DNA of 64,000 nucleotides from the NCBI RefSeq assembly GCF_032341175.1, contig NZ_CP135435.1, forward strand, positions 3,782,001 through 3,846,000. Direction: 5' to 3'. Each line of letters starts with the position of its first letter. The first letter of the stretch is position 1. Shown piece after piece: positions 1-64,000 of this stretch. Under the pieces are notes generated by a model that worked only from the letters and a program-made list of their open reading frames with translations, made no database searches and was not told the DNA's origin. This DNA is from Bacillus sp. DTU_2020_1000418_1_SI_GHA_SEK_038. Its GTDB lineage: Bacteria; Bacillota; Bacilli; Bacillales; Cytobacillaceae. The translations under genes and the position numbers were made by a program.

Positions 1-94
1 TTTATTTTAGGCTTTTAGACACAACTTCTACATATGCTCTGCATAATTTCTCGACTTGTTTATAATAATCTAGACATGAAAGGAGAGGATGATC

Positions 95-331
95 ATGAAA
101 AAACTAGCTATCGGAATTTTAAGTGCTACATTTATTTTGGGAGCGGGAACTTATGCATTTGCACAAGGGAATGGGGATGGTATTTTAAACTTTGAACAAA
201 TGAAACCGTATATGCAAAAGATGCATCCTAATTTCTCTGAAAATGAATTGAAAGACATGTATGAATCTTGCCATGGGAGCGAGGGTAAGTTGGAAAACAA
301 AAGCCCCGATGAAGTAATGAATAAACTTTAA
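95..331 (+). CDS. small secreted His/Cys-containing protein
   Basis: A 78-residue protein with a clear Sec signal peptide (MKK, hydrophobic stretch, cleavage probably after AFA near residue 19). The mature part is short and polar and holds KMHPNFSENELKDMYESCHG, so it has His and Cys residues that could bind metal. I chose the ATG at 95 because AGGAGAGG (81-88) lies 6 nt upstream; an in-frame ATG at 89 touches the ribosome binding site. It sits convergent to the copper cluster, separated by a bidirectional terminator. Similar small secreted proteins occur near copper genes in Bacillus, but the function is unknown. A copper link is inference from position only. Confidence 0.7.
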   Translation: MKKLAIGILSATFILGAGTYAFAQGNGDGILNFEQMKPYMQKMHPNFSENELKDMYESCHGSEGKLENKSPDEVMNKL

Positions 332-408
332 CAAGCGGTGATATGCAAAGTTCTTTCATCCAAATTTAATTTTGCCAGGTTAATATCTGCCGAATTTTAG
401 TAAGCGAG

Positions 409-450
409 AAAAAAGCCACCATCTATTAATTATAGATTCGTGGCTTTTTT
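409..450. terminator. bidirectional intrinsic terminator
   Basis: AAAAAAGCCAC and GTGGCTTTTTT form a stem, with an inner ATCTAT/ATAGAT extension and U-runs on both strands. It serves the small secreted gene on plus and the CcdA-like gene on minus. Confidence 0.85.
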
Positions 451-465
451 CGTATAAATCCTAAT

Positions 466-1194
466 TTAAAACCAGTAAGTCACTATATCAAGGATTCCAA
501 ACAAAATTAGAACAATTCCAGCAAATCTTTGTACCCCACGACCAATATTTTTGCTTTTTTTTAATAATGCACCGCTGAGTCCAAGAAATGATATAGCCCC
601 AATGATAACAAGGACAGGAATCGAGGTGCCGATTCCAAATACGGCAGGAAGGAAAAAGCCATATGACGATGTTAAAACAACGGGCATCAGTGTGACAAAA
701 AACAATACAAACATGGTTGGACAAAAGGCAATTGAAAAGCTTGCACCCATAATAAAAGAACCTGTTCGCCCACTCTTAAATTTAAGTGGAATTCGATTTG
801 AAATTTTACTAATTATGTTTAGCTTGATGTAACTAAGTAAGAATAGACCTAGCAACACAAGAAACGGTCCGATAATTTTTCGAAAGAATGGAAAAATCAT
901 TGTTATATTCTGTTGAAAATTCTGGCCAATCATCCAAACTAGTAGCCCAAGACCGGTAAAGACAGCAATTTTTCCAAGAATAAAGAAAATAACATCGCCC
1001 CAGTATTGGGATGTTTGCAAGCTCCTATTTCCATAGAAGGTGATGGCGCTTATATTTCCTGTTAACTGGCAGGGTGCAAGTGCACCTATTAAACCAAGCA
1101 GAAAAGCAACGGCAATAGGCGCCTGTGCACCAGAGTATAATGAAAAAAATGGCTCACTTAAAAATTGGCTTATTTTGCTGATTTCCTGATACAT
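466..1194 (-). CDS. CcdA/DsbD-family membrane protein of the copper cluster
   Basis: A 242-residue integral membrane protein with about six transmembrane segments in two similar halves. Each half starts with a Cys-Pro-type motif: APCQLTGN near residue 41 and AFCPTMF near residue 157. This is the layout of the cytochrome c biogenesis transmembrane (CcdA/DsbD-beta) family, whose paired cysteines pass electrons across the membrane. TauE/SafE-like annotation is also common for such proteins. It lies directly downstream of copA on the same strand (37 nt gap), so a role in copper handling or in redox upkeep of extracytoplasmic thiols is likely. Transported metal versus reductant is not decided by sequence. 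Confidence 0.75.
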   Translation of the reverse strand: MYQEISKISQFLSEPFFSLYSGAQAPIAVAFLLGLIGALAPCQLTGNISAITFYGNRSLQTSQYWGDVIFFILGKIAVFTGLGLLVWMIGQNFQQNITMIFPFFRKIIGPFLVLLGLFLLSYIKLNIISKISNRIPLKFKSGRTGSFIMGASFSIAFCPTMFVLFFVTLMPVVLTSSYGFFLPAVFGIGTSIPVLVIIGAISFLGLSGALLKKSKNIGRGVQRFAGIVLILFGILDIVTYWF

Positions 1195-1231
1195 ATTAAT
1201 CTACCTCAGATTATCTAGTTTACTGCTAACT

Positions 1232-3661
1232 CTATAATTTAACCCTTTGAAGGCGAAGTGCATTTAATACAACCGAAACAGAACTGAATGCCATTGCTGC
1301 TCCTGCAAGCCAAGGTGCTAGAAGACCAATAGCAGCAAACGGAATTCCGAGCGTGTTATAAGCAAAGGCCCAGAATAGGTTTTGCCTTATATTACGAATT
1401 GTTTTCTTACTCATAAAAATGGCATCCGCAATACTGTTTAAATCGCCGCGGATTAATGTAATATCCGCTGCCTCCATTGCCACATCTGTTCCCGTTCCGA
1501 TGGCCATTCCTATATCGGCAATTGCTAATGCAGGTGCATCATTAATTCCATCACCAACCATCGCTACCTTCTTGCCTTGCTGTTGAAGTTTTTTCACTTC
1601 CTCAGCTTTACCCTCTGGAAGCACCTCGGCAATCACATGATCTACTCCTGCCTGGCCGGCAATTGTTTTTGCAGTCTGCTCGTTATCACCAGTAATCATG
1701 ATGACGTCAAGACCCATCTCTTTCAAGCGTTTAATGGCCTGTGCAGAAGTATCTTTAATTGTATCTGCCACAGCAACGATCCCTGCATATGCACCGTCTA
1801 TCGCTGTTAACATCGCTGTTTTCCCTTGTTTTTCAAGTGCAATCATATCATGTAAAACATGCTCAATTTCTATATTGAACTTCTTCATTAAACGCCGTGT
1901 CCCAATTAAAACTTCTCTTCCATCCACAATTGCTTTAATGCCATAGCCAGGAATAGCCTCAAATTCATGAACATCCTTTAGATCAATATTTTTCTCACGG
2001 ATTCCTTCGACGATTGCTTGTGCAAGCGGATGTTCAGACTGTTTTTCTGCAGACCCGACCAATGATAAAAATTCTTCTTCGGAAAGATCAGTCATGACAT
2101 CCGTTAGGACTGGCTCCCCATTCGTGATGGTGCCAGTTTTGTCTAAGATGACTGTATCAATATGGTGTGTCTGTTCAAGATGCTCCCCGCCTTTAAAAAG
2201 GATGCCCTTTTCCGCTGAACGGCCCGATCCCGCCATGATTGAAGTTGGAGTAGCTAGACCAAGTGCACATGGACATGCAATCACAAGAACGGCAATCGCT
2301 GGCTCTAGTGCTAGTGCAAAGTCTCCAGGTGAGACAAATAAATACCAAACTAAGAAGGTAATGATGGCAATCCCAACAACAATAGGTACGAAAATCCCAG
2401 AGATTGAATCAGCAAGTCGTTGAATCGGTGCTTTTGAACCTTGTGCCTCTTCCACAACTTTAATTATTTGTGCAAGGGCTGTATCTCTCCCTACTTTTGT
2501 TGCCTTCATTTTAATAAAACCATTTTTGTTAATCGTAGCTCCAATTACTGTATCTCCTACTGTCTTGTCAACTGGAACGCTTTCGCCTGTAATCATCGAT
2601 TCATCAAGAGCGGATCGTCCTTCTAAAATTTCACCGTCAACTGGAATCTTTTCACCTGGTTTTACTAACACGATATCTCCAGCCATCACTTCTTCAAGCG
2701 GAATTTCTACCTCTTGCTCATCACGAATGACCGTTGCCGTTTTTGCTTGTAAGCCCATTAGTTTCTTAATAGCTTCAGAAGAACGCCCCTTCGCTTTTGC
2801 TTCAAACAGCTTTCCAAGAATGATTAATGTAATTAGAACGGCACTTGTTTCGAAATAAAGGCCAGCCGGATCGGTGTTCCTTCCGATTGCCTCAACCGTT
2901 AAATACACGCTGTAAAAATAGGCGGCAGATGTTCCTAATGCAACCAGCACATCCATATTGGCACTCTTATTCCTTAATGCTTTATATGCCCCAACATAAA
3001 ATTGTTTTCCGATTATAAATTGCACAGGTGTCGCTAAAGCCATTTGCACCCATGGATTCATGAGTATCTCTGGAACGTAAAGGAAGGATGTAAAGCTGAA
3101 ATGGCCGACCATCGTCCAAAGGAGCGGAAGGGAAAGAATCGTTGAAATAATAAACTTCCTTTTTTGTTTCTCAATTTCTTTGAGTCGATAGTCGGATTCT
3201 TCTTTTTCATTTCCTTCACTTTTAATACTTGCCCCATATCCCAGCTTTTCGACTCTTTGAATCATATCTTTTGCTGAAACAATTGCTGGATTGTACTCTA
3301 CTGTTGCTTTTTCGAGGGCAAGATTAACTGTTGCACCCATGACCCCCTCCATTTTATTAAGGCCTTTTTCAATTCTGGTGGAACATGCCGCACAGGTCAT
3401 GCCAGTCAAAACTAACTCGGTTTTATCGGTTACAACATCATATCCGAGATCCCTAATTTTTTTCTGTATGTCTGCATCTCCCATTGCAGCTGCATTGAAT
3501 TTAACTGTCGCTTTTTCAAGGGCGAGGTTGACGTTTGCGTCTGCAACACCTTCCATTTTCTTTAATCCTTTTTCAATCCGGGTGGAACACGCCGCACAGG
3601 TCATGCCAGTTATTTGAAACTGACTTTCTTGTAATTGTCCTTCTAGAGCTTTTTCGCTCAT
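1232..3661 (-). CDS. copA: copper-exporting P1B-type ATPase CopA
   Basis: An 809-residue P-type ATPase that pumps Cu(I) out of the cytoplasm. Two N-terminal heavy-metal-associated domains each carry GMTCAAC (Cys 22/25 and 90/93). TGES lies near 358-361, the transmembrane metal site is CPC (463-465), the phosphorylated Asp is in DKTGT (D507), and the hinge motif GDGINDAPA follows. SEHPLAQ supplies the P1B HP motif. Length is normal for Bacillus CopA. It has its own CsoR-type operator 15-31 bp upstream and is separated from copZ by an intrinsic terminator, so it can be expressed apart from csoR-copZ. Confidence 0.97.
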
Positions 3662-3675
3662 ATTAAATCCCCCTT

Positions 3676-3692
3676 ATACCTATACAGGGTAT
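3676..3692 (-). promoter_or_regulatory. CsoR operator for copA
   Basis: ATACCTATACAGGGTAT has the form ATACC-N7-GGTAT, the same arrangement as the site upstream of csoR. It lies just upstream of the copA ribosome binding site and downstream of the copZ terminator, where it would overlap the copA promoter region. Confidence 0.75.
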
Positions 3693-3701
3693 ATTTTTTC
3701 T

Positions 3702-3738
3702 AAAAAGAGAACGTGCCAACTAAGCACGGTCTCCTTTA
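3702..3738 (-). terminator. copZ terminator
   Basis: Read on minus, AAAGGAGACCGTGC, a TTAGTTG loop and GCACGTTCTCTTTTT form a hairpin with one mismatch and a U-tail. It ends the csoR-copZ transcript immediately before the copA operator. Confidence 0.75.
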
Positions 3739-3745
3739 AAGTATA

Positions 3746-3952
3746 TTAATTAACATCGTATCCTTGATCATCAATCGTTTCTTTGATTTTATCAACAGTT
3801 ACTTCTGAAGAATTAAATTCGATATCTACTTTTCCATTTTTCAAATCAACTTTTACGCTTTCCACACCGGCTAATTCTCCCACACTGCCTTCAACTGCTT
3901 TAACACAATGTCCGCACGACATACCAGCAACATGTAAAGTGATTTTTTCCAT
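3746..3952 (-). CDS. copZ: copper chaperone CopZ
   Basis: A 68-residue single heavy-metal-associated domain with MSCGHC at residues 11-16. The two cysteines bind Cu(I) and deliver it to CopA. The length and ferredoxin-like pattern are typical of Bacillus CopZ. It lies 14 nt downstream of csoR on the same strand and so is co-transcribed with it. The loop is GHC rather than the AAC of the CopA domains, as expected for the chaperone. Confidence 0.95.
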   Translation of the reverse strand: MEKITLHVAGMSCGHCVKAVEGSVGELAGVESVKVDLKNGKVDIEFNSSEVTVDKIKETIDDQGYDVN

Positions 3953-3966
3953 GGTTAAACCTCTCC

Positions 3967-4320
3967 TTATTTTTTCATTAATTTTTGGATGGTAATTAAA
4001 ACCTCATCTAATACTTCTGTGTCCCCCTCATTAAGCCGGTCAACGACACAAGTTTTTAAATGTCCTTCCAACAGAATTCGAGCGACACTATTTAATGCAG
4101 ATTGAGTAGCAGAAATTTGTGTAATGACATCATCACAATAAGTGTCTCTTTCGATTAACCCTTTGATTCCACGAATTTGCCCTTCGATCCGATTCAAACG
4201 TGTCACAAGGTTTTTCTTCACTTTATCGGAATGATGGCTTTTTCTGTCACTCATCGCCCCACAGCAAATCTCTTCTTCATCTTCTCCCAGTAACGAATTA
4301 TTTTCTAGATTGGATTCCAT
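3967..4320 (-). CDS. csoR: copper-sensing repressor CsoR
   Basis: A 117-residue all-helical DUF156-family repressor, derepressed by Cu(I). The Cys-His-Cys ligand set is visible as YCDDV, GHLKTC and the following region, and RLNRIEGQIRGI is the family signature. I start at the ATG at 4320, which has GAGGGAGGGG about 7 nt upstream; the longer frame to 4341 would put the ribosome binding site inside the coding region. The N-terminus is about 20 residues longer than usual and contains an extra ICCG motif, which is unusual. An operator lies at 4350-4366. First gene of csoR-copZ. Confidence 0.93.
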   Translation of the reverse strand: MESNLENNSLLGEDEEEICCGAMSDRKSHHSDKVKKNLVTRLNRIEGQIRGIKGLIERDTYCDDVITQISATQSALNSVARILLEGHLKTCVVDRLNEGDTEVLDEVLITIQKLMKK

Positions 4321-4349
4321 TTGGTCCCCTCCCTCAATCACATTATATT

Positions 4350-4366
4350 ATACCCCTGTATGGTAT
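4350..4366 (-). promoter_or_regulatory. CsoR operator for csoR-copZ
   Basis: ATACCCCTGTATGGTAT matches ATACC-N7-GGTAT and closely resembles the reverse complement of the copA site. It is placed 30-46 bp upstream of the csoR start codon, consistent with autoregulation. Confidence 0.85.
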
Positions 4367-4471
4367 GTAAAGAAGGATTTCAATTTTTAAAAAAATCTCT
4401 TCCATACCCCGCATCCTAATTATTTAAAATAAGGAACACTCATCCTTCATATATTTTTTCTATTTATTTAA

Positions 4472-4491
4472 CCTTTTATAATTATAAAAGG
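4472..4491. promoter_or_regulatory. perfect 20-bp palindrome upstream of the kinase
   Basis: CCTTTTATAATTATAAAAGG is its own exact reverse complement. It contains a TATAAT and lies between divergently oriented csoR and the kinase-like gene. It could be an operator or a cruciform; no regulator is assigned. Confidence 0.5.
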
Positions 4492-4501
4492 GAATAAAAC
4501 T

Positions 4502-4570
4502 ATGAAAGAAATATTCGGTAAAACAAGATTAATCTTTACTGAACAAATTCCTAATAAAGATACGCAATGA
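4502..4570 (+). other. possible 22-codon leader ORF
   Basis: An ATG at 4502 opens 22 codons ending at TGA 4568-4570, with AAAGGG about 10 nt upstream, just after the perfect palindrome and 38 nt before the kinase-like gene. The peptide (starting MKEIFGKTRL) resembles nothing I know. It may be a leader peptide or chance. Confidence 0.25.
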
Positions 4571-4608
4571 TAAAATAAAGGATGCACATTTTAATAGAGG
4601 TGAGAACC

Positions 4609-5409
4609 ATTTCAATATTACGTTCCATTCGAAAAATCTATCAGTTTTTTGTGGATATACCTATTAAAGATGGGACAGTTTTGAAAGATCGCTATCAGGT
4701 GTTAAGTTTTATAGGTGCTGGAAGCTACGGGATGGTATATCTCTGCAGAGATTTGAAAACAAATGAAAATAGAGTGATTAAACAGCTTCGACCAAGTAAG
4801 CAGCGATATAAAAAAGATGCAGAGATGTTTGAAAATGAAATCTCAGTTTTAGGTAAATTAAACCACTGCAATATGCCAGTATTATATGAGGCTTTTTCAA
4901 GTAATGGACAACTTTTTTATGCAATGAGGTTTATAGATGGGAATAACCTTGAAGACGAGTTATTTATTAGTAAGAAAACGTTCAATGAGAAAGAATCGCT
5001 CTTAATTATTGTCCACTTACTCGAATTAGTAGATGACCTTCACAATAAAGGCATTTATCATCAAGATTTGCGTACTGCTAACATTCTTCTAAAAAATAAG
5101 GAACCCTTTTTGATTGATTTTGGTTTATCTAAGCAAGGAGCCTCGATGCATCAACAAAATAAACAAGAAGTTATTCTAGAGATGAGACATCAGGATTACT
5201 ATGATTTAGGGGACTTGCTTTTATATTTGCTTTATTCAACGTACTCCTCCAAAAATAAAAAAGCCCTCCCCTGGACAGAAGAACTTTCTTTAAAAACGGA
5301 AACCGTTCATTTACTGAAAAAACTATTAGGAATACATGAACCTTATACAAGTACTAGTGAAATTTCAACGGATTTATATGCCGCAATAAAAGCGCAAGAA
5401 AAAGGATGA
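4609..5409 (+). CDS. Ser/Thr protein kinase-like protein
   Basis: A small eukaryote-type kinase fold of about 266 residues with no transmembrane or PASTA part, so cytoplasmic. The Gly-rich loop is GAGSYG, the ATP-binding Lys is in VIKQL, the catalytic loop is HQDLRTANILL (HRD changed to HQD), and DFG appears as IDFGLS. The activation segment is short and a clear APE motif is not evident, so activity may be weak or atypical. An ATG at 4582 is in frame but has no spaced ribosome binding site, whereas GAGGTG (4597-4602) lies 6 nt before an in-frame ATT at 4609, a possible rare start codon. It resembles the YbdM/YrzF kinase-like proteins of Bacillus. A Ser/Arg-rich small gene is convergent 18 bp away. 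Confidence 0.75.
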   Translation: MSILRSIRKIYQFFVDIPIKDGTVLKDRYQVLSFIGAGSYGMVYLCRDLKTNENRVIKQLRPSKQRYKKDAEMFENEISVLGKLNHCNMPVLYEAFSSNGQLFYAMRFIDGNNLEDELFISKKTFNEKESLLIIVHLLELVDDLHNKGIYHQDLRTANILLKNKEPFLIDFGLSKQGASMHQQNKQEVILEMRHQDYYDLGDLLLYLLYSTYSSKNKKALPWTEELSLKTETVHLLKKLLGIHEPYTSTSEISTDLYAAIKAQEKG

Positions 5410-5427
5410 TAACTGTATGGAGTAAAA

Positions 5428-5583
5428 TTAGCTGCTGCTTCGGCCCTTTCGTTTGTAGCGGTGGCTTCCACTCATTGGAAATGATTTGTAGCGTCTGCTG
5501 CTACTGCTGCTGCCGCGGCGATGTCTTCGTTCACTGCTGCCTCGGGAAAGGTGTTTGACCATTTTCAATATTTTTTTAAGCAT
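5428..5583 (-). CDS. Ser/Arg-rich basic small protein
   Basis: A 51-residue protein on minus, starting MLKKILKMVKHLS with AAAGAGGT about 6 nt upstream of the ATG. The body is built of Ser, Arg, His, Lys and Tyr (RHRRGSSSSSRRYKS, later HRYKRKGRSSS at the C-terminus), and is highly basic and probably disordered. It is convergent with the kinase-like gene and only 18 bp from its stop codon. The RS-like composition makes it a plausible kinase substrate or nucleic-acid-binding peptide, but this is inference. I do not recognise a family. GC content is higher than in the flanking DNA because of AGC/CGC codons. Confidence 0.6.
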   Translation of the reverse strand: MLKKILKMVKHLSRGSSERRHRRGSSSSSRRYKSFPMSGSHRYKRKGRSSS

Positions 5584-5637
5584 TTTTTACCTCTTTTCAC
5601 CTTTTTTAGTAAAGCTTGTGGGACAAGCGTTCAAAAC

Positions 5638-5846
5638 TTAATATCCAAAGGATAGTCTAAAAATTTTGCTCGCATACCCCACAGGCAATTTAAACATAGA
5701 TTTGAATAACTCATCTCTAATTTCACCAACAATTTTCTTCTTTAATATCTTCAACGGTAACTAAACCACTAACGACAACATGCACGAAGATACCTAAAGC
5801 AAATGCAATACCAAATGATAATACATGTGTAACCGATTCATTTAAT
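5638..5846 (-). pseudogene. decayed membrane-protein remnant
   Basis: On minus, one frame reads SVTHVLSFGIAFALGIFVHV, a transmembrane-like stretch, up to EDIKEEN and then a stop. The next frame continues sensibly as KIVGEIRDELFKSMFK to a stop at 5638. The join implies a 1-nt frameshift near 5745. There is no start codon in the first frame. Parent family not identified. Confidence 0.45.
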
Positions 5847-6118
5847 TAGAAGTAAGAAAATAAGGGATGTAACAACTTATTATCAAGTATTACGTTTCAC
5901 ATTTTGAATATATTTAAACAGTAAAATTATTAATAACACATCCCTAAAAGATTATGTGGTATAATTTTTCTTTCCTGTTTTATATTAAAACCTATTTACA
6001 TTATGAAGTAACTCCCTTAAGTTCGTTTATAGAGAGGCTTTATAAATCTTATGTGGATAAGATGTTTGTGATGTTCTTCTGTAGTTTTGAAAATAAAAAT
6101 AAGGAAGGTAATTTTTTC

Positions 6119-6709
6119 ATGGAAGCTCTAATCATAGAAATGATCGAGGCTTTTAAAGAGCTATCTTATTTAGGTATTATGCTTGCGCTAACTTTTGAAT
6201 TTATTCCAGCAGAACTCGTTTTACCATTGGCTGGCTATTGGGTATATGAAGGCGATATGAATTTATACGGAGCCATATTTGCAGGTTCTATTGGCGGTGT
6301 ACTTGGACCGCTAACCTTATACGCGTTAGGCCGCTATGGGGGCAGACCTGTCATAATGAAATTTGGGAAATATTTCTTTATTAAAGAAGAGCATATTAAT
6401 AAATCAGATCTTTTTTTTGAAAAATACGGTGGCAGTGTGGCATTTTTAGGTCGATTTATTCCAGGGGTTCGGACAGCCATTTCGATTCCATGTGGGATGG
6501 CCAAGATGAATGTGTGGAAATTTATGATCTATACTTATATAGCAATGCTTCCGGTTACGGCCATTTACGTTTATTTAGGTTATAGACTTGGACCTCAATG
6601 GGAGAAAGCTGGGGAATTATTTGGCCAATATGCAAACTATTTGTTAATTCCAATTGCCCTGCTTATTATATGGATGATCGTAAAAAGAAAAAAACTAAAA
6701 GTACAGTAG
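6119..6709 (+). CDS. DedA-family membrane protein
   Basis: A 196-residue polytopic protein of the DedA/SNARE-associated (VTT) superfamily, whose members are implicated in lipid carrier flipping and membrane homeostasis. Visible family features are EFIPAELVLPLAGYW near the N-terminus, GGVLGPLTLYALGRYGGR, and FLGRFIPGVRTAISIPCGM with the conserved R-F-x-P-G-x-R. I chose the ATG at 6119 because AAGGAAGG lies 10 nt upstream; the frame extends 55 codons further up but without a ribosome binding site. It is followed by an AI-2E family gene 68 nt downstream, probably in one transcript. Confidence 0.9.
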   Translation: MEALIIEMIEAFKELSYLGIMLALTFEFIPAELVLPLAGYWVYEGDMNLYGAIFAGSIGGVLGPLTLYALGRYGGRPVIMKFGKYFFIKEEHINKSDLFFEKYGGSVAFLGRFIPGVRTAISIPCGMAKMNVWKFMIYTYIAMLPVTAIYVYLGYRLGPQWEKAGELFGQYANYLLIPIALLIIWMIVKRKKLKVQ

Positions 6710-6777
6710 CTTATTGCTCCAATTTGCTCATTCTATACAGAGGAATACTAGCTAAATTTAGGATGTGAGAATGGTAC

Positions 6778-7860
6778 ATGTCATTGTTAGAAAAAAGATG
6801 GTTTAAAAGTATGGTTGCCATCATCTTATTTTTATTAATTGTGTTTTTATTAAATAAGAATCAGTTTATTTTAACTCCAATCGCTGTTTTGATAAAAACG
6901 ATCTTTTTACCTTTTGTTGTAGCTGGTATTTTGTTTTATTTATGCCGGCCTTTAGTAGCGTGGCTAGAAAAGAAGAAAGCACCTCGATGGATTGCCATTT
7001 TAGCTGCTTATTTTGCCATCATTTTGTTTATTTATGGCGTTATAAAATTGGTTGGGCCAGTCATCAATGACCAATTAGAACGATTTGTGGATAATTTGCC
7101 AGCGATGGTTTCCACCGTAACAGATTGGATAAAGTATGTTCAGGAAAATCGGACAACTTTTCCAGACTTCGTTCAAGAAGCTTTACTATCTGCAAGTGCA
7201 GATTTAGAATCTCGAATTGAATCCAATGTAGGGAATATTGCAAATGGAATCCTTAGTGTTTTTGGATTGATTGGCGGATTTATCAATACGATTTTCTATC
7301 TTGTGCTTGTTCCATTTATTTTATTTTATATGTTAAAGGATAGTCATCGATTTGCACCAAGTGTGGCTGTTTTGTTCCCACAGTCTAAAAAGGAACATGT
7401 GAAGAACATATTAAAAGAAATGGACAAAACCATCTCTACCTATATTCAAGGTCAAATGCTCGTCAGTGTGATTGTCGGCTTGCTTTTGTTTATTGGCTAT
7501 TTAATTATCGGACTGAACTATTCACTTGTTTTAGCGATGTTCGGAATGTTTACAAACGTCATTCCATTTTTAGGTCCATATATCGCAGTCATTCCTGCAT
7601 TTTTAGTAGCATTATTTCAAGATCCTATAATGGCTCTTTACGTAGCCATAATCATGTTAGTTGCCCAACAAATTGAAGGCAATATTATTTCACCCAATAT
7701 CATGGGGAAAACGCTAAACATTCATCCATTAACAATCATTGTGTTAATTTTAACAGCCGGAAACCTTATGGGTATTATTGGAATTATATTCGTCATTCCA
7801 GCTTATTCCATCGCAAAGGTTCTCGTAGTAAATATCGTTAGGATTTTTAAAGCAGAATAG
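6778..7860 (+). CDS. AI-2E family transporter
   Basis: A 360-residue membrane protein of the AI-2E/PerM (UPF0118) family, with two N-terminal hydrophobic segments, a soluble middle part (about residues 90-160), and a C-terminal bundle of helices. The family signature is visible as NVIPFLGPYIAVIPA and QQIEGNIISPNIMG. Members include autoinducer-2 exporters and Na+/H+ antiporters; substrate here is not decided. GGATGTGAG precedes the ATG, and an intrinsic terminator follows at once. Confidence 0.88.
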   Translation: MSLLEKRWFKSMVAIILFLLIVFLLNKNQFILTPIAVLIKTIFLPFVVAGILFYLCRPLVAWLEKKKAPRWIAILAAYFAIILFIYGVIKLVGPVINDQLERFVDNLPAMVSTVTDWIKYVQENRTTFPDFVQEALLSASADLESRIESNVGNIANGILSVFGLIGGFINTIFYLVLVPFILFYMLKDSHRFAPSVAVLFPQSKKEHVKNILKEMDKTISTYIQGQMLVSVIVGLLLFIGYLIIGLNYSLVLAMFGMFTNVIPFLGPYIAVIPAFLVALFQDPIMALYVAIIMLVAQQIEGNIISPNIMGKTLNIHPLTIIVLILTAGNLMGIIGIIFVIPAYSIAKVLVVNIVRIFKAE

Positions 7861-7870
7861 TAAATAAGGA

Positions 7871-7909
7871 AAAAGCCGACGTTCTTACGTTCAAGAATGT
7901 CGGCCTTTT
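7871..7909 (+). terminator. terminator after the AI-2E family gene
   Basis: AAAAGCCGACgTTCTT and AAGAATGTCGGCCTTTT form a long stem with a U-tail. Confidence 0.85.
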
Positions 7910-7962
7910 AATTCATTATAGATAATACACACTACACAATTTTGAGCAGAATCTATGACTTT

Positions 7963-9420
7963 TTAAAAATCCAACTCCCCCAGCATTTCATAAGCGCTGT
8001 CTCTTGCTAGATTATGGGACTGCCATGAACGGCTTTTTACATGCTCTCTTTCTTCCTTACGCTGCATAAGCAGAGTTTCTAGTCCTTGAACGTCAGGATT
8101 CCTTTCATAAAGCTCAATTAAACCCATTATTCCTGTTGAAGACAAGCTGTTCAAATACTGAATATCTATTTTCCCTGTCGTATCAAAGCGAGCCATATTT
8201 TGATCCACAACAATTCTATCAATATTAGCGATATTAATCCCTGCATAATAAATAAGTGCTGCAATAAAATAAAAACGGATTAACGATAACCTCTCAATCC
8301 AGATTTTTACAAGAGTATAAGCAAAGATAACCATTAGGAAAATCATAAAGGAATGTGCGAGAACCCGTGTTAATGTGAATCCATAAGCATCCTCATACAT
8401 CGTTAATCGCATGAAAGCTGACGTCAGAAGGACCCCACTCGATAGGATAAGGATGGTTAAAGCGGAATTAATTGTTTTTTTCAACATGCCTTGAATTTTT
8501 TTTGTGAAATTGATAACCCCAGTTATAACAGTCAAGTTGATCAATGTGACAAAAAGCAGTTCAAAAAACCCGCGACGAGCATATTCAGCATACGTGAAAC
8601 CTTCATCCAGCGTACCGCTGAAGAAGTACTTGAACTGTACGGCAACGAATATTACATATACAACATCAAGGAGCAGCAGTACAGTAAGTGCAATGATTCC
8701 ATCCACCCCAAAAGGCTTAAAGAGGCCTTCTTTTTGGATAATATGGATATTCTTTCGAAAAAGAACTTGTAGGAATCCAAAGAAACTGAAAGTATATATG
8801 AGAATGATGACCAATCGGAAGACATATTCTCCATTAATGTTGAACAAACCCGGGATACTACTTAAAAGTCTTTCAAATTGAGTATCAGCAGACATCAGCA
8901 AATTTAGAATGACAAACAAAAACGGGAAAGAGATAGCTACTCCAATCAGAACCTTTTTCCAAATATCATTTTGTTTTTCGGTGCTGCCACGCCTTGTCAG
9001 ATTAACAGTATATTTAGTGAAAAGGGCACTATACCGAATTCCGTCAATCAAGCGTAGTAAAGTGTAACTAATGAAATATATGCTGCTCCACTCTATTTTC
9101 TTTGGGGAAGTAATCAATGCAAGATGGAAGATAACAAGTGCCGGTATCAAAAGAATATTTAACGCATAAAAAAGTGCAGTGTCATACAGATAATAACTTG
9201 CGGCTAAAAGCCATATTACGATTAATATTAAATAGCCAAACCGCTGATGCGAAAAGGAAAATGTCCGAAATCTCCAGAAAAATAGGGCGTAAAATACAGC
9301 AATGAAAAGAAAGTAGGAGATGCCAATCTGATACCTGAAGAATGCTTCTTCTGCCATAATCCCCATTAAAAAACACAAGAAGAAGAAAATCCAATCAATC
9401 CTTTCGATTTTGATTTCCAT
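7963..9420 (-). CDS. DUF4153/DUF4173-type multipass membrane protein
   Basis: A 485-residue very hydrophobic protein with about 12 predicted transmembrane segments and a short charged C-terminal tail (RKEEREHVKSRS region). It fits the DUF4153/DUF4173 family often found beside PadR regulators and HAAS-domain proteins; molecular function unknown. It is separated from the HAAS gene by a terminator but carries two palindromes upstream (9442-9454 and 9459-9471) that match one upstream of padR, so it is probably part of the same regulon. GGAGGC precedes the start. Confidence 0.7.
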   Translation of the reverse strand: MEIKIERIDWIFFFLCFLMGIMAEEAFFRYQIGISYFLFIAVFYALFFWRFRTFSFSHQRFGYLILIVIWLLAASYYLYDTALFYALNILLIPALVIFHLALITSPKKIEWSSIYFISYTLLRLIDGIRYSALFTKYTVNLTRRGSTEKQNDIWKKVLIGVAISFPFLFVILNLLMSADTQFERLLSSIPGLFNINGEYVFRLVIILIYTFSFFGFLQVLFRKNIHIIQKEGLFKPFGVDGIIALTVLLLLDVVYVIFVAVQFKYFFSGTLDEGFTYAEYARRGFFELLFVTLINLTVITGVINFTKKIQGMLKKTINSALTILILSSGVLLTSAFMRLTMYEDAYGFTLTRVLAHSFMIFLMVIFAYTLVKIWIERLSLIRFYFIAALIYYAGINIANIDRIVVDQNMARFDTTGKIDIQYLNSLSSTGIMGLIELYERNPDVQGLETLLMQRKEEREHVKSRSWQSHNLARDSAYEMLGELDF

Positions 9421-9441
9421 TAATAAAGCCTCCTTTTATAT

Positions 9442-9471
9442 ATAGAGTTTCTATATATGTAGATATTCTAT
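9442..9471. promoter_or_regulatory. two PadR-type palindromes upstream of the DUF4153-type gene
   Basis: ATAGAGTTTCTAT (9442-9454) and GTAGATATTCTAT (9459-9471) both fit RTAGANNNTCTAY. The same box, GTAGAAATTCTAC, lies upstream of padR at 10488-10500. The shared box suggests control by that PadR protein. Confidence 0.6.
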
Positions 9472-9481
9472 GTATCAGTGC

Positions 9482-9510
9482 AAAAAAAAGCTTATACTGA
9501 AGCTTTTTTT
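9482..9510. terminator. terminator overlapping the end of the HAAS gene
   Basis: AAAAAAAAGCTT-ATACTG-AAGCTTTTTTT is a short stem with U-runs on both strands; it includes the last codons of the HAAS gene. Confidence 0.75.
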
Positions 9511-10130
9511 CCCCATCTGTAGCTAATCAGGCAAACTGGGTACAAAAGTAACGTCATTAGAATACAGATCCCGATAAAGGTTTCTGTCAGCAATGGACTA
9601 AACCATTCATGGGGAATGATTCGAAAAATGGTTAAAACCATTAATATTAAATTTGGTACTAAAGCCAAGAAGAATGTCGTTTTCATCAGCGATTTGCCTT
9701 TATGTCCAAAGCCTCTGCCAATTTCGTATCCAAGCAATGCCCAGAAAAACAAGTAGATGAGCGCAATTAAGATGGGAAAAGAAGTCAATTGAACCCACAA
9801 GCTTGTGAGCCAGCTCCAATCAAGCAGATTATGCGCAAGAGTAAGGACAGAACCCGCAGCGAAAAATAGAATATTAACCGCAATAAACAGCCATTTCATA
9901 TTGCTCGGCGTAATAGAAAGCTCCTCTTTCCAAATCGCGGCAATCTCTTCAGGAGTTCCGAACCTTGAGTAAACTTGATCGCGTATCTCAGATTCATCTT
10001 CCAATTTGAAGAGTTCTACAAGGAGATTATCGAGATGTGCATCATATTCCTTTAAGATTGACTCTTTTTCACTATGATTGTAGAGATGCTTTGCAAGTTC
10101 TTCTAAAAATTCATCCTTCAGCCGGTCCAT
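9492..10130 (-). CDS. HAAS-domain membrane protein (DUF1700-like)
   Basis: A 212-residue protein. The N-terminal 75 residues are a soluble helical HAAS-type signalling domain ([12 protein letters not shown], then [16 protein letters not shown]), followed by four transmembrane segments. Such proteins sit directly downstream of PadR repressors and are thought to take part in envelope-stress sensing. It overlaps padR by 20 nt, so it is translationally coupled; GGGGAG lies 8 nt before the start. Confidence 0.8.
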
Positions 10131-10458
10131 GCTTTTTTCTCCCCATCACCTTGTTCATGACAGAAACAAAGTCGTTCCACTCACGGGTTTTTTCTAGAAG
10201 CATTTCTTTCCCTGCCTCCGTAATACGATAATACTTCCTGGCAGGTCCCTTCTCCTGCTCTTGCCAATAGCATTCAATGTATTCCTGCTTTTCAAGCTTA
10301 TGAAGAGCCGGATACAATGTGCCTTCCTTGAAGGAGAACTCATTTTCGCTGCGCTTCTCCAGTTCTTTAACAATCTCATACCCATACATATCCCGATCAC
10401 CAAGCATTTGAAGGAGCAACAGGGATGAACTTCCTTTGACCAATTCACGATTAAACAT
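10111..10458 (-). CDS. PadR-family transcriptional regulator
   Basis: A 115-residue winged-helix regulator. The PadR pattern is visible: [20 protein letters not shown], then [20 protein letters not shown] and the wing [17 protein letters not shown], with a short C-terminal dimerisation helix. First gene of a padR-HAAS operon and probably autoregulated through the palindrome at 10488-10500. The effector is unknown; relatives respond to phenolics or cell-wall stress. Confidence 0.92.
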
Positions 10459-10487
10459 ATTTTCACCTACCTAGAATTATTAGGTAT

Positions 10488-10500
10488 GTAGAAATTCTAC
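10488..10500. promoter_or_regulatory. PadR-type operator upstream of padR
   Basis: GTAGAAATTCTAC is a near-perfect palindrome 30 bp upstream of padR. A wider arm pair, TAGAATT (10472-10478) with AATTCTA (10493-10499), overlaps it. Confidence 0.6.
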
Positions 10501-10572
10501 ACCTCTCAAAGATAAATGTAAAGCATAGAATATAATTTTTTCCAGTTCGCTCTCGTGCTTTCACACTAAATC

Positions 10573-11550
10573 CTAACCTCTAATCATTTGTATCAGTTCC
10601 TCCAGCTTCTTCCTTCTTTCTGCACGTGCTTGCATGGCCTGATCAATCGTTACGGTGATAAAGCGGCACTTGGATAATGGTCTTGATTGTGCGATTAGAT
10701 CCAGGTCTTGGCTAATAACCGTGCCAATCGTGATAAACCCCCCGCCCGTTGTTGCATCATTTTGCAGAACAATTAGTTCTTCCTCGTTTGTAAATAAAAC
10801 GGAACCAATTGGATAGGCAATATCAACGACATTGGAAAAACTATTCCCTGCACCGAATGGCGGATTCTGCTCGGTAAATTCCACTTTTGGACCCTTATAA
10901 CGGTAAGCAACTCGATTCGATTCGTGTGATACCGTCCATTCTGAATTGAGAAAGGTTTTTAGAGCAAGATCATTCATTAAATAACCCGTAATCCCCATCA
11001 TCACTCGTAATTCTTGAAAATCGCTAAAGGACGGGATATATTCGATTGGGATCGTTTTTCCGATTCTCTTGAAGGCATCGGGTAATGGCTCATTTATTTG
11101 GATCCTATCTCCAGCGGCTAATTTTCTGCCTTGAAAACCGCCAATTCTACTTAATTCATAGGTTGATTTACTGCCCATAACATCAGGTACATGAATACCG
11201 CCAGAAATACACAGATAACTTTTAACCCCTTTAGGGCAAGCTTTTATTTTTAAAATATCTCCTTCTTTTACTTGGTGGTTTTCCCAGAAGGAGATCGGCT
11301 TGTTATTTAAGTAGGATTCCATTGGGGCACCTGTTAGGGCGATTATGCAAGTTTTATGAAACACAAGTTCCCCGCCAATTAACGTCATTTCAATTGCTGC
11401 AAAATCCTTCGGATTTCCGACAAGCAGGTTCCCGATCATATACGAGTATTTATCAGCCGCTCCCGATGGCGGAACGCCCAAATGATATTTTCCAACTCGT
11501 CCCATATCCTGTACGGTTGTCCATAGCCCCGGCTCCCTTACCTCTATCAT
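10573..11550 (-). CDS. pxpC: PxpC-like (KipA) carboxyltransferase-family subunit, copy 1
   Basis: A 325-residue member of the biotin-dependent carboxyltransferase/allophanate hydrolase subunit 2 (KipA, PxpC) family. Signatures include TTVQDMGRVGKYHLGVPPSG at the N-terminus, a GGIHVP core motif and GAGNSFSNVVDIAYPIGS. In the PxpABC enzyme this subunit acts with PxpB in ATP-dependent opening of 5-oxoproline. It abuts pxpB copy 1 (stop and start adjacent). No pxpA lies next to it, unlike copy 2 at 23-25 kb, so it may act with the distant pxpA or have another substrate. Confidence 0.82.
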   Translation of the reverse strand: MIEVREPGLWTTVQDMGRVGKYHLGVPPSGAADKYSYMIGNLLVGNPKDFAAIEMTLIGGELVFHKTCIIALTGAPMESYLNNKPISFWENHQVKEGDILKIKACPKGVKSYLCISGGIHVPDVMGSKSTYELSRIGGFQGRKLAAGDRIQINEPLPDAFKRIGKTIPIEYIPSFSDFQELRVMMGITGYLMNDLALKTFLNSEWTVSHESNRVAYRYKGPKVEFTEQNPPFGAGNSFSNVVDIAYPIGSVLFTNEEELIVLQNDATTGGGFITIGTVISQDLDLIAQSRPLSKCRFITVTIDQAMQARAERRKKLEELIQMIRG

Positions 11551-12435
11551 TTAAAAGTCCTCCATTAACTCTTGGATATATTGTTTGCCCTTCTCAGCAT
11601 ATTCAAGTGGAGATAGGTCAATTTCTTTCATTTTAAGGCGATACTTACCAGCCTTCTCCTCACTCGTAATCTTATGATATTCAGATTCATTTATTGGACG
11701 GTATTTCCAAATATCACCTGGCCTAGCCAAAAAAGACGTCTCTTGTAATTCTTCTAATTGATTATGCTGATTGACTACAGAAACGGCAGACCGGCCGATA
11801 AGCTGATAGGTGCCTGGTCCGCTTACAGGGTAAATTACATTGAATGCCCCGCCAAGGCCCATGCCTCTTTCCGGTGTTTCCGCTCGGGGACTATTGTATT
11901 TAGGTGCTTGAATGATTTCGTTTGGCTGTAATCCAAGAGGGAAATGCCAGGCCGTTCCTGGAAGAAATCCGACCATCGTAATTAAATAAGGAGTTTCTGA
12001 ATGAGTTTGAATAAATGCTTCCTTGTCTGTAAAACCATTTACTTTCATAACAAATTCGAAGTTAGATAAATCGGGTGAAGGGTGTCTATTTCGAAAGCGA
12101 TGAGAAAATTCCTTCGATACAGGGTCATCGTACCATGCTGGAATTTCAACTATTCGGACTGAAAAATGCAGCTTTGTTGGATCGCTTTTCGTTAAATCAA
12201 TATCTTTTAATAAATCTAGCAAATCTTTTGCCAAGATGATATCCGGGTTGTAGCGAACTAAATAGGACGAATTGGATGGAACAATTTCCATAATTCCAGG
12301 GATATTTCTTTTTCTTAGTTCGTCTGTTACGGCCAAAGCTTTAAAGTTACTCTCAATCCTCATATCACGGGATATTTCAGCATAAATATATTCATCCCCG
12401 CCGAAATTAAAATGAGTTTCAGGCAAATTAAACAT
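11551..12435 (-). CDS. pxpB: PxpB-like (KipI) subunit, copy 1
   Basis: A 294-residue KipI/PxpB (allophanate hydrolase subunit 1) family protein with a cyclophilin-like C-terminal half. Family motifs are GFLPGTAWHFPLG near residue 165 and the RAETPERGMGLGGAFNVIYP region. It is longer than classic KipI (about 240) by N- and C-terminal extensions, as is copy 2. It lies 18 nt downstream of the sigma-54 activator gene and immediately upstream of pxpC copy 1, so the three genes are probably co-transcribed. Confidence 0.82.
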   Translation of the reverse strand: MFNLPETHFNFGGDEYIYAEISRDMRIESNFKALAVTDELRKRNIPGIMEIVPSNSSYLVRYNPDIILAKDLLDLLKDIDLTKSDPTKLHFSVRIVEIPAWYDDPVSKEFSHRFRNRHPSPDLSNFEFVMKVNGFTDKEAFIQTHSETPYLITMVGFLPGTAWHFPLGLQPNEIIQAPKYNSPRAETPERGMGLGGAFNVIYPVSGPGTYQLIGRSAVSVVNQHNQLEELQETSFLARPGDIWKYRPINESEYHKITSEEKAGKYRLKMKEIDLSPLEYAEKGKQYIQELMEDF

Positions 12436-12453
12436 TAGGAGTCACTCCTCTCA

Positions 12454-14493
12454 TTATTTCAGCTTTTTGATCCGCCTGCTGATCGTAGCCGGACTAACTC
12501 CGAGTACTTTTGATAATTTGTCGGCCGTTCGATATTTCTGCATTCCCCGCTCAATTAATTGAGTTTCTAATTCTTCAACAGCCTCTTTCAGCGGCATCAG
12601 CTCTAAAACAAATAACTGTTTTTTCTTCTTCTTCACTTCGCCGTATAAATATTTTAATGCGTGCTCCCGTTGAATCCATTCACCATCTGTCAGCAGAATA
12701 AGCCGCTCCACAATATTTTGGAGCTCTCTTACATTTCCAGGCCATGCATACGTCTCTAATACTTCAATGGCTTCTGGGGTGAAGCTTTTTTTAATATCAT
12801 ACATTTGTTTAAATTTCTCCAAAAAGTGAATCGACAAAGGCAGGATATCTTCCTTTCGCTCGCTTAAGGCAGGGATTCGAAAGGGAATGACATATAATCG
12901 ATAGTATAAATCCTCTCTAAATTCGCCTTGATTGACCATTTCTTGCAAATCCTTATTTGTCGCCGTAATAATCCGAACATTTACAGCAATCGGCCTGACC
13001 CCGCCTATCCTCGTTACTTCTCGTTCCTGCAGCACACGCAATAGCTTAACTTGCATATTTAATGGCAGCTCCCCAATTTCGTCAAGAAAGAGCGTGCCAT
13101 TATTAGCCATCTCAAATAGACCTGCTTTCCCATTTTTGTCTGCACCCGTAAATGAACCTTTCTCGTATCCAAATAATTCACTTTCAATCAGGTTTTCCGG
13201 TATTGCCCCACAGTTTATTCGTACAAACGGCTGCTTACTTCGCGGACTAGCTGTATGGATTTTATGGGCAAATACTTCTTTTCCGACTCCTGAATCGCCT
13301 TCTAGTAAAATAGTTGAATTAAATTGGGCCACTCTTTTAATCTCTGTAACTAATTGCTCGATTTTTTTTGAACGGTATACAAGCCTTTTTTCATTATGAT
13401 TATTTTCAAGTCTATTATGTAAAGATTGATCCGTATCGTCATCTTTAAGGGAGCTGCTTTGCTGGGTAATATCCCTTGAGAGGACAACGACCTTCTCTAA
13501 TTTTCCTTCGTGGTAAACAGGGGTTGCTACTGACCATACCCTGCTGCTTCCAGCGGAATCCTGAATCGCAGTTACCTTTTTCTTTTGCTTTTGGCATAAC
13601 TCAAAAACATTCGGCTGAAAAATGTTCCTTTTCGAAAATTCATCAATATTTTTCCCGATGATATTCTCAGGCTTTTCCACCTTCCAAAAGTCTCCGAGAA
13701 ACATGCCAGCGACACGAATGATTTTTCCGCTACCGTCAATTACGAGTATTTGTTCCTGAGAAGACGCGTAAACAGCCTGTAAATCGGAATTCAAATTTCG
13801 TACAAAATCAAGTTCATGTACGGCTTCCTCAAATACCTCTCTCGAGAAAAAAACATGAACAAGCCCAGTTATAATCCCATCTACCTGTAACGGATAAAAA
13901 TTCCCACTTAATTGTTTGAAATTAATTGATGAATTTACACTGACAAGCGTTTCCCCGTTCAACACCTTATCAAGGTCTTTATCATTCGTTAAAAGAGTTT
14001 TATAGTTTCGAAGCATCAGAAATGAGCTCGGAATGCCTAAAATATTTTCAGCCGTTTCATTAATAAATTCAATTTGATAATTGATATTTGTCCTGACAAT
14101 CCCTACACCCGCTCCATGCAATAGCAGATTGATATCCTTTAACCGCAGCTCACTTATTCCATGCCGTGCCTGTTCAATGGTCGTATAGCCAACAATTTCT
14201 TCCTTCTCATTAATTCCAATTATTAAAGAGACATTATGATAAAATTCAACCGGAGAAAACTGTGGGACTTTTAAAATATCATTTCTATACGTAATCATCT
14301 GTTTAAGATCTGAGGCTTTTGCGATTTGATTCAACAGAAGCTCCTTCGTACAATAACCTACTAGAGACCCTTGATCTGTTACTAAAACAATATCCGCATC
14401 TTGATTTGAAAAGTGGTGAATGACGGATTCAATCGTACTGTGAACATCAACAAAGATTGAAATCGGCTTCAGAATATCCTTCCAAATAATCAA
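12454..14493 (-). CDS. sigma-54-dependent activator with CBS and PAS domains
   Basis: A 679-residue enhancer-binding protein. An N-terminal CBS pair (about residues 5-105) is followed by two PAS-like regions (about 120-220 and 235-345), an AAA+ domain (about 370-600; Walker A GDSGVGKE, Walker B TLFLDEIGEL) and a Fis/TyrR-type HTH at the C-terminus (LSKVLGVSPATISRRIKKLK). The sigma-54 contact loop is GSFTGA, a known variant of GAFTGA. CBS domains usually bind adenine nucleotides, so energy or purine sensing is possible. Two -24/-12 promoters at 25 and 28 kb are its likely targets. A sigma-A promoter lies upstream. Confidence 0.92.
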   Translation of the reverse strand: MIIWKDILKPISIFVDVHSTIESVIHHFSNQDADIVLVTDQGSLVGYCTKELLLNQIAKASDLKQMITYRNDILKVPQFSPVEFYHNVSLIIGINEKEEIVGYTTIEQARHGISELRLKDINLLLHGAGVGIVRTNINYQIEFINETAENILGIPSSFLMLRNYKTLLTNDKDLDKVLNGETLVSVNSSINFKQLSGNFYPLQVDGIITGLVHVFFSREVFEEAVHELDFVRNLNSDLQAVYASSQEQILVIDGSGKIIRVAGMFLGDFWKVEKPENIIGKNIDEFSKRNIFQPNVFELCQKQKKKVTAIQDSAGSSRVWSVATPVYHEGKLEKVVVLSRDITQQSSSLKDDDTDQSLHNRLENNHNEKRLVYRSKKIEQLVTEIKRVAQFNSTILLEGDSGVGKEVFAHKIHTASPRSKQPFVRINCGAIPENLIESELFGYEKGSFTGADKNGKAGLFEMANNGTLFLDEIGELPLNMQVKLLRVLQEREVTRIGGVRPIAVNVRIITATNKDLQEMVNQGEFREDLYYRLYVIPFRIPALSERKEDILPLSIHFLEKFKQMYDIKKSFTPEAIEVLETYAWPGNVRELQNIVERLILLTDGEWIQREHALKYLYGEVKKKKKQLFVLELMPLKEAVEELETQLIERGMQKYRTADKLSKVLGVSPATISRRIKKLK

Positions 14494-14536
14494 CCTATCC
14501 GATCCCTCCTATTTAGCAAGAATCCCATATAAGGCT

Positions 14537-14565
14537 ATTATACTTTTTCAATGAACGAATTGGAA
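14537..14565 (-). promoter_or_regulatory. sigma-A promoter for the sigma-54 activator
   Basis: On minus: TTCCAA (14560-14565), a 17-nt spacer and a perfect TATAAT (14537-14542), 44 bp upstream of the start codon. The activator thus seems to be made by housekeeping polymerase. Confidence 0.5.
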
Positions 14566-14592
14566 ATTAATATACTGAAAATATAAACATTT

Positions 14593-15222
14593 CTATTTAT
14601 TCAAATTCCTGGCTTTTTCATATACTTCAGGTGTATCAACATCGAATAATATACCGCTATCTTCCACAGAAATGGATTGACGGGTAGAGATTTTACTAAT
14701 AATCGCTTTCGCACCTTGATCCCCTTGAATCTGCATAAATAGATTTCTATCAAGATGTCCAAAAAAAACAGGGTGCCCTGTCATTCCATTGAATTCGGGC
14801 CGTATAACAAAGCTTTCGTCTTGATTTTTTAGCATGTCTTTTCCTATTTGAAAAATGGTTTGAACAGTACTTTGAGAAATAAATGGAAGGTCGCCAAGGA
14901 ATACCATCACTCCTGAATGCTGGCTTCCTGCCTTTGCAATGCCTGTTTTTAATGAGGAGCCTTGCCCAGATAAATAATCTTTATTGACAACCCAGCGAAA
15001 TCGCGGATCCTTTATTGAAATAGTTTTTTGTATTTTATCAGCTTCACAGCCGATGACCGTTATAATTTCGGAAAAATTTGCGGTGGATGCCGATCGAATA
15101 ACATGCTCTAAAAGCGGCCGCCCCTTTAATTCTAGTAATTGCTTTGGCTGCCCCATACGAGAAGACGTACCGGCAGCAAGAATAATAGCACAAATAGATG
15201 GGTTCATCGTATGCTCATTCAT
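14593..15222 (-). CDS. MocA-like molybdenum cofactor cytidylyltransferase
   Basis: A 209-residue nucleotidyltransferase with the MobA/MocA signature LAAGTSSRMGQPKQLLELKG at its N-terminus and GDLPFIS as the metal-binding motif. The family makes molybdopterin cytosine dinucleotide for xanthine-dehydrogenase-type enzymes, which fits the hydroxylase genes upstream. I start at 15222, where the ATG overlaps the TGA of the XdhC gene as ATGA and GAAGGA lies 6 nt upstream; an in-frame ATG at 15240 is possible but would lie inside that gene. Confidence 0.85.
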   Translation of the reverse strand: MNEHTMNPSICAIILAAGTSSRMGQPKQLLELKGRPLLEHVIRSASTANFSEIITVIGCEADKIQKTISIKDPRFRWVVNKDYLSGQGSSLKTGIAKAGSQHSGVMVFLGDLPFISQSTVQTIFQIGKDMLKNQDESFVIRPEFNGMTGHPVFFGHLDRNLFMQIQGDQGAKAIISKISTRQSISVEDSGILFDVDTPEVYEKARNLNK

Positions 15223-16040
15223 ACCGGTTCCTTCGTGCACGCAGCTCTATGAATATATTCAGATCCTTGTAAAAATCCGCCCGAATGGCCATTCTTTTTC
15301 GCAACGACCTCCGCTAGAATACTAAGGGCGATTTCTTCAGGCGATACAGCTCCAATATCTAAACCAATTGGACTGTACATTCTATTAAGTTCAATTTCAT
15401 CGAAAAAGACACCGCCTTCTTCTAGTCCCTCTATCATCCGAATGCGGCGGGAGCGTGGGCCAAGAACACCAATATATGGCGATGGGGAGCGCAAGACAAA
15501 TTTCAATGTTTCCTGGTCTCTTTCAATATGGTGATTCATGACAACAATATACGTTCTTCGGCCGATCTTAATTTTTTCCTGAAATTCAGACGTTTTGGCA
15601 ATAATTCTGTTAGTTCCCGGAAAACGATCCTCATTATTATAAAATTCACGCTGGTCTACAACTGTTGTTTTAAACCCTAAAGAAACTGCATATTTGGCTA
15701 CTGGAATGGCATCGTGTCCGGCACCGAAAATCATCAGTTCCACTGGAGGGATATACACATCTATGAATACATGAATCTCATTTCCATCTGGCAGTGTGAA
15801 TACTCGAGTCTCCGATTTCGGATTTGTTTCATTTAATTTTCTTCTTGCCAGTTCTGTTATCCTTAGATTAATGTCCTCATCGCCAAGGTCGCCAATCGTT
15901 TCATGGCTTCCAGAAATAAATAAACGGTAAGGCTCTTTTGATTGATGTGATGGATTGATTGGCAGAATGGTTGCCAGAACACACTCCCGCTCTTCTTCGA
16001 AACTCGTTAACCATGCTTCAAATGGTGATAGGTTTAACAT
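15219..16040 (-). CDS. XdhC-family Mo-hydroxylase maturation factor (Rossmann part)
   Basis: A 273-residue protein carrying the XdhC C-terminal Rossmann-type domain: VELMIFGAGHDAIPVAKYA near residue 120, then VVDQREFYNNEDRFP and YIGVLGPRSRR. XdhC proteins bind the sulfurated cofactor and insert it into the Mo-hydroxylase. The CoxI/XdhC N-terminal domain found in single-chain XdhC is missing here and is encoded by the separate upstream gene (16061-16387). Confidence 0.85.
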   Translation of the reverse strand: MLNLSPFEAWLTSFEEERECVLATILPINPSHQSKEPYRLFISGSHETIGDLGDEDINLRITELARRKLNETNPKSETRVFTLPDGNEIHVFIDVYIPPVELMIFGAGHDAIPVAKYAVSLGFKTTVVDQREFYNNEDRFPGTNRIIAKTSEFQEKIKIGRRTYIVVMNHHIERDQETLKFVLRSPSPYIGVLGPRSRRIRMIEGLEEGGVFFDEIELNRMYSPIGLDIGAVSPEEIALSILAEVVAKKNGHSGGFLQGSEYIHRAACTKEPV

Positions 16041-16060
16041 ATTACCCCTCCATCAATTAT

Positions 16061-16387
16061 TTAATAAGGCTCGACAGGTTCAATGTAAATTTTCACCGTG
16101 CCTGGGCAGCCCAGTCCGAGTCCCCATACTAGATCCTCGTCTAAATCGTATGTCCTCAGAATAGGAGTTCCTGACGCCATCACAGATTTTGCCACTTCTG
16201 CAACATCCGACTCCAGACATCCTCCAGAAATCATCCCGATCATGTTATCTTCCTCATCAACCAGCATCTTCGCCCCTTCTCTTTTATAAGCAGAACCCGC
16301 AACACTTACAACAGTGGCTAATGCTGATTTCCGACCTGATTTTCGTGTGTTGTTAATGGCTTCAATAATTAATTCATTATCGGTCAT
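16061..16387 (-). CDS. XdhC/CoxI N-terminal domain protein
   Basis: A 108-residue protein that is the XdhC_CoxI domain alone: ALATVVSVAGSAYKREGAKM, ISGGCLESDV and GLGLGCPG. With the next gene it rebuilds a full-length XdhC split in two. AGGAGG precedes the ATG. A terminator separates it from coxM upstream, so the two xdhC parts and mocA may form their own transcript or depend on read-through. Confidence 0.85.
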   Translation of the reverse strand: MTDNELIIEAINNTRKSGRKSALATVVSVAGSAYKREGAKMLVDEEDNMIGMISGGCLESDVAEVAKSVMASGTPILRTYDLDEDLVWGLGLGCPGTVKIYIEPVEPY

Positions 16388-16424
16388 CCTTTTACCTCCT
16401 AAGAATTACGAATTATCCCAATTT

Positions 16425-16460
16425 AAAAAGGGGGCATTTCTCAATTAAGATGCGCCCCCT
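16425..16460 (-). terminator. terminator between coxM and the xdhC genes
   Basis: On minus, AGGGGGCGCAT and ATGCCCCCTTTTT form a GC-rich stem with one bulge and a U5 tail, directly after the FAD-subunit gene. Confidence 0.8.
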
Positions 16461-16479
16461 ATTCTATTAAACTATTTTT

Positions 16480-17352
16480 TTAATAAAATACTGACTTTAA
16501 TGCCCTTTCCGTATACACCTTGCACAGGTTTCTTCTATACTCTTCAGATGTGTATAGATCGCTTGCCATTTCCCCTTCATCGGCTGCCAATTGTGCAGCT
16601 TCTTTAATCACCGATTCAGACAAGGTTTGGCCCAGAAGTTTATCCTCTACAGAGGTCGCACGATATGGAACATCCCCGACACCAGTAATAGCAATTTTAA
16701 TGTAATCAATGACATCATTTTCCCCAACTCCAGCAACAACGGCGACTCCGATGACCGGATAACCTGATGCCGGGTGGAAGAATTTGAGATAGGTTGATTT
16801 CGTATGCTTAGGTGGAATGGCAAATGAAACACTCGTTAACACACTATTTTCAGGCAGCATTGTAATAAGCGGTCCTACGATGAAGCTATCAATATTCATC
16901 GTTTCAGGACCTTCTTCTCCATGAAAAGCGATTTCTGCATCGAGTACGTAAGCTGCTGCAGGCAAGTCTGCAGCTGGATCCGCATGAGCGATATTCCCGC
17001 CAATCGTTCCCCGGTTGCGTACCTGCAGATCGCCAATTTGACGAACAGTTTCAGATAATACAGGAATATGTTCTTTTACAATTGGATCATTCGCAACTTG
17101 GAAATGGGTCGTGAGTGCACCAATAACGATGCGGTCTCCATCCTTTTGAACCCCTTTTAGCTCAGCAATGCGGCTAATATCAATCAGAGCGCCTGGTTCC
17201 GATAATCTGAATTTCAAAAGTGGAACTAAGCTATGTCCTCCAGCAATCAGCTTTCCTTCACCGTTACATTGCTGTAATTGCTGAATGGCCTCATCAATCG
17301 AATTTACGCGAATATAATCAAATTTAGAAGGTATCAACTCACTTGCCCTCAC
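16480..17352 (-). CDS. Mo-hydroxylase FAD-binding subunit (CoxM-like)
   Basis: A 290-residue medium subunit of the xanthine dehydrogenase/CO dehydrogenase family. The two FAD motifs are AGGHSLVPLLKFRL near residue 37 and GTIGGNIAHADPAADLP near residue 115. It passes electrons from the 2Fe-2S subunit to FAD. The frame starts with GTG at 17352, overlapping coxL by 14 nt; a TTG at 17337, with GAGGG 8 nt upstream, is an equally good start. Last gene before a terminator. Confidence 0.93.
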   Translation of the reverse strand: MRASELIPSKFDYIRVNSIDEAIQQLQQCNGEGKLIAGGHSLVPLLKFRLSEPGALIDISRIAELKGVQKDGDRIVIGALTTHFQVANDPIVKEHIPVLSETVRQIGDLQVRNRGTIGGNIAHADPAADLPAAAYVLDAEIAFHGEEGPETMNIDSFIVGPLITMLPENSVLTSVSFAIPPKHTKSTYLKFFHPASGYPVIGVAVVAGVGENDVIDYIKIAITGVGDVPYRATSVEDKLLGQTLSESVIKEAAQLAADEGEMASDLYTSEEYRRNLCKVYTERALKSVFY

Positions 17353-19684
17353 TTTCAGAAATCGCCCGCCATACTTTTTCTGGTGTTAGCGGCATTTCAA
17401 TATCTTGTATCCCGTATTGCTCAAGCGCATCCATAACCGCGTTCATGATCGCTGGGGTTGATGCAGTCGTTCCTGTTTCTCCAACCCCTTTTGCACCTAG
17501 CTGATTTACAGGGGATAGAGTCTCTGTAAAGGCTGTTTCGATTTTAGGGAAGAAACGTGCTTTCGGCAGTACATAGTCCATAAAGGTACCCGTTAATAAC
17601 TGGCCATCCTCGTTATACACAGCGCCTTCCCAAAGTGCCTGACCAATCCCTTGGGCAATACCGCCATGCACCTGACCTTCAGCATTGAGCGGATTAATCA
17701 CACGCCCTACATCATCGACAGCAATATATCGTTTGATTTCAATTTGACCCGTTGCTTTGTCGACTTCTACAACCGCAATATGTGTGCCAAACGGATAGAC
17801 GAAGTTTTCAGGGTCATAGAATGCCTGCGCTTCAAGAGATGGTTCTAACCCTTCAGGCAGATTCCATGCCATATTGGCTGATTTGGCTATTTCTTGGAAA
17901 GTACGTTCAAAGCCTGGAGAGCCATTAACAGAAAAGATTCCGTTTTCAAATGTTAATTCTTGTACATTTACCTCTAGCTCATGAGCAGCAATTTTCTTTG
18001 CCTTCTCGACAACGCGGTCAGTCGCAATGGCTACTGCCGTACCTCCTACAGCTATTGAACGCGACCCATATGTCCCCCATCCCATTGAAACCGCCTGTGT
18101 ATCACCGAAAACAAGTTCAATGTCATCTATCGGGATGCCTAGTTTTTCAGAAACGACTTGACCAAAAGCAGTGGCATGTCCTTGACCATGCGGCGATGTT
18201 CCGCAATAAACCGTTACTTTTCCAGACGGATGGACGCGTACGGTTGAGTTTTCCCAGACTCCCCCTTGGAATCCGATTGCACCAGCCACTTTAGACGGGC
18301 CAAAACCACATAATTCTACATACGTGGAGAATCCAACGCCAACAAGTTTTCCTTGCTTGCGCAATTCCTTCTGTTCTTCACGGAACTTATTATAATCAAA
18401 CATTTCTAATGCCTTTGCCAGCGGCTTTTCATAATCCCCGCTGTCATATACTAAGCCTTGTGCATTCGTAAAAGGAAACTCCTCTTTCTGGGCGAAATTT
18501 TTCCTTCGAAGCTCTAAAGGATCCATCCCGATCTCTTTTGCGAACAAATCGATAGCCCGCTCAATCTGATAAGTCGCTTCAGGCTTACCTGCCCCGCGAT
18601 AGGCGTCAGTTGGCGTGGTATTTGTATAGACACCGAACGTTTCGCATGCCGCATAAGGAATTTTATAACAGCCTGTAATCATCAATCCAAAATCGATCGT
18701 TGAAACTCCTGGTCCCATCGTTGATAAATATGCGCCGACATTATGAGTATTTTTTACTCGGATGGCACTTAAAGTTCCATCCTTTTTCCCGTATAACTCA
18801 ACATCAATGACTTCGTCACGTCCGTAATTAGAGGCAGTAAAGTGTTCATTTCTCTCCTCAATCCATTTCACAGGACGGCCTAAATCTCGTGCTGCATATC
18901 CAACAAGTGCTTCATCAGGATAGACACCGATTTTTCCGCCAAAGCCGCCTCCCATATCCGGAGCGATTACCCTTAATTTTGCTTCGGAGATTCCGAGCAC
19001 TTCACATAAAACCATCCGATGAATATGCGGATTTTGGGATGTGCACCAAAGTGTTAAGTCTCCGCTTCCTGGATTGTATTGGCCGATAGCTGCCCGGGTT
19101 TCAATCGGACTTGGCGCTACCCGCTGCACATAAAAGCTTTGCTTAATAGCTACTTCTGCGTTTTCACAAACCTCTTCTGGCACTGCCCCCGCTTTCCAAT
19201 GGAACGCAATATTATTTTCAATATCGTCATGAACTAGTGGGGCGTTATCTTCCATCGATTTCTTCTGCCCTACTGCAGGAGCAAGAGTTTCGTACTCTAC
19301 ATCGATTAAGTACATGGCATCACGAACCGCATAGCGGCCTTCAGCAATGACAAGTGCAACACCATCACCCACATAACGAACTCGATCAATCGCTAGTGGA
19401 TACTGCGGGGCTTCCTTCAAATCACATCCAGGGACAAGCCATGAAGAAGGGATGCGGCCAATTTTACCTTCAAGATCTTTCCCGGTATAAATCGCGACAA
19501 CCCCTGGTGCCTTTAATGCTTCCTCCACATTAATGCTTTTGATCATGGCATGAGCATGCGGGCTCCGTAAAATAGCAGCATGCAGCATTCCTGGGAGTAC
19601 AATGTCATCTGAAAAACTACCATTACCTGTAATCAGCTTAGGATCTTCTTTCCTCTTCAGCCGAGCACCAACAACCTTTGTCAT
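17339..19684 (-). CDS. Mo-hydroxylase large molybdopterin subunit (CoxL-like)
   Basis: A 781-residue catalytic subunit. It binds Mo-pterin (GGGFGGK, the switch loop AYRGAGKPE, and the base Glu in KGVGETGTT near the C-terminus). True CO dehydrogenases carry AYxCSFR with the Cu-binding Cys; here the loop is AYRGAGKPE, so this is a form II-type or other hydroxylase, not a proven CO oxidiser. Likely chemistry is hydroxylation of a carbon next to nitrogen in a heterocycle. It overlaps coxM by 14 nt and coxS by one base, so the three subunits are coupled. Confidence 0.93.
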   Translation of the reverse strand: MTKVVGARLKRKEDPKLITGNGSFSDDIVLPGMLHAAILRSPHAHAMIKSINVEEALKAPGVVAIYTGKDLEGKIGRIPSSWLVPGCDLKEAPQYPLAIDRVRYVGDGVALVIAEGRYAVRDAMYLIDVEYETLAPAVGQKKSMEDNAPLVHDDIENNIAFHWKAGAVPEEVCENAEVAIKQSFYVQRVAPSPIETRAAIGQYNPGSGDLTLWCTSQNPHIHRMVLCEVLGISEAKLRVIAPDMGGGFGGKIGVYPDEALVGYAARDLGRPVKWIEERNEHFTASNYGRDEVIDVELYGKKDGTLSAIRVKNTHNVGAYLSTMGPGVSTIDFGLMITGCYKIPYAACETFGVYTNTTPTDAYRGAGKPEATYQIERAIDLFAKEIGMDPLELRRKNFAQKEEFPFTNAQGLVYDSGDYEKPLAKALEMFDYNKFREEQKELRKQGKLVGVGFSTYVELCGFGPSKVAGAIGFQGGVWENSTVRVHPSGKVTVYCGTSPHGQGHATAFGQVVSEKLGIPIDDIELVFGDTQAVSMGWGTYGSRSIAVGGTAVAIATDRVVEKAKKIAAHELEVNVQELTFENGIFSVNGSPGFERTFQEIAKSANMAWNLPEGLEPSLEAQAFYDPENFVYPFGTHIAVVEVDKATGQIEIKRYIAVDDVGRVINPLNAEGQVHGGIAQGIGQALWEGAVYNEDGQLLTGTFMDYVLPKARFFPKIETAFTETLSPVNQLGAKGVGETGTTASTPAIMNAVMDALEQYGIQDIEMPLTPEKVWRAISESEGK

Positions 19685-20196
19685 TATGAGCGCTCCTCTC
19701 CTACTAATTGAATTTCCGATTCTCTCATTAGCTGTGCTGCATGCTTGACTGCCTCAACAATAAATTGATAGCCGGTACAGCGGCAAATAACCCCTTCAAG
19801 GCCTTCGCGAATTTCCTCATCAGTTGGATTTGGATTTTGCTTCAGCAGGCCAACCGCTGCAATCATAACCCCAGGTGTACAATAGCCGCATTGCAGCCCA
19901 TGCTTTTCCCAAAAGCTTTGCTGGATTGGATGCAAATTACCTACTTGCCCCAAACCTTCTACCGTTGTAATTTCGGATCCATCCGCTTGTACAGCCAACA
20001 TCGTACATGATTTTACCACTTCTCCATCCACCATTACCGAACATGCGCCACACTGACTCGTATCACAGCCAATATGTGTCCCCGTCAAACCTAGATCATC
20101 ACGGATATAGTGAACAAGCAGCGTTCGCGGCTCTACATCTGCACATCTTTCTTTTCCGTTGATTTTCACCTTTACATTTACATTTTCGATTGCCAT
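19684..20196 (-). CDS. Mo-hydroxylase 2Fe-2S subunit (CoxS-like)
   Basis: A 170-residue iron-sulfur subunit. The plant-type cluster motif is CDTSQCGACSV plus a later Cys (SCTML), and the second cluster motif is QCGYCTPGV with CRCTGY. I start at the ATG at 20196, which has GGGAGG about 8 nt upstream; the in-frame GTG at 20205 overlaps that ribosome binding site. First of the coxS-coxL-coxM set. Confidence 0.94.
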   Translation of the reverse strand: MAIENVNVKVKINGKERCADVEPRTLLVHYIRDDLGLTGTHIGCDTSQCGACSVMVDGEVVKSCTMLAVQADGSEITTVEGLGQVGNLHPIQQSFWEKHGLQCGYCTPGVMIAAVGLLKQNPNPTDEEIREGLEGVICRCTGYQFIVEAVKHAAQLMRESEIQLVGEERS

Positions 20197-20279
20197 CCAG
20201 TGCACCTCCCAATTAGTACCTTTAAACCATTCGCTATGAATACACTCCCGTTACAATAAACAACGCTGAATAAAGTTAC

Positions 20280-20726
20280 CTAAACGAGCTGTTTCGCTTC
20301 TTTATCTATATCTTTAAAAAATTGACCAATGACAACCTTCGCTACTCCACTCATGACTCGCTGGCCAACCGAAGCGAGAATACCTGTCAATTTCACATCT
20401 GCCCTGCATTCAAGAACTGTTCCTTCTTCTGTTTCAACTAAAGCCATTTCTGCATCCGCATCAATTTCACCAGGCTTGCCCTTCCCGGTAACAAGCAGAC
20501 GGTAAAATTCAGGCTCCTTCTGATCAACCTGACGGACATCTCCTGTAAATACTCCCTTTACAGGACCAATACTAATGCCTAGCTCAGATTCAAAAACATT
20601 AGCCTCCACCTCAACAAATGACTTACAACCTGGTAATGACCTTTTCAACACCTCCTTATCTTGAATGGTTCTCCATAGCACTTCTCTTGGGATACCCTTG
20701 AAAGTATATGAATGCTCAATTTTCAA
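20280..20726 (-). CDS. CoxG-family SRPBCC protein
   Basis: A 148-residue SRPBCC (Bet v1-like) protein of the CO dehydrogenase subunit G family. The N-terminus is KIEHSYTFKGIPREVLWRT, followed by the typical LPGCKSF. CoxG proteins are linked to maturation or membrane anchoring of Mo-hydroxylases. The start codon is TTG, with GGAGAGGT 5 nt upstream. It lies 83 nt upstream of coxS on the same strand. Confidence 0.85.
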   Translation of the reverse strand: MKIEHSYTFKGIPREVLWRTIQDKEVLKRSLPGCKSFVEVEANVFESELGISIGPVKGVFTGDVRQVDQKEPEFYRLLVTGKGKPGEIDADAEMALVETEEGTVLECRADVKLTGILASVGQRVMSGVAKVVIGQFFKDIDKEAKQLV

Positions 20727-20817
20727 AGCGACCTCTCCTTTAAAACTGTTTTGACTTCTAGGTCCGTTTTTTTCTAATATTCTAATAATTAACGTTAAGA
20801 CTTTCTATTTCAGAGCT

Positions 20818-20848
20818 TTATCCCTTCCCGAACAAGGAAGGGAGCTCC
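20818..20848. other. intergenic hairpin between pxpA and coxG
   Basis: CCCTTCC-CGAACAA-GGAAGGG forms a GC-rich stem in the 143-nt gap between pxpA and coxG. Neither strand has a U-tail, so it is not a standard terminator; it may protect or process the mRNA. Confidence 0.35.
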
Positions 20849-20869
20849 AATCTGGACAATTGGTTTTAT

Positions 20870-21634
20870 TTAAATTATTTTCTTGATAGGAACAATCTCG
20901 ACTCCGCTCGTTTTTAATGCTTCTACAATTTTCTTGGCCAATATAGGAGCACCTGGTGTATCTCCGTGTATGCAAATCGTTTCAGCTTTTATGGAAGCAT
21001 CCTTACCATCATGAGTAATGACTCGTTCCTCTTTTACCATTCGCACAACTCGTTGGGCCATCGCTTCGTAATCGCTGATTTCTGTACCTCTTCTCGTTAA
21101 TACAATCGAGCCGGTTTCTGTGTGCTCCCGATCAGAATAGACTTCTTTTGCAACCGGGACGCCCATTTTTATTGCTTCTTCCAGCAATTCGGACTGATTA
21201 AGAGCAAAAATAATCATTTGCGGGTCCATTTCGTGCAGTGTTTCTAATATGGCTCTTGCTAAGGTCTTATCCTCCGCAGCCTTCATAAATAAAGCTCCAT
21301 GCGGTTTACAATGCTGAATGCTCACTTTTTCTGCAGAACAGAACTCCCTTAAGGCCCCTACTTGATACATGACATAATCTTTAATTTCTGCTGGTGTACA
21401 AGTCATGTAGCGCCGGCCAAAGCCCAGTAGATCAGGAAATCCGGGATGCGCGCCAATTCCAACATCATATTTCTTCGCAAGCTCCACCGTCTTCCTCATT
21501 ACATGAGGATCCCCGGCATGAAAGCCACAAGCAATGTTGGCAGAGGTAATGTACTGCATCATTTCTTCATCATTGCCTAACTCGTAAAGCCCAAAGCTTT
21601 CCCCCATATCACAGTTCAAATCTACTTTAAACAT
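20870..21634 (-). CDS. pxpA: PxpA (LamB/YcsF family) hydrolase subunit
   Basis: A 254-residue protein of the LamB/YcsF family, the PxpA component of the PxpABC 5-oxoprolinase. Clear signatures are DLNCDMGESFGLYELGND at the N-terminus, ANIACGFHAGDP and GAHPGFPDLLGFGRR. In PxpABC it completes ATP-dependent opening of pyroglutamate to glutamate. It lies 4 nt downstream of the biotin carboxylase gene, which is not part of the classic pxp operon and points to a biotin-using relative. Confidence 0.93.
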   Translation of the reverse strand: MFKVDLNCDMGESFGLYELGNDEEMMQYITSANIACGFHAGDPHVMRKTVELAKKYDVGIGAHPGFPDLLGFGRRYMTCTPAEIKDYVMYQVGALREFCSAEKVSIQHCKPHGALFMKAAEDKTLARAILETLHEMDPQMIIFALNQSELLEEAIKMGVPVAKEVYSDREHTETGSIVLTRRGTEISDYEAMAQRVVRMVKEERVITHDGKDASIKAETICIHGDTPGAPILAKKIVEALKTSGVEIVPIKKII

Positions 21635-21638
21635 TGTG

Positions 21639-22994
21639 TCACCTCTTTTGCAGTTCTGCTTTATGCTCAGCTAGAAATTCAGTCGTATAATTTCCACTTA
21701 TAAACTGCTCGTTTTTCATTATCTTTTCTAGGAGCGGCAGATTCGTTTTAACTCCCTGAATATCCATTTCTTCAAGCACTTTTTGCATTTTACTAATCGC
21801 GTGATCACGGGATATGCCGTGCACAATAATTTTTCCAATCATTGGGTCATAGAAAGGTGTAACTGCACTTCCATTGATAAAGCCGAAATCATATCTGACA
21901 TTATCACCAGGCAGCTCCAGGCTAGAAATAACTCCGGGACTCGGGAAGAAGGTGACTGGATCCTCAGCATAAAGCCTGCATTCAATCGCATGACCAGTTT
22001 TTGTGATATTATCCTGGGTAAAAGGCAATTGTTCCTTTGCAGCAATCTTTAGCTGCAGCTCGACTAAATCCAATCCTGTTATTTCTTCCGTTACCGGGTG
22101 CTCTACCTGCAAACGGGTATTCATCTCAAGAAAATAGAAATTTTTATTTTCGTCAAAAATAAATTCCATTGTACCTACATTCGTATAATCAATTTGCTTT
22201 ACGCCACGAATGGCAGCTGCCAGCAGCTCATTTCTAAGGGTCTCATCCAAAAACGGGGACGGACTTTCTTCAATCACCTTTTGATTCCGCCGTTGGACTG
22301 AGCATTCTCTTTCAAATAAATGCATCACATTTCCATAGGCATCAGCAACAATTTGAACTTCGATATGGCGAGGCTTTGAAATCCACTTTTCCAGAAAAAC
22401 AGTGCCATCATTAAAAAATGAGTCTGCTTTCTGCTTTGTTGCATCAAACACCTTTAGTAACTCTTCTTGGTTGTGTACGAGCTGCATTCCGATACCGCCG
22501 CCGCCCGCACTCGCTTTTAACATAAGCGGATAGCCAAGATCGTTCGCAATCTGTATGGCTTCCTCTACAGATTCAACGCTTTTATCTGTACCCGGAACAA
22601 CGTTCACACCGGCTTTTTGCATTTGTATTCGTGCTTCAAGCTTGCTTCCCATGAGGCGCATCGTTTCTGCAGAAGGACCAATAAAAACAATATCTTCCTC
22701 CTCGCAGCGGCGGACAAATTCCGGATTCTCCGATAAAAATCCATAGCCTGGATGAATCGCATCCGCTTTCGTTTCTTTTGCTACCTGTATTACCTTTTCA
22801 ACATTTAGATAGCTTTTTTTCGCCTGGGCTGGACCGATGCATACAGCCTCTGTAGCCTCGCTAACATGGGGAGCCTCAGCATCTGCCTCAGAATAGACTG
22901 CAACGGTATCGATGCCAAGCTTCTTACAGGTGCGAATAATTCTCCTAGCAATTTCCCCTCTGTTTGCAATCAGCACCTTTTTAAAATAGGCCAT
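21639..22994 (-). CDS. accC: biotin carboxylase (AccC-like)
   Basis: A 451-residue ATP-grasp biotin carboxylase. RGEIARRI, HPGYGFLSEN, ECSVQRRNQK and EMNTRLQVEHPVTE are all present. The glycine-rich lid reads KASAGGGGIGM, where acetyl-CoA carboxylase AccC has GGGGRGM; as I recall, Ile at this position is found in urea carboxylases. It carboxylates the biotin on the small BCCP encoded 29 nt upstream. Position between pxpA and accB-pxpC-pxpB argues for a dedicated N-carboxylating enzyme rather than fatty-acid synthesis. Confidence 0.92.
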   Translation of the reverse strand: MAYFKKVLIANRGEIARRIIRTCKKLGIDTVAVYSEADAEAPHVSEATEAVCIGPAQAKKSYLNVEKVIQVAKETKADAIHPGYGFLSENPEFVRRCEEEDIVFIGPSAETMRLMGSKLEARIQMQKAGVNVVPGTDKSVESVEEAIQIANDLGYPLMLKASAGGGGIGMQLVHNQEELLKVFDATKQKADSFFNDGTVFLEKWISKPRHIEVQIVADAYGNVMHLFERECSVQRRNQKVIEESPSPFLDETLRNELLAAAIRGVKQIDYTNVGTMEFIFDENKNFYFLEMNTRLQVEHPVTEEITGLDLVELQLKIAAKEQLPFTQDNITKTGHAIECRLYAEDPVTFFPSPGVISSLELPGDNVRYDFGFINGSAVTPFYDPMIGKIIVHGISRDHAISKMQKVLEEMDIQGVKTNLPLLEKIMKNEQFISGNYTTEFLAEHKAELQKR

Positions 22995-23023
22995 CCGCCT
23001 AAACCTCCTCTTCAGAAAAAAAT

Positions 23024-23272
23024 TTACTGTTCAATGATGACTGCTATTTCCTGACCTGCATCGAGAAGGTCCTCATCCTCAACAAAGAATTGCGCAAGAA
23101 CTCCTTCATTCTCTGCTTTTATTTCATAAAAATTTTTCATAACCTCTACAAGGCCAATCACATCGCCCACTTTTACTTGGGCTCCTTCCTTTATATACAC
23201 ATCTTTATCTGGAGCTGGTTTGCGATAGAATACCCCCGGGATTGGTGTTAGTACTGTTTTTTGTTCAGCCAT
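23024..23272 (-). CDS. accB: minimal biotin carboxyl carrier protein
   Basis: An 82-residue protein that is only a biotinyl domain. The attachment motif is VEVMKNFYE (biotinyl Lys in MK), preceded by the GDVIGLVE turn. Usual AccB proteins are about 150-170 residues with a Pro/Ala linker; here that part is absent. AGGAGG lies 8 nt before the ATG. It overlaps pxpC copy 2 by 8 nt, so a shared complex is likely. Confidence 0.9.
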   Translation of the reverse strand: MAEQKTVLTPIPGVFYRKPAPDKDVYIKEGAQVKVGDVIGLVEVMKNFYEIKAENEGVLAQFFVEDEDLLDAGQEIAVIIEQ

Positions 23273-24263
23273 TTTTTAATCCTCCTGCTTGAGCTAATAC
23301 TTGCTGCTTCATTTGATTGATTTTATTCTGATAATCTTTGCGGATCTCAAGTGCTTCGTGGATATCAACTGCTACAAATCGAACTTTTTCATTCGTTTTG
23401 ATTTGTGCCATTTTATTTAAATCGGTACTGATAATCGTACAAATCGTTGCATATCCTCCGCCTGTCACAGCATCGTTTAAGAGGGCAATCGGCTCTACGC
23501 CATCAGGCACCTGAATGGATCCAATTGGATAGCCTAAATCGACAACATTGGATGGATTGCTTCCAGCTCCAAACGGCTGCTCACGCTCAACGAAATTTAA
23601 ACGCTCTCCTTTAAATCGATAGCCCACACGATTCGCTTCTGGTGTAACAGTCCATTCCATAGAGAAAAATCGCTCTTTACTTTCCTCAGTCAACCGATAA
23701 CTGCATAGTCCTAAAACAACACGGACTTCATTTGTTTTCGAGAATGTCGGAATAAGTTCATCACTAATGCGGGTTCCGGTGGCTATTGCAGTTTCGTGAT
23801 CATTGCCAATTTTCAATTCATCCCCAGATTGAAGTGCGCGGCCTTCGTAGCCTCCAATGCCACACAATGTATAGGTAGAGCGTGATTCCATGATTAGCGG
23901 CACGTCAATTCCTCCTGCCACTGCCAAATACACACGTGCACCTTGTTTGATAAAATCGAATGAAAGAACATCTCCAGCCTTTACTTCAAGCGTTTCCCAC
24001 ATCGGCACAGGCTCGCCATTGATTTTCGGCGGCATCTCGCCACCCGTAATGGCAACGGTTGCATTTTGCTGAAATTCTAAGATTGGGCCCATATAGGTAA
24101 TTTCAAGAACGGCCGCATTTTCCTTGTTCCCAACGAGTAAATTGCTCGCAAAGTAAGAATATTTATCCATGGCTCCTGACGGCGGCATCCCCACTTCATA
24201 ATGGCCAATTCTGCCGGAATCTTGAACGGTCGTTTGCAGTCCAGGATTGATTACTTTAATCAT
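23265..24263 (-). CDS. pxpC: PxpC-like (KipA) carboxyltransferase-family subunit, copy 2
   Basis: A 332-residue KipA/PxpC family protein: TTVQDSGRIGHYEVGMPPSG, VAVAGGIDVPLIM-like core (LAVAGGIDVP) and GAGSNPSNVVDLGYPIGS. The same fold forms half of the carboxyltransferase domain of urea carboxylase. Overlaps pxpB copy 2 by 4 nt (ATGA) and accB by 8 nt, so these three genes are tightly coupled. It is clearly a paralogue of the 10573-11550 gene, with conserved motifs but substantial divergence. Confidence 0.88.
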   Translation of the reverse strand: MIKVINPGLQTTVQDSGRIGHYEVGMPPSGAMDKYSYFASNLLVGNKENAAVLEITYMGPILEFQQNATVAITGGEMPPKINGEPVPMWETLEVKAGDVLSFDFIKQGARVYLAVAGGIDVPLIMESRSTYTLCGIGGYEGRALQSGDELKIGNDHETAIATGTRISDELIPTFSKTNEVRVVLGLCSYRLTEESKERFFSMEWTVTPEANRVGYRFKGERLNFVEREQPFGAGSNPSNVVDLGYPIGSIQVPDGVEPIALLNDAVTGGGYATICTIISTDLNKMAQIKTNEKVRFVAVDIHEALEIRKDYQNKINQMKQQVLAQAGGLKNG

Positions 24264-25129
24264 GCATACAACCTCCTTAACACGGAATCTGAAAATGCTT
24301 TCGGATTTTCGAGCACTTCTTGAGGCTTAAATGTAATTTCCTTTGTTAAATAACGGAACTCTCCACTTTCCACTTCTTTTCGAATATCCTCGTATTCCTC
24401 CATCGTAATGCTTCGATATCGGAAAACATCTCCCTGTCTAGGGAAGGTCATCGACTCTTTGAAATCATGCAAGCGCTGTTCTTTTTCATAAATTGGGGCT
24501 GCTGCAGTTCCGAAGAGTTGGTAGCCGCCAGCTCCCTGCACAGGGTATATAACGGCAAAGGCCCCGCCAAATCCAAATGCTCTTTCTGGTGTAAACGTAC
24601 GTGGGCGAACATATTTTGGCGCTTCGATTTGCTGTTCACGGGGCACCATTTGATAGCACCATGGCAATCCCGGAACAAACCCGATCATCGAAACGAGATA
24701 CGGGCTATCTGTAATCGATTTAATGAGTTCTTCTTTAGATTGAAAGCCATTTGTACGGGCCACATATTCAAGGTCTGTTGCTGTCGGGTCCTGATGCCTG
24801 TCCCTGAAACGCATTAATGCCTCATGTGTCCAAGGATCTTCGAATAATATCGGCACATCCACAGCACGGGCTGTTATTTCAAAGCTTTCTAAGGAAACCG
24901 TCTGTTCTAGTTCTTTCAATTTTGAAATTAATTCATCTGGGTGAATGATATCTGGATTAAAACGAATCATATAGGATGCATTGGAAGGACAGATATCCAG
25001 AATTCCCGAAAGGTTTTCCTCTCTCAATGTCTTTGTAATCGCCATAGCCTGAAAATTCGTTTCTAGGCTCATCGCCTCAGATAATTCAACAAAAATAAAC
25101 TCATCACCGCCATATTCATAACGGGCCAA
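24260..25129 (-). CDS. pxpB: PxpB-like (KipI) subunit, copy 2
   Basis: A 289-residue KipI/PxpB family protein with GFVPGLPWCYQM near residue 160 and RTFTPERAFGFGGAFAVIYP. It would pair with PxpC to form the carboxyltransferase-like active site. It is the first gene of the pxpB-pxpC-accB-accC-pxpA run and sits directly behind a sigma-54 promoter. The N-terminus (YGGDEFIFVELSEAM) matches that of copy 1 (FGGDEYIYAEISRDM), confirming paralogy. Confidence 0.88.
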   Translation of the reverse strand: MARYEYGGDEFIFVELSEAMSLETNFQAMAITKTLREENLSGILDICPSNASYMIRFNPDIIHPDELISKLKELEQTVSLESFEITARAVDVPILFEDPWTHEALMRFRDRHQDPTATDLEYVARTNGFQSKEELIKSITDSPYLVSMIGFVPGLPWCYQMVPREQQIEAPKYVRPRTFTPERAFGFGGAFAVIYPVQGAGGYQLFGTAAAPIYEKEQRLHDFKESMTFPRQGDVFRYRSITMEEYEDIRKEVESGEFRYLTKEITFKPQEVLENPKAFSDSVLRRLYA

Positions 25130-25166
25130 AGGACTTCACCTCACTGAAAGTATTTATCTACTAATC

Positions 25167-25184
25167 TTGCAAATTCCATGCCAA
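25167..25184 (-). promoter_or_regulatory. sigma-54 (-24/-12) promoter for the pxpB2 operon
   Basis: On minus the sequence TTGGCATGGAATTTGCAA matches TGGCAYR-N4-TTGCA, the sigma-54 consensus, about 38-55 bp upstream of pxpB copy 2. Confidence 0.85.
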
Positions 25185-25244
25185 GATAATATTTATTGAT
25201 TTTTCAGATTACTAGTTCTCGGGTGCTGAAAAGTGCGGTGAAAT

Positions 25245-25281
25245 CTTTCAGAATTGAAAGATTGTTTTTCAGTATTGAAAG
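25245..25281 (-). promoter_or_regulatory. tandem upstream activator sites
   Basis: Two 16-bp palindromes, CTTTCAGAATTGAAAG (25245-25260) and TTTTCAGTATTGAAAG (25266-25281), spaced 21 bp, two helical turns. They lie about 60-100 bp upstream of the -24 element, the usual place for an enhancer-binding protein. Confidence 0.7.
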
Positions 25282-25359
25282 TGTTTGGTAAGGTTATTTT
25301 CGAAAATAGACTAGAAGCGGGATGATTTGCAAAATGGTAGGTATGTTAGGGAATTGGCT

Positions 25360-25479
25360 TATATATCTTGAAATTCACTGATATATCTCGAAAGTCGCCG
25401 ATATATCTCGAAAGTCGCCGATATATCCTGAAAGTCGCTGATATATTCCGAAAGTCGCTGATATATCTTTAAAAGCTAC
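25360..25479. repeat. 20-bp tandem repeat, six units
   Basis: Six consecutive 20-bp units with consensus GATATATCTCGAAAGTCGCC start at 25360, 25380, 25400, 25420, 25440 and 25460. Units two and three are identical; the outer ones are degenerate. No reading frame or RNA gene explains them. Confidence 0.9.
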
Positions 25480-25520
25480 GCCATATAACTCAAATAAGCC
25501 CCGAAATTTTGAAAGTGAAT

Positions 25521-25570
25521 AAAAAAAGGACTGCATCATCTTTTATTAAAAAGATTTGCAGTCCTCTTTC
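25521..25570. terminator. terminator after the aldehyde dehydrogenase gene
   Basis: AGGACTGCA and TGCAGTCCT form the outer stem, ATCTTTT and AAAAGAT the inner stem, with A/T runs on both sides. Confidence 0.85.
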
Positions 25571-26992
25571 TTAATTTCTATTAAAAACAACTAGCTTCTG
25601 CTCAGTCATTTCTTCAATCGCATATTTTATACCTTCCCGGCCAACTCCACTTTCTTTAACACCGCCGTATGGCATGTGGTCCACTCGGAAGGTTGGAATG
25701 TCATTGATCATGACTCCTCCTACATGTAGCTGCTGTGCTGCAGTTAGTGCGGTATGGACGTTATCCGTATAGATACCAGCCTGGAGCCCATACCGGGAAT
25801 CATTCACAAGCTCAATGGCCTCATCCACAGATTTCACTTTATTAATCAGCACAATCGGGGCAAATACTTCCTGACAGGATACCTTTAGACAAGGATCAGC
25901 ATCTAAGAGAACAGTCGGCAATAAAATATTCCCCTCCGATGTTCCACCTACAGCCACCTTAGCTCCCTGCTGTTTCGCTTCCTCCAGCCAATCAAGCGTC
26001 CGCTGTACATCTTTTTCCGTAATTAAAGCGGAAACATCTGTCGCCGGATCAAGCGGATCGCCAATATTCAGCTTCTTCGTTGCTTCAACAAATTTGTCAA
26101 CAAAAGCCTCATATAAATCTTCATGAATATATACACGCTGCAAGGAAATGCAAACCTGGCCTTGAAAGCCGAATGCGCCTGCTACACAACGCGAAATAAT
26201 TTTATCAATATTAATCTCTTTATCAATAATGACCGCGGCATTCGAACCTAACTCCAGCGTAACACGCTTTAACCCCGCTTTATTCCGGATTCCAATCCCC
26301 ACCGCAGGACTTCCGGTAAATGAAATCTTTTGGACCCGGTCGTCTTTCACAAGCTTTTCACCAATGATCGATCCACTGCCTGTTACAACATTCAAGGCAC
26401 CAGCCGGCAATCCCGCTTCTTGGAATAATTCAGCAATGAAAAACGCCGATAACGGAGTTTGACCAGCAGGTTTCAAAACAACAGTATTCCCTGAAGCAAT
26501 AGCTGGCCCTACCTTGTGTGCGACTAAATTCATTGGAAAATTAAAAGGGGTTATCGCGCCAATCACTCCAATTGGTTCCCGCACGGTGTAGGCCAGTCTT
26601 CCTTCCCCGCCAGGTGCCGCATCAAGCGGAATCGTTTCCCCATGAATACGCTTCGCTTCTTCAGCAGCAAATTTATATGTTTGAATCGTGCGGGCTACTT
26701 CCGTCCTTGCCGCAGATATTGGCTTGGCAGCCTCAGTGGCAATAACTTCAGCTGCCTCATCAGCCCTCTTCTCTAATAGGAATACTACTTTTTCTAATAT
26801 TTGCGCTCGTTGATGGCTTGGCATAGCCGCCATTATTTTTCTTGCGTTAAAAGCAGCCTCTAATCCTCTATCAATCTCTTCCACCGTTGCTGCTGGAATC
26901 TCGGCAATCACCTTTCCACTGTAAGGAGAGCTTAGTGGTACATACTGACTTGCCTCGATCCATTCACCATTCATGAATAATTTCTTCTTCAA
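25571..26992 (-). CDS. aldehyde dehydrogenase
   Basis: A 473-residue NAD(P)-dependent ALDH. Catalytic Cys281 lies in GFQGQVC, Glu247 in LELGSN (many ALDHs have LELGGK), and Asn151 in TPFNFP. The LELGSN form occurs in the lactaldehyde/phosphonoacetaldehyde-like ALDH groups. Start is TTG with GGGGAG 6 nt upstream. It lies 65 nt downstream of the class III aminotransferase, so the pair probably turns an omega-amino acid into a dicarboxylate through the semialdehyde. The exact substrate is not set by sequence. Confidence 0.93.
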   Translation of the reverse strand: MKKKLFMNGEWIEASQYVPLSSPYSGKVIAEIPAATVEEIDRGLEAAFNARKIMAAMPSHQRAQILEKVVFLLEKRADEAAEVIATEAAKPISAARTEVARTIQTYKFAAEEAKRIHGETIPLDAAPGGEGRLAYTVREPIGVIGAITPFNFPMNLVAHKVGPAIASGNTVVLKPAGQTPLSAFFIAELFQEAGLPAGALNVVTGSGSIIGEKLVKDDRVQKISFTGSPAVGIGIRNKAGLKRVTLELGSNAAVIIDKEINIDKIISRCVAGAFGFQGQVCISLQRVYIHEDLYEAFVDKFVEATKKLNIGDPLDPATDVSALITEKDVQRTLDWLEEAKQQGAKVAVGGTSEGNILLPTVLLDADPCLKVSCQEVFAPIVLINKVKSVDEAIELVNDSRYGLQAGIYTDNVHTALTAAQQLHVGGVMINDIPTFRVDHMPYGGVKESGVGREGIKYAIEEMTEQKLVVFNRN

Positions 26993-27057
26993 TTAGATCT
27001 CCCCTTATTCATTCTTATCTTAATAGTTTTATATTCTTCATTATCACCCAAAACCCT

Positions 27058-28392
27058 TTATAACTTTAAAACCTCAGCTTCAATTGCCGCAATCGCATCA
27101 TGTAGGATATCAAGCATTCTTGCCATCTCTTCTTTATTGATAATTAACGGCGGCGCAAATACAAGCGTATCCTGGCCATCAAACACGACAGATCTGCAAA
27201 TCAGGCCCCGCTTTGCCGCTTCGGTTACAATCATTGGTGCTAATGGAGCCGAAAATTTCTCATTTGTCTGTTGATCTTTTACAATTTCAATGCCGCCCAT
27301 CAATCCAAGGCCCTTTACTTTACCAACAATTTTACGCTCGCCTTGAATCCATTTAAAGCCTTTTAGCATTTCGTCTCCCATGATTTCAGCATTCTTAATA
27401 AGGTTTTCCTCTTCAATAATTTCGATATTTTTCAATGCAACTGCACAAGCCATTGGGTGCCCGCTGTACGTATAGCCATGCAACAGTGTCCCTGTCGAGA
27501 GCTCAGTAAAATCTTGGTGAATTTTTTCAGAAATCATTACGCCGCCTAATTGGGCGTAGCCACTCGTCACACCTTTTGCAAAGCACATCATATCTGGCAC
27601 AACCCCATAATGCTCAATCCCAAAATATTTCCCTGTCCGGCCAAATCCTGTAATCACTTCGTCTGTTATAAATAAAATGCCATACTCATCACAAATACTT
27701 CTAACTTCCTTAAAATAGCCATCTGGTGCGACATGCAGCCCTCCTGCTCCTTGCACAGGCTCTGCAATAAACGCCGCAATGGACTCTGGACCTTCCGCTT
27801 CAATCACATCACGCAAATCTTGAGTTGAAAAGTGATCTGCGTAGCAGTAATCTGGATCAAATGAGTTTGTAAAGTCACGGAACGGCTTCAAGCCAGTTGC
27901 ATTTGTCGAACCCATCGCGACTCCGTGATAGGACTTCGTTCGCGAGATGATCTTTTTTCGATTCGGCTGCCCTTTTAAAATCCAATAATGGCGTGCCAGT
28001 TTATACGCTGTATCATTTGCCTCTGAACCGCCGGAAGTAAAGAATGTGGCCTTTAAATCCCCAGGTGCAATCTCGGCCAATTTTGCAGCCAAACGAATCG
28101 CAGGTTCATTGCTAAATGTAGCAAAGCATGAGGAGAATGCTAGCTTGGACATTTGTTCCATCGCCACTTTCCCCAATTCCTCTCTCCCATGCCCAACATT
28201 CACATTCCATAGAGAAGACATGCCATCAATGACTGTATTCCCCGCCATGTCGTGAAGGTGTACCCCTTTCCCTTCTGTAAAAATAAACGATGGCCCCTGA
28301 TCTTGCTGCTGCTTTATAGGAGAGGTTGGATGCAGAAAATGTTTCTTATCAAAGTCCATTAATTCTTGAATGCTACTCGTATTCTTTATCAT
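27058..28392 (-). CDS. class III (omega-amino acid) aminotransferase
   Basis: A 444-residue PLP enzyme of the class III aminotransferase family. The PLP Lys is K273 in CFAKGVTSGY, the cofactor Asp is D244 in FITDEVITGFGRTG, and TSGGSEANDTA is near residue 120. It is in the omega-amino acid:pyruvate / GABA-type group. It follows a sigma-54 promoter at 28444-28460, precedes the aldehyde dehydrogenase, and is oriented with the catabolic cluster, which suggests it removes the amino group from the ring-opened product. Confidence 0.92.
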   Translation of the reverse strand: MIKNTSSIQELMDFDKKHFLHPTSPIKQQQDQGPSFIFTEGKGVHLHDMAGNTVIDGMSSLWNVNVGHGREELGKVAMEQMSKLAFSSCFATFSNEPAIRLAAKLAEIAPGDLKATFFTSGGSEANDTAYKLARHYWILKGQPNRKKIISRTKSYHGVAMGSTNATGLKPFRDFTNSFDPDYCYADHFSTQDLRDVIEAEGPESIAAFIAEPVQGAGGLHVAPDGYFKEVRSICDEYGILFITDEVITGFGRTGKYFGIEHYGVVPDMMCFAKGVTSGYAQLGGVMISEKIHQDFTELSTGTLLHGYTYSGHPMACAVALKNIEIIEEENLIKNAEIMGDEMLKGFKWIQGERKIVGKVKGLGLMGGIEIVKDQQTNEKFSAPLAPMIVTEAAKRGLICRSVVFDGQDTLVFAPPLIINKEEMARMLDILHDAIAAIEAEVLKL

Positions 28393-28443
28393 AATTTAAT
28401 TCCTCCTAGAAAAATTTAGCTTCGTTCTTATATAATTTGTAAA

Positions 28444-28460
28444 TGCAAATTTTATGCCAA
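28444..28460 (-). promoter_or_regulatory. sigma-54 (-24/-12) promoter for aminotransferase-ALDH
   Basis: On minus TTGGCATAAAATTTGCA fits TGGCAYR-N4-TTGCA, with the -12 element about 50 bp upstream of the aminotransferase start codon. No copy of the CTTTCA/TGAAAG activator palindrome is evident nearby. Confidence 0.82.
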
Positions 28461-28501
28461 CTTTTTATTAGAATCTTTCCTCCATCTTGACGCTTAGAAA
28501 T

Positions 28502-28700
28502 TAAGCGGACATGAAATTCGCTATTTCCATTAAATGACCCTAATTTAAGGGCTAAGCGGACACGGGGGTACTTTATTCACGAAATAACACAAGGATATCA
28601 ATGCTTTTCTACAAAATAACGTACCCTATGTCCACAAAGATACAGAATTACCTCATTTCCGTCCAAATAACGGCCCTGATGTCCGCAAAGATAACAAAGT
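28502..28700. repeat. degenerate 51-bp-period repeats in the aminotransferase-urease gap
   Basis: TAAGCGGACA occurs at 28502 and 28553 (51 bp apart), and AAATAAC with TGTCCRCAAAGATA recurs in the opposite sense at 28614 and 28665 (51 bp apart). The block fills most of the 610-nt gene-free stretch between the aminotransferase and ureA. Confidence 0.6.
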
Positions 28701-28873
28701 TTATGATCTGCGTTCACCGTATGTGTGGCCTACATTTATTATTGACGCTTGTCGCCATAGCCTAAAATATCCAACACTCAGATTTAATCTTTACCTGGAT
28801 TGGGTATACTTTAGCGGGAAAGTCCCTTTTTTTCCCTCGAAAATATTGTTTTATATATATAAAAGGGTTTATC

Positions 28874-28902
28874 TTCACCTTCAAATTTTTTTATGCTAGA
28901 AT
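28874..28902 (+). promoter_or_regulatory. candidate sigma-A promoter of the urease operon
   Basis: TTCACC (28874-28879), a 17-nt spacer and TAGAAT (28897-28902), 100 bp upstream of ureA. The -35 element is only a fair match. Confidence 0.4.
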
Positions 28903-29002
28903 CCTTCTAGTAGGGGGACATGCCGCGATTTTTCAATGGAAATTAATTGAGAAATAGGACCCTGAAATTTTTAAATATTAAATGATAGAAGGGGGTTATA
29001 TT

Positions 29003-29305
29003 ATGCATCTATTGCCACGGGAAATTGACAAGCTCATGATTGTAGTGGCTGCAGATCTTGCCAAACGCCGGAAGGATAGAGGATTAAAACTAAACCATCC
29101 GGAGGCAGTAGCTCTTATTACCTATGAGGTAATGGAGGGGGCAAGAGATGGAAAAACAGTCGCCGAGCTTATGGAGTATGGAGCAACTATTTTATCAAGA
29201 GAAGATGTTATGGACGGAATACCAGAAATGATTAATGATATTCAAGTCGAAGTGACATTTCCAGATGGAACCAAATTGGTTACAGTACACAGTCCTATTA
29301 GATAA
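29003..29305 (+). CDS. ureA: urease subunit gamma
   Basis: A 100-residue Ure[20 protein letters not shown], then [10 protein letters not shown] and the [17 protein letters not shown] end are diagnostic. It forms the (UreABC)3 apoenzyme that hydrolyses urea to ammonia and carbamate. I chose the ATG at 29003 because GGGGG lies 6 nt upstream; an in-frame ATG at 28982 would overlap that site. First gene of ureABCEFGD. Confidence 0.97.
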
Positions 29306-29322
29306 ACAGGAGGGAGCGTTTA

Positions 29323-29646
29323 ATGCTGCCAGGAGAATACGTCTTAAAAGATGAAGATATTATCATTAATGAAGGAAAAGAAGTCTTTATTATTTCTGTT
29401 ACAAATACGGGTGACCGCCCAGTTCAAGTAGGTTCACACTTTCATTTTTACGAAGTGAATGATGCTCTTAAATTTGAGAGGGAAAAAGCTTACGGGAAAA
29501 GATTAAATATTCCTGCCGGAGCAGCTGTGCGTTTTGAGCCAGGTGATGAAAAGGAGATCCAGCTTATACAATTTGCTGGTGAACGCCGCGTTTACGGTTT
29601 CAATAATAAGGTAGATGGCTCTTTAGAAAGTGAGGATAATAAATGA
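29323..29646 (+). CDS. ureB: urease subunit beta
   Basis: A 107-residue Ure[19 protein letters not shown], then [19 protein letters not shown], then [10 protein letters not shown]. Full length. AGGAGGG precedes the ATG and its stop overlaps ureC by 4 nt (ATGA). Confidence 0.97.
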
Positions 29647-31355
29647 GTTTTAAAATGTCCAGAAAGCAGTATGCTGAAATGTACGGGCCAACAACAGGCG
29701 ACTCCATCCGTCTAGCAGATACTGACCTATTTATTCAAATTGAGAAAGATCATACAACATATGGAGAAGAAGTAGTCTTTGGCGGCGGGAAAGTAATTCG
29801 TGACGGTATGGGGCAGCACCCTCTTGCAACACGCGGGGAAGGTGTAGCAGATACAGTCATCACAAACATCGTTATTTTTGATTACACAGGAATTTACAAA
29901 GCTGACTTAGCTATTAAAGACGGCAAGATTTTTGGCATCGGCAAAAGCGGCAATCCGCTCATTATGGATAATGTCGATATTATCATAGGTGCAGCTACTG
30001 AAATCATTGCTGGAGAAGGCTTAATCGTGACAGCCGGAGCCATTGATACGCATGTGCATTTTATTAATCCAGAACAAGTGCAAACGGCTCTAACATCTGG
30101 CACAACGACATTAATTGGAGGAGGAACAGGACCTGCAGCTGGATCACGGGCAACAACAGTAACTCCTGGAGAATGGAATATTCACCGGATGCTAGAAGCT
30201 GCGGAAGGTTTGCCGATTAACGTTGGCTTTACAGGCAAAGGACATGCGGCATCCATCGCGCCTTTAGCAGAGCAAGTGAAAGCTGGAGTTATTGGACTAA
30301 AAGTACACGAAGACTGGGGAGCAACAGGCTCATCCCTAGATTATGCACTAAGGGTTGCAGACGAATATGATATTCAAGTGGCCCTGCACGCAGATACTTT
30401 GAACGAGAGCGGATTTATGGAAACGACAATGGCTGCAGTGAAAGACCGTGTTTTGCATATGTATCATACAGAAGGAGCTGGCGGAGGACATGCCCCCGAT
30501 TTAATCAAATCTGCGGGATACCATAACATCCTGCCCTCATCAACAAACCCAACCCTCCCTTATACCGTTAATACAATTGACGAACATCTTGATATGGTCA
30601 TGGTTTGCCATCACTTAAACCCTTCTGTTCCAGAGGATATCGCGTTTGCCGATTCAAGAATCAGAAGAGAGACCATTGCCGCGGAAGATATTCTTCAGGA
30701 TATGGGTGTGTTTAGTATGGTCAGCTCTGACGCTCAAGCGATGGGCCGAGTAGGAGAAGTCGTTTTGCGTACTTGGCAAGTGGCTGACAAAATGAAGAAA
30801 CAAAGAGGGATTATGTCTGGCGATAGTCAATATGCAGATAATAATCGTGCAAAACGCTATATTGCGAAATATACAATTAACCCAGCGATTACACATGGAA
30901 TTTCCAACCATGTCGGTTCAATCGAAATTGGGAAAATTGCAGATTTAGTTCTTTGGTCTCCGAAATTCTTTGGAGTAAAGCCTGAAATGGTTCTTAAAAA
31001 CGGACTTGCCGTAACAGGATTAATGGGGGATGCCAACGCTTCTATCCCGACTCCACAGCCTTATATTTACAGACCAATGTATGCCCAATTCGGAAAAGCC
31101 TTATCGAAAAGCTCGATTACTTTTATTTCTCAGGCTGCCTATGATGATGGTGTTCACGAAAAGCTTGGTTTGAAAAAAATAATTCTTCCTGTTGGCGGGA
31201 TCCGGACCTTATCGAAAAAAGATATGAAATTAAATTCGGAAACTCCGGATATTACAGTCGATCCGCAAACATATGAAGTAAGAGTTAACGGTGAGCTGCT
31301 GACATGTGAACCAGTAGATACGGTACCAATGGGACAGCGATATTTCTTATTCTGA
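29643..31355 (+). CDS. ureC: urease catalytic subunit alpha
   Basis: A 570-residue UreC with all nickel-site parts visible: HVHF (first His pair), the carbamylated Lys in [16 protein letters not shown], the flap region [12 protein letters not shown] and the Asp in SSDAQAMGR. Full length, so the enzyme should be functional once nickel is inserted by UreDEFG. Confidence 0.98.
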
Positions 31356-31365
31356 GGTGAAAAGA

Positions 31366-31821
31366 TTGATAATTGAAAAGGTTGTTACAAACTTAGAAAA
31401 TATGGATCAAGAAGAAATAAAGAAACGCCATATCGAAAAGGTTTACTTAGAAAGCGCACATTTAATGAAACGTATTCAGAGAGTAAAAACGGATCATGGC
31501 AACGAGCTTGGCATTCGCTTAAAAGAACCACGAGACCTTTTGGCAGGCGATGTGCTATACATGGACGATAAAAATATGATTGTTATCGATGTGCTCACAG
31601 ACGATCTGCTCGTCATCAGCCCACGAAGCATAAAGGAAATGGGAACAATCGCCCATCAGCTTGGAAACCGGCATCTTCCAGCTCAGTTTGAAGAGAATGA
31701 TATGCTCGTTCAATATGATTATTTAGTTGAAGAACTGCTGCAAGAGCTTGGTATTCCTTATACCCGCGAAGATCGAAAAGTGAAGCAAGCATTCCGCCAT
31801 ATAGGTCACAGCCATGGATAA
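31366..31821 (+). CDS. ureE: urease accessory nickel chaperone UreE
   Basis: A 151-residue UreE that delivers Ni to the UreDFG complex. The C-terminal tail ends FRHIGHSHG, a short His-rich nickel site. The frame opens with GTG at 31357, but GAGGTG spaced 6 nt from TTG at 31366 makes the latter the better start (giving MIIEKVV). Overlaps ureF by 8 nt. Confidence 0.92.
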
Positions 31822-32500
31822 TAGAATTCTCTCTCTGTTTCAGCTATGTGACTCTAATTTTCCTACAGGAGCTTTCAGCCACTCCTTCGGTTTAGAGAGT
31901 TACATCCAGGAAGAGAAAGTGAAAGACTCAGAGACTTTTTTCCAGTGGCTGCAAGTATATTTGCATGAACAGCTCATTTATACGGACGGTCTTGCTTGCC
32001 GTATGACTTATGACGCTCTTGTAATTGAAGATTTTCAAAAAATCTGGAAACTCGATCGTTTAGTTACTGTCCAAAACTTGCCAAGGGAAACACGCCAAGG
32101 CACGAAAATGATCGGAACGCGAATGCTAAAGCTCACGGAATCTTTATATGAGCTGGAAATTCTCTCGCAATATAGAGAGAGAATTACAAAGAAACAGTCA
32201 TTCGGTCACCCATCCATTGTTTTTTCCATAGTTGCACATGGCCTTGGGGTGACGAAGCAGGATGCCATTCTTTATTATTTGTATTCGGCTATTTCCAGCC
32301 AGGTTCAAAACGCAGTACGGGCTATTCCGTTAGGCCAAACAGCGGGACAAGTCATCACACATAAATTTCAAACCGAATTAGCCCAGGCAGTTGAAAAAAT
32401 CCTTCAGCTCCCCGAAGATGATTTCGGCATCGTGTCTCCAGGTCTTGAACTAGCTCAAATGAACCATGAACGAGTAAATATTCGAATTTTTATGTCTTAA
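31814..32500 (+). CDS. ureF: urease accessory protein UreF
   Basis: A 228-residue all-helical UreF. It starts [20 protein letters not shown] with the family's [13 protein letters not shown] signature. It bridges UreD and UreG during activation of the apoenzyme. Co-transcribed with ureE and ureG. Confidence 0.95.
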
Positions 32501-32532
32501 TTTTTTATAAACGCAGTAAAGGAAGTGTTTGA

Positions 32533-33144
32533 ATGGAAGCAATTAAAATTGGAGTTGGAGGACCTGTTGGAGCAGGAAAAACAATGCTGATCGAAAAATT
32601 AACCCGTCATCTTGCTGATGAAATTAAAATGGCGGTCGTAACGAATGATATTTACACAAAAGAGGACGCAAAGTTTTTAATTCAGAACGGTGTTTTGCCT
32701 GAAGATCGTATCATCGGAGTTGAAACAGGCGGATGCCCTCATACGGCTATACGCGAAGATGCTTCGATGAATTTTGCTGCCATTGATGAGTTAATCGAGC
32801 GCCATCCAGATGTCGAGCTTATCTTTGTGGAAAGCGGCGGGGACAACCTTGCAGCCACTTTTAGTCCAGAACTAGTAGACTTCTCTATTTATATTATTGA
32901 TGTTGCACAAGGCGAGAAAATTCCGCGCAAAGGCGGACAAGGGATGATTAAATCTGATTTATTCATCATTAACAAAACAGACCTTGCTCCTTTTGTTGGT
33001 GCCAGCCTTGAAGTAATGGCTCAGGATACGAAGGTTTTCCGCGGAGAAAAGCCATTCTTTTTCACTAATTTAAAAAAGGATGAAGGTCTCCCTGAAGTGA
33101 TTGACTGGATTAAGAAGAATGCTTTATTAAAAGGATTAGAGTAA
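32533..33144 (+). CDS. ureG: urease accessory GTPase UreG
   Basis: A 203-residue SIMIBI GTPase: Walker [12 protein letters not shown], the metal-binding CPH in [15 protein letters not shown], and [11 protein letters not shown] for guanine specificity. GTP hydrolysis drives nickel insertion. GGAAGTG precedes the ATG. Confidence 0.97.
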
Positions 33145-33145
33145 G

Positions 33146-33970
33146 ATGACAGACTGGACTGGCGTGTTATCTTTAAATCTTGAAAACAGACACGGGAAAA
33201 CCGTTGCTAAAAATGTGTATTTTCAAGGCGCATTCAAGGTCATGCGGCCGGTTTATCATGATGATTCCGGACAGGTTTGCTATTATCTTTTAAATCCTGG
33301 CGGCGGCTATTTAGACGGCGACCGGTACCGAATGGAAATAACAATCGATGAAGGCGCCAAAGCGACTTTAACAACACAGTCGGCAACAAAGGTTTATAAG
33401 ACGCCAAATGACTATGCCTATCAAGAGACGGAGATTTCACTAAAGAAAGGCAGTTATTTAGAATATCTTCCTGATCCTTTAATTGCTTATCAACATGCTC
33501 GTTATAAGCAGAAAACAGTCATTCATATGGAAAAAGGGGCAACGTTCCTTTATACAGATATTTTAACCCCGGGCTGGTCTCCGAATGGGGAAAAGTTCAC
33601 CTATAATTCTATTCAGTTAATCACAGAGATCTATTTGGATGATCAACTAGGTGTATTTGATCACATTAAATTGATCCCCGCTCAGCAAAAATTAACTGAG
33701 TTAGGGTTTATGGAAGGATATACGCATCTAGGATCGATGATCGTAATAGGCGATCAAACGGATAGCGGTCTTCTGGATGAACTTTATGAAACGATTAAAA
33801 TGGCAGAGGGAAACATTAAATTCGGCCTATCTAAACTTGAAGTGCCGGGATTTAGTATACGAGTTCTTGCAAACTCTACCCAAATAATAGAACGAATTTT
33901 CGCCAATTGTCATCGTCTCATTAACGAAAAATGGTTCAATCATACTCCTAGATCATTAAGAAAATACTGA
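33146..33970 (+). CDS. ureD: urease accessory protein UreD (UreH)
   Basis: A 274-residue UreD with LLNPGGGYLDGDRY, TTQSATKVYKT and YLPDPLIAYQHARY. It is the scaffold that contacts urease directly. Last gene of the operon; a strong terminator follows. No urease-linked nickel permease lies in the operon itself. Confidence 0.95.
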   Translation: MTDWTGVLSLNLENRHGKTVAKNVYFQGAFKVMRPVYHDDSGQVCYYLLNPGGGYLDGDRYRMEITIDEGAKATLTTQSATKVYKTPNDYAYQETEISLKKGSYLEYLPDPLIAYQHARYKQKTVIHMEKGATFLYTDILTPGWSPNGEKFTYNSIQLITEIYLDDQLGVFDHIKLIPAQQKLTELGFMEGYTHLGSMIVIGDQTDSGLLDELYETIKMAEGNIKFGLSKLEVPGFSIRVLANSTQIIERIFANCHRLINEKWFNHTPRSLRKY

Positions 33971-33979
33971 AACTAAAGT

Positions 33980-34016
33980 CCCGGATTAGAAAATAGGAAT
34001 CCGGGCTCTTTTTTTG
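33980..34016 (+). terminator. urease operon terminator
   Basis: CCCGGATT and AATCCGGG flank a 10-nt loop and are followed by CTCTTTTTTT. Confidence 0.88.
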
Positions 34017-34103
34017 TGGAATTGATTTACTTCCCTTGAAATAAATGAATATATAGTTTAAGCTAGGAAAAACTTTAGCTGAGACCTGTAGAGGAGGTTA
34101 AGT

Positions 34104-34574
34104 ATGCCCGAGGAAAAAAAGGGAAAGCCAGTAATTGAAGATTTTGAGGTTGAAAAACTTTTCGAAGACCGCCCACATGAGCGACACGCATTCTCATTTA
34201 AGGTACAAGGTGATGAATATAAAGGACATTATCACGAGGACGAAATTATATGGCTTCATCCACACCCAAAACAAATGATTGGCGAAAGTAAAGTTGACAC
34301 GATCGAAGCGACTATACAGTCATTAATGAGACAATATGGGATTTCAAGCGGGATTGAGGATTTAGAATTAATGCCAGCATTTGAAGATCGAATCCACGAA
34401 CGGCAAGCATTTACGTTGCAAGTCCAAGGCGAAGAATTTAAAGGCTTTGTACACAAAGGAGAGATTCAATGGTTCCATCCACAGCCACAGCAAAAGCTTG
34501 AAGAAGAACATATTGAAGCGATTGAATCAGAAATCCATGAAAAAATAGCAGAGCAAACAAAGAGTGAAGAATAG
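34104..34574 (+). CDS. protein with two internal repeats (YheE-like)
   Basis: A 156-residue cytoplasmic acidic protein made of two similar units of about 70 residues. Unit one has LFEDRPHERHAFSFKVQG and DEYKGHYHEDEIIWLHPHP; unit two has AFEDRIHERQAFTLQVQG and EEFKGFVHKGEIQWFHPQP. The pattern of each unit loosely recalls the YheE (DUF5342) family, but I am not sure. GAGGAGG precedes the ATG. Single-gene unit between urease and a bidirectional terminator; function unknown. Confidence 0.7.
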   Translation: MPEEKKGKPVIEDFEVEKLFEDRPHERHAFSFKVQGDEYKGHYHEDEIIWLHPHPKQMIGESKVDTIEATIQSLMRQYGISSGIEDLELMPAFEDRIHERQAFTLQVQGEEFKGFVHKGEIQWFHPQPQQKLEEEHIEAIESEIHEKIAEQTKSEE

Positions 34575-34576
34575 CA

Positions 34577-34628
34577 AAGGGACGGTTCACGTGCTTCGAA
34601 AAGCACAAAAACCATCCCTTCTTTTCTT
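34577..34628. terminator. bidirectional terminator with nested stem
   Basis: AAGGGAcGGTT pairs with AACCaTCCCTT around an inner GTGCTT-CGAA-AAGCAC hairpin. It serves the duplicated-domain gene and the convergent ABC operon. Confidence 0.8.
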
Positions 34629-36192
34629 ATTTTTTATCCCACTCTTCAATATTCCATAATACACCGAACCCGTGATGTCCTAACGTCCGGGTGCTGATGC
34701 CAGTTACGTCTTTATTAACTCCATACAGTGCCTCCAGATAGACTAGAAAATTATATGGCGGATCAATTGCCAGCTCTTCCTGGAAACTTTTATAGTAGGA
34801 TTCTCTTTCATCGATATTCGTTGCTGTACGAGCATTCATTAGAAGTTCATCGACCTTTTCGTTTTGATAGGCCCCAAAATTATATTGCCCATCGCCAATT
34901 TCACTGCTATGGAAAAGACGGAATGTGTGATCATCTGGATCAAACTCACTTCCCCAGCCAATAATTAATGCCTCTTCTCCATCATATTTCACCGCATTCC
35001 GGTCAACAGGTTTCGGCACCGCCATTATACCAAGCGGCTTTAACTGTTCAGAAACGACATTCGCAAGTGCGACACGAATTTTATCTTGGATCGGGGAAAC
35101 GAGTTCAAATTCAAATCGTTTTCCGTCTTTTATTAAGACCCCATCTGATCCTTTTACCCAGCCAGCTTCAGCTAAAAGCTGCTTCGCTTTTTCAATATTG
35201 TACGAATACCATTCTTTTTGCGGGACTCCTGCCCAAGATTTCTGCAACGGTCCCCATGCAGGATCTCCCTTCCCAGCTAGTACCCCTTTGACTAAATCTT
35301 CCCGATTTACCGCAAGATTCATCGCCTGGCGGACACGCTTATCTTGAAATAGCGGCAAACGCATATTATACATAACGGCCCGATAATCCGCTGTCGATAC
35401 TTCATGCACAGCATAAGGGTCTGTTTCTTTAACACCTGCCAGCTGATTCGGCTCCAATAATGCTAAATCGATTTCTCCCGTTTTCAACTGTAAAGCGCGT
35501 GTATTGGCATCCGGTACAGCTTTGAAAACCACTTCATCTAACTTCGGCGCTTGTCCGTAATAACCATCATTCCGTTCCAGCACAATCGTATGATCGTTTT
35601 TCCATTCCTTTAGCTTGAATGGACCATTCCCAATTGGGTGCTGATTAAAATCAGTTTCATTTAGATTCTCATCACGCAAAAGATGCGCGGGAACGATGCC
35701 GATTTTTAGCTTATCCAAAAGAGGCGGAAAAGGACGATGCAGAGTCATTTTTACTTCAAACTCTCCTATAGCTTCAACTGACTTAATTTCATTAAATTCA
35801 CCTGAAATAGGTGTATTTGTTGACGGATCTTTAATTTTATTAAAGGTAAAGGCAACATCCTCAGCCGTTACCTGATTTCCATCCTGCCATTTAGCGTCTT
35901 CACGGAGTTTAAATGTATAGATTAAATTGTCCTGAGAAATCTCCCAACTCTCCGCTAAATCAGGTTTTACGTTGTTATTTTCATCTGGCTTAGTTAAGCC
36001 GCGGAAAAGAAGGGCATCAATTTCCTGGCTTTCATCTAGAACAGGATTCACTTTTTCAATTTCTGAATCCGTGCCATAAACGAGCTTCTTCTTTTTGGAA
36101 GATTGGGCTTGTTCTGAATTGCCTCCGCTGCAGCTCGTTAAAACAATAAGACTAAAAATAGAAACAATCGCTAAAATTAGTTTTTTATACAT
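34627..36192 (-). CDS. Opp/Dpp/Nik-type substrate-binding lipoprotein
   Basis: A 521-residue family 5 extracellular solute-binding lipoprotein. The signal peptide ends in lipobox LTSC, and GLTKPDENNN, ESWEISQDNL and PIGNGPFKLKEWKND follow the family pattern. It binds peptide, nickel-chelate or related ligands for the ABC importer encoded just upstream. I start at 36192 where GAGGGAAG lies 7 nt upstream; the frame runs 6 codons further. Convergent with urease, so a nickel-binding role is worth testing. Overlaps the ATPase gene by 8 nt. Confidence 0.88.
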   Translation of the reverse strand: MYKKLILAIVSIFSLIVLTSCSGGNSEQAQSSKKKKLVYGTDSEIEKVNPVLDESQEIDALLFRGLTKPDENNNVKPDLAESWEISQDNLIYTFKLREDAKWQDGNQVTAEDVAFTFNKIKDPSTNTPISGEFNEIKSVEAIGEFEVKMTLHRPFPPLLDKLKIGIVPAHLLRDENLNETDFNQHPIGNGPFKLKEWKNDHTIVLERNDGYYGQAPKLDEVVFKAVPDANTRALQLKTGEIDLALLEPNQLAGVKETDPYAVHEVSTADYRAVMYNMRLPLFQDKRVRQAMNLAVNREDLVKGVLAGKGDPAWGPLQKSWAGVPQKEWYSYNIEKAKQLLAEAGWVKGSDGVLIKDGKRFEFELVSPIQDKIRVALANVVSEQLKPLGIMAVPKPVDRNAVKYDGEEALIIGWGSEFDPDDHTFRLFHSSEIGDGQYNFGAYQNEKVDELLMNARTATNIDERESYYKSFQEELAIDPPYNFLVYLEALYGVNKDVTGISTRTLGHHGFGVLWNIEEWDKK

Positions 36193-37774
36193 GAATCTCT
36201 TCCCTCTCATTTCTTCTCAACCCTCTTATAGGTATCGGCATATAAGACAAAAGTGCTTGTGTGTATTCGTTCTTAGATTGGCAAAGCTTGTCTGAAGGCA
36301 ATTCTTCAACAATCCTTCCTTCATTCATGACAAAAATACGCTGACAAAGCGCCATCGCAGCGCGAATATCATGTGAAATAAAAAAAATAGCCATTTCGTC
36401 AAGTTCATTCAATGATCGGATTAATGAAATCATTTTTGCTTGTGAGCTCATATCTAGATTGGCAAATGGCTCGTCTAACACAATGAGCTCTGGTTCCACT
36501 AAAAGTGCCCTGGCAAGTGCAACACGCTGCCTCATCCCGCCAGAAAGTTCATGAGGATATAGTGACATAGCAAATGTAGGGAGCTCTACTTTTTGTAAAA
36601 CAGCTGCTACTTCCTCTTTTTTATTTCCTTCGCCTTTTTTCCAGTAGTCGAATCCTTCGCCAACAATTTTCTCCACTGTCCAGCGAGGATCAAAAGAGGC
36701 TATTGGATCCTGGTGTACCCATTGAATACCTCTTCGCAGCTCTTTTTGGCCATACCATGAAACCGTTCCCCTGCTGCATGTCTCAAGGCTCAGCATGAGG
36801 CGGGCAAGAGTGCTTTTTCCTCCACCGCTTTCGCCGATTAATCCAACTATTTCTCCAGGATGGATTTGCAGTGTCACATCTCGGACAGCCTCGAATTTAT
36901 CTGATCGAAACCACTTTTTCTTGTAAAATGTTTTAGAAACATCTTCTACTCTCATTATTGGATTTTCTTCTTTGACAGGATAAACCATAGATGGGTTTGA
37001 TAGTAACTGATAATCTTCCAGCAGTTTTTTGGCTTGATCCGACTCAGGGTTTGCAAATAATTCTTCAGCTGATGCCTGTTCAATGACCTGGCCATTGCTC
37101 ATCACAATCACATCATCGGCCATTTCAGCCACCACACCTAAGTCATGTGTAATAAATAGAACAGTTCCGCCTGATTCCTCCTGCCATTCACGTATAAGTG
37201 ATAGAATGTCAAACTGAATTTTCATGTCAAGGGCAGTCGTTGGTTCATCAGCTATTAACAGGGTTGGATTCAATGCAATAGCTATAGCCAATTGCACACG
37301 CTGTCTCATGCCGCCCGATAATTCGTGTGGGTAGGAACGGAAAACATGCACAGGGTCCTTCATTTTCACTAGCCGCAAAAGTTTTATCGCTTCTTCATTT
37401 GCCTCCCTTTTCTTTAGGGAAGTGTGGGTCTTGAAGAGCTCCTTAAAATGGGACCCAATCGTTCGAAGCGGATCGAAGGTTTGCCATGTATCCTGAAATA
37501 CAAAACCTAGACTTTTGCCGCGGTATTCCCGTTTCCGGTTACCACTCATCATTTGCACATTTTCCCCTAAAAATGTCACAGAACCTGAAGTAACCGTTAC
37601 TTCCTGAGGCAGTAAGTCAATAACTGCCCTTGCAGTTAAGCTTTTACCAGAGCCGCTCTCTCCAATGAGTGCGGTGATCTTTCCTTTCCGGATGCGAAAA
37701 GAAGCATTTGCCACTAAATCTATGTCAGGAAGAGAGATTGTAAGATTTTCTGCTTCAAGAAGATAATCAGTCAT
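36185..37774 (-). CDS. fused double ABC ATPase (DppD-DppF type)
   Basis: A 529-residue protein with two complete nucleotide-binding domains, one per half: Walker A GESGSGKS and GESGGGKS, signature LSGGMRQRV in both, Walker B LLIADEPTT and LIVLDEPFA. Most Bacillus Opp/Dpp systems encode these as two genes; here they are one chain. The start at 37774 has GGAGG 5 nt upstream and overlaps the permease gene by 8 nt. Confidence 0.93.
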   Translation of the reverse strand: MTDYLLEAENLTISLPDIDLVANASFRIRKGKITALIGESGSGKSLTARAVIDLLPQEVTVTSGSVTFLGENVQMMSGNRKREYRGKSLGFVFQDTWQTFDPLRTIGSHFKELFKTHTSLKKREANEEAIKLLRLVKMKDPVHVFRSYPHELSGGMRQRVQLAIAIALNPTLLIADEPTTALDMKIQFDILSLIREWQEESGGTVLFITHDLGVVAEMADDVIVMSNGQVIEQASAEELFANPESDQAKKLLEDYQLLSNPSMVYPVKEENPIMRVEDVSKTFYKKKWFRSDKFEAVRDVTLQIHPGEIVGLIGESGGGKSTLARLMLSLETCSRGTVSWYGQKELRRGIQWVHQDPIASFDPRWTVEKIVGEGFDYWKKGEGNKKEEVAAVLQKVELPTFAMSLYPHELSGGMRQRVALARALLVEPELIVLDEPFANLDMSSQAKMISLIRSLNELDEMAIFFISHDIRAAMALCQRIFVMNEGRIVEELPSDKLCQSKNEYTQALLSYMPIPIRGLRRNEREEIHV

Positions 37775-38603
37775 ATTTTCCTCCATTTCTGAACTGTGGA
37801 CCGGTTAAGCGATCTTGCAACTCATCTCCTGCAAAATTAATAAATAGTACAGTTAAAGTTATACAAATCCCTGGAAATAAAGCCATCCACCAAGCACCTC
37901 CCAGTAAATAACTTTGTGCACCCATCAGCATATTTCCCCATGATGGTTCATGTGGAGGAATACCAATTCCAAGAAAGCTTAGTGTTGCTTCGGCAAGTAC
38001 GGCATGGCTGATTCCGCCGACAGCAAGAACCGCGATGGTCGGCCAGCATTGCGGCAGCATATGCCGGTGCAATAATTGCAAAGGTGTAGCGCCAATTACA
38101 GTAGAAGCTTGAATAAAGATATCATTCTTCATCGTCATTATTTCTGTACGGACTAGACGAGCAATAGTCATCCAGCTTGTTAGGCTAATCACTAGAATGA
38201 TGGACATCAATCCTTTAGGCAATAGGAGCTGTAGGATAATCATGAGCAGCAGCGAAGGGAAGCTTAGGGCAGCATCCACAATCCGCATCATGATCCGGTC
38301 CATGACACCACCAGCAAAACCGCTTATCGCTCCATAACTAACCCCTATTACGATTGAAACTGTCATAGCGGCAGCACCGACTAAGAGAGAAACACGCCCT
38401 CCATACAAAAGACGTGTTAAAACATCCCGTCCAAGTTCATCTGTTCCAAATAAATGTTCTGATCCAGGGGGCAGAAGAACCTGATCCATCTTGATAGACA
38501 TCGGGTCATAAGATGTAAGAAAGGGTGCCATCCAGACAGAAAAAATAAGAAGCAAAAAAGAGGAAGTTGCCATAATAAGCTTCCACTGACGTTTTATTCT
38601 CAT
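37767..38603 (-). CDS. ABC transporter permease (DppC/NikC type)
   Basis: A 278-residue permease with six transmembrane segments. N-terminal motif GTDELGRDVLTRLLYGGR and the EAA loop ATLSFLGIGIPPHEPSWGNM are typical of DppC/OppC/NikC. It overlaps the upstream permease by 4 nt. Confidence 0.93.
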   Translation of the reverse strand: MRIKRQWKLIMATSSFLLLIFSVWMAPFLTSYDPMSIKMDQVLLPPGSEHLFGTDELGRDVLTRLLYGGRVSLLVGAAAMTVSIVIGVSYGAISGFAGGVMDRIMMRIVDAALSFPSLLLMIILQLLLPKGLMSIILVISLTSWMTIARLVRTEIMTMKNDIFIQASTVIGATPLQLLHRHMLPQCWPTIAVLAVGGISHAVLAEATLSFLGIGIPPHEPSWGNMLMGAQSYLLGGAWWMALFPGICITLTVLFINFAGDELQDRLTGPQFRNGGKYD

Positions 38604-39568
38604 TTCTTTCCCTCCTCAAGCAGCTGCGAACGCAGGCGTGGATCCATCCATGCACAAAGGAGATCAACTAACAAGTTTATCGCAATGACAAAAACCATAC
38701 TCAATAAAATGACGGCCAATAATACAGGGTAATCATGTGCTAGGGCAGCCTTTAATGAAAGTCTGCCAAGGCCTGGCCACGAAAAAATAGTTTCTATGAC
38801 TACAGAACCCGCAAGCCCTACAGCAAGTGACATTCCTGTATAGGATAGAAAGGGGATTGAAGCATTTGGCAGCAAATGATTCAGCAAAATTCTTCGTTCC
38901 TCAATACCCCGAGCTTTTAAAGCAAATATAAATCCATTATCTTTCGTTATGTTTATATGATTTCGAAGGAGCCTGATATAATAACCGGCATGTGATAAAG
39001 CGAGGACTAATGAAGGCATAAGTAAATATCGAAGTTGTTCGCCCCATCCTCCTTCCCCCATTCCGGAAGTCGGCAGTACGCCTAAATAAACGGAGAAAAA
39101 AAGCATTAGCATAAGTGCGAACCAAAAAGGCGGTATGGACATAAATAATAAGCTTACCCATGTAATCACTTGATCAAAAAAAGATCGCCGAAACAATCCA
39201 GATATGACACCAAACACGCCAGCAAGCAGAAAAATAATCAAATGGGATGACATCATGAGAATAAATGTAGGCTGCAGCGCTTGGATAACCAATAAGGTTA
39301 CATCTTCCCCGGAAATGAAGGACTGCCCCCATTCGCCGTGTAATATTTGGGAAAGCCACTTTCCATATTGGACCGGGAGCGGATCATGAAGTCCAAGGTT
39401 TTCAGTGATGCGAAGCCTGTCCGCCTCACTCATTTTCTGAAGCTGTTCCCCATAAAGTGCAGCTGCCGGATCCCCTGGCAGCATCCGAATAAATAAAAAG
39501 CAAAGCATGCTGCCAATGAGTAAAACTACGATTGATTCAGCAAGCCGCTTCAAAATAAATAGACCCAT
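38600..39568 (-). CDS. ABC transporter permease (DppB/NikB type)
   Basis: A 322-residue permease: RLAESIVVLLIGSMLCFLFI at the start, RMLPGDPAAALYG, LGLHDPLPVQYGKW, and the EAA-type loop ALKARGIEERRILLNHLLPN. First gene of the four-gene importer operon. An unusual two-hairpin element occupies its upstream region (39594-39729). Confidence 0.93.
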   Translation of the reverse strand: MGLFILKRLAESIVVLLIGSMLCFLFIRMLPGDPAAALYGEQLQKMSEADRLRITENLGLHDPLPVQYGKWLSQILHGEWGQSFISGEDVTLLVIQALQPTFILMMSSHLIIFLLAGVFGVISGLFRRSFFDQVITWVSLLFMSIPPFWFALMLMLFFSVYLGVLPTSGMGEGGWGEQLRYLLMPSLVLALSHAGYYIRLLRNHINITKDNGFIFALKARGIEERRILLNHLLPNASIPFLSYTGMSLAVGLAGSVVIETIFSWPGLGRLSLKAALAHDYPVLLAVILLSMVFVIAINLLVDLLCAWMDPRLRSQLLEEGKK

Positions 39569-39593
39569 TTACATCCTGCTTTCTATAAAGTGA

Positions 39594-39729
39594 AACTTCA
39601 ATCAGTGGGGGTTTTCTTCCATCCCCTACTGATTGTAAGTTGAACTAATCGGGCTTTTACGGGCTGTTGATCCCCATTTAGAAATTTTTATTTTACTTAA
39701 CTTCTTGAATAGGGGGTCTTACAGCCCGT
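39594..39729. repeat. structured two-hairpin element upstream of the ABC importer
   Basis: Hairpin one pairs 39594-39611 with about 39622-39641 (AACTT..AATCAGTGGGGG with CCCCTACTGATT..AAGTT). Hairpin two pairs ACGGGCTGT (39659-39667) with ACAGCCCGT (39721-39729) and continues inward through GATCCCC with GGGGGTC. No U-tail on either strand. It may be a dispersed palindromic repeat, a MITE-like element or a structured 5' leader of the importer. The rest of the gap up to 40029 shows nothing clear. Confidence 0.55.
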
Positions 39730-40029
39730 TAATCTGCGATAAATAAACCTATAGTTACGGAAACACATACTTGAGTTTTCATCTTGTATCTTACCATATT
39801 TTCATTCATATATTAATAGATATAAAAAGCCTCAACTACTATTCTTTCTATTAAAAACTTTCCCGTTTTCCCCCAGTATCTCTGCAGATGTTTGCAAGGA
39901 GACTAAACGCTCTTAATACAATTTTTATGTTTTAAAGCCACTGACAAATTTTTTCTATTTTCAATTTCACAAACCACTGAAAATAGATTATACTGAGTTC
40001 ACTATCATATTCAAATGGAGGAAATTTCT

Positions 40030-40227
40030 ATGTCTGAAAATAATCAATCTGAAGCGCCTAAAAAGAAAATCAGCCTGCAGGAAGCAATGAAACAGCAGCT
40101 TGAAAAGAAAAAAAATCAGGCCAACGCTTCCGGCAAAGGTGCAACAAATGGAGATTTATCTACTAAAAAGCTGAAGAGCCAGCAATCAAAGAAACCAAGC
40201 AATACCCGCAGAAAAATGGGTGTCTAA
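40030..40227 (+). CDS. small basic protein encoded upstream of YwbE
   Basis: A 65-residue hydrophilic, Lys/Gln/Ser-rich protein (KKKISLQEAMKQQLEKKKNQ, ending SNTRRKMGV), probably disordered or helical. GGAGG lies about 9 nt before the ATG at 40030; an ATG at 40015 is too close to it. Its stop overlaps the ywbE start as TAATG, so the two are translationally coupled. Function unknown. Confidence 0.7.
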   Translation: MSENNQSEAPKKKISLQEAMKQQLEKKKNQANASGKGATNGDLSTKKLKSQQSKKPSNTRRKMGV

Positions 40228-40424
40228 TGAACGGACAAAATCGGAAAGATGTATTGCCTGGCAAGACTGTTGACATCGTCCTTAAAGCCGATCAAAGAAC
40301 AGGAAAGCTTACTAGAGGCATTGTAAAGGATCTGCTCACAAAATCGAGTACCCACCCCCACGGCATTAAAGTCAGACTAACAGATGGACAGGTTGGACGT
40401 GTCCAAAAAGTCCACGCTGAATAA
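40227..40424 (+). CDS. ywbE: YwbE family protein
   Basis: A 65-residue protein of the YwbE (DUF2196) family: DVLPGKTVDIVLKADQRTGK, then THPHGIKVRLTDGQVGRVQ, an SH3-like small beta fold. Conserved widely in Firmicutes, function unknown. Directly followed by a shared terminator. Confidence 0.9.
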   Translation: MNGQNRKDVLPGKTVDIVLKADQRTGKLTRGIVKDLLTKSSTHPHGIKVRLTDGQVGRVQKVHAE

Positions 40425-40431
40425 ACAGTGG

Positions 40432-40465
40432 AAAAAGCATTCAAGGCTATCCCTGAATGCTTTTA
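40432..40465. terminator. bidirectional terminator
   Basis: AAAAAGCATTCA and TGAATGCTTTT around GGGATAGCC-type loop; U-runs on both strands; shared by ywbE and the VOC gene. Confidence 0.85.
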
Positions 40466-40828
40466 TTTATTCCCTTCACCAACTTGAATTAATTCTATTA
40501 CTTCATTATTAAGTCCTTCGTAAAAGACAACATCCCAGCCATTTTTCAGCTTGTAAGGCCCTTCAGACAATTCCAGTCCATTTACACTCAGCTTCTTAAC
40601 CCACTCCTCTACATCCTCCACCTGCCACGATAGATGAATAGTGCTGATGGGGACAGGAGCTTCCTCTGACTCAATTAATTCGATTCTTACCTCTCCTTTT
40701 ATAAGAAAGGCTATTTTTTCACCGAGCAGTGTAAGGTATTGTTCGATTTTAAAATCAAAAACAGTTTCATAGAATTCAATGGCTTCTTCTAAATTTCGAA
40801 CTTGAATGCCTCCATGATGCCATTTCAT
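40463..40828 (-). CDS. VOC (glyoxalase/bleomycin-resistance) family protein
   Basis: A 121-residue single-chain VOC protein with two beta-alpha-beta units: WHHGGIQVRNLEEAIEFYET, FDFKIEQY, then STIHLSWQVEDVEEWV and NEVIELIQ. Metal-ligand-like His and Glu are in place. Ligand unknown. Overlaps the QueA-like gene by 4 nt. Confidence 0.82.
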   Translation of the reverse strand: MKWHHGGIQVRNLEEAIEFYETVFDFKIEQYLTLLGEKIAFLIKGEVRIELIESEEAPVPISTIHLSWQVEDVEEWVKKLSVNGLELSEGPYKLKNGWDVVFYEGLNNEVIELIQVGEGNK

Positions 40829-41862
40829 TGCTGTTTTTCCATTGGCAAAATCAAATTCATATCGCCAAACTCATGCCAAAGGTATCCGTTTGTTAGTGCC
40901 TCATTGTAAGCTTTCATTAGAAGAGGCTCTTGAATAAATGCTGTGAGAAGGTCCAAATGACTGGCTTCGGGTTCATGAAAACCGGTTATGAGGCCATCTA
41001 CTGCTTTAAGCGGGTACCCTTTTTGAATATATAAATTTGTTAGCCCTTCCTTTGCTTCAACAATTCCATCTGTATTAACAGCTGTTTCTAGTGCGCGGAC
41101 GACAGTGGTTCCTACTGCAATGACACTACCGTTATTTTTTTTCGTTATGTTTACCAAGTCGGCTGTTTCCTCAGGAACGCAATATGCTTCAACATGTTTA
41201 CTTGGATTTGGCCAGCGATCGTTTCCATAATAGCTTAAGCCTGTATGAAGTTGAAGAAAAGCAATGTTTATACCCTTTTTCTTCAGATTATTTAGGAGCT
41301 TCCAAGTAAAAGCCCTTCCAGCAGAAGGCATTTCCACGGAGCCCGGAACAGAAGCATAAACGGTTTGATACATTTCTAACGGCCAAGGTGTTTCAATATA
41401 TTCATAGTGAAGCGGCTCTCCATATTGATAGATCGTATCGTATAGTTCGATTCCACTCTTTGAAAATGCGAGAATAATTAACGGGGCTTCATTTCCCTGC
41501 CAAGTAATAGTCGCTGTTAGATTTCCTGGTAAATCTATCTTTTCACCCACCTTCAATATCCCTACTGTTACAAGTGCCTCCCATTCGAATTCAGATATTT
41601 TCCGAGATAATCGAATTTCAATATTTTGGTTACCTCTTTTCCCTTTTAACACAGCTGGAAGTGTACGGCTATTATTTAGGACAAGCAAATCTCCTTCATG
41701 CAAGTAAGACCCTAGCTCGTAAAATGGATTATGGAAGCTGTCTCCCGTTTTTGTATCGAGCGCCATTAAACGGACATGATCCCGCAGTATTCCTCTGTAT
41801 TCAGCCGGCGTATTTGCATTTAAATCTTCAAGGATTTGGAATGGACGAGCAGCTATCATCAT
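40825..41862 (-). CDS. QueA-like SAM:tRNA ribosyltransferase-isomerase paralogue
   Basis: A 345-residue QueA-family protein: GDLLVLNNSRTLPAVLKGKR, PSAGRAFTWKLLNNLKKKG, FLQLHTGLSYYG, VGTTVVRALET and LITGFHEPEASHLDLL. Full length, but more divergent than the standard queuosine enzyme, and not beside ruvB/tgt as canonical queA is. It may be a second copy with altered substrate. It sits in a three-gene unit with an SDR and a VOC protein. Confidence 0.8.
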   Translation of the reverse strand: MMIAARPFQILEDLNANTPAEYRGILRDHVRLMALDTKTGDSFHNPFYELGSYLHEGDLLVLNNSRTLPAVLKGKRGNQNIEIRLSRKISEFEWEALVTVGILKVGEKIDLPGNLTATITWQGNEAPLIILAFSKSGIELYDTIYQYGEPLHYEYIETPWPLEMYQTVYASVPGSVEMPSAGRAFTWKLLNNLKKKGINIAFLQLHTGLSYYGNDRWPNPSKHVEAYCVPEETADLVNITKKNNGSVIAVGTTVVRALETAVNTDGIVEAKEGLTNLYIQKGYPLKAVDGLITGFHEPEASHLDLLTAFIQEPLLMKAYNEALTNGYLWHEFGDMNLILPMEKQQ

Positions 41863-42602
41863 AGGAGCGGCCCCCTTTTTTCATTTAAAATGGATTGTGC
41901 CTCAAATCTCTTTCCGTTCACGTCTACTGATTCATTTAATGCGAGATAAACAAATGCCTTTGCCACATCATGAGGGTTACCAAGCTCATAGTCACAATCA
42001 GGAACGGCAATTGCGTGCATCTCAGTATCCATTTCTCCAGGATCAACCATCCCTATACTTACACCTGTATCCTCTAGCTCATCAGCCCAAGTTTGTGTCA
42101 AGCCTTCCACCGCGAACTTTGAAATCCCATAAGCACCCCATTCGGCAAATCCTGTTTTTCCAGCTTCCGATGTGACATTCAGAATTCTCCCGTTATTTCT
42201 AATTAACATGCCTGGCAATACACGCTTCGTTACAAGGAAAGGATTAACTACATTCATCCGTATCACTTCCGTAAAGTCATGATCTGGATAATCGGCCAGC
42301 AGCGCAGGACCCGGTCCAAATACGGATGCATTATTTATTAAAATATCTACCCGTCCGAATGTTTCTTCTGTAATCGAGACGAACCGATTTACATCCCTTA
42401 CATTCGTAACATCCGCCTCCACTGCAATGATCTCTGCCCCCAGCTCCCTCGCTTCTTGCTCAACCTTGCGCAGCATCCCTTCCCCTCTCGCACAAATCGC
42501 AAGCCGTGCTCCTCTTTTAGCAAATGCCAATGTCAGCGCCCTTCCAAGACCTTTCGATGCCCCTGTAATCATAACAACCATTTTATTTTTCATTTGAATC
42601 AC
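41859..42602 (-). CDS. short-chain dehydrogenase/reductase
   Basis: A 247-residue classical SDR: cofactor motif TGASKGLGRAL, NNAS, and catalytic YGISK with the Ser in NVTSEAG. Acidic residue after beta-2 is replaced by ICARGEGM, so NADPH is more likely than NADH. Substrate unknown. Start could be the ATG at 42602 or 42593. First gene of the SDR-queA-like-VOC unit. Confidence 0.88.
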   Translation of the reverse strand: MIQMKNKMVVMITGASKGLGRALTLAFAKRGARLAICARGEGMLRKVEQEARELGAEIIAVEADVTNVRDVNRFVSITEETFGRVDILINNASVFGPGPALLADYPDHDFTEVIRMNVVNPFLVTKRVLPGMLIRNNGRILNVTSEAGKTGFAEWGAYGISKFAVEGLTQTWADELEDTGVSIGMVDPGEMDTEMHAIAVPDCDYELGNPHDVAKAFVYLALNESVDVNGKRFEAQSILNEKRGPLL

Positions 42603-42751
42603 TCGCTTTCTTTTGTTTTCTTACTTTTATTTTAGAAAAAGAAAGCACTAGTGGCATCGGAAGCTTGGAGGAAAGCTCTTACGCAAATCGATTGAGGAAG
42701 ATCTACGACTTTCGGATGAGGAGCAATTTTTCATTGAGTATCACGACCTTT

Positions 42752-43013
42752 GTTTCCCTATTTTTGGGGATTTCATAAAAAACGGGAAATTTAAGGCTAT
42801 TTGTTTCCCACTTTTTACGGATTTCAAAAAAACCAGGAAACTTAAGGCTGATTGTTTCCCACTTTTGATGGATTTCAAAAAATACAGGAAACTTAAGGCT
42901 GATTGTTTCCCATCTTTGATGGATTTCAAAAAACACAGGAAACTTAAGGCCCTTTGCTTCCCTATTTTTATGGATTTCACAAAAAACAAGGAACATAAGG
43001 CTGATTGTTTCCC
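42752..43013. repeat. 51-bp tandem repeat, six units
   Basis: GTTTCCC or GCTTCCC recurs at 42752, 42803, 42854, 42905, 42956 and 43007, exactly 51 bp apart, each followed by a GGATTTC box and an AAGGCTGATT-type box. Units differ at several positions but contain no indels. All reading frames through it are open because 51 is a multiple of 3; I do not accept these as genes because no ribosome binding site is present. Confidence 0.9.
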
Positions 43014-43049
43014 CTTGAAAGGACATCCTATGAAAGGGAGGTATGATAA

Positions 43050-44273
43050 ATGGCATTGAGGATTTTTTTAATAATTTTATTCACAAGTTTTCATTTTACA
43101 GTGGATGCTTCTGCTGAAGTTACGCTTAAAGCTGCTTATATAAGAGACCATCAGCTATGGATAAAAGAAGGCGATAAAGAAATTCAACTGACAACAGGTA
43201 GGTATATATTAAATCCACAGTGGTCAAAGGATGGGCGGTTTATTGCCTTTTTAGATGGCGATGAGCATCAAGAAAAAACATATTTGTATATTTATGATTC
43301 ACAGGAAAAGGAGATATACCAACCATTTGAAATGATAGAAACGAGAAATTTTAAATGGTCGCCCATATCCAATCAGCTAGCCTACAATGCAGGCGGTGTC
43401 CTAAATGTGACGAAAACAAAGAATGGACGGCCACAAGGTTTTGAGAACGTTTCACTAGGTGTAAGTGATTTTGCATGGTTCCCTAACGGAAAAGAATTTA
43501 TCGTTTCATCACAATCAAAATTGCTTCCAACTGGATGGGAGCCTATTCATCTTTTTAAAGTGGCAGCAGATGCCAATTTGAATGCAAATAAAATAGAGCC
43601 TTTTTATACCATTGGGACAAATGATCAATTATTTGCCATCGATGCTGTTTACTTTAAGTGGAGTTCAGACGGGAAATGGGTTAGCTTTCTAGCCATGCCG
43701 ACTGCGTCTTTATCCAATGACAGCAATACATTATGCGTCCTTTCATCAAAAGGAGATCAATTTCAAGTGGCAGGAAAGATGCTTTGGTATAAAAACTGGA
43801 TTAAATGGGCTCCAGCAAAAAATCAACTAGCCTTTATTTCGGGGGAAGGAAGATTTCTCGTTGAAAACAAACATGCAACGATTGCCGATATTCCTGTCAT
43901 GACTAAACGAAAGGAATATACACCGAAAGGATTTGTAGACCTTGATATCGAATGGTACTCTCCAGATCAAGTCATTGTCGCCCGCGCTAAAGAAAATAAA
44001 GAATGGAAAGAGGGACCCGTTCCAACGATGTTTACAGCTCTATATGTCATTAATCTAAAATCAGGAGAACAAAAGCAGATTACCTTTCCAAACAAAAATG
44101 AATTAGATCATGCACCGCAAGTCATTGGATCAACAATTACTTGGTATCGAAAGACTGAAAAGGGTCACCAAGGGGATGTATGGGTGAAAGAAGGAATGGA
44201 TGGGAAAGAATATCTGTGGTTAAAAAGCGTGGATTCTGCTCCGGTATTTTTATATAAAAATCGAAATTTTTAA
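43050..44273 (+). CDS. secreted TolB-like beta-propeller protein
   Basis: A 407-residue exported protein. A signal peptide (FLIILFTSFHFTVDASA) is followed by repeated propeller-type blades: NPQWSKDGRFIAFLDGDE, FKWSPISNQLAYNAGG, FAWFPNGKEFIVSS and FKWSSDGKWVSFLA. This W-S-x-D-G-x-x-I-A-F pattern is typical of TolB/WD40-like propellers. GGGAGG lies about 8 nt before the ATG. It may bind partners at the cell surface; function unknown. It resembles YqgU-type proteins of Bacillus only in general plan. Confidence 0.8.
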   Translation: MALRIFLIILFTSFHFTVDASAEVTLKAAYIRDHQLWIKEGDKEIQLTTGRYILNPQWSKDGRFIAFLDGDEHQEKTYLYIYDSQEKEIYQPFEMIETRNFKWSPISNQLAYNAGGVLNVTKTKNGRPQGFENVSLGVSDFAWFPNGKEFIVSSQSKLLPTGWEPIHLFKVAADANLNANKIEPFYTIGTNDQLFAIDAVYFKWSSDGKWVSFLAMPTASLSNDSNTLCVLSSKGDQFQVAGKMLWYKNWIKWAPAKNQLAFISGEGRFLVENKHATIADIPVMTKRKEYTPKGFVDLDIEWYSPDQVIVARAKENKEWKEGPVPTMFTALYVINLKSGEQKQITFPNKNELDHAPQVIGSTITWYRKTEKGHQGDVWVKEGMDGKEYLWLKSVDSAPVFLYKNRNF

Positions 44274-44360
44274 CAACATGTTCCTCATATCACTGATGAC
44301 GAACTTTTCGTCTCTAAATTGCACTATTTCCGTTCTTTGTGTGTTTTTGTGAAAAACAAA

Positions 44361-44406
44361 CAAAGGAGCTGTTCAGAAAGTCAGCATTTCTGAACAGTCT
44401 CCTTGA
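44361..44406. terminator. bidirectional terminator
   Basis: AAGGAG-ct-GTTCAGAAA pairs with TTTCTGAAC-agt-CTCCTT. It ends both the propeller gene and the cupin gene. Confidence 0.8.
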
Positions 44407-44421
44407 TTTAAATGCAATTTA

Positions 44422-44886
44422 TTAACCCATTATTCTATTAAAGATTTCATTCCAAGTCAGTGGGCTATCACTTTCAACAGGTGGGGTGCCAATAACTTTT
44501 TGGTTAATGGGCATTAGAGGCTCAACAAATGTAGACACCACGTTTGGACTCGAAAAAAAGCCGATGACTTTTAAAGTTTCTGAACCAATGTTTCGAACAT
44601 TGTGAGGAACCATGATAGGAATAAGTGCCATTTCCCCTTTAGTTAATTCCCCTTTTTCATTGTTGACAGTTGCTTCCGCTTTTCCTTCTAAAACGAGAAT
44701 AATTTCTTCTGCACTATCAGTATGAGTACCGAGACTATTTCCAGGTTCGATCTCAAAGTAAACAACGGAAAGATTCTTTGTTCCTGTACTTTTGTAAAGC
44801 GGAAATGCTGCCTTTTGTCTTGTCGTTGGATCACTCTCAAACCATCCTTCTAAAAGCTTCAATGAGTTAAGATTTGCTGTAATCAT
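44422..44886 (-). CDS. cupin-domain protein
   Basis: A 154-residue single cupin: first motif GTHTDSAEEIILVLEGKAE, second motif GELTKGEMALIPIMVPHNVR. The metal site has His and Glu where expected. I start at 44886, where GGAGG is 6 nt upstream; the frame extends 9 codons further without a site. Ligand or reaction unknown. Confidence 0.82.
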   Translation of the reverse strand: MITANLNSLKLLEGWFESDPTTRQKAAFPLYKSTGTKNLSVVYFEIEPGNSLGTHTDSAEEIILVLEGKAEATVNNEKGELTKGEMALIPIMVPHNVRNIGSETLKVIGFFSSPNVVSTFVEPLMPINQKVIGTPPVESDSPLTWNEIFNRIMG

Positions 44887-45125
44887 GCCCAACCTCCAGC
44901 CCCATATTTTCATTTAATCATATGAGAAAAGACCGTAGTTTCGAACAAGATGTCTCCGACAAAATAACCCTTTTTTAATAAAATGTCATTGATTTTTACT
45001 TTTTGATCCACCGTTATTTTCTCAATACTGGAGAATTCCGTTTTAAATAGCCTGTAGGTAGATATAAAACCCACCAAATATGGCAGCTAATTGTCACTTT
45101 TAGTTTTATAGATTTTCTAATTCAT

Positions 45126-45578
45126 CTACAAATTCTGAGATAACCGAACCATGTCCCTGCAAAGTATCCCATTTTCAATAATTTCTTCTGGATAGTGCTT
45201 GGTGAAAAAGTCTAGATCAATACCAATCATTCGAAAACCACATTTTTGATAAAGAGCTAATTGCCCAATACTTGAATTTCCGGTTCCCACTTCTATCGTT
45301 TTGTATCCCTTTAAATTAGCTGTCTGGATTGCATGCATGATAAGTTTTTTCCCGATTCCGCAGCCATGGCGGGTTTCGTTCACTGCAATATTTACCAACT
45401 CCACCATTTCAGGCCTTGTCGGCAGCAGTACATATACCCCTACAATTTGGCCAGCCATTTCAGCTACAAAGCATTCTCCTCTTTTTATATATTCCTCAAC
45501 TAATTTTGAAGAAGGATCTGCCAAAAGCAATAAATCCATAGGCGGTTTTTCATTCATATTCAGTTTACGTATATGCAA
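45126..45578 (-). CDS. GNAT-family N-acetyltransferase
   Basis: A 150-residue GNAT protein: acetyl-CoA site RHGCGIGKKLIMHA, and VGTGNSSIGQLALYQKCGFR at the C-terminal part. I use the TTG at 45578, which has AGGAGAG 7 nt upstream; the frame upstream lacks a site. Substrate unknown. Confidence 0.82.
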   Translation of the reverse strand: MHIRKLNMNEKPPMDLLLLADPSSKLVEEYIKRGECFVAEMAGQIVGVYVLLPTRPEMVELVNIAVNETRHGCGIGKKLIMHAIQTANLKGYKTIEVGTGNSSIGQLALYQKCGFRMIGIDLDFFTKHYPEEIIENGILCRDMVRLSQNL

Positions 45579-45635
45579 ATTGCTCTCTCCTAGGGCTTTT
45601 ATCAACCACTTTACCATATTAACCCAATGCAATCT

Positions 45636-45761
45636 TTATTGATTTCCCTTCATCCAAGAAATTGTTGTTTCTTGAATTCCCTGTCTATAAGAAGTACGAG
45701 GCAATGAATTTATTTCATTTTGATACTTTTCCCCGCTAAGTTTTTTTCTAAATTTCCTAAT
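45636..45761 (-). pseudogene. C-terminal remnant of a NAD-dependent epimerase-like gene
   Basis: On minus a frame of about 41 codons reads SGEKYQNEINSLPRTSYRQG and then GIQETTISWMKGNQ, ending at 45636. This looks like the last residues of an extended SDR (NAD-dependent epimerase/dehydratase). It opens directly after a stop codon with no start, so it is a decayed fragment. Confidence 0.5.
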
Positions 45762-45772
45762 TTATGCACCCA

Positions 45773-45798
45773 GAAAAAGGGACAGTGCCCCTGTCCCT
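45773..45798. repeat. GGGACAG palindrome
   Basis: AGGGACAG-TGCC-CCTGTCCCT forms a near-perfect hairpin upstream of the epimerase-like remnant. This type of palindrome is dispersed in many Bacillus genomes. Confidence 0.55.
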
Positions 45799-45861
45799 GG
45801 TGATCCCATCTTCATATTTTGTATTGTTGTATCGATGGATTGTTTATTAGTAATTTACTGA

Positions 45862-46863
45862 TCATGTCAATCCATCCAGTCTATCAGTGGACCAACTTTT
45901 AATATCGTCATCCTCAATAATTCCGAGTGTTACATCTGTAATATCTGGATCACTCATGATCTTATCCTGCACCCTGAACTTTATATCATCAGCAATTGAT
46001 AGGGAGAGTCCTTTTCTTAGTTCAATAAGTCCCTCGACATGATAGTACCTTCCCTCTTGTAATATTCGGAGTCTTCTTATATCTGCGACTTCCTTATCAC
46101 TAAAGATAGCATTTTGAACTCTTTCCACTATTTCCTGTGGGGCGGCTACTCCTATTAGACCGACCATATTATCAAATCCCACCCGAAAAGCGACTCCAAC
46201 CATCAGGATACCGATAAGAATAGTTGCAATCCCGTCTAACGCATTGAAGTTCGTAAAAGTAGTAACAACAATCGCAATTAGCGCTAATAATGCACCCAAA
46301 CACGCAACAATATCCTCGTAAAAGACTAAGCGGGTAGGAGGGGCTGCTCTGCCGACATTTTTCAATGCTCCAGATACAATCCCCCATCCCTTTATATTTT
46401 CAACTCTTGCTTCTTTTAAAATTTCTTTCATCGCTTTAACTAAAATTGCCCCATCTATCACAAGGTTAATGATTAAAACAATGACGCTCAGCCAAAATCC
46501 ACCTGTATTACCTACGGGGTGTTGAAGTAAATGCCAGCCTTCTTTTATTGTTTCATAAGCCATAATGGTCACAACAATGACAGCGATCATACAGAAAATA
46601 TTGATCACCCTGCCAAAACCAGCCGGAAACCTGCGTGTCGGTTTTTTTTCTGAAAGCACACTGCCGACAAAAACAAACCCTTGATTTACTGCATCAGCGA
46701 GGGAATGCATGGTAGAAGCAAACATAGCACCATTTCCACTTATGACATAGGCAATTCCTTTGGCACCTGCTATGACTGTATTTCCAATCGCTGCTACGGC
46801 AGAGGATTTATTTCCCTTCTTTATAAGTGTTAATAAATTATCTTGTTTTGTTTCATTTCCCAC
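45862..46863 (-). CDS. cation diffusion facilitator family transporter
   Basis: A 333-residue CDF transporter with about six transmembrane segments. HSLADAVNQ gives the first His-x3-Asp metal site, and DIVACLGALLALI the second half-site; a cytoplasmic C-terminal domain follows. It resembles the ZnT9-like subgroup (long linker between TM4 and TM5). Metal not decided; zinc, manganese or iron are all possible. Confidence 0.88.
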   Translation of the reverse strand: MGNETKQDNLLTLIKKGNKSSAVAAIGNTVIAGAKGIAYVISGNGAMFASTMHSLADAVNQGFVFVGSVLSEKKPTRRFPAGFGRVINIFCMIAVIVVTIMAYETIKEGWHLLQHPVGNTGGFWLSVIVLIINLVIDGAILVKAMKEILKEARVENIKGWGIVSGALKNVGRAAPPTRLVFYEDIVACLGALLALIAIVVTTFTNFNALDGIATILIGILMVGVAFRVGFDNMVGLIGVAAPQEIVERVQNAIFSDKEVADIRRLRILQEGRYYHVEGLIELRKGLSLSIADDIKFRVQDKIMSDPDITDVTLGIIEDDDIKSWSTDRLDGLT

Positions 46864-47211
46864 TTTATCTCCTCCAAGAACCTTTCATATTTAATATTGT
46901 TCTAAAAAAAGTGGACATTATTTATAAGGATCATAAATAATTTTTGTTTATTTACGGGAACGTCTTTTTTATCATGGATGAATATTGCTGGTAGGATTTT
47001 TCTCACTATATAATTGAAGTCCACTTCCATCAGTTCAATCGTTCTATTCCTTCTTCCCGAGTTATTTGGTTGTTACTTGACATATTCCATCATCATTTTC
47101 ACGCGTAATGAGTTTATTGTTTGTAAACCATTTCCTTTTTACTCCAAAAACTCCTCATTAACAACTGCCTAAGCTACTTCATACAATATTCAAAAAACGG
47201 AGTTGATCTTC
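46864..47211. other. intergenic region without recognisable features
   Basis: About 350 nt between the CDF gene and the L,D-transpeptidase gene, AT-rich. I see no credible reading frame, hairpin with U-tail or known box. Confidence 0.5.
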
Positions 47212-47547
47212 ATGGTGAAATGGATCGATGTCTCTACCTCAAAGCATCAATTAAAATTATTTGATGGAAGGAAATTAATAAAAACCTATCCGATTGCCGT
47301 AGGAAAAATGCTGACTCCAACACCTACCGGAACATACACGATTATCAATAAACAACGTAATCCCGGCGGACCATTTGGAGTACTTTGGATGGGATTGTCG
47401 AAACCCAGTTATGGAATTCACGGTACAAATAACCCTGCATCAATCGGAAAGAATGTCTCAAAAGGATGTATTCGAATGTTCAATCATGATGTTCTAGACC
47501 TATCATCCAGAGTTCGGGTTGGGACTAGTGTTTATATTCATAAATGA
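47212..47547 (+). CDS. L,D-transpeptidase (YkuD domain) without signal peptide
   Basis: A 111-residue protein that is a YkuD domain only: [20 protein letters not shown] with the catalytic Cys in SKGCIRM and the His upstream. Family members cross-link peptidoglycan. This one has no signal peptide or LysM, unlike YkuD itself; short cytoplasm-like forms are known in Bacillus. I start at the ATG at 47212, with GGAG 9 nt upstream; the TTG at 47203 abuts that site. Confidence 0.82.
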
Positions 47548-47598
47548 GTTACTTTTGTTTATAATTGGAGAAAAAACCTTAAGTTGATGGTGACGCTG

Positions 47599-48129
47599 AT
47601 GAAAATCTTTATTGAAAAATTATGTGAAACAGATTTTGAAAGGTTATTTATATTTGATTTAGAAAACAGACATTTCTTCGAAACCATGGTTCCCAGCCGC
47701 GGAGATGATTACTATGAGTATGACAACTTTAAATTGAAGAATGAAGCTTTGCTAGAAGAACAAAGTCGGGGGATATCTTACTTTTATTTAATTAAAGATG
47801 AAAGTGACTCTATTCTAGGAAGAATCAATTTAGTCGATATTGACCCAGTTGAAAGGGTTGGATCTGTTGGTTATCGAATTGGGGAAGTACACACTGGCCA
47901 AGGCATTGCTAATCATGCGCTCAAAATGCTGCTAGAGGAAGTATCTGAGTTAGGGGTGAAGCACATTAAGGCCATGACCACGACAGATAATGTTGCTTCT
48001 CAAAAAGTACTGGAAAAGAACAGATTTGTGCTAATGGCGGCAAGAGAGGAAGATTCGAATTTGAATGAGGAAAATGGATTCATTTATTATAGTTGGAGCG
48101 AAGAAGATTCGCTTACAAAAGCCGATTAA
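47599..48129 (+). CDS. GNAT-family N-acetyltransferase (RimJ-like)
   Basis: A 176-residue GNAT protein with GRINLVDIDPVERVGSVGYR, the acetyl-CoA loop GEVHTGQGIANHALKML, and TTTDNVASQKVLEKNRF. It resembles ribosomal-protein-alanine acetyltransferases. I use the ATG at 47599 (GGTGA 5 nt upstream). Confidence 0.85.
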   Translation: MKIFIEKLCETDFERLFIFDLENRHFFETMVPSRGDDYYEYDNFKLKNEALLEEQSRGISYFYLIKDESDSILGRINLVDIDPVERVGSVGYRIGEVHTGQGIANHALKMLLEEVSELGVKHIKAMTTTDNVASQKVLEKNRFVLMAAREEDSNLNEENGFIYYSWSEEDSLTKAD

Positions 48130-48149
48130 AAGTAAACGTAACATTATTT

Positions 48150-48179
48150 AAAAGAGCTTTAGGATTCCAAAGCTCTTTT
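48150..48179. terminator. bidirectional terminator
   Basis: AAAAGAGCTTT-AGGATTCC-AAAGCTCTTTT; lies between the convergent GNAT and DUF1572 genes. Confidence 0.88.
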
Positions 48180-48180
48180 C

Positions 48181-48720
48181 CTATTTCGCTTGATGTTTTT
48201 CAAGCATTTCTTTCAAATATTCTTCCGATTTTCCTTTTGGGATACTAAGACTCTCCCATTTTTCACCTTTAACCTGTTTACCAATATAAACAATTTGTCC
48301 CACGTGATAAGCATAATGTGCCATTTGCCTTTCAATTGCTTCTAGAACCATATGACTTTCTCCACGAATTTTTATAGTTTTTAATAAATCTTGCTCACTT
48401 AAACCAGTTAATGTATCGATTAAAGTTTTCCAACCCTTTTCCCAAACTATTATAAGCTCTGATTTTGAAGAAATATCATCTATGAATTCTTCATCACGAT
48501 TTCTATTTTCCTTTTCCCCGTCTGAAGTTAAAAAGTCGGTCCATCTTGAAACCATATTTCCGCTCAAATGCTTTACTATTATGGCAACACTATTTGACTC
48601 GTTATTATATGACCAATATGTTTCTTCCTCAGACAATTGATTTATCGTTTTATCTCCAAGGCTTTTTACACTTTTAAATCTTTCAATGACAATCTTCAAA
48701 TATTCGCTTCCAATATTCAT
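48181..48720 (-). CDS. DUF1572/DinB-superfamily protein
   Basis: A 179-residue four-helix DinB-like protein: WSYNNESNSVAIIVKHLSGN near the first metal His, and HYAYHVGQIVYIGKQ with the C-terminal His pair. The family (DUF1572) may bind a divalent metal and act as a thiol-dependent enzyme; function unknown. Start at 48720 with GAGGG 6 nt upstream. Confidence 0.8.
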   Translation of the reverse strand: MNIGSEYLKIVIERFKSVKSLGDKTINQLSEEETYWSYNNESNSVAIIVKHLSGNMVSRWTDFLTSDGEKENRNRDEEFIDDISSKSELIIVWEKGWKTLIDTLTGLSEQDLLKTIKIRGESHMVLEAIERQMAHYAYHVGQIVYIGKQVKGEKWESLSIPKGKSEEYLKEMLEKHQAK

Positions 48721-48799
48721 AATCATCCCTCACAAAACACATGATTTATCGAAAATATTGATCAATAGCAATTAAAATACTTTGTAAACATAAATAACC

Positions 48800-49360
48800 T
48801 TATCCACTGGTTTTCCATAACCTTGTTACATTTCTTAACTCTCTGCCGTCAAAGGTTAGTTTATAAATATCTGGCATATCGAGTTTTTTCCAGAATAAAA
48901 AATCATATTGCTGATCAAAGTAATTCATTATTAGAACCATAATGTTACCATGTGTACCAATAACGATATTTTTACCTTCGTACTTATCTAATATCTGAAA
49001 AGTGGCAGCCACGCCTCTTTTTTGAGCGACAGCATTGGATTCTCCGCCTTCCCATGAGAATGATTCATCTTCCCAAACCTTTGTTATCGCAAAAGTAAAA
49101 TCCTCCACAGGGCCAGAAGTTAATTTACGCTCTCTAAACCCTTCTACAATTTCTATCTCTCTATTAAAATAATTTGCAGCCGCTTCAACTGTTTGAACTG
49201 CGCGACTATATGGGCTTGAAATAACAATATCGATTTGCTCTACTTTCAATATTTCAGTAATCTCATATGCATCAACAAATCCTCTTTTCGATAATGGTCT
49301 GCCTAACTCGTCAGGTGTATATGTAGAATGGGCATGTCTGACAAAATATAAATGGGTCAT
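48800..49360 (-). CDS. histidine phosphatase family protein
   Basis: A 186-residue phosphoglycerate-mutase-like protein. The RHG motif is VRHAHST (RHA variant), the second His lies in VIGTHGNIM, and SSPYSRAVQTVEAA is the usual phosphate-binding helix. Substrate unknown. Confidence 0.88.
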   Translation of the reverse strand: MTHLYFVRHAHSTYTPDELGRPLSKRGFVDAYEITEILKVEQIDIVISSPYSRAVQTVEAAANYFNREIEIVEGFRERKLTSGPVEDFTFAITKVWEDESFSWEGGESNAVAQKRGVAATFQILDKYEGKNIVIGTHGNIMVLIMNYFDQQYDFLFWKKLDMPDIYKLTFDGRELRNVTRLWKTSG

Positions 49361-49521
49361 ACAAAAACCAGCTCCAAATTATTATGTTCATTTAGAAAGC
49401 GTATTGGACCTTATATGCTATCTATTTGTATTAGGGATTACTTATATGTGAATAAAACTACCTTACATGTATTGCATATATAATCAGAGATTTTTTCTAT
49501 GTATCAATATTTAATATTGGT

Positions 49522-49628
49522 AAGTGTTAGTTTTCCGGATGAGGAGGATACCGCTATGGACGGCATCCCATTGACTTTTGTGGGATAAGTTTTACTCGTG
49601 AGGTTCCCATCACGACCACTTGTTTTTA
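49522..49628 (+). ncRNA. candidate structured RNA or repeat
   Basis: In a gene-free stretch, AAGTG (49522-49526) pairs with CACTT (49617-49621), followed by a GTTTTTA run. Inside are ATCCCA/TGGGAT (49565-49570 and 49581-49586) and TCGTGA/TCACGA (49596-49601 and 49610-49615), with a competing GGAT-CCG/CGG-ATCC hairpin at 49546-49568. The multi-stem layout with a U-rich end suggests a small RNA on plus, not matched to any family I know. Confidence 0.4.
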
Positions 49629-49632
49629 TAAA

Positions 49633-50697
49633 TTAAAGAGATGGAGCTTTCATCATCATTTCTTTCACTAATTCTCGATTACGCTTTTGAAAGACTTCAT
49701 TGTGTGACGAAACCATGGCATATTTATTTGCTGTAGGTTGGATATATTGTTTTGCTTTGTTAACGGCGTTTGCTGCATCTTGAAAACAGCCAGCTATTAA
49801 ATTTACTTTCCCATCATAGCTTAGAATATCTCCAGCAGCATAAATTCCTTCGATCGAGGATTCGCTTGTCGAATTCCCAGCAATATAAAAATCATTCACC
49901 ATTGCTATATTCAATTCACTATTCTTTAGTAAACTCGTATCCTGTTCATAACCATGATTGATGATGACTTCATCAATGTTTAAGTATGTAATTTCTCCTG
50001 TTTCTTTATGTGTCAGCTCCACACTTTTAATTCTTTCATGATTTTCACAAGCAAGCAGCTTTGTAATGCCCGTTTGTGAGAGACAGATAACGGAACTATT
50101 CATTAACTGTGTCACCTGTGCTTCATGACCTGATAGAGTTTCTTTCCTATAGGTTATATAAACCTTTTTAGTAATCGGCTCTAATTCATTAGCCCAGTCA
50201 ATCGCCGTATTTCCTCCGCCCGAAATAATCACTGTTTTATCTTTAAACTGCATAAGAGATTGTACTGTGTAATGAATATTTGTGATTTCAAATCTATCTG
50301 CCCCTTCAATATCTAACTTTTTAGGGTTCAAAATTCCACTGCCTACAGCTACAATGACCGTTTTCGAGTAATGCGTTTGTCCTGATTCTGCATTAAGTAT
50401 AAATATTCCATCTTGATTACGTGAAATTGATTCTATTTTTTCGTTCAACACGACTTCTGGATCAAAGGTTAACCCTTGCTCTACTAGCTGCTCGATTAGC
50501 TTTGCCCCAGGAATAGGTGTTAATCCCCCGACATCCCAAATCATTTTTTCCGGGTAAACATGGATTTTTCCACCTAGATGAGGCTGATATTCGATGAGTT
50601 TTGTTTTCATTTCCCTTAGTCCACTGTAAAAAGTAGAATATAACCCTGCTGGTCCGCCCCCAATTACCGTGACATCGAATAATTCCTCTTGATTCAT
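49633..50697 (-). CDS. ferredoxin-NADP reductase-like flavoprotein
   Basis: A 354-residue thioredoxin-reductase-like flavoprotein of the ferredoxin-NADP reductase type 2 (YumC/YcgT) group. FAD site VIGGGPAGLYSTFYSG, NADPH site VIISGGGNTAIDWA, second FAD motif GIYAAGDIL. There is no CxxC pair as in TrxB, so it does not reduce disulfides. It is divergent from the siderophore uptake genes and has a Fur box just upstream, suggesting a role in releasing iron from ferric siderophores. Start at 50697, GGGAG 9 nt upstream. Confidence 0.87.
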   Translation of the reverse strand: MNQEELFDVTVIGGGPAGLYSTFYSGLREMKTKLIEYQPHLGGKIHVYPEKMIWDVGGLTPIPGAKLIEQLVEQGLTFDPEVVLNEKIESISRNQDGIFILNAESGQTHYSKTVIVAVGSGILNPKKLDIEGADRFEITNIHYTVQSLMQFKDKTVIISGGGNTAIDWANELEPITKKVYITYRKETLSGHEAQVTQLMNSSVICLSQTGITKLLACENHERIKSVELTHKETGEITYLNIDEVIINHGYEQDTSLLKNSELNIAMVNDFYIAGNSTSESSIEGIYAAGDILSYDGKVNLIAGCFQDAANAVNKAKQYIQPTANKYAMVSSHNEVFQKRNRELVKEMMMKAPSL

Positions 50698-50725
50698 CTC
50701 CATCCACTCCCTTAACCAATCGTAA

Positions 50726-50740
50726 TTGATTATCATTATC
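50726..50740. promoter_or_regulatory. Fur box upstream of the reductase gene
   Basis: TGATTATCATTATCA is a 7-1-7 inverted repeat of Fur type with two mismatches, 29 bp upstream of the reductase start. Confidence 0.8.
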
Positions 50741-50953
50741 AATAAGGATAAGGGATATACACTTAATTTACAATATCAATTTTCCTAATATTGACTTGAA
50801 TCTCATATTCTTGACGCTAAAATAGGTGAAAATCCATATCGCATAGAGGGAAATGAAAATAATCTCTCTGCATTTTTTTCAAAATGCATTAACATGTTTA
50901 TTTTCTGTTGACATTCCACAAAGGGCGATTTATATTTAAGCCATGAACGATAT

Positions 50954-50968
50954 TGATAATCATTATCA
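50954..50968. promoter_or_regulatory. Fur box upstream of the siderophore uptake genes
   Basis: TGATAATCATTATCA is a perfect 7-1-7 Fur box, 24 bp upstream of the ATPase start. Confidence 0.9.
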
Positions 50969-50991
50969 TTTTTAACAGGAGGTCATACATA

Positions 50992-51837
50992 GTGGTTCGC
51001 CTATATACAGATGACTTAAGCATTGGTTATGGTGAACGGTTAATTGTCAAAAATCTCAGTGTAGATATTCCGGATAAAAAAATCACAACCATTATTGGAT
51101 CCAATGGCTGCGGGAAATCAACATTATTAAAGGCGATTACTCGTATTATTTCCCATCAATCTGGTGCAGTCCTTCTTGATGGAAAAAATTTTTTTAAAGA
51201 ACATACAAAAATACTTGCTAAAAAAATGGCCATCCTTCCTCAAACACCAGAAAGTGCTAGCGGTTTAACCGTTGGGGAGCTAGTATCCTATGGACGCTTT
51301 CCCTATCAAACTGGATTTGGAAGATTAACAAAAAAAGATTATGAAGTAATTGATTGGGCGCTTGAAGTGACAGGCACAATTGACTATAAGTATCGTCCAG
51401 TAGATGCCCTTTCCGGAGGTCAGCGTCAACGAGTATGGATTGCCATGGCTCTTGCCCAAGAAACAGAAATCATTTTTCTTGATGAACCTACGACCTATTT
51501 AGATATGGCTCACCAGCTTGAGGTTTTAGAATTATTACAGAAATTAAATCGAGAACAGGATCGAACGATTATTATGGTTCTTCATGATTTAAACCAGGCT
51601 GCACGTTTCGCTGACTATATCATTGCCCTTAAAGATGGTGAAATTGTGAAAGCAGGAGCCTGTGAGGAAGTCATCGTCCCAAATGTACTCCGAGACGTTT
51701 TCCAAATCGATGCACTCATTGGACGAGATCCGAGAACCAATAAACCAATGTGTATAACTTACAATCTATTAAAAGGAGAGCATCAACATGAAAAAACTAT
51801 TAGTCCCGTTTATGCTACTGCTAGTTCTAATTATTAG
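50992..51837 (+). CDS. iron-siderophore ABC transporter ATPase
   Basis: A 281-residue FecE/FhuC/YusV-type ATPase: Walker A GSNGCGKST, signature LSGGQRQRVW, Walker B IIFLDEPTTYLDM, and the HDLNQA switch. Energises ferric-siderophore uptake. Start is the GTG at 50992 with AGGAGG 9 nt upstream; the frame upstream runs through the Fur box. It overlaps the binding-protein gene by 50 nt, an unusually long coding overlap. Confidence 0.93.
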   Translation: MVRLYTDDLSIGYGERLIVKNLSVDIPDKKITTIIGSNGCGKSTLLKAITRIISHQSGAVLLDGKNFFKEHTKILAKKMAILPQTPESASGLTVGELVSYGRFPYQTGFGRLTKKDYEVIDWALEVTGTIDYKYRPVDALSGGQRQRVWIAMALAQETEIIFLDEPTTYLDMAHQLEVLELLQKLNREQDRTIIMVLHDLNQAARFADYIIALKDGEIVKAGACEEVIVPNVLRDVFQIDALIGRDPRTNKPMCITYNLLKGEHQHEKTISPVYATASSNY

Positions 51838-52714
51838 TGCCTGTGGAAAAGAAGAAGCTTCAGTAAAGGACAACAGCTCCACGTCAAAGGAAGAAACACC
51901 AGAATTCATTACATACCAATCTGAAACGGGGCCAATTGAAGTTCCCGCTGATCCACAAAGAGTTATTTTACTTTCTGGTTTCACTGGAAACGTCATAGAT
52001 TTAGGTGTCAATGTGGTTGGTGTCGATGTATGGTCTAAAAATAACCCAACTTTTGCCCAACAATTAAAAGATGTTGAAGAAGTATCAGATGAAAACTTAG
52101 AAAAAATTATTGAATTAGAACCAGATTTAATCATTGGATTATCGAATATTAAAAACGTTGATAAATTAAATGAAATTGCTCCTACTGTAACCTACACATG
52201 GGGAAAATTAGATTATTTAGCGCAACACTTGGAAATTGGCAAACTATTGAACAAAGAGAAAGAAGCACAGGCTTGGGTTGATGACTTTAAAGTTCGTGCA
52301 GAAGCAGCTGGCGAAGAGATTCGAGCAAAAATTGGTGAAGATGCAACCGTATCCGTCATTGAGAGTTATGGTAAAGACCTTTATGTTTTCGGCGATAATT
52401 TTGCACGTGGAACAGAAATATTATATCAAGCGATGAAATTGAAAATGCCTGAAAAAGTAAAGGAAGTCGCATTGGAATCTGGTTTCTATACTTTATCAGC
52501 TGAAGTGCTTCCAGATTATGCAGGGGATTATGTCGTCCTAAGTAAATATTCCGATGCAGATACTTCTTACCAAGAAACAGAAACATACAAAAATATTCCT
52601 GCCGTTAAAAATAAACATGTATTTGAAATGAATGGTCAAGGTGCATCATTCAGTGATCCTGTTACACTGGAAAAGCATTTACAATTTTTTAAGGAATCAT
52701 TTCTAGACAACTAA
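51788..52714 (+). CDS. iron-siderophore-binding lipoprotein
   Basis: A 308-residue class III periplasmic-type binding protein; signal peptide ends in lipobox IISACG, and the rest follows the FeuA/YfiY-like pattern (PADPQRVILLSGF, EEVSDENLEKIIELEPDLII). It captures ferric siderophore at the membrane surface. GGAGAG lies 7 nt before the ATG. A terminator follows, so it may be made in excess over the permeases. Confidence 0.92.
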   Translation: MKKLLVPFMLLLVLIISACGKEEASVKDNSSTSKEETPEFITYQSETGPIEVPADPQRVILLSGFTGNVIDLGVNVVGVDVWSKNNPTFAQQLKDVEEVSDENLEKIIELEPDLIIGLSNIKNVDKLNEIAPTVTYTWGKLDYLAQHLEIGKLLNKEKEAQAWVDDFKVRAEAAGEEIRAKIGEDATVSVIESYGKDLYVFGDNFARGTEILYQAMKLKMPEKVKEVALESGFYTLSAEVLPDYAGDYVVLSKYSDADTSYQETETYKNIPAVKNKHVFEMNGQGASFSDPVTLEKHLQFFKESFLDN

Positions 52715-52721
52715 AACTCAA

Positions 52722-52753
52722 AGAGGAATTCTAACATTAGAATTCCTTTTTCC
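52722..52753 (+). terminator. terminator after the siderophore-binding protein gene
   Basis: AGGAATTCT-AACATT-AGAATTCCT followed by a TTTTTCCC tail, 157 nt upstream of the first permease gene. Confidence 0.8.
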
Positions 52754-52910
52754 CTATTTTATCAAAAAACATTCATGGGCGTCTGTTCACAACCCAGAAT
52801 GTAAATGTCATCGACTTCATTTCTCTGCGCTGGTGATTACTTCGTACATCAAGGCTTGTCTAATGAATCCGATGACAATTTAATTTCACATTAGAAAAGA
52901 TGAGTGAATA

Positions 52911-53921
52911 ATGACAACAACAAATATTCAATCTGCCAGATTCGTATACAAATTAATAATAGCTGCCCTTATATTTGTAGGCATGTTTGTAGTCGCAATG
53001 GTTTTTGGAGCAGCAGATATCACGTTGAAAGATGTGTGGTTAGCTCTTACATCTTCTACTTCTGGGGATAAACTTTCGATTATCCGTGAAATTCGTTTGC
53101 CTCGTGAAATAGCTGCTATCTTTGTTGGCGCGGCACTGGCCGTATCTGGTGCCATTATGCAAGGAATGACAAGAAATCCACTTGCTGATCCAGGATTACT
53201 TGGATTATCAGCTGGGGCTTATGCGGCACTGGCTATAACCATTGCCTTCCTTCCATCTGCCAATTACTTTATGACGATGATTGCCTGTTTTATTGGTGCA
53301 TCGCTTGGGGCTATAATGGTTTTTGGAATAAGTGCTGTGAAAAAAGGGGGATTCTCCCCTCTTCGAATTGTATTAGCTGGATCGGCGATTTCCGCTTTCT
53401 TATTCGCGATCGCAGAAGGGGTCGGCCTTTATTTTAAAATTTCAAAAGATGTCTCCATGTGGACAGCAGGGGGAATGATTGGGACGACTTGGAAGCAACT
53501 CCAAATCATTGTTCCCTTTATTATTATTGGGATAATCGTTTCCTTTTTCCTTGCAAGACAACTCACGATTCTCAGCTTGAGTGAAGAAGTGGCTGTAGGA
53601 TTAGGTCAAAAAATCAAACTAATTAAAGCTGCACTTTTTATTGTTATTATCATTCTTGCAGGTGCATCTGTTGCCCTAGTTGGGAATATGGCCTTTATTG
53701 GTCTCATGATTCCACATATCGTTCGTGCATTTGTTGGAACCGATTATCGGTTCATTTTACCAATGTCTGCTATTATTGGCGCCACGTTTATGCTGTTTGC
53801 CGATACACTTGGCCGTACCATTCATGCACCATATGAAACACCAGTCATAGCGATTGTAGCCATACTTGGTTTACCATTCTTCCTGATCATCGTTCGAAAA
53901 GGAGGAAGAACATTCATATGA
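52911..53921 (+). CDS. FecCD-family siderophore permease 1
   Basis: A 336-residue FecCD permease: IREIRLPREIAAIFVGAALA, SGAIMQGMTRNPLADPGLLG, and FIGLMIPHIVRAFVGTDYR. It forms a heterodimer with the next protein. The ribosome binding site is weak (GATGAG). Confidence 0.94.
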   Translation: MTTTNIQSARFVYKLIIAALIFVGMFVVAMVFGAADITLKDVWLALTSSTSGDKLSIIREIRLPREIAAIFVGAALAVSGAIMQGMTRNPLADPGLLGLSAGAYAALAITIAFLPSANYFMTMIACFIGASLGAIMVFGISAVKKGGFSPLRIVLAGSAISAFLFAIAEGVGLYFKISKDVSMWTAGGMIGTTWKQLQIIVPFIIIGIIVSFFLARQLTILSLSEEVAVGLGQKIKLIKAALFIVIIILAGASVALVGNMAFIGLMIPHIVRAFVGTDYRFILPMSAIIGATFMLFADTLGRTIHAPYETPVIAIVAILGLPFFLIIVRKGGRTFI

Positions 53922-54925
53922 TACATCCAACATTAATCAAGAAACAGCGAATAATCATTTGTATATCTCTATTACTGATTTTAGCTACCATCATTATTGG
54001 AATGGGAATGGGATATTCTTCACTTTCTTACGACAGATTAATTCCAACTCTTTTGGGTCAAGGCACGTTTAAAGAGGATTTTGTTTTGTTCTCTGTCCGA
54101 TTGCCACGAATTTTTATTACATTATTAGCCGGCATGGCACTTGCTTTATCTGGTGCTATTTTACAAGGAATCACAAGGAATGATTTAGCAGATCCAGGCA
54201 TTATCGGTATTAACTCCGGTGCAGGTGTTGCCATTGCCATTTTCTTTTTGTTTTTCCCGATTGAGGTAGGATCATTTGTCTATATGATTCCACTAGTTGC
54301 GTTTGGAGGTGCACTCCTTACAGCATGCTGCATTTATTTGTTAGCCTATAAAAAAAATACTGGTCTGCAGCCAGTCAATTTAGTGCTCATCGGGGTCGGA
54401 TTCTCCATGGCTCTTTCCGGTGCTATGATTGTCCTAATTTCATCAGCAGACCGCACAAAAGTGGATTTCATCGCCAAATGGTTAGCCGGAAATATTTGGG
54501 GCACTGATTGGCCTTTTATTTTGGCTCTCTTACCTTGGTTACTGATTCTTATCCCCTTTACTTTATATAAAGCAAATCGATTAAATCTGTTAGGCCTAAG
54601 CGAACCTATGGCGATTGGAGTTGGGGTTTCTATTGAAAAAGAACGGATTGTTTTACTATTAACAGCTGTTGCCTTAGCAGCTTCGGCCGTATCTGTCACA
54701 GGAGGAATTACCTTTATCGGACTGATGGCCCCACATATTGCAAAAGCTTTAGTAGGACCTAGACATCAACTATATATCCCCATCGCTATTCTGCTCGGCG
54801 GCTGGTTATTATTATTTGCCGACACAATCGGTCGTAATATCATTGAACCTAGTGGAGTACCCGCTGGTATAATGATCTCACTAATCGGCGCACCTTACTT
54901 TGTGTATTTATTATTAAAGAAATAA
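53918..54925 (+). CDS. FecCD-family siderophore permease 2
   Basis: A 335-residue FecCD permease: SVRLPRIFITLLAGMALALS, GAILQGITRNDLADPGIIGI, and FIGLMAPHIAKALVGPRHQ. Starts inside the stop of permease 1 (4-nt overlap) with GGAGG ahead. Last gene of the uptake unit. Confidence 0.94.
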   Translation: MIHPTLIKKQRIIICISLLLILATIIIGMGMGYSSLSYDRLIPTLLGQGTFKEDFVLFSVRLPRIFITLLAGMALALSGAILQGITRNDLADPGIIGINSGAGVAIAIFFLFFPIEVGSFVYMIPLVAFGGALLTACCIYLLAYKKNTGLQPVNLVLIGVGFSMALSGAMIVLISSADRTKVDFIAKWLAGNIWGTDWPFILALLPWLLILIPFTLYKANRLNLLGLSEPMAIGVGVSIEKERIVLLLTAVALAASAVSVTGGITFIGLMAPHIAKALVGPRHQLYIPIAILLGGWLLLFADTIGRNIIEPSGVPAGIMISLIGAPYFVYLLLKK

Positions 54926-54959
54926 GAAGAATAGTAATTAATTTTGTAATAGCATAATT

Positions 54960-54990
54960 AAACCCTTGAAATTTTTCAAGGGTTTAATTT
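54960..54990. terminator. bidirectional terminator
   Basis: AAACCCTTGAA-ATTT-TTCAAGGGTTT; A/T-rich on both sides. Confidence 0.85.
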
Positions 54991-55044
54991 AAATAAAAAT
55001 CTAACGAAGTGTTTTTAAGGAATGATAAAAGGTGGAGGAGTTCA

Positions 55045-55842
55045 TTATATTTTAAATTTTGTAATAAAATATAATTCACTTTGAAACTTTTCTAGAAGCT
55101 CGTTGAAAGAGGAATTTATTAATAGTGGAAAAAGGTTCTCTAGTGCCTCGCTGTAGTTCTGACCTAATGCTTCCCGCATCACAATAAATTTATGAAAGAG
55201 CAGAGCTTTTTCAAAATCAATACCTAGTTCATATAAGCCTTTGTGCAATTCTTCTTTCGGAATTTGTTTAATTTTCTTATAGACTTTTTCATTTTTTTCG
55301 ATAAATTTCACCTCTAAATAATGGGTAGCGTAATCTGTGTATACCATTTGGCCAATATCATTTGCTTCTTTTTTTGAATAATTAAAGCCAATAACCCGGC
55401 CATCTTTATTTTCACGGATGATAAAAGGGGTATTTCCTTGCAAATGCTTAATAAAATTTTTTACGTTTTTATCAAAGATTTTATTAAATTGAATAATTTG
55501 ATATAGTTTGACTGCAAAATCTTTATGTTCTTCACCGACAACAAATAATCTGTCAACAATTGGCAATAGTTTTAATACACCCTCGGAAAGCTGACTAGAT
55601 GCATCATATATAATAATATCGTACTCTTTCTTCATCTTTTTAACTTTGCTTTTTTGCTCTGCTAAAGTTAACTTTGAAAATTCGTGAATAAAATCCTCTG
55701 AATTCTCTTCTTTTTCTAAAGTCCCATAGGAAATAAATGCCGCAGATAAAGACGTGTTGATCTTAAGCCATCTAAAAATTGATAAAGACAATTCCGTTAC
55801 ACCTGATTTTGCTTTTGGTGAATAAAAACCTACTAAATACAT
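55045..55842 (-). CDS. ParA/MinD-like protein with degenerate Walker A
   Basis: A 265-residue protein. The N-terminus, YSPKAKSGVTELSLSIF, has the shape of a ParA/MinD Walker A (KGGVGKT) but the catalytic Lys is replaced. YDIIIYDASSQLSEGV with LPIVDRLFVVGEE follows the ParA Walker B and switch II pattern. The C-terminal 130 residues are unlike ParA and rich in Lys, Glu and Phe. It stands alone on minus between uptake and OpuA genes. It may be a non-ATPase scaffold; relation to ParA-like proteins such as TadZ is inference. Confidence 0.5.
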   Translation of the reverse strand: MYLVGFYSPKAKSGVTELSLSIFRWLKINTSLSAAFISYGTLEKEENSEDFIHEFSKLTLAEQKSKVKKMKKEYDIIIYDASSQLSEGVLKLLPIVDRLFVVGEEHKDFAVKLYQIIQFNKIFDKNVKNFIKHLQGNTPFIIRENKDGRVIGFNYSKKEANDIGQMVYTDYATHYLEVKFIEKNEKVYKKIKQIPKEELHKGLYELGIDFEKALLFHKFIVMREALGQNYSEALENLFPLLINSSFNELLEKFQSELYFITKFKI

Positions 55843-56044
55843 TTACCTCACCTGCCTTTTATTAAAATAATATTCAAAAAGGAAGTTAATGTCAGGGACA
55901 ACCCCCTACATCTCTACTTATCTTTAATTAAAAGTTTTATCCTCCCAGCAGGACTACGAGAACCCTGCATAAAAACAACATATAACTATAAATAATCGGC
56001 AAAACTACATATGATTTGGCAACTTAGAGAATGAGGTGTTTGGA
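55843..56044. other. gap between divergent ParA-like and opuA genes
   Basis: About 200 nt. Contains the promoters of both flanking genes; no credible reading frame seen. Confidence 0.4.
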
Positions 56045-57250
56045 TTGAAGCCATATGTAGAGGTTAGGAATGTATCGAAGATTTTTGGCAAATCGCCTAA
56101 AGCTGCCATTGATTTATTAAAGCAAGGCAAAACAAAAAAAGAAATATTGAAAGTAACAGGACAGACAGTTGGTGTTAATAATGTGAATTTCGAAATATAC
56201 CCTGGTGAAATTTTTGTCATCATGGGGTTATCCGGTAGTGGAAAATCTACCTTAATCCGCATGTTTAACAGGCTGATTGATCCTTCAATTGGAGAAATTC
56301 TAATTGAAAATGAAGACATCGTGAAGATGAATGCAGCACGACTTCGGGAAGTTAGACAAAAGAAGATTAGCATGGTCTTTCAGAACTTTGCCTTATTTCC
56401 TCATAAAACTATTTTGGAAAATACTGAATTTGGACTCGAGATCAAGAATGTCCCTCCTGATGAACGCCGAGAAAAAGCGATGAATGCCCTTGAAGTGGTC
56501 GGGTTAAAAGGCTATGAAAATCAGCTGCCATCCCAGTTGAGCGGCGGAATGCAGCAGAGGGTAGGTCTTGCGCGAGCTCTTGCAAGCGATACAAAAATCT
56601 TATTGATGGATGAGGCTTTCAGTGCTTTAGACCCGTTAATTCGTAAAGACATGCAGGATGAGTTGCTGGAAATTCAAGAACAATACAAGAAAACGATTAT
56701 TTTTATCACCCACGACTTAGATGAAGCACTTCGAATCGGGGACAGAATTGCATTAATGAAAGATGGCAGTGTCATTCAATTAGGTACTCCTGAACAAATT
56801 ATGATGAATCCTGCAAATGAATTCGTTGAGAAGTTCGTTGAAGATGTTGACCTATCCAAAGTACTAACGGCATCCCATGTAATGAAACGACCTGAAAAAA
56901 TCAGTCCAGATAGAGGCCCAAGGGTGGCTCTGGAAATTATGAGAAAGCAAGGTTATTCCAGCATATTTATCGTTGATCGAAAGAATAAGTTATTAGGTGT
57001 GTTAACGGCTGAACAAGCACGTCAGGCCATTGATCAAAACCAATCGATTTCCGAAGCAATGACAACCGACATCCCCACTGTTTCAGAAGATGCATTGCTT
57101 GTCGATTTTATGGATGATATGGCAACTTCAAGTCTGCCCTTGTCGGTTATTGATGAAGAGAAAAGATTGAAAGGAATCGTTATTCGCGGAGCCCTTATAG
57201 GTGCATTAGCGGGGAATAAAGATTCTTTGAACGATTTGGAGAGTGATTGA
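56045..57250 (+). CDS. opuAA: glycine betaine/proline ABC transporter ATPase (OpuAA type)
   Basis: A 401-residue ATPase: Walker A GLSGSGKST, LSGGMQQRVGLARAL, Walker B ILLMDEAFSALDP, then a C-terminal CBS pair (SHVMKRPEKISPDRGPRVAL region) that senses ionic strength in this family. Osmoprotectant import. I use the TTG at 56045 with GAGGTG 6 nt upstream; the frame's GTG at 56036 lies within that site. Confidence 0.93.
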   Translation: MKPYVEVRNVSKIFGKSPKAAIDLLKQGKTKKEILKVTGQTVGVNNVNFEIYPGEIFVIMGLSGSGKSTLIRMFNRLIDPSIGEILIENEDIVKMNAARLREVRQKKISMVFQNFALFPHKTILENTEFGLEIKNVPPDERREKAMNALEVVGLKGYENQLPSQLSGGMQQRVGLARALASDTKILLMDEAFSALDPLIRKDMQDELLEIQEQYKKTIIFITHDLDEALRIGDRIALMKDGSVIQLGTPEQIMMNPANEFVEKFVEDVDLSKVLTASHVMKRPEKISPDRGPRVALEIMRKQGYSSIFIVDRKNKLLGVLTAEQARQAIDQNQSISEAMTTDIPTVSEDALLVDFMDDMATSSLPLSVIDEEKRLKGIVIRGALIGALAGNKDSLNDLESD

Positions 57251-57252
57251 AC

Positions 57253-58974
57253 ATGCCGAAAATCCCATTAGGAGAATGGATCGATACGCTCGTTAGCTGG
57301 GTAACCGTTGCATTTGCTGGATTATTTTCAATAATAACTAGTTCGGTTGAAGGTCTGTTAAATATTTTAGTTGATGTATTAAGTGCAGGACCGCCTATCG
57401 TATTAATTATCATCTTAACCCTTCTGGTCACCTATACGAGCAGATGGCCGTTAGGGATTTTTACGCTGATTAGCCTACTGTTGATTGATAATCTTGGTTA
57501 TTGGGAATCAAGCATCCAAACACTGGCCATTGTCATTTTATCAGGATTGCTTACTATAGTTATTGGGATCCCAATTGGAATCTGGTGTGCACAAAGTAAA
57601 AACGTTCAAAACATCATTACACCCATTTTAGACTTTATGCAAACGATGCCAGCATTTGTTTATTTAATTCCATCTATTTTATTTTTTGGAATTGGAGTCG
57701 TACCAGGAATAATTGCTTCGTTTATTTTCGCAATTGCCCCGACCATCCGGATGACCAATCTTGGCATTCAGGAAGTGCCGAAAGATTTAATTGAGGCCTC
57801 GGATGCTTTCGGATCTACGACTAGCCAAAAATTATTCAAAGTCCAATTACCATTAGCCACTCCAACGATTATGGCTGGAGTGAATCAAAGTATCATGCTT
57901 GCCCTTTCAATGGTTGTTACAGCTTCATTAGTTGGAGCGCCAGGACTTGGAGCGGATGTTTATCGAGCTGTCAGTCAAATAAACGTGGGACAAGGCTTTG
58001 AAGCCGGATTATCCATCGTCATCATTGCCATCATTCTCGACCGGATCTCGCAAAACTTTCGCAAGCCTGCTTATGAGAATATCGTAAGACCAAAAATTGT
58101 CTTATCCATTTTAGCGATCCTTCTAGTAGTCACCGCATTCACTTTAATATTTACAAAAAGCAATGCAGTCGATGAAAATGCGAATGGGATTGGTGCCCAA
58201 ACGGATTATGAAATCATCGGAATTGAGCCTGGGGCAGGAATCATGATGCAAGCTAATCAAGCAATTGAGGATTACGGATTAGATAATTGGCAGCTTGTCG
58301 AAGGCTCCTCAGCAGCAATGGTTGCTGTTTTAAAGAAAGCAATTGATAACAAAAAACCTATTATTGTTACTGGATGGTCACCGCATTGGATGTTCTCCTC
58401 ATTCGATTTGAAGTATCTTGAAGACCCGAATGGATCCTTTGGAGGGACTGAAGATATAAATACAGTCGTAAGAAAAGGCCTTAAAGAGGATTCTCCCGGT
58501 GCTTATAGGATCCTTGATCAATTCTTCTGGGAAACGAGTGACATGGAAAATATTATGGTTGAAATTGAAGGAGGCATGGATCCAGCTGAAGCTGCTGAAA
58601 AATGGATTAATGCTAATCAGGACAAAGTGTCTCAATGGACAAACGGTGCTCAAGCGGGTAATGGTGAAAAGCTCAAGCTTGTCTACGTTGCCTGGGACAC
58701 AGAAATAGCGAGTACAAATGTAATTAGTAAGGTGCTTGAACAGAATGGCTACGATGTAACGATGAGCCAAGTCGAAGTCGGTCCCATGTTTGCTGGAGTT
58801 GCAAACGGAAGCGCCGATGCAATGGTCGGTGCATGGCTGCCAAGTACCCATCGTGAATATTATAACACCTATAAGAATGATATCATTGACCTTGGTCCAA
58901 ACCTTCAAGGCACAAAAAATGGCCTAGTTGTGCCAGATTATGTTGGGATCAATTCGATTGAGGAAATGAAATAA
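57253..58974 (+). CDS. fused betaine permease and substrate-binding protein (OpuAB-AC type)
   Basis: A 573-residue fusion. The N-terminal half (about 1-290) is a permease with RMTNLGIQEVPKDLIEASDA as EAA loop; a last helix near 290 joins an extracellular OpuAC-type binding domain (YEIIGIEPGAGIM, WSPHWMF, VYVAWDTEIAS, WLPSTHREYY). Fused permease-binding proteins are known for OpuA and OpuF systems. It starts at the ATG at 57253, 2 nt after the ATPase stop. Confidence 0.93.
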   Translation: MPKIPLGEWIDTLVSWVTVAFAGLFSIITSSVEGLLNILVDVLSAGPPIVLIIILTLLVTYTSRWPLGIFTLISLLLIDNLGYWESSIQTLAIVILSGLLTIVIGIPIGIWCAQSKNVQNIITPILDFMQTMPAFVYLIPSILFFGIGVVPGIIASFIFAIAPTIRMTNLGIQEVPKDLIEASDAFGSTTSQKLFKVQLPLATPTIMAGVNQSIMLALSMVVTASLVGAPGLGADVYRAVSQINVGQGFEAGLSIVIIAIILDRISQNFRKPAYENIVRPKIVLSILAILLVVTAFTLIFTKSNAVDENANGIGAQTDYEIIGIEPGAGIMMQANQAIEDYGLDNWQLVEGSSAAMVAVLKKAIDNKKPIIVTGWSPHWMFSSFDLKYLEDPNGSFGGTEDINTVVRKGLKEDSPGAYRILDQFFWETSDMENIMVEIEGGMDPAEAAEKWINANQDKVSQWTNGAQAGNGEKLKLVYVAWDTEIASTNVISKVLEQNGYDVTMSQVEVGPMFAGVANGSADAMVGAWLPSTHREYYNTYKNDIIDLGPNLQGTKNGLVVPDYVGINSIEEMK

Positions 58975-59038
58975 GAAAGAGTGCAGGTCAAAATGTCCGT
59001 CAGCAGCGTTATGATGACATTTTGACTCTTTCTTTTTT
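58975..59038 (+). terminator. terminator after the opuA genes
   Basis: GAAAGAGT..TCAAAATGTC pairs with GACATTTTGA..CTCTTTC, then TTTTTT. Confidence 0.85.
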
Positions 59039-59137
59039 ATAATGTTCTTTATAGTGCCTCCCTTAATCAAATTAATGACTCTTTTTTTAAAATAGGAGGA
59101 TGAATCAGATGGCACTATTACAATTTCTCAAATTCTA

Positions 59138-60010
59138 TTAATGAATATCATGCTTTTTAAAACTACCGCCCTTCACTTCTTCTACTTCGTAAACCGTAAC
59201 AAAGGCATTTTCGTCAATTTCTTGAATGATTTCTTTCATTTTGCTATCTTCTAACCTGTTAATCACACAAGTAATTTCTTTGAATTGTTCATTTGAATAA
59301 CCGCCTTGTACTAACTTATACGTTGTTCCACGCCCTAAGCGGTCACGAATGGTCTCCGCCATTAACTCAGGTTTTGTTGTGATAATTTTATAGGTTTTAG
59401 ATCCGCTTAAACCTACTTCAACAATGTCAATAACTTTGGAAGCAATAAAGTAAGCAATTCCTGATAGAAAAGCTCCTTGAAGGCCAAATACTGTTGAGAC
59501 AACAATAAAAACAAACATATTTAAGAATAAGATAAGATCACTTGTTCCAAAAGGCAACTTTCGGGAAAAGAGTACAGCTAACATATCAATTCCATCTAAT
59601 GCGCCGCCATTACGTAATGCTAGCCCCATCCCAAAACCGATGATTATGCCACCAACAACTGTTACTAACAATGTATCACCATGAATAATGGTTGGTACAT
59701 GTTGCATAAGGATAGTACCAGCTGCTAGTGAAGCAATCCCGATAACCGAATAAATAGCAAAGCTCTTTCCAATTTGTTTATACCCTAAAAATACGAATGG
59801 AATATTCAATACTGCAATGAGAAGCCCTAAAGGTAATCCAATTAATTGAGAACCAACGATGCTTAGTCCTGTTACACCGCCGTCTGATACATTGTTTGGA
59901 ATTAGTACCGATTCCAGGCCGTAAGCTGTTATAAAGGCACCAATAATAATTAATAATATTCGTGAAACTATTTTGATTTTATTAGGTTTTTGCTTTGGAT
60001 TTGTACTCAT
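59138..60010 (-). CDS. YitT family membrane protein
   Basis: A 290-residue protein: five or six N-terminal transmembrane segments (IIGAFITAYGLESVLIPNNV, DGGVTGLSIVG, ALRNGGALDGIDMLAVL) and a C-terminal DUF2179 domain after GSKTYKIITTKPE. The family is common in Firmicutes and of unknown function; roles in ion or spermidine-like transport have been suggested. Single-gene unit. Confidence 0.9.
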   Translation of the reverse strand: MSTNPKQKPNKIKIVSRILLIIIGAFITAYGLESVLIPNNVSDGGVTGLSIVGSQLIGLPLGLLIAVLNIPFVFLGYKQIGKSFAIYSVIGIASLAAGTILMQHVPTIIHGDTLLVTVVGGIIIGFGMGLALRNGGALDGIDMLAVLFSRKLPFGTSDLILFLNMFVFIVVSTVFGLQGAFLSGIAYFIASKVIDIVEVGLSGSKTYKIITTKPELMAETIRDRLGRGTTYKLVQGGYSNEQFKEITCVINRLEDSKMKEIIQEIDENAFVTVYEVEEVKGGSFKKHDIH

Positions 60011-60133
60011 TTTAATTTCCTCGTTTCAATTTTCTTTTTTTCACTTTTATATTTTCTTAATCATAGATTAATGGTATTTTTTACACTTTCAAATGTCAAA
60101 TGTCGATCTGCAGGATAAATTTATTATTGCTAA

Positions 60134-60170
60134 AGCACAAAAGAGGCTGCCCTCAAAAGAGGCAGCCTTC
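60134..60170 (-). terminator. terminator after the nitrilase-family gene
   Basis: AGGCTGCC and GGCAGCCT around CTCAAAAGA, with a TCTTTTG tail on minus. Confidence 0.75.
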
Positions 60171-60213
60171 TCCAAAAAAACTGACAATCTCCCTATCACA
60201 ACCAAGTACCGCT

Positions 60214-61008
60214 TTAGCTGTAAAATTCCGGTTTTCGGTCTCTTACGCTTGGCAGTTTTTCCCGCACCCGGCGGATCCGGTCTAAATCTAGATCAGCGAA
60301 GAATAACGTTTCTTCCTCACCCGCGCTAGCTAGGACAATTCCCATTGGGTCAACAATCAGACTGCGTCCGGAAAAAATATCGCCAACAAGGTCGGCGCCG
60401 CAAACGAACATCGTATTTTCAATCGACCGTGCGCGAATCAGCGTCTGCCAATGCTCCTCTTTCATCGGGCCCGCTACCCATCCGGCAGGAACAAACAGGA
60501 CATCCGCTTCCTGAAGTGCAAATTGTCTAGCGATTTCTGGGAAACGCAATTCATAGCATACCATTAAGCCAATTTTTCCAAACTCTGTTTCTACTACTTT
60601 ATATTGATTATCTCCTGCAATAATCGTATCTGATTCTTTATAACTAAAAGCATCATATAAATGTGTTTTTCGATAATAATGGATGAGCTCACCTTGACGG
60701 TTAATAAACACGGTAGTGTTATAGGCGCGTTTTTGATCATCCGCTTTTGGTTCATACATCCCGCAAACGACATAGATTTCATTTTCACGGGCAGCCTGTG
60801 CAAGGCCGGAAACAAACGGACCATCTAGCGGTTCCGCTACCTCAACAGGCAATACACCAGACTTTGGTGTGGCAAGCGCCATATAAAATTCCGGAATAAT
60901 GACAAAGTCTGCGCCTTTACTTTTTGCTTTCTCAATGTATTGGATCGCCTTCTCTAAATTAGAGGCCTTATCAACACTTGTGGATAATTGTGCAATTGCG
61001 ACTCTCAT
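60214..61008 (-). CDS. nitrilase-family carbon-nitrogen hydrolase
   Basis: A 264-residue nitrilase-superfamily amidase. The Glu-Lys-Cys triad is in IPEFYMA, YRKTHLYDAF and MVCYELRFPE. It is close to omega-amidase/Nit-type enzymes. It splits an amide bond, possibly of a damaged metabolite or an omega-amide. AGGAGG precedes the ATG. The MocR regulator lies 110 bp upstream on the same strand, so it could be a target. Confidence 0.9.
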   Translation of the reverse strand: MRVAIAQLSTSVDKASNLEKAIQYIEKAKSKGADFVIIPEFYMALATPKSGVLPVEVAEPLDGPFVSGLAQAARENEIYVVCGMYEPKADDQKRAYNTTVFINRQGELIHYYRKTHLYDAFSYKESDTIIAGDNQYKVVETEFGKIGLMVCYELRFPEIARQFALQEADVLFVPAGWVAGPMKEEHWQTLIRARSIENTMFVCGADLVGDIFSGRSLIVDPMGIVLASAGEEETLFFADLDLDRIRRVREKLPSVRDRKPEFYS

Positions 61009-61118
61009 GAAAGTGAGTACCTCCTAAAAATGATAGTTTTCATCTATTTTAATCTATTTTACTGTTATATTGGGGACTTTTTTAACAATTTGTAATTATG
61101 AACTAAATGATGATTCAC

Positions 61119-62552
61119 TTATCTTGTTGAGTTTAGTGCATCCGCAAACCTTTTTATTCCTTCCTTTATGGTCTCTTCATTCTCTCTAGCAAAGGTGAAT
61201 CGTGCATAATATTTTTTCGAGCCCATCATTGACCCAGGAACATAGATTAATCCTCGCTTTATAGAGTTTTCCAATAGCTTCATTTCATCTACATCTCTTT
61301 TTAATTTGATCCAAATATGGATTCCACCTTGGGGAATTGTAAACTCCACTTGATCTTTTAGAAAATCATTAAAACTTAGTACAATTTGATTGCGCCGACT
61401 TTCTAATTCCTTCACTAAATTCTTAATATGAGAATGGAATTGCGCTGATTCTAAAAAGTCATTAGCGATCCACTGGGTAAAACTTGCATGTCCAAAATCA
61501 ATTTGTTGTTTGGCATCAGATAATCTCTCTATTACCGATCGCGGTCCGATAATCCAGCCAATTCTTAAACCGGAAGCAACGACCTTTGATAAAGAGCTAA
61601 TGTATAGGACATTTCCGTGTTTGTCCAAGGATTTTAATGTTGCAATTTCTTCTCCTTTAAAAGGGGTTAAACTATATGGATCGTCTTCCACAACAGGAAT
61701 TCCATGTTCTGATGATATTTCTAAAATAGCTTTTAACTGGCTCTCTTTTAGCAAAGTACCTGTTGGATTTTGAAAAGCAGGATTTAAAAATATCATTCTT
61801 ATCCGATGCTTTTTATGTAATTCTAGTAACTCACTTGGATCTAAACCATCGTCATTTACTGGTAAATAGAAAATTTTCAAACCTGCTGATTTAAATATTG
61901 GCAGATTATAATGATAGGATGGATCTTCAATCACCACTGCATCACCGGGTTTTAATAAGCATTGAACAACTAGGTGTAAAGCTTGTTGTGCACCGGATGT
62001 AATAAGTATGGAAGATGGATTCGTTTCAATATTGCGAAGCTCTTTCACATGCTTTGTAATGGTAGTCCTTAATATTGCATTCCCCTGTGGATGATCATAG
62101 CCTAACCTCCCGATAAAAGACCGTGTTGAAGTAATCTCCCTTAAAGTGTTCACTGGAAAGAGGTCCTCCGATAATTCACCACTAGCTAAGTTGATTAACT
62201 TTTGCTCTTCCATCTCTTTACGTATTCTTTGCGCAACCGGCAGATTAGGTAAAAATGAACCTGCTTCAATATATCTGCTCCAACTAGGGATACGTTTTTT
62301 TGTGATCCCCCATATATCTTTACTTATAGTCGTACCGCTTCCACGATTCCGTTGAATGAGGCCAATTGATTCGAGCTCATCATATGCAGCGACAACCGTA
62401 CTCCTATTTATATTTAACTCTTTTGCTAAGTATCTCTCCGAGGGCAGTTGTTTATCTGGCGGAAAAGTTCCATCAGCAATGCCATTTTCAATAAACTCAG
62501 CAATTTGTTTATAAATCGGTTTCTTAGCTTTTCGATCAATATTCCAGTCCAT
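61119..62552 (-). CDS. MocR-family transcriptional regulator (GntR-aminotransferase)
   Basis: A 477-residue regulator. N-terminal GntR winged helix (LPSERYLAKELNINRSTVVA, then GSGT) is followed by a class I aminotransferase-like domain. The PLP Lys is in SSLSKVVASGLRIGW, with VEDDPYS and NPAFQNPTG nearby. Members include GabR and PdxR, which bind PLP or an amino-acid aldimine. The target is not in sight; the nitrilase gene downstream is a candidate. Confidence 0.93.
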   Translation of the reverse strand: MDWNIDRKAKKPIYKQIAEFIENGIADGTFPPDKQLPSERYLAKELNINRSTVVAAYDELESIGLIQRNRGSGTTISKDIWGITKKRIPSWSRYIEAGSFLPNLPVAQRIRKEMEEQKLINLASGELSEDLFPVNTLREITSTRSFIGRLGYDHPQGNAILRTTITKHVKELRNIETNPSSILITSGAQQALHLVVQCLLKPGDAVVIEDPSYHYNLPIFKSAGLKIFYLPVNDDGLDPSELLELHKKHRIRMIFLNPAFQNPTGTLLKESQLKAILEISSEHGIPVVEDDPYSLTPFKGEEIATLKSLDKHGNVLYISSLSKVVASGLRIGWIIGPRSVIERLSDAKQQIDFGHASFTQWIANDFLESAQFHSHIKNLVKELESRRNQIVLSFNDFLKDQVEFTIPQGGIHIWIKLKRDVDEMKLLENSIKRGLIYVPGSMMGSKKYYARFTFARENEETIKEGIKRFADALNSTR

Positions 62553-62619
62553 TTATTTGCATCCCTTTTTACATACTCTTTTTATTATTGTAACCTAGGT
62601 TTCCTATTTATCTTTGATA

Positions 62620-62663
62620 AAAAAAAAATAACCTATTAAGCCATTGGGGCCAATAGGTTTTTT
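62620..62663. terminator. bidirectional terminator
   Basis: AACCTATT-(14 nt)-AATAGGTT flanked by A- and T-runs. Confidence 0.8.
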
Positions 62664-62675
62664 GCGTTAATTTCA

Positions 62676-62870
62676 TTATACGGAAGTGCTAATATACATA
62701 CCAAGTGCAATGACAGACAATAGAATTACGATAATATATATGATTGATAAGTTTGCAGTATTTTTTTTAGCTGATCCGCTATAATTTTTGTCACTTTTAC
62801 TTACTGCCATTATTGTCCCTACCACAGCTAGTATTGAAGTAATTACGACAAAAGCAATCAACAAATTCAT
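62676..62870 (-). CDS. small two-helix membrane protein
   Basis: A 64-residue protein with two transmembrane helices (LLIAFVVITSILAVVGTIMA and IIYIIVILLSVIALGMYIS) joined by a short basic loop, SKSDKNYSGSAKKN. GAGGTGG lies 5 nt before the ATG at 62870; the frame runs 23 codons further up without a site. Similar small proteins are sometimes labelled BshB3-like, but I cannot assign a function. Confidence 0.75.
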   Translation of the reverse strand: MNLLIAFVVITSILAVVGTIMAVSKSDKNYSGSAKKNTANLSIIYIIVILLSVIALGMYISTSV

Positions 62871-63261
62871 AATCCACCTCTTTACTGTATTTTTTGTAAA
62901 AAGAATATTAGGGGATATTCTTGTATAATATTCGTTCAATTAATCACTATAAAATAAATTGCAACATTTGTACCCATCCACTTTTTAATAAATTTCACCA
63001 TCCACTTTAGCGTACTACACATTTTCCTCTTATTTGGACAATTGGAAAAACTGAATACCAAATGGATGATGGATTAAAAGCGTTGTGAATGTTCAGCAAG
63101 TGCATATACCCCGAATGACAAATTCGTTTTTAATAAACCCGAGTGATGCCAGGATTTTTTTTATAAACAGAATTTGAATACTCAATTTTAAGATTAAAAA
63201 ATCGCTAAAGGTACATATTAAAATTGAATCATTACATTTATGAAAAACGGAGGTTACATCA
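62871..63261. other. gene-free gap with no clear features
   Basis: About 390 nt, AT-rich. No ribosome binding site, hairpin or conserved box that I can support; a minus-strand frame at 63093-63281 overlaps the next gene's start and has no ribosome binding site. Confidence 0.4.
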
Positions 63262-63567
63262 ATGAAATACAAATGGCTCATTTCTATTTTCTCTGCTTTT
63301 CTCTCGGTAAGTCTTTTATCGGCATGTAATTTAGGAAATAACGAGATGAATGATCAAGATGGCGGTAATTATCGTCCTGTTCGATATGACCCCAATATGG
63401 ATAATAATCGAATAGACGGCCCTTTGACTCCTGATAGAGGCTTTGATAGGAACAATAATTTAAACAGAGGCCGAGATATAGATATAGAACCGAGAGATGT
63501 ACCTCAACCTGGTCAGCCTGAACCAGATACACCATTTAATATGGATGAAGAACGAAGAGGTTTTTAA
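63262..63567 (+). CDS. small Asn/Asp/Pro-rich lipoprotein
   Basis: A 101-residue lipoprotein: signal peptide and lipobox LLSACN, then a low-complexity hydrophilic stretch (PNMDNNRIDGPLTPDRGFDR, RDVPQPGQPEPDTPFN). CGGAGG lies 8 nt before the ATG. Function unknown; small lipoproteins of this kind are often spore or cell-wall related, which is only a guess here. Confidence 0.75.
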   Translation: MKYKWLISIFSAFLSVSLLSACNLGNNEMNDQDGGNYRPVRYDPNMDNNRIDGPLTPDRGFDRNNNLNRGRDIDIEPRDVPQPGQPEPDTPFNMDEERRGF

Positions 63568-63616
63568 ACAATCATTATAAAAAAACGCCAATTTTCCCCA
63601 GTAACGCTGAATAACA

Positions 63617-63665
63617 GAAAAAGAACCGATTTTCTTCATAAGGAAGGACAATCGGTTCTTTTATT
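63617..63665. terminator. bidirectional terminator
   Basis: AAAAGAACCGATT and AATCGGTTCTTTT flank a 17-nt loop; follows the lipoprotein gene and the minus-strand Mur ligase gene. Confidence 0.85.
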
Positions 63666-63710
63666 TAAAATACTCCTTCATTTAAATGAAAACTAGAAAA
63701 GCCCTCGTCA

Positions 63711-64000
63711 TTAAGTTTTGCCGCATAAATACCGAATCGTTTCCTCGTCAGAAGTAGCGGGTAAAACAAATTGCTGATGATATTTCTCTCCACCCTTCCC
63801 CGTAATTATGATCCAATCCCCTTTTTCGGCATTGTCAACGGAATATTGAATGGCTAAAGTCCGATCGGGTATGATCAGTGCTTTTTGGGGATTATTTAAT
63901 CCATGAAGTGTTGTAACCATCTCTTCATAAGAAATATGGTTCAAATCATCTAAAGTTAAAATGATCTCATCACTTAATTCGTAAGACATATTCAACATGC
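63711..64000 (-). CDS. C-terminal end of a Mur ligase-family protein (partial)
   Basis: The last 96 or so residues of a protein whose start lies beyond the window. DEIILTLDDLNHISYEEMV, then PDRTLAIQYSVDNAEKGDW and the family-typical ITGKGGEKYHQ match the C-terminal domain of MurE-type ligases (GKGHE in MurE). The apparent ATG at 63998 is an internal Met. Could be MurE or a MurE-like ligase for another substrate; the substrate Asp/Arg loop is not in view. Confidence 0.75.
   Translation of the reverse strand, partial: MLNMSYELSDEIILTLDDLNHISYEEMVTTLHGLNNPQKALIIPDRTLAIQYSVDNAEKGDWIIITGKGGEKYHQQFVLPATSDEETIRYLCGKT

Follow-up and report, generated by a model that had tools for sequence, protein, structure and literature searches.

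Gene content of the locus

In Bacillus sp. DTU_2020_1000418_1_SI_GHA_SEK_038, a 64,000-nucleotide stretch of the genome (hereafter the window) holds, at positions 10573-28392, genes for a predicted biotin-dependent carboxylase with PxpA, a molybdenum hydroxylase, a sigma-54 activator, and an aminotransferase with an aldehyde dehydrogenase (Table 1). The gene list of the initial annotation, all on one strand, was borne out: every gene named there is an intact minus-strand frame with domain matches to the family stated. The accB frame, missing from the ORF listing because of its shortness, was recovered by translation. The activator scored 405.4 against the PrdR model, below its cut-off of 795.

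Table 1. Genes and putative regulatory sites of the cluster, in window coordinates.
Feature	Position	Strand	Basis or remark
-24/-12 promoter-like site of amt-aldh, TGGCATAAAATTTGCA	28444..28459	-	67 bases upstream of amt
amt, class III omega-aminotransferase	27058..28392	-	Pfam PF00202, 337.1 bits
aldh, aldehyde dehydrogenase	25571..26992	-	Pfam PF00171, 537.3 bits
Putative activator-binding site, a TTCA-N4-TGAA palindrome occurring twice, 21 bases apart	25247..25279		One exact occurrence in the genome
-24/-12 promoter-like site of pxpB2, TGGCATGGAATTTGCA	25168..25183	-	Begins 54 bases upstream of pxpB2
pxpB2, urea-carboxylase-type carboxyltransferase subunit (CT_C_D)	24260..25129	-	Pfam PF02682
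pxpC2, carboxyltransferase subunit (CT_A_B)	23265..24263	-	Pfam PF02626, 307.5 bits
accB, 82-aa biotinyl carrier protein	23024..23272	-	PF00364 (Biotin_lipoyl), 51.1 bits
accC, biotin carboxylase	21639..22994	-	Three biotin carboxylase domains
pxpA, LamB/YcsF family, predicted ring-opening subunit	20870..21634	-	PF03746, 317.6 bits
coxG	20280..20726	-	PF06240, 84 bits
coxS, 2Fe-2S subunit	19684..20205	-	PF01799, PF00111
coxL, molybdopterin subunit, xanthine-oxidase-family hydroxylase	17339..19684	-	PF20256, PF02738, PF01315
coxM, FAD subunit	16480..17352	-	PF00941, PF03450
xdhC, N-terminal half (XdhC_CoxI)	16061..16387	-	PF02625
xdhC, C-terminal half (Rossmann)	15219..16040	-	PF13478
mocA-like molybdenum cofactor nucleotidyltransferase	14593..15240	-	PF12804; TIGR03310, 157.1 vs cut-off 186.45
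Sigma-54 activator (PAS, AAA+, HTH)	12454..14493	-	PF00158, 243.5 bits; HTH_50; PAS_9
pxpB1, second CT_C_D subunit	11551..12435	-	PF02682
pxpC1, second CT_A_B subunit	10573..11550	-	PF02626, 265.5 bits

A predicted split carboxylase related to urea carboxylase

The biotin carboxylase, biotinyl carrier and carboxyltransferase parts of urea carboxylase are all present in the cluster. Among NCBIfam models, pxpB2 scored 128.2 bits against urea carboxylase versus 69.2 against PxpB, and both it and pxpB1 (74.4) missed the PxpB cut-off (TIGR00370, 145.55). The PxpC equivalog cut-off of 500 (NF045499) was missed by pxpC2 (241.8) and pxpC1 (192.1); both passed TIGR00724 (291.8 and 259.4 against 230.2), a broad 5-oxoprolinase/urea amidolyase domain model that cannot tell those two functions apart. 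PxpA, the only one found by search of the window genome, passed two subfamily models (NF003814, 335.8 vs 226; NF003816, 255.5 vs 213) and missed three PxpA equivalog models. AccC matched propionyl-CoA carboxylase alpha in the PDB set at 475.5 bits, and the biotinyl lysine of AccB sits in EVMKNFYEI, the MK motif being present in every linked AccB listed. Against the one-chain urea carboxylase equivalog TIGR02712 (cut-off 1303.85 bits), the pieces scored 577.2, 263.7 and 128.2; this cut-off is out of reach because the enzyme is split into separate proteins, and the split alone suffices to account for the miss.

A passage of PMC5770610 gives K1605 as the likely general base of K. lactis urea carboxylase. 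Lys172 of PxpB2 aligns with this residue (position checked in the alignment), and both PxpB copies in the window carry the lysine. The aligned position is lysine in 46/46 B2 rows (three duplicates) and 12/12 B1 rows (one duplicate), and arginine in 14/14 ordinary PxpB rows, which the tree sets apart from all B1/B2 rows with support 100/100. The domain matches and the conserved biotinyl and carboxyltransferase lysines thus favour the original suggestion of a split urea-carboxylase-like enzyme accompanied by PxpA. Biotin use may extend beyond the lysine type, since R-type pxpBC genes have accB and accC as neighbours at 2 of 14 loci, with accB alone at a third, and PDB entry 9yx5 contains an AccA3 biotin carboxylase together with an R-type PxpB and a PxpC chain.

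Recurrence of the gene set and its tie to the hydroxylase

We read 43 loci picked by PxpB/PxpC similarity, all of which have pxpB2 and pxpC2 by selection. All 43 also have accB and pxpA, 39 have accC (not found in the remaining four) and 21 have coxL. Similar sets were found in other bacteria and in archaea: in a haloarchaeon (L061) the order pxpB-pxpC-accB-coxG-coxS-coxL-coxM-pxpA places the hydroxylase genes within the pxp/acc run, and in Rubrobacter (L052) the order is pxpB-pxpC-pxpA-accB-coxL, with accC divergent. Several relatives add CoxD- and CoxE-like proteins.

CoxL scored 726.7 bits, under the CO dehydrogenase cut-off of 991.15 (NCBIfam TIGR02416). The loop of form I CO dehydrogenase contains a cysteine; that of CoxL lacks it and reads DAYRGAGK, and a GVGE motif is present. 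The AYRGAG-type loop is that of the 'CO dehydrogenase-like' hydroxylases, also named form II.

Of 27 Bacillales loci, 18 have a hydroxylase of the window type next to the set, so the neighbourhood co-occurrence that was to be checked does recur. No hydroxylase was found in the DNA read at 8 of the 27 or at 12 of 16 loci elsewhere; among the four other non-Bacillales loci that have a hydroxylase, two (L064, L066) have a distant one only (26-27%). Across 299 genomes of the order, the CoxL subtype (at least 66%) occurs in three, all within the nine that carry PxpB2 (chance 1.9e-5); with the window's own genome left out, it occurs in 2 of 298, both among the eight with PxpB2 (6.3e-4). Around four plasmid-borne CoxL genes that are among the best relatives (47-50%; L058, L059, L060, L062), the stretches read contain no pxp genes.

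Aminotransferase and aldehyde dehydrogenase genes

The window aminotransferase, one of nine Aminotran_3 matches in its genome, is nearest to NF005682 (442 bits, below the cut-off of 510) and is not GabT by NCBIfam cut-off. The aldehyde dehydrogenase falls below the cut-off of every NCBIfam model among the matches listed (25 of 45). In relatives, GabT above curated cut-offs and SSADH slightly under its cut-off adjoin the set in L014 and L019, GabT-like and ALDH/SSADH genes lie upstream of pxpB2 in L039 and L043, both GabT and SSADH are annotated in Ruegeria (L069), GabT occurs in Agrobacterium (L055), and a Rhizobium locus (L065) combines SSADH, carbonic anhydrase and biotin synthesis genes. 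The downstream transamination and oxidation proposed initially is therefore supported, and because these genes adjoin the set in several relatives, they suggest GABA or 5-aminovalerate as the product. The likeliest substrate would then be 2-pyrrolidinone or a homologue, as for fungal lamA/lamB.

Candidate sigma-54 promoters and a putative paired activator site

The cluster combines -24/-12 promoter sites with an activator that has a sigma-54 interaction domain, the two elements of a sigma-54 regulon. Genome-wide, 34 sites match TGGCAYRNNNNTTGCW versus 2 for the reversed pattern, which puts the expectation at about 0.0013 matches per 350 bases of upstream sequence, one strand counted. Within the cluster, matches are listed only upstream of pxpB2 and amt, the latter being the second promoter that the initial annotation had placed before the aminotransferase. 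Of 26 distinct Bacillales loci (duplicates L037, L038 and L042 left out), 12 have a matching site upstream of pxpB2, and the strict pattern was not found there in the other 14.

The paired site has one exact occurrence in the 4.47-Mb genome. In 680,002 bases (32 loci and the window) it occurs 13 times, always upstream of pxpB2 (the window and eight relatives) or of coxG (four relatives), and it was absent from 20 Markov-shuffled sets. Where coxG does not follow pxpA, the -24/-12 and paired sites both precede it in 4 of 6 Bacillales loci (L008, L021, L022, L023); in the other two (L014, L016) the strict -24/-12 pattern was not found upstream. Where coxG lies directly behind pxpA, 0 of 12 Bacillales loci have the two sites before it. 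Thus, a single type of activator site appears to be common to the lactamase and hydroxylase genes. That the two enzymes answer to unrelated inducers, raised at the outset as an argument against a single pathway, is not what these sites indicate, because four of the six separate coxG genes carry sites of the pxpB2 type. Co-occurrence and common sites together support a functional link between the carboxylase/PxpA set and the hydroxylase, as first proposed, although not a universal one, given the Bacillales loci that lack a hydroxylase in the DNA read.

Among relatives, -24/-12 sites precede 4 of 5 amt genes (the same site in L003, L017 and L020, a variant in L037, none found in L024) and 1 of 4 GabT genes. 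The paired site was not found upstream of the window amt, the five amt or the four GabT genes. Because its promoter comes without the paired site, amt-aldh is probably under a different sigma-54 activator. Of the two window genes preceded by a -24/-12 site, pxpB2 alone has the paired site as well.

Proposed pathway and alternatives

Based upon gene content, recurrence, regulatory-site patterns and residue conservation, we infer a chemistry, a substrate, a product and a binding activator for the locus, which would be a regulon devoted to the catabolism of a small nitrogen ring. CoxSLM, matured by CoxG, XdhC and MocA, would give a lactam by hydroxylating an N-heterocycle or a cyclic imine, such as 1-pyrroline, at the carbon adjoining nitrogen. 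AccC would carboxylate AccB-bound biotin with ATP and bicarbonate, and the split urea-carboxylase-type PxpB2-PxpC2 would move the carboxyl group onto the lactam ring nitrogen. PxpA would hydrolyse the activated amide, and the carbamate would then shed CO2 to leave an omega-amino acid. The lactam is likeliest to be 2-pyrrolidinone (yielding GABA), and next delta-valerolactam (yielding 5-aminovalerate). A sigma-54 activator, most likely the cluster-encoded one, would switch on lactamase and hydroxylase through the paired TTCA-N4-TGAA sites, and amt and aldh, for which a different activator of this kind is probable, would supply the enzymes that complete the route to a dicarboxylate. We consider it quite likely that the cluster encodes a lactamase, or cyclic amide hydrolase, that uses biotin and is co-regulated with the hydroxylase, and regard the whole explanation, a nitrogen-ring regulon with both enzymes, as the best with slightly less assurance. 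The pair 2-pyrrolidinone and GABA is a tentative choice for the window genome.

Four other readings were weighed. An unlikely one, with ureides, hydantoins and pyrimidines already among the alternatives of the initial annotation, takes a cyclic ureide as substrate (hydantoin, a dihydropyrimidine or a purine product), whose ring the hydroxylase would oxidise and whose nitrogen the carboxylase would act on. Kinship with urea carboxylase speaks for this, as do activator-pxpB1-pxpC1 units that adjoin hydantoinase A and B (L046, L047) or a purine/hydantoin-type permease (PF02133; L044), and amidases that lie close by in L052, L053 and L063. However, GABA-type aminotransferase and SSADH neighbours would be superfluous for ureides, and no dihydropyrimidinase, allantoinase or allophanate hydrolase/amidase family was found among the scanned window cluster proteins.

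A shade less likely, the molybdenum enzyme could act downstream as an aldehyde oxidase, one example being the oxidation of succinate semialdehyde to succinate, instead of upstream on the ring. CoxS, CoxM and CoxL do score near archaeal glyceraldehyde dehydrogenase models (CoxL under the cut-off), and several sets have a hydroxylase without a nearby ALDH, several others the reverse. Yet hydroxylase and ALDH/SSADH coexist in the window and in L003, L014, L017, L020, L024 and L061, and the lactamase activator site stands before hydroxylase genes (four loci) and before no aminotransferase gene examined.

Less probable again is a reading in which the Pxp/Acc proteins open pyroglutamate as a 5-oxoprolinase aided by biotin, with the hydroxylase a neighbour of separate function. 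PxpA passes its subfamily cut-offs and PxpC the broad one, and 5-oxoproline is still a candidate in the window genome and in another genome, G151, because the former has no further pxpBC and the latter, by count, a single CT_A_B match. This reading is opposed by the missed PxpB and PxpC equivalog cut-offs, by lysine in place of arginine, by the GabT/SSADH neighbours and by the activator site common to separately placed hydroxylase genes (4 of 6 loci). Furthermore, five of eight other sampled cluster genomes keep ordinary R-type pxpBC as well, and two hydantoinase B/oxoprolinase genes in the window genome offer a possible alternative route. A split urea carboxylase acting on urea itself would fit the domain content and catalytic lysine but is highly improbable, as no allophanate hydrolase family was found among the cluster proteins scanned and PxpA, the hydroxylase and the GABA genes would go unexplained.

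Relation to known systems

The preferred reading, a lactamase with a ring hydroxylase, has its nearest precedent in fungi, where LamA resembles urea carboxylase and is made of a single chain. In Aspergillus nidulans, lamA/lamB serve lactam catabolism under AmdR, a regulator common to the omega-amino-acid genes gatA and gabA, as a portion of PMC8016842 describes; part of PMC3412718 relates ycsF (PxpA) to lamB, and an excerpt of PMC3073912, in which the word lamA is absent, describes a 1,241-aa urea carboxylase without an amidase domain. A LamB-family protein is common to both systems, but the window carboxylase consists of four separate prokaryotic proteins and comes with a molybdenum hydroxylase and a sigma-54 activator. 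As to a counterpart of the fungal co-regulation of lam and omega-amino-acid genes, the window amt has a -24/-12 site without the paired site, and the GabT genes that adjoin the set in relatives lack it in the four examined. The initial annotation knew of no described pathway combining these parts, and literature searches found no description of this gene set; because of lamA/lamB, however, the lactam-opening half is less new than first thought.

PxpABC 5-oxoprolinase shares the PxpA, PxpB and PxpC families, and its mechanism is assumed in a passage of PMC13274462 to be phosphorylation, without biotin; the window set differs in adding AccB and AccC, in its PxpB lysine and separate branch, and in missing the equivalog cut-offs. 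Urea carboxylase/urea amidolyase shares the biotin carboxylase, biotinyl and carboxyltransferase parts and the general-base lysine, but here the enzyme is spread over four proteins, with PxpA in place of allophanate hydrolase. CapAB caprolactamase and HyuAB hydantoinase resemble the system in ATP-driven lactam opening, here predicted from genes, and a carboxylated lactim is among the caprolactamase mechanisms considered in a section of PMC8453981; they belong to other protein families, use no biotin and are absent from the window cluster. The 'CO dehydrogenase-like' hydroxylases share CoxGSLM with XdhC and MocA, whereas the window CoxL is genetically tied to the predicted lactamase.

We see about an even chance of a broader picture, in which undescribed biotin-dependent lactamases, distinct from 5-oxoprolinase and hydantoinase, N-carboxylate cyclic amides widely in Bacteria and haloarchaea, and in several lineages form one regulon with a molybdenum hydroxylase that turns an N-heterocycle or cyclic imine into the lactam, making a full route from ring to GABA (or 5-aminovalerate). 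The annotated plasmid records that we read label these genes 5-oxoprolinase, carboxyltransferase, allophanate hydrolase or acetyl-CoA carboxylase, and, if the picture is true, such annotation misleads in several phyla. Biotin chemistry would acquire a hydrolytic rather than synthetic role, a named gene set could be tested for a role in breaking down lactams and N-heterocycles, among them solvents and polymer precursors, and the fungal lam genes, themselves known by genetics, would gain a testable prokaryotic enzyme model.

Gene content of the cluster

The initial annotation had listed pxp and acc genes, cox genes, a split xdhC, mocA, a sigma-54 activator gene and an aminotransferase-aldehyde dehydrogenase pair (amt-aldh), and all of these are present on one strand. 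The genome, a single contig of 4.47 Mb, holds these two pxpBC pairs and no others, a single pxpA, three MoCoBD_2 proteins and two hydantoinase B proteins. Among the loci fetched from other genomes and plasmids (L numbers), the nearest is L020, from Bacillus sp. FJAT-29937, whose pxp/acc proteins match those of the window at 91-99%. The 20-base unit of a tandem repeat in the cluster also occurs elsewhere in the genome, with 29 matches in total (at most one mismatch) versus 0 for a reversed control.

Features of the cluster in order of transcription, and sites in the window and its genome (G000)
Feature	Position	Strand	Remark
Whole cluster	window 10573-28392	minus	
amt, aldh		minus	first in order
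pxpB2, pxpC2, accB, accC, pxpA		minus	second
coxG, coxS, coxL, coxM		minus	third
xdhC		minus	fourth; two genes
mocA		minus	fifth
Sigma-54 activator gene		minus	sixth
pxpB1, pxpC1		minus	seventh
Tandem repeat, 20-base unit	window 25357-25468		5.6 copies; between aldh and pxpB2
Paired site (two TTCA-N4-TGAA palindromes)	window 25247-25279		only exact match in whole genome
Paired site, one mismatch	G000:C1:2234110		second genome match; no listed -24/-12 site near
-24/-12 sites	G000:C1:774244-774259 and 4078723-4078738		sequences identical to those of the promoter sites at pxpB2 and amt

The cluster is predicted to encode a urea carboxylase-like enzyme

Judged by sequence, AccC, AccB, PxpC2 and PxpB2 would jointly make up what urea carboxylase has as its biotin carboxylase, carrier and carboxyltransferase parts. 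Both PxpB2 and PxpB1 scored higher against the urea carboxylase model than against the PxpB model, whose cut-off they missed, and both PxpC1 and PxpC2 fell below the PxpC equivalog cut-off and above that of the broad 5-oxoprolinase/urea amidolyase model. For urea amidolyase of K. lactis, the residue considered likeliest to serve as general base in carboxyl transfer is Lys1605 (PMC5770610). Lys172 of PxpB2 aligns with this residue (numbering checked), and the column holds lysine in all 46 PxpB2-type rows (the window and three duplicates included) and all 12 PxpB1-type rows (one duplicate), and arginine in 14/14 ordinary PxpB rows. A tree placed ordinary PxpB apart from all PxpB1- and PxpB2-type rows with support of 100/100, subject to a long-branch warning, and PxpB1 as one branch within the latter group. 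The biotinyl MK motif is present in every linked AccB listed.

Ordinary, arginine-type pxpBC genes occur elsewhere in five other cluster genomes (L072-L076), and the cluster is therefore not the sole candidate 5-oxoprolinase there; none were found in the window genome, and none by count in the sampled genome G151. The arginine type is adjoined by accB and accC in L083 and L084 and by accB alone in L075, which weakens the idea that biotin goes only with the lysine type, and PDB entry 9yx5 holds AccA3 together with an arginine-type PxpB and a PxpC chain. These neighbours and this structure suggest that biotin is involved in some ordinary PxpBC too. For PxpABC, phosphorylation by PxpBC is the mechanism assumed in the literature (PMC13274462). 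Urea was set aside as the substrate because no allophanate hydrolase was found among the cluster proteins scanned.

Proposed chemistry and role of the hydroxylase

By analogy with urea carboxylase, from whose parts the route is deduced, the proposed lactamase (AccC-AccB-PxpB2-PxpC2-PxpA) would act by N-carboxylation and hydrolysis. Once N-carboxylated, the lactam would resemble an imide and be readily hydrolysed; PxpA would add the water, and after ring opening the carbamate would lose CO2, such that bicarbonate would be catalytic overall and ATP would pay. Members of the molybdenum hydroxylase family are known to oxidise a carbon adjacent to nitrogen, the step proposed here for CoxSLM. The main rival reading would make CoxSLM an aldehyde oxidase; CO oxidation is set aside, since CoxL misses both the CO dehydrogenase cut-off and its active-site loop.

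Recurrence of the lactamase and hydroxylase genes

Recurrence of the proposed lactamase with the hydroxylase was followed in 43 loci, 27 from Bacillales and 16 from plasmids. One PxpC2 scan gave 22 loci, and among 299 sampled genomes of the order, PxpB2-type proteins (66-100% identity) were found in 9 genomes of 8 families; with three of these 9, on contigs equal in length to those of L007, L015 and L018, taken as duplicates of these, 27 distinct Bacillales loci resulted. Fifteen plasmid loci were among the best 40 of 566 matching records, and L061, from the haloarchaeon Natrinema gelatinilyticum, was fetched via its CoxL and taken in because its PxpB sits close to that CoxL. The pxpB2 and pxpC2 genes are present in 43/43 loci by selection, accB and pxpA likewise in 43/43, accC in 39/43 and coxL in 21/43, a count that leaves out L008, whose stretch stops inside coxL. 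Where accC is missing from the stretch and accB retained (L009, L021, L040 and L041), the biotin carboxylase may be borrowed from the fatty-acid enzyme.

Window-type coxL occurs in 18/27 Bacillales loci, L008 counted; the L013 stretch stops after coxG/coxS, and no hydroxylase was found in the DNA covered for 8/27. Only 3 of the 299 order genomes have a CoxL of the window subtype (next-best CoxL 43%), and all 3 are among the 9 with PxpB2, an overlap with a hypergeometric chance of 1.9e-5, or 6.3e-4 when the window's own genome is excluded. A CoxL-like protein is encoded in 4/16 plasmid loci (two at 46%, two at 26-27%). The haloarchaeal locus carries the run pxpB-pxpC-accB-coxG-coxS-coxL-coxM-pxpA, beyond which accC and an incomplete gene for a class III aminotransferase lie on the other strand; in Rubrobacter (L052) accB is followed by coxL, and in Diaphorobacter and Sulfitobacter the pxp/acc genes are followed by an ABC transporter and then a distant molybdenum hydroxylase. 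On plasmid pRHL2 of Rhodococcus jostii RHA1 (L054), a bacterial microcompartment locus, which has an aminotransferase and an aldehyde dehydrogenase of its own, is found close to the set.

In L058, L059, L060 and L062, which hold four of the closest CoxL relatives on plasmids (47-50%), pxp genes are absent from the stretches covered; a general association between pxp genes and this CoxL family fails there. Mere chance neighbourhood is set aside by the recurrence and by the regulatory-site tests.

A predicted activator site common to pxpB2 and coxG

The sigma-54 (-24/-12) pattern TGGCAYRNNNNTTGCW has 34 matches in the window genome versus 2 for the reversed pattern, and two of the 34 sit upstream of pxpB2 and of amt. 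In relatives, it lies upstream of pxpB2 in 12/26 Bacillales loci examined. Among 18 coxG genes examined, the pattern is upstream of 4/6 that do not lie within about 0.6 kb behind pxpA (present in L008, L021, L022 and L023, absent in L014 and L016, both separate from pxpA) and of 0/12 that do.

Upstream of many of these promoters are two TTCA-N4-TGAA palindromes, 21 bases apart. Such pairs number 13 across 680,002 bases (32 loci and the window): 9 before pxpB2 (window included) and 4 before coxG, in the same four loci whose coxG has its own -24/-12 site; none occur elsewhere in those bases, and none in 20 Markov-shuffled sets. Because pairs lie upstream of both pxpB2 and coxG, the lactamase and hydroxylase genes of those lineages have in common one kind of predicted activator site, to which we infer that the activator encoded in the cluster binds.

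At aminotransferase promoters this shared activator site was looked for without success: the window amt has no such pair upstream, and neither do the 5 amt genes and 4 GabT genes examined in relatives. A -24/-12 site is upstream of 4/5 of these amt genes and 1/4 of these GabT genes (none at the L024 amt or the other three GabT genes), and a different sigma-54 activator gene adjoins amt in L037 and GabT in L043. The single sigma-54 regulon proposed initially therefore stands for carboxylase and hydroxylase, but on the evidence so far does not extend to amt-aldh.

The second pair, pxpB1-pxpC1

The second pair follows the activator gene, and its PxpB1 has the lysine of PxpB2; it may allow further cyclic amides to be used as substrates. 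In L046 and L047, which are without pxpB2, an activator-pxpB1-pxpC1 unit is followed by hydantoinase A and B genes, and L046 retains an accB; these units may constitute another system, for lactams or hydantoins. Similar units, judged by gene lengths only, occur in L048 and L049, and in L044 a purine/hydantoin-type permease gene follows pxpB1-pxpC1.

Neighbouring genes, known systems and the likely product

GabT above curated cut-offs and SSADH just under its cut-off are encoded beside the set in L014 and L019, in L039 and L043 the genes upstream of pxpB2 include GabT-like and ALDH/SSADH ones, and the Ruegeria locus (L069) has annotated GabT and SSADH genes. The set on an Agrobacterium rubi plasmid (L055) is accompanied by an annotated GabT, an LLM-class flavin-dependent oxidoreductase and F420 biosynthesis genes, with no molybdenum hydroxylase annotated in that stretch. 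On a Rhizobium sp. CIAT894 plasmid (L065), the set, an ABC transporter, SSADH, carbonic anhydrase and biotin synthesis genes run in one direction, an arrangement that would package the supply of biotin and bicarbonate with the lactamase.

Overall, 13/43 loci encode a class III aminotransferase at >=35% to either the L019 GabT or the window amt, or 14 with L007, where it was seen in the duplicate L037, and 12/43 encode an aldehyde dehydrogenase at >=34%. Aminotransferase matches in L009 (27%, class III), L054 (28%, microcompartment locus) and L065 (27%, an annotated biotin-synthesis aminotransferase) were left out, as were aldehyde dehydrogenase matches on the opposite strand in L008 and L021. 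With 9 class III aminotransferases across the 4.47 Mb of the window genome, such neighbours are not often expected.

LamA is a fused urea carboxylase-like protein. The fungal lactam genes resemble the bacterial set with its GabT/SSADH neighbours: in A. nidulans, lamA/lamB are under the same regulator as gatA and gabA (PMC8016842), and ycsF/PxpA was early on related to lamB (PMC3412718). No description of AccBC joined with PxpABC, with or without a molybdenum hydroxylase, was found in the literature searched, with subscription papers mostly outside it. Each half of the system, lactamase and hydroxylase, has known relatives, and the GabT/SSADH-type neighbours fit the opening of a lactam to GABA or 5-aminovalerate.
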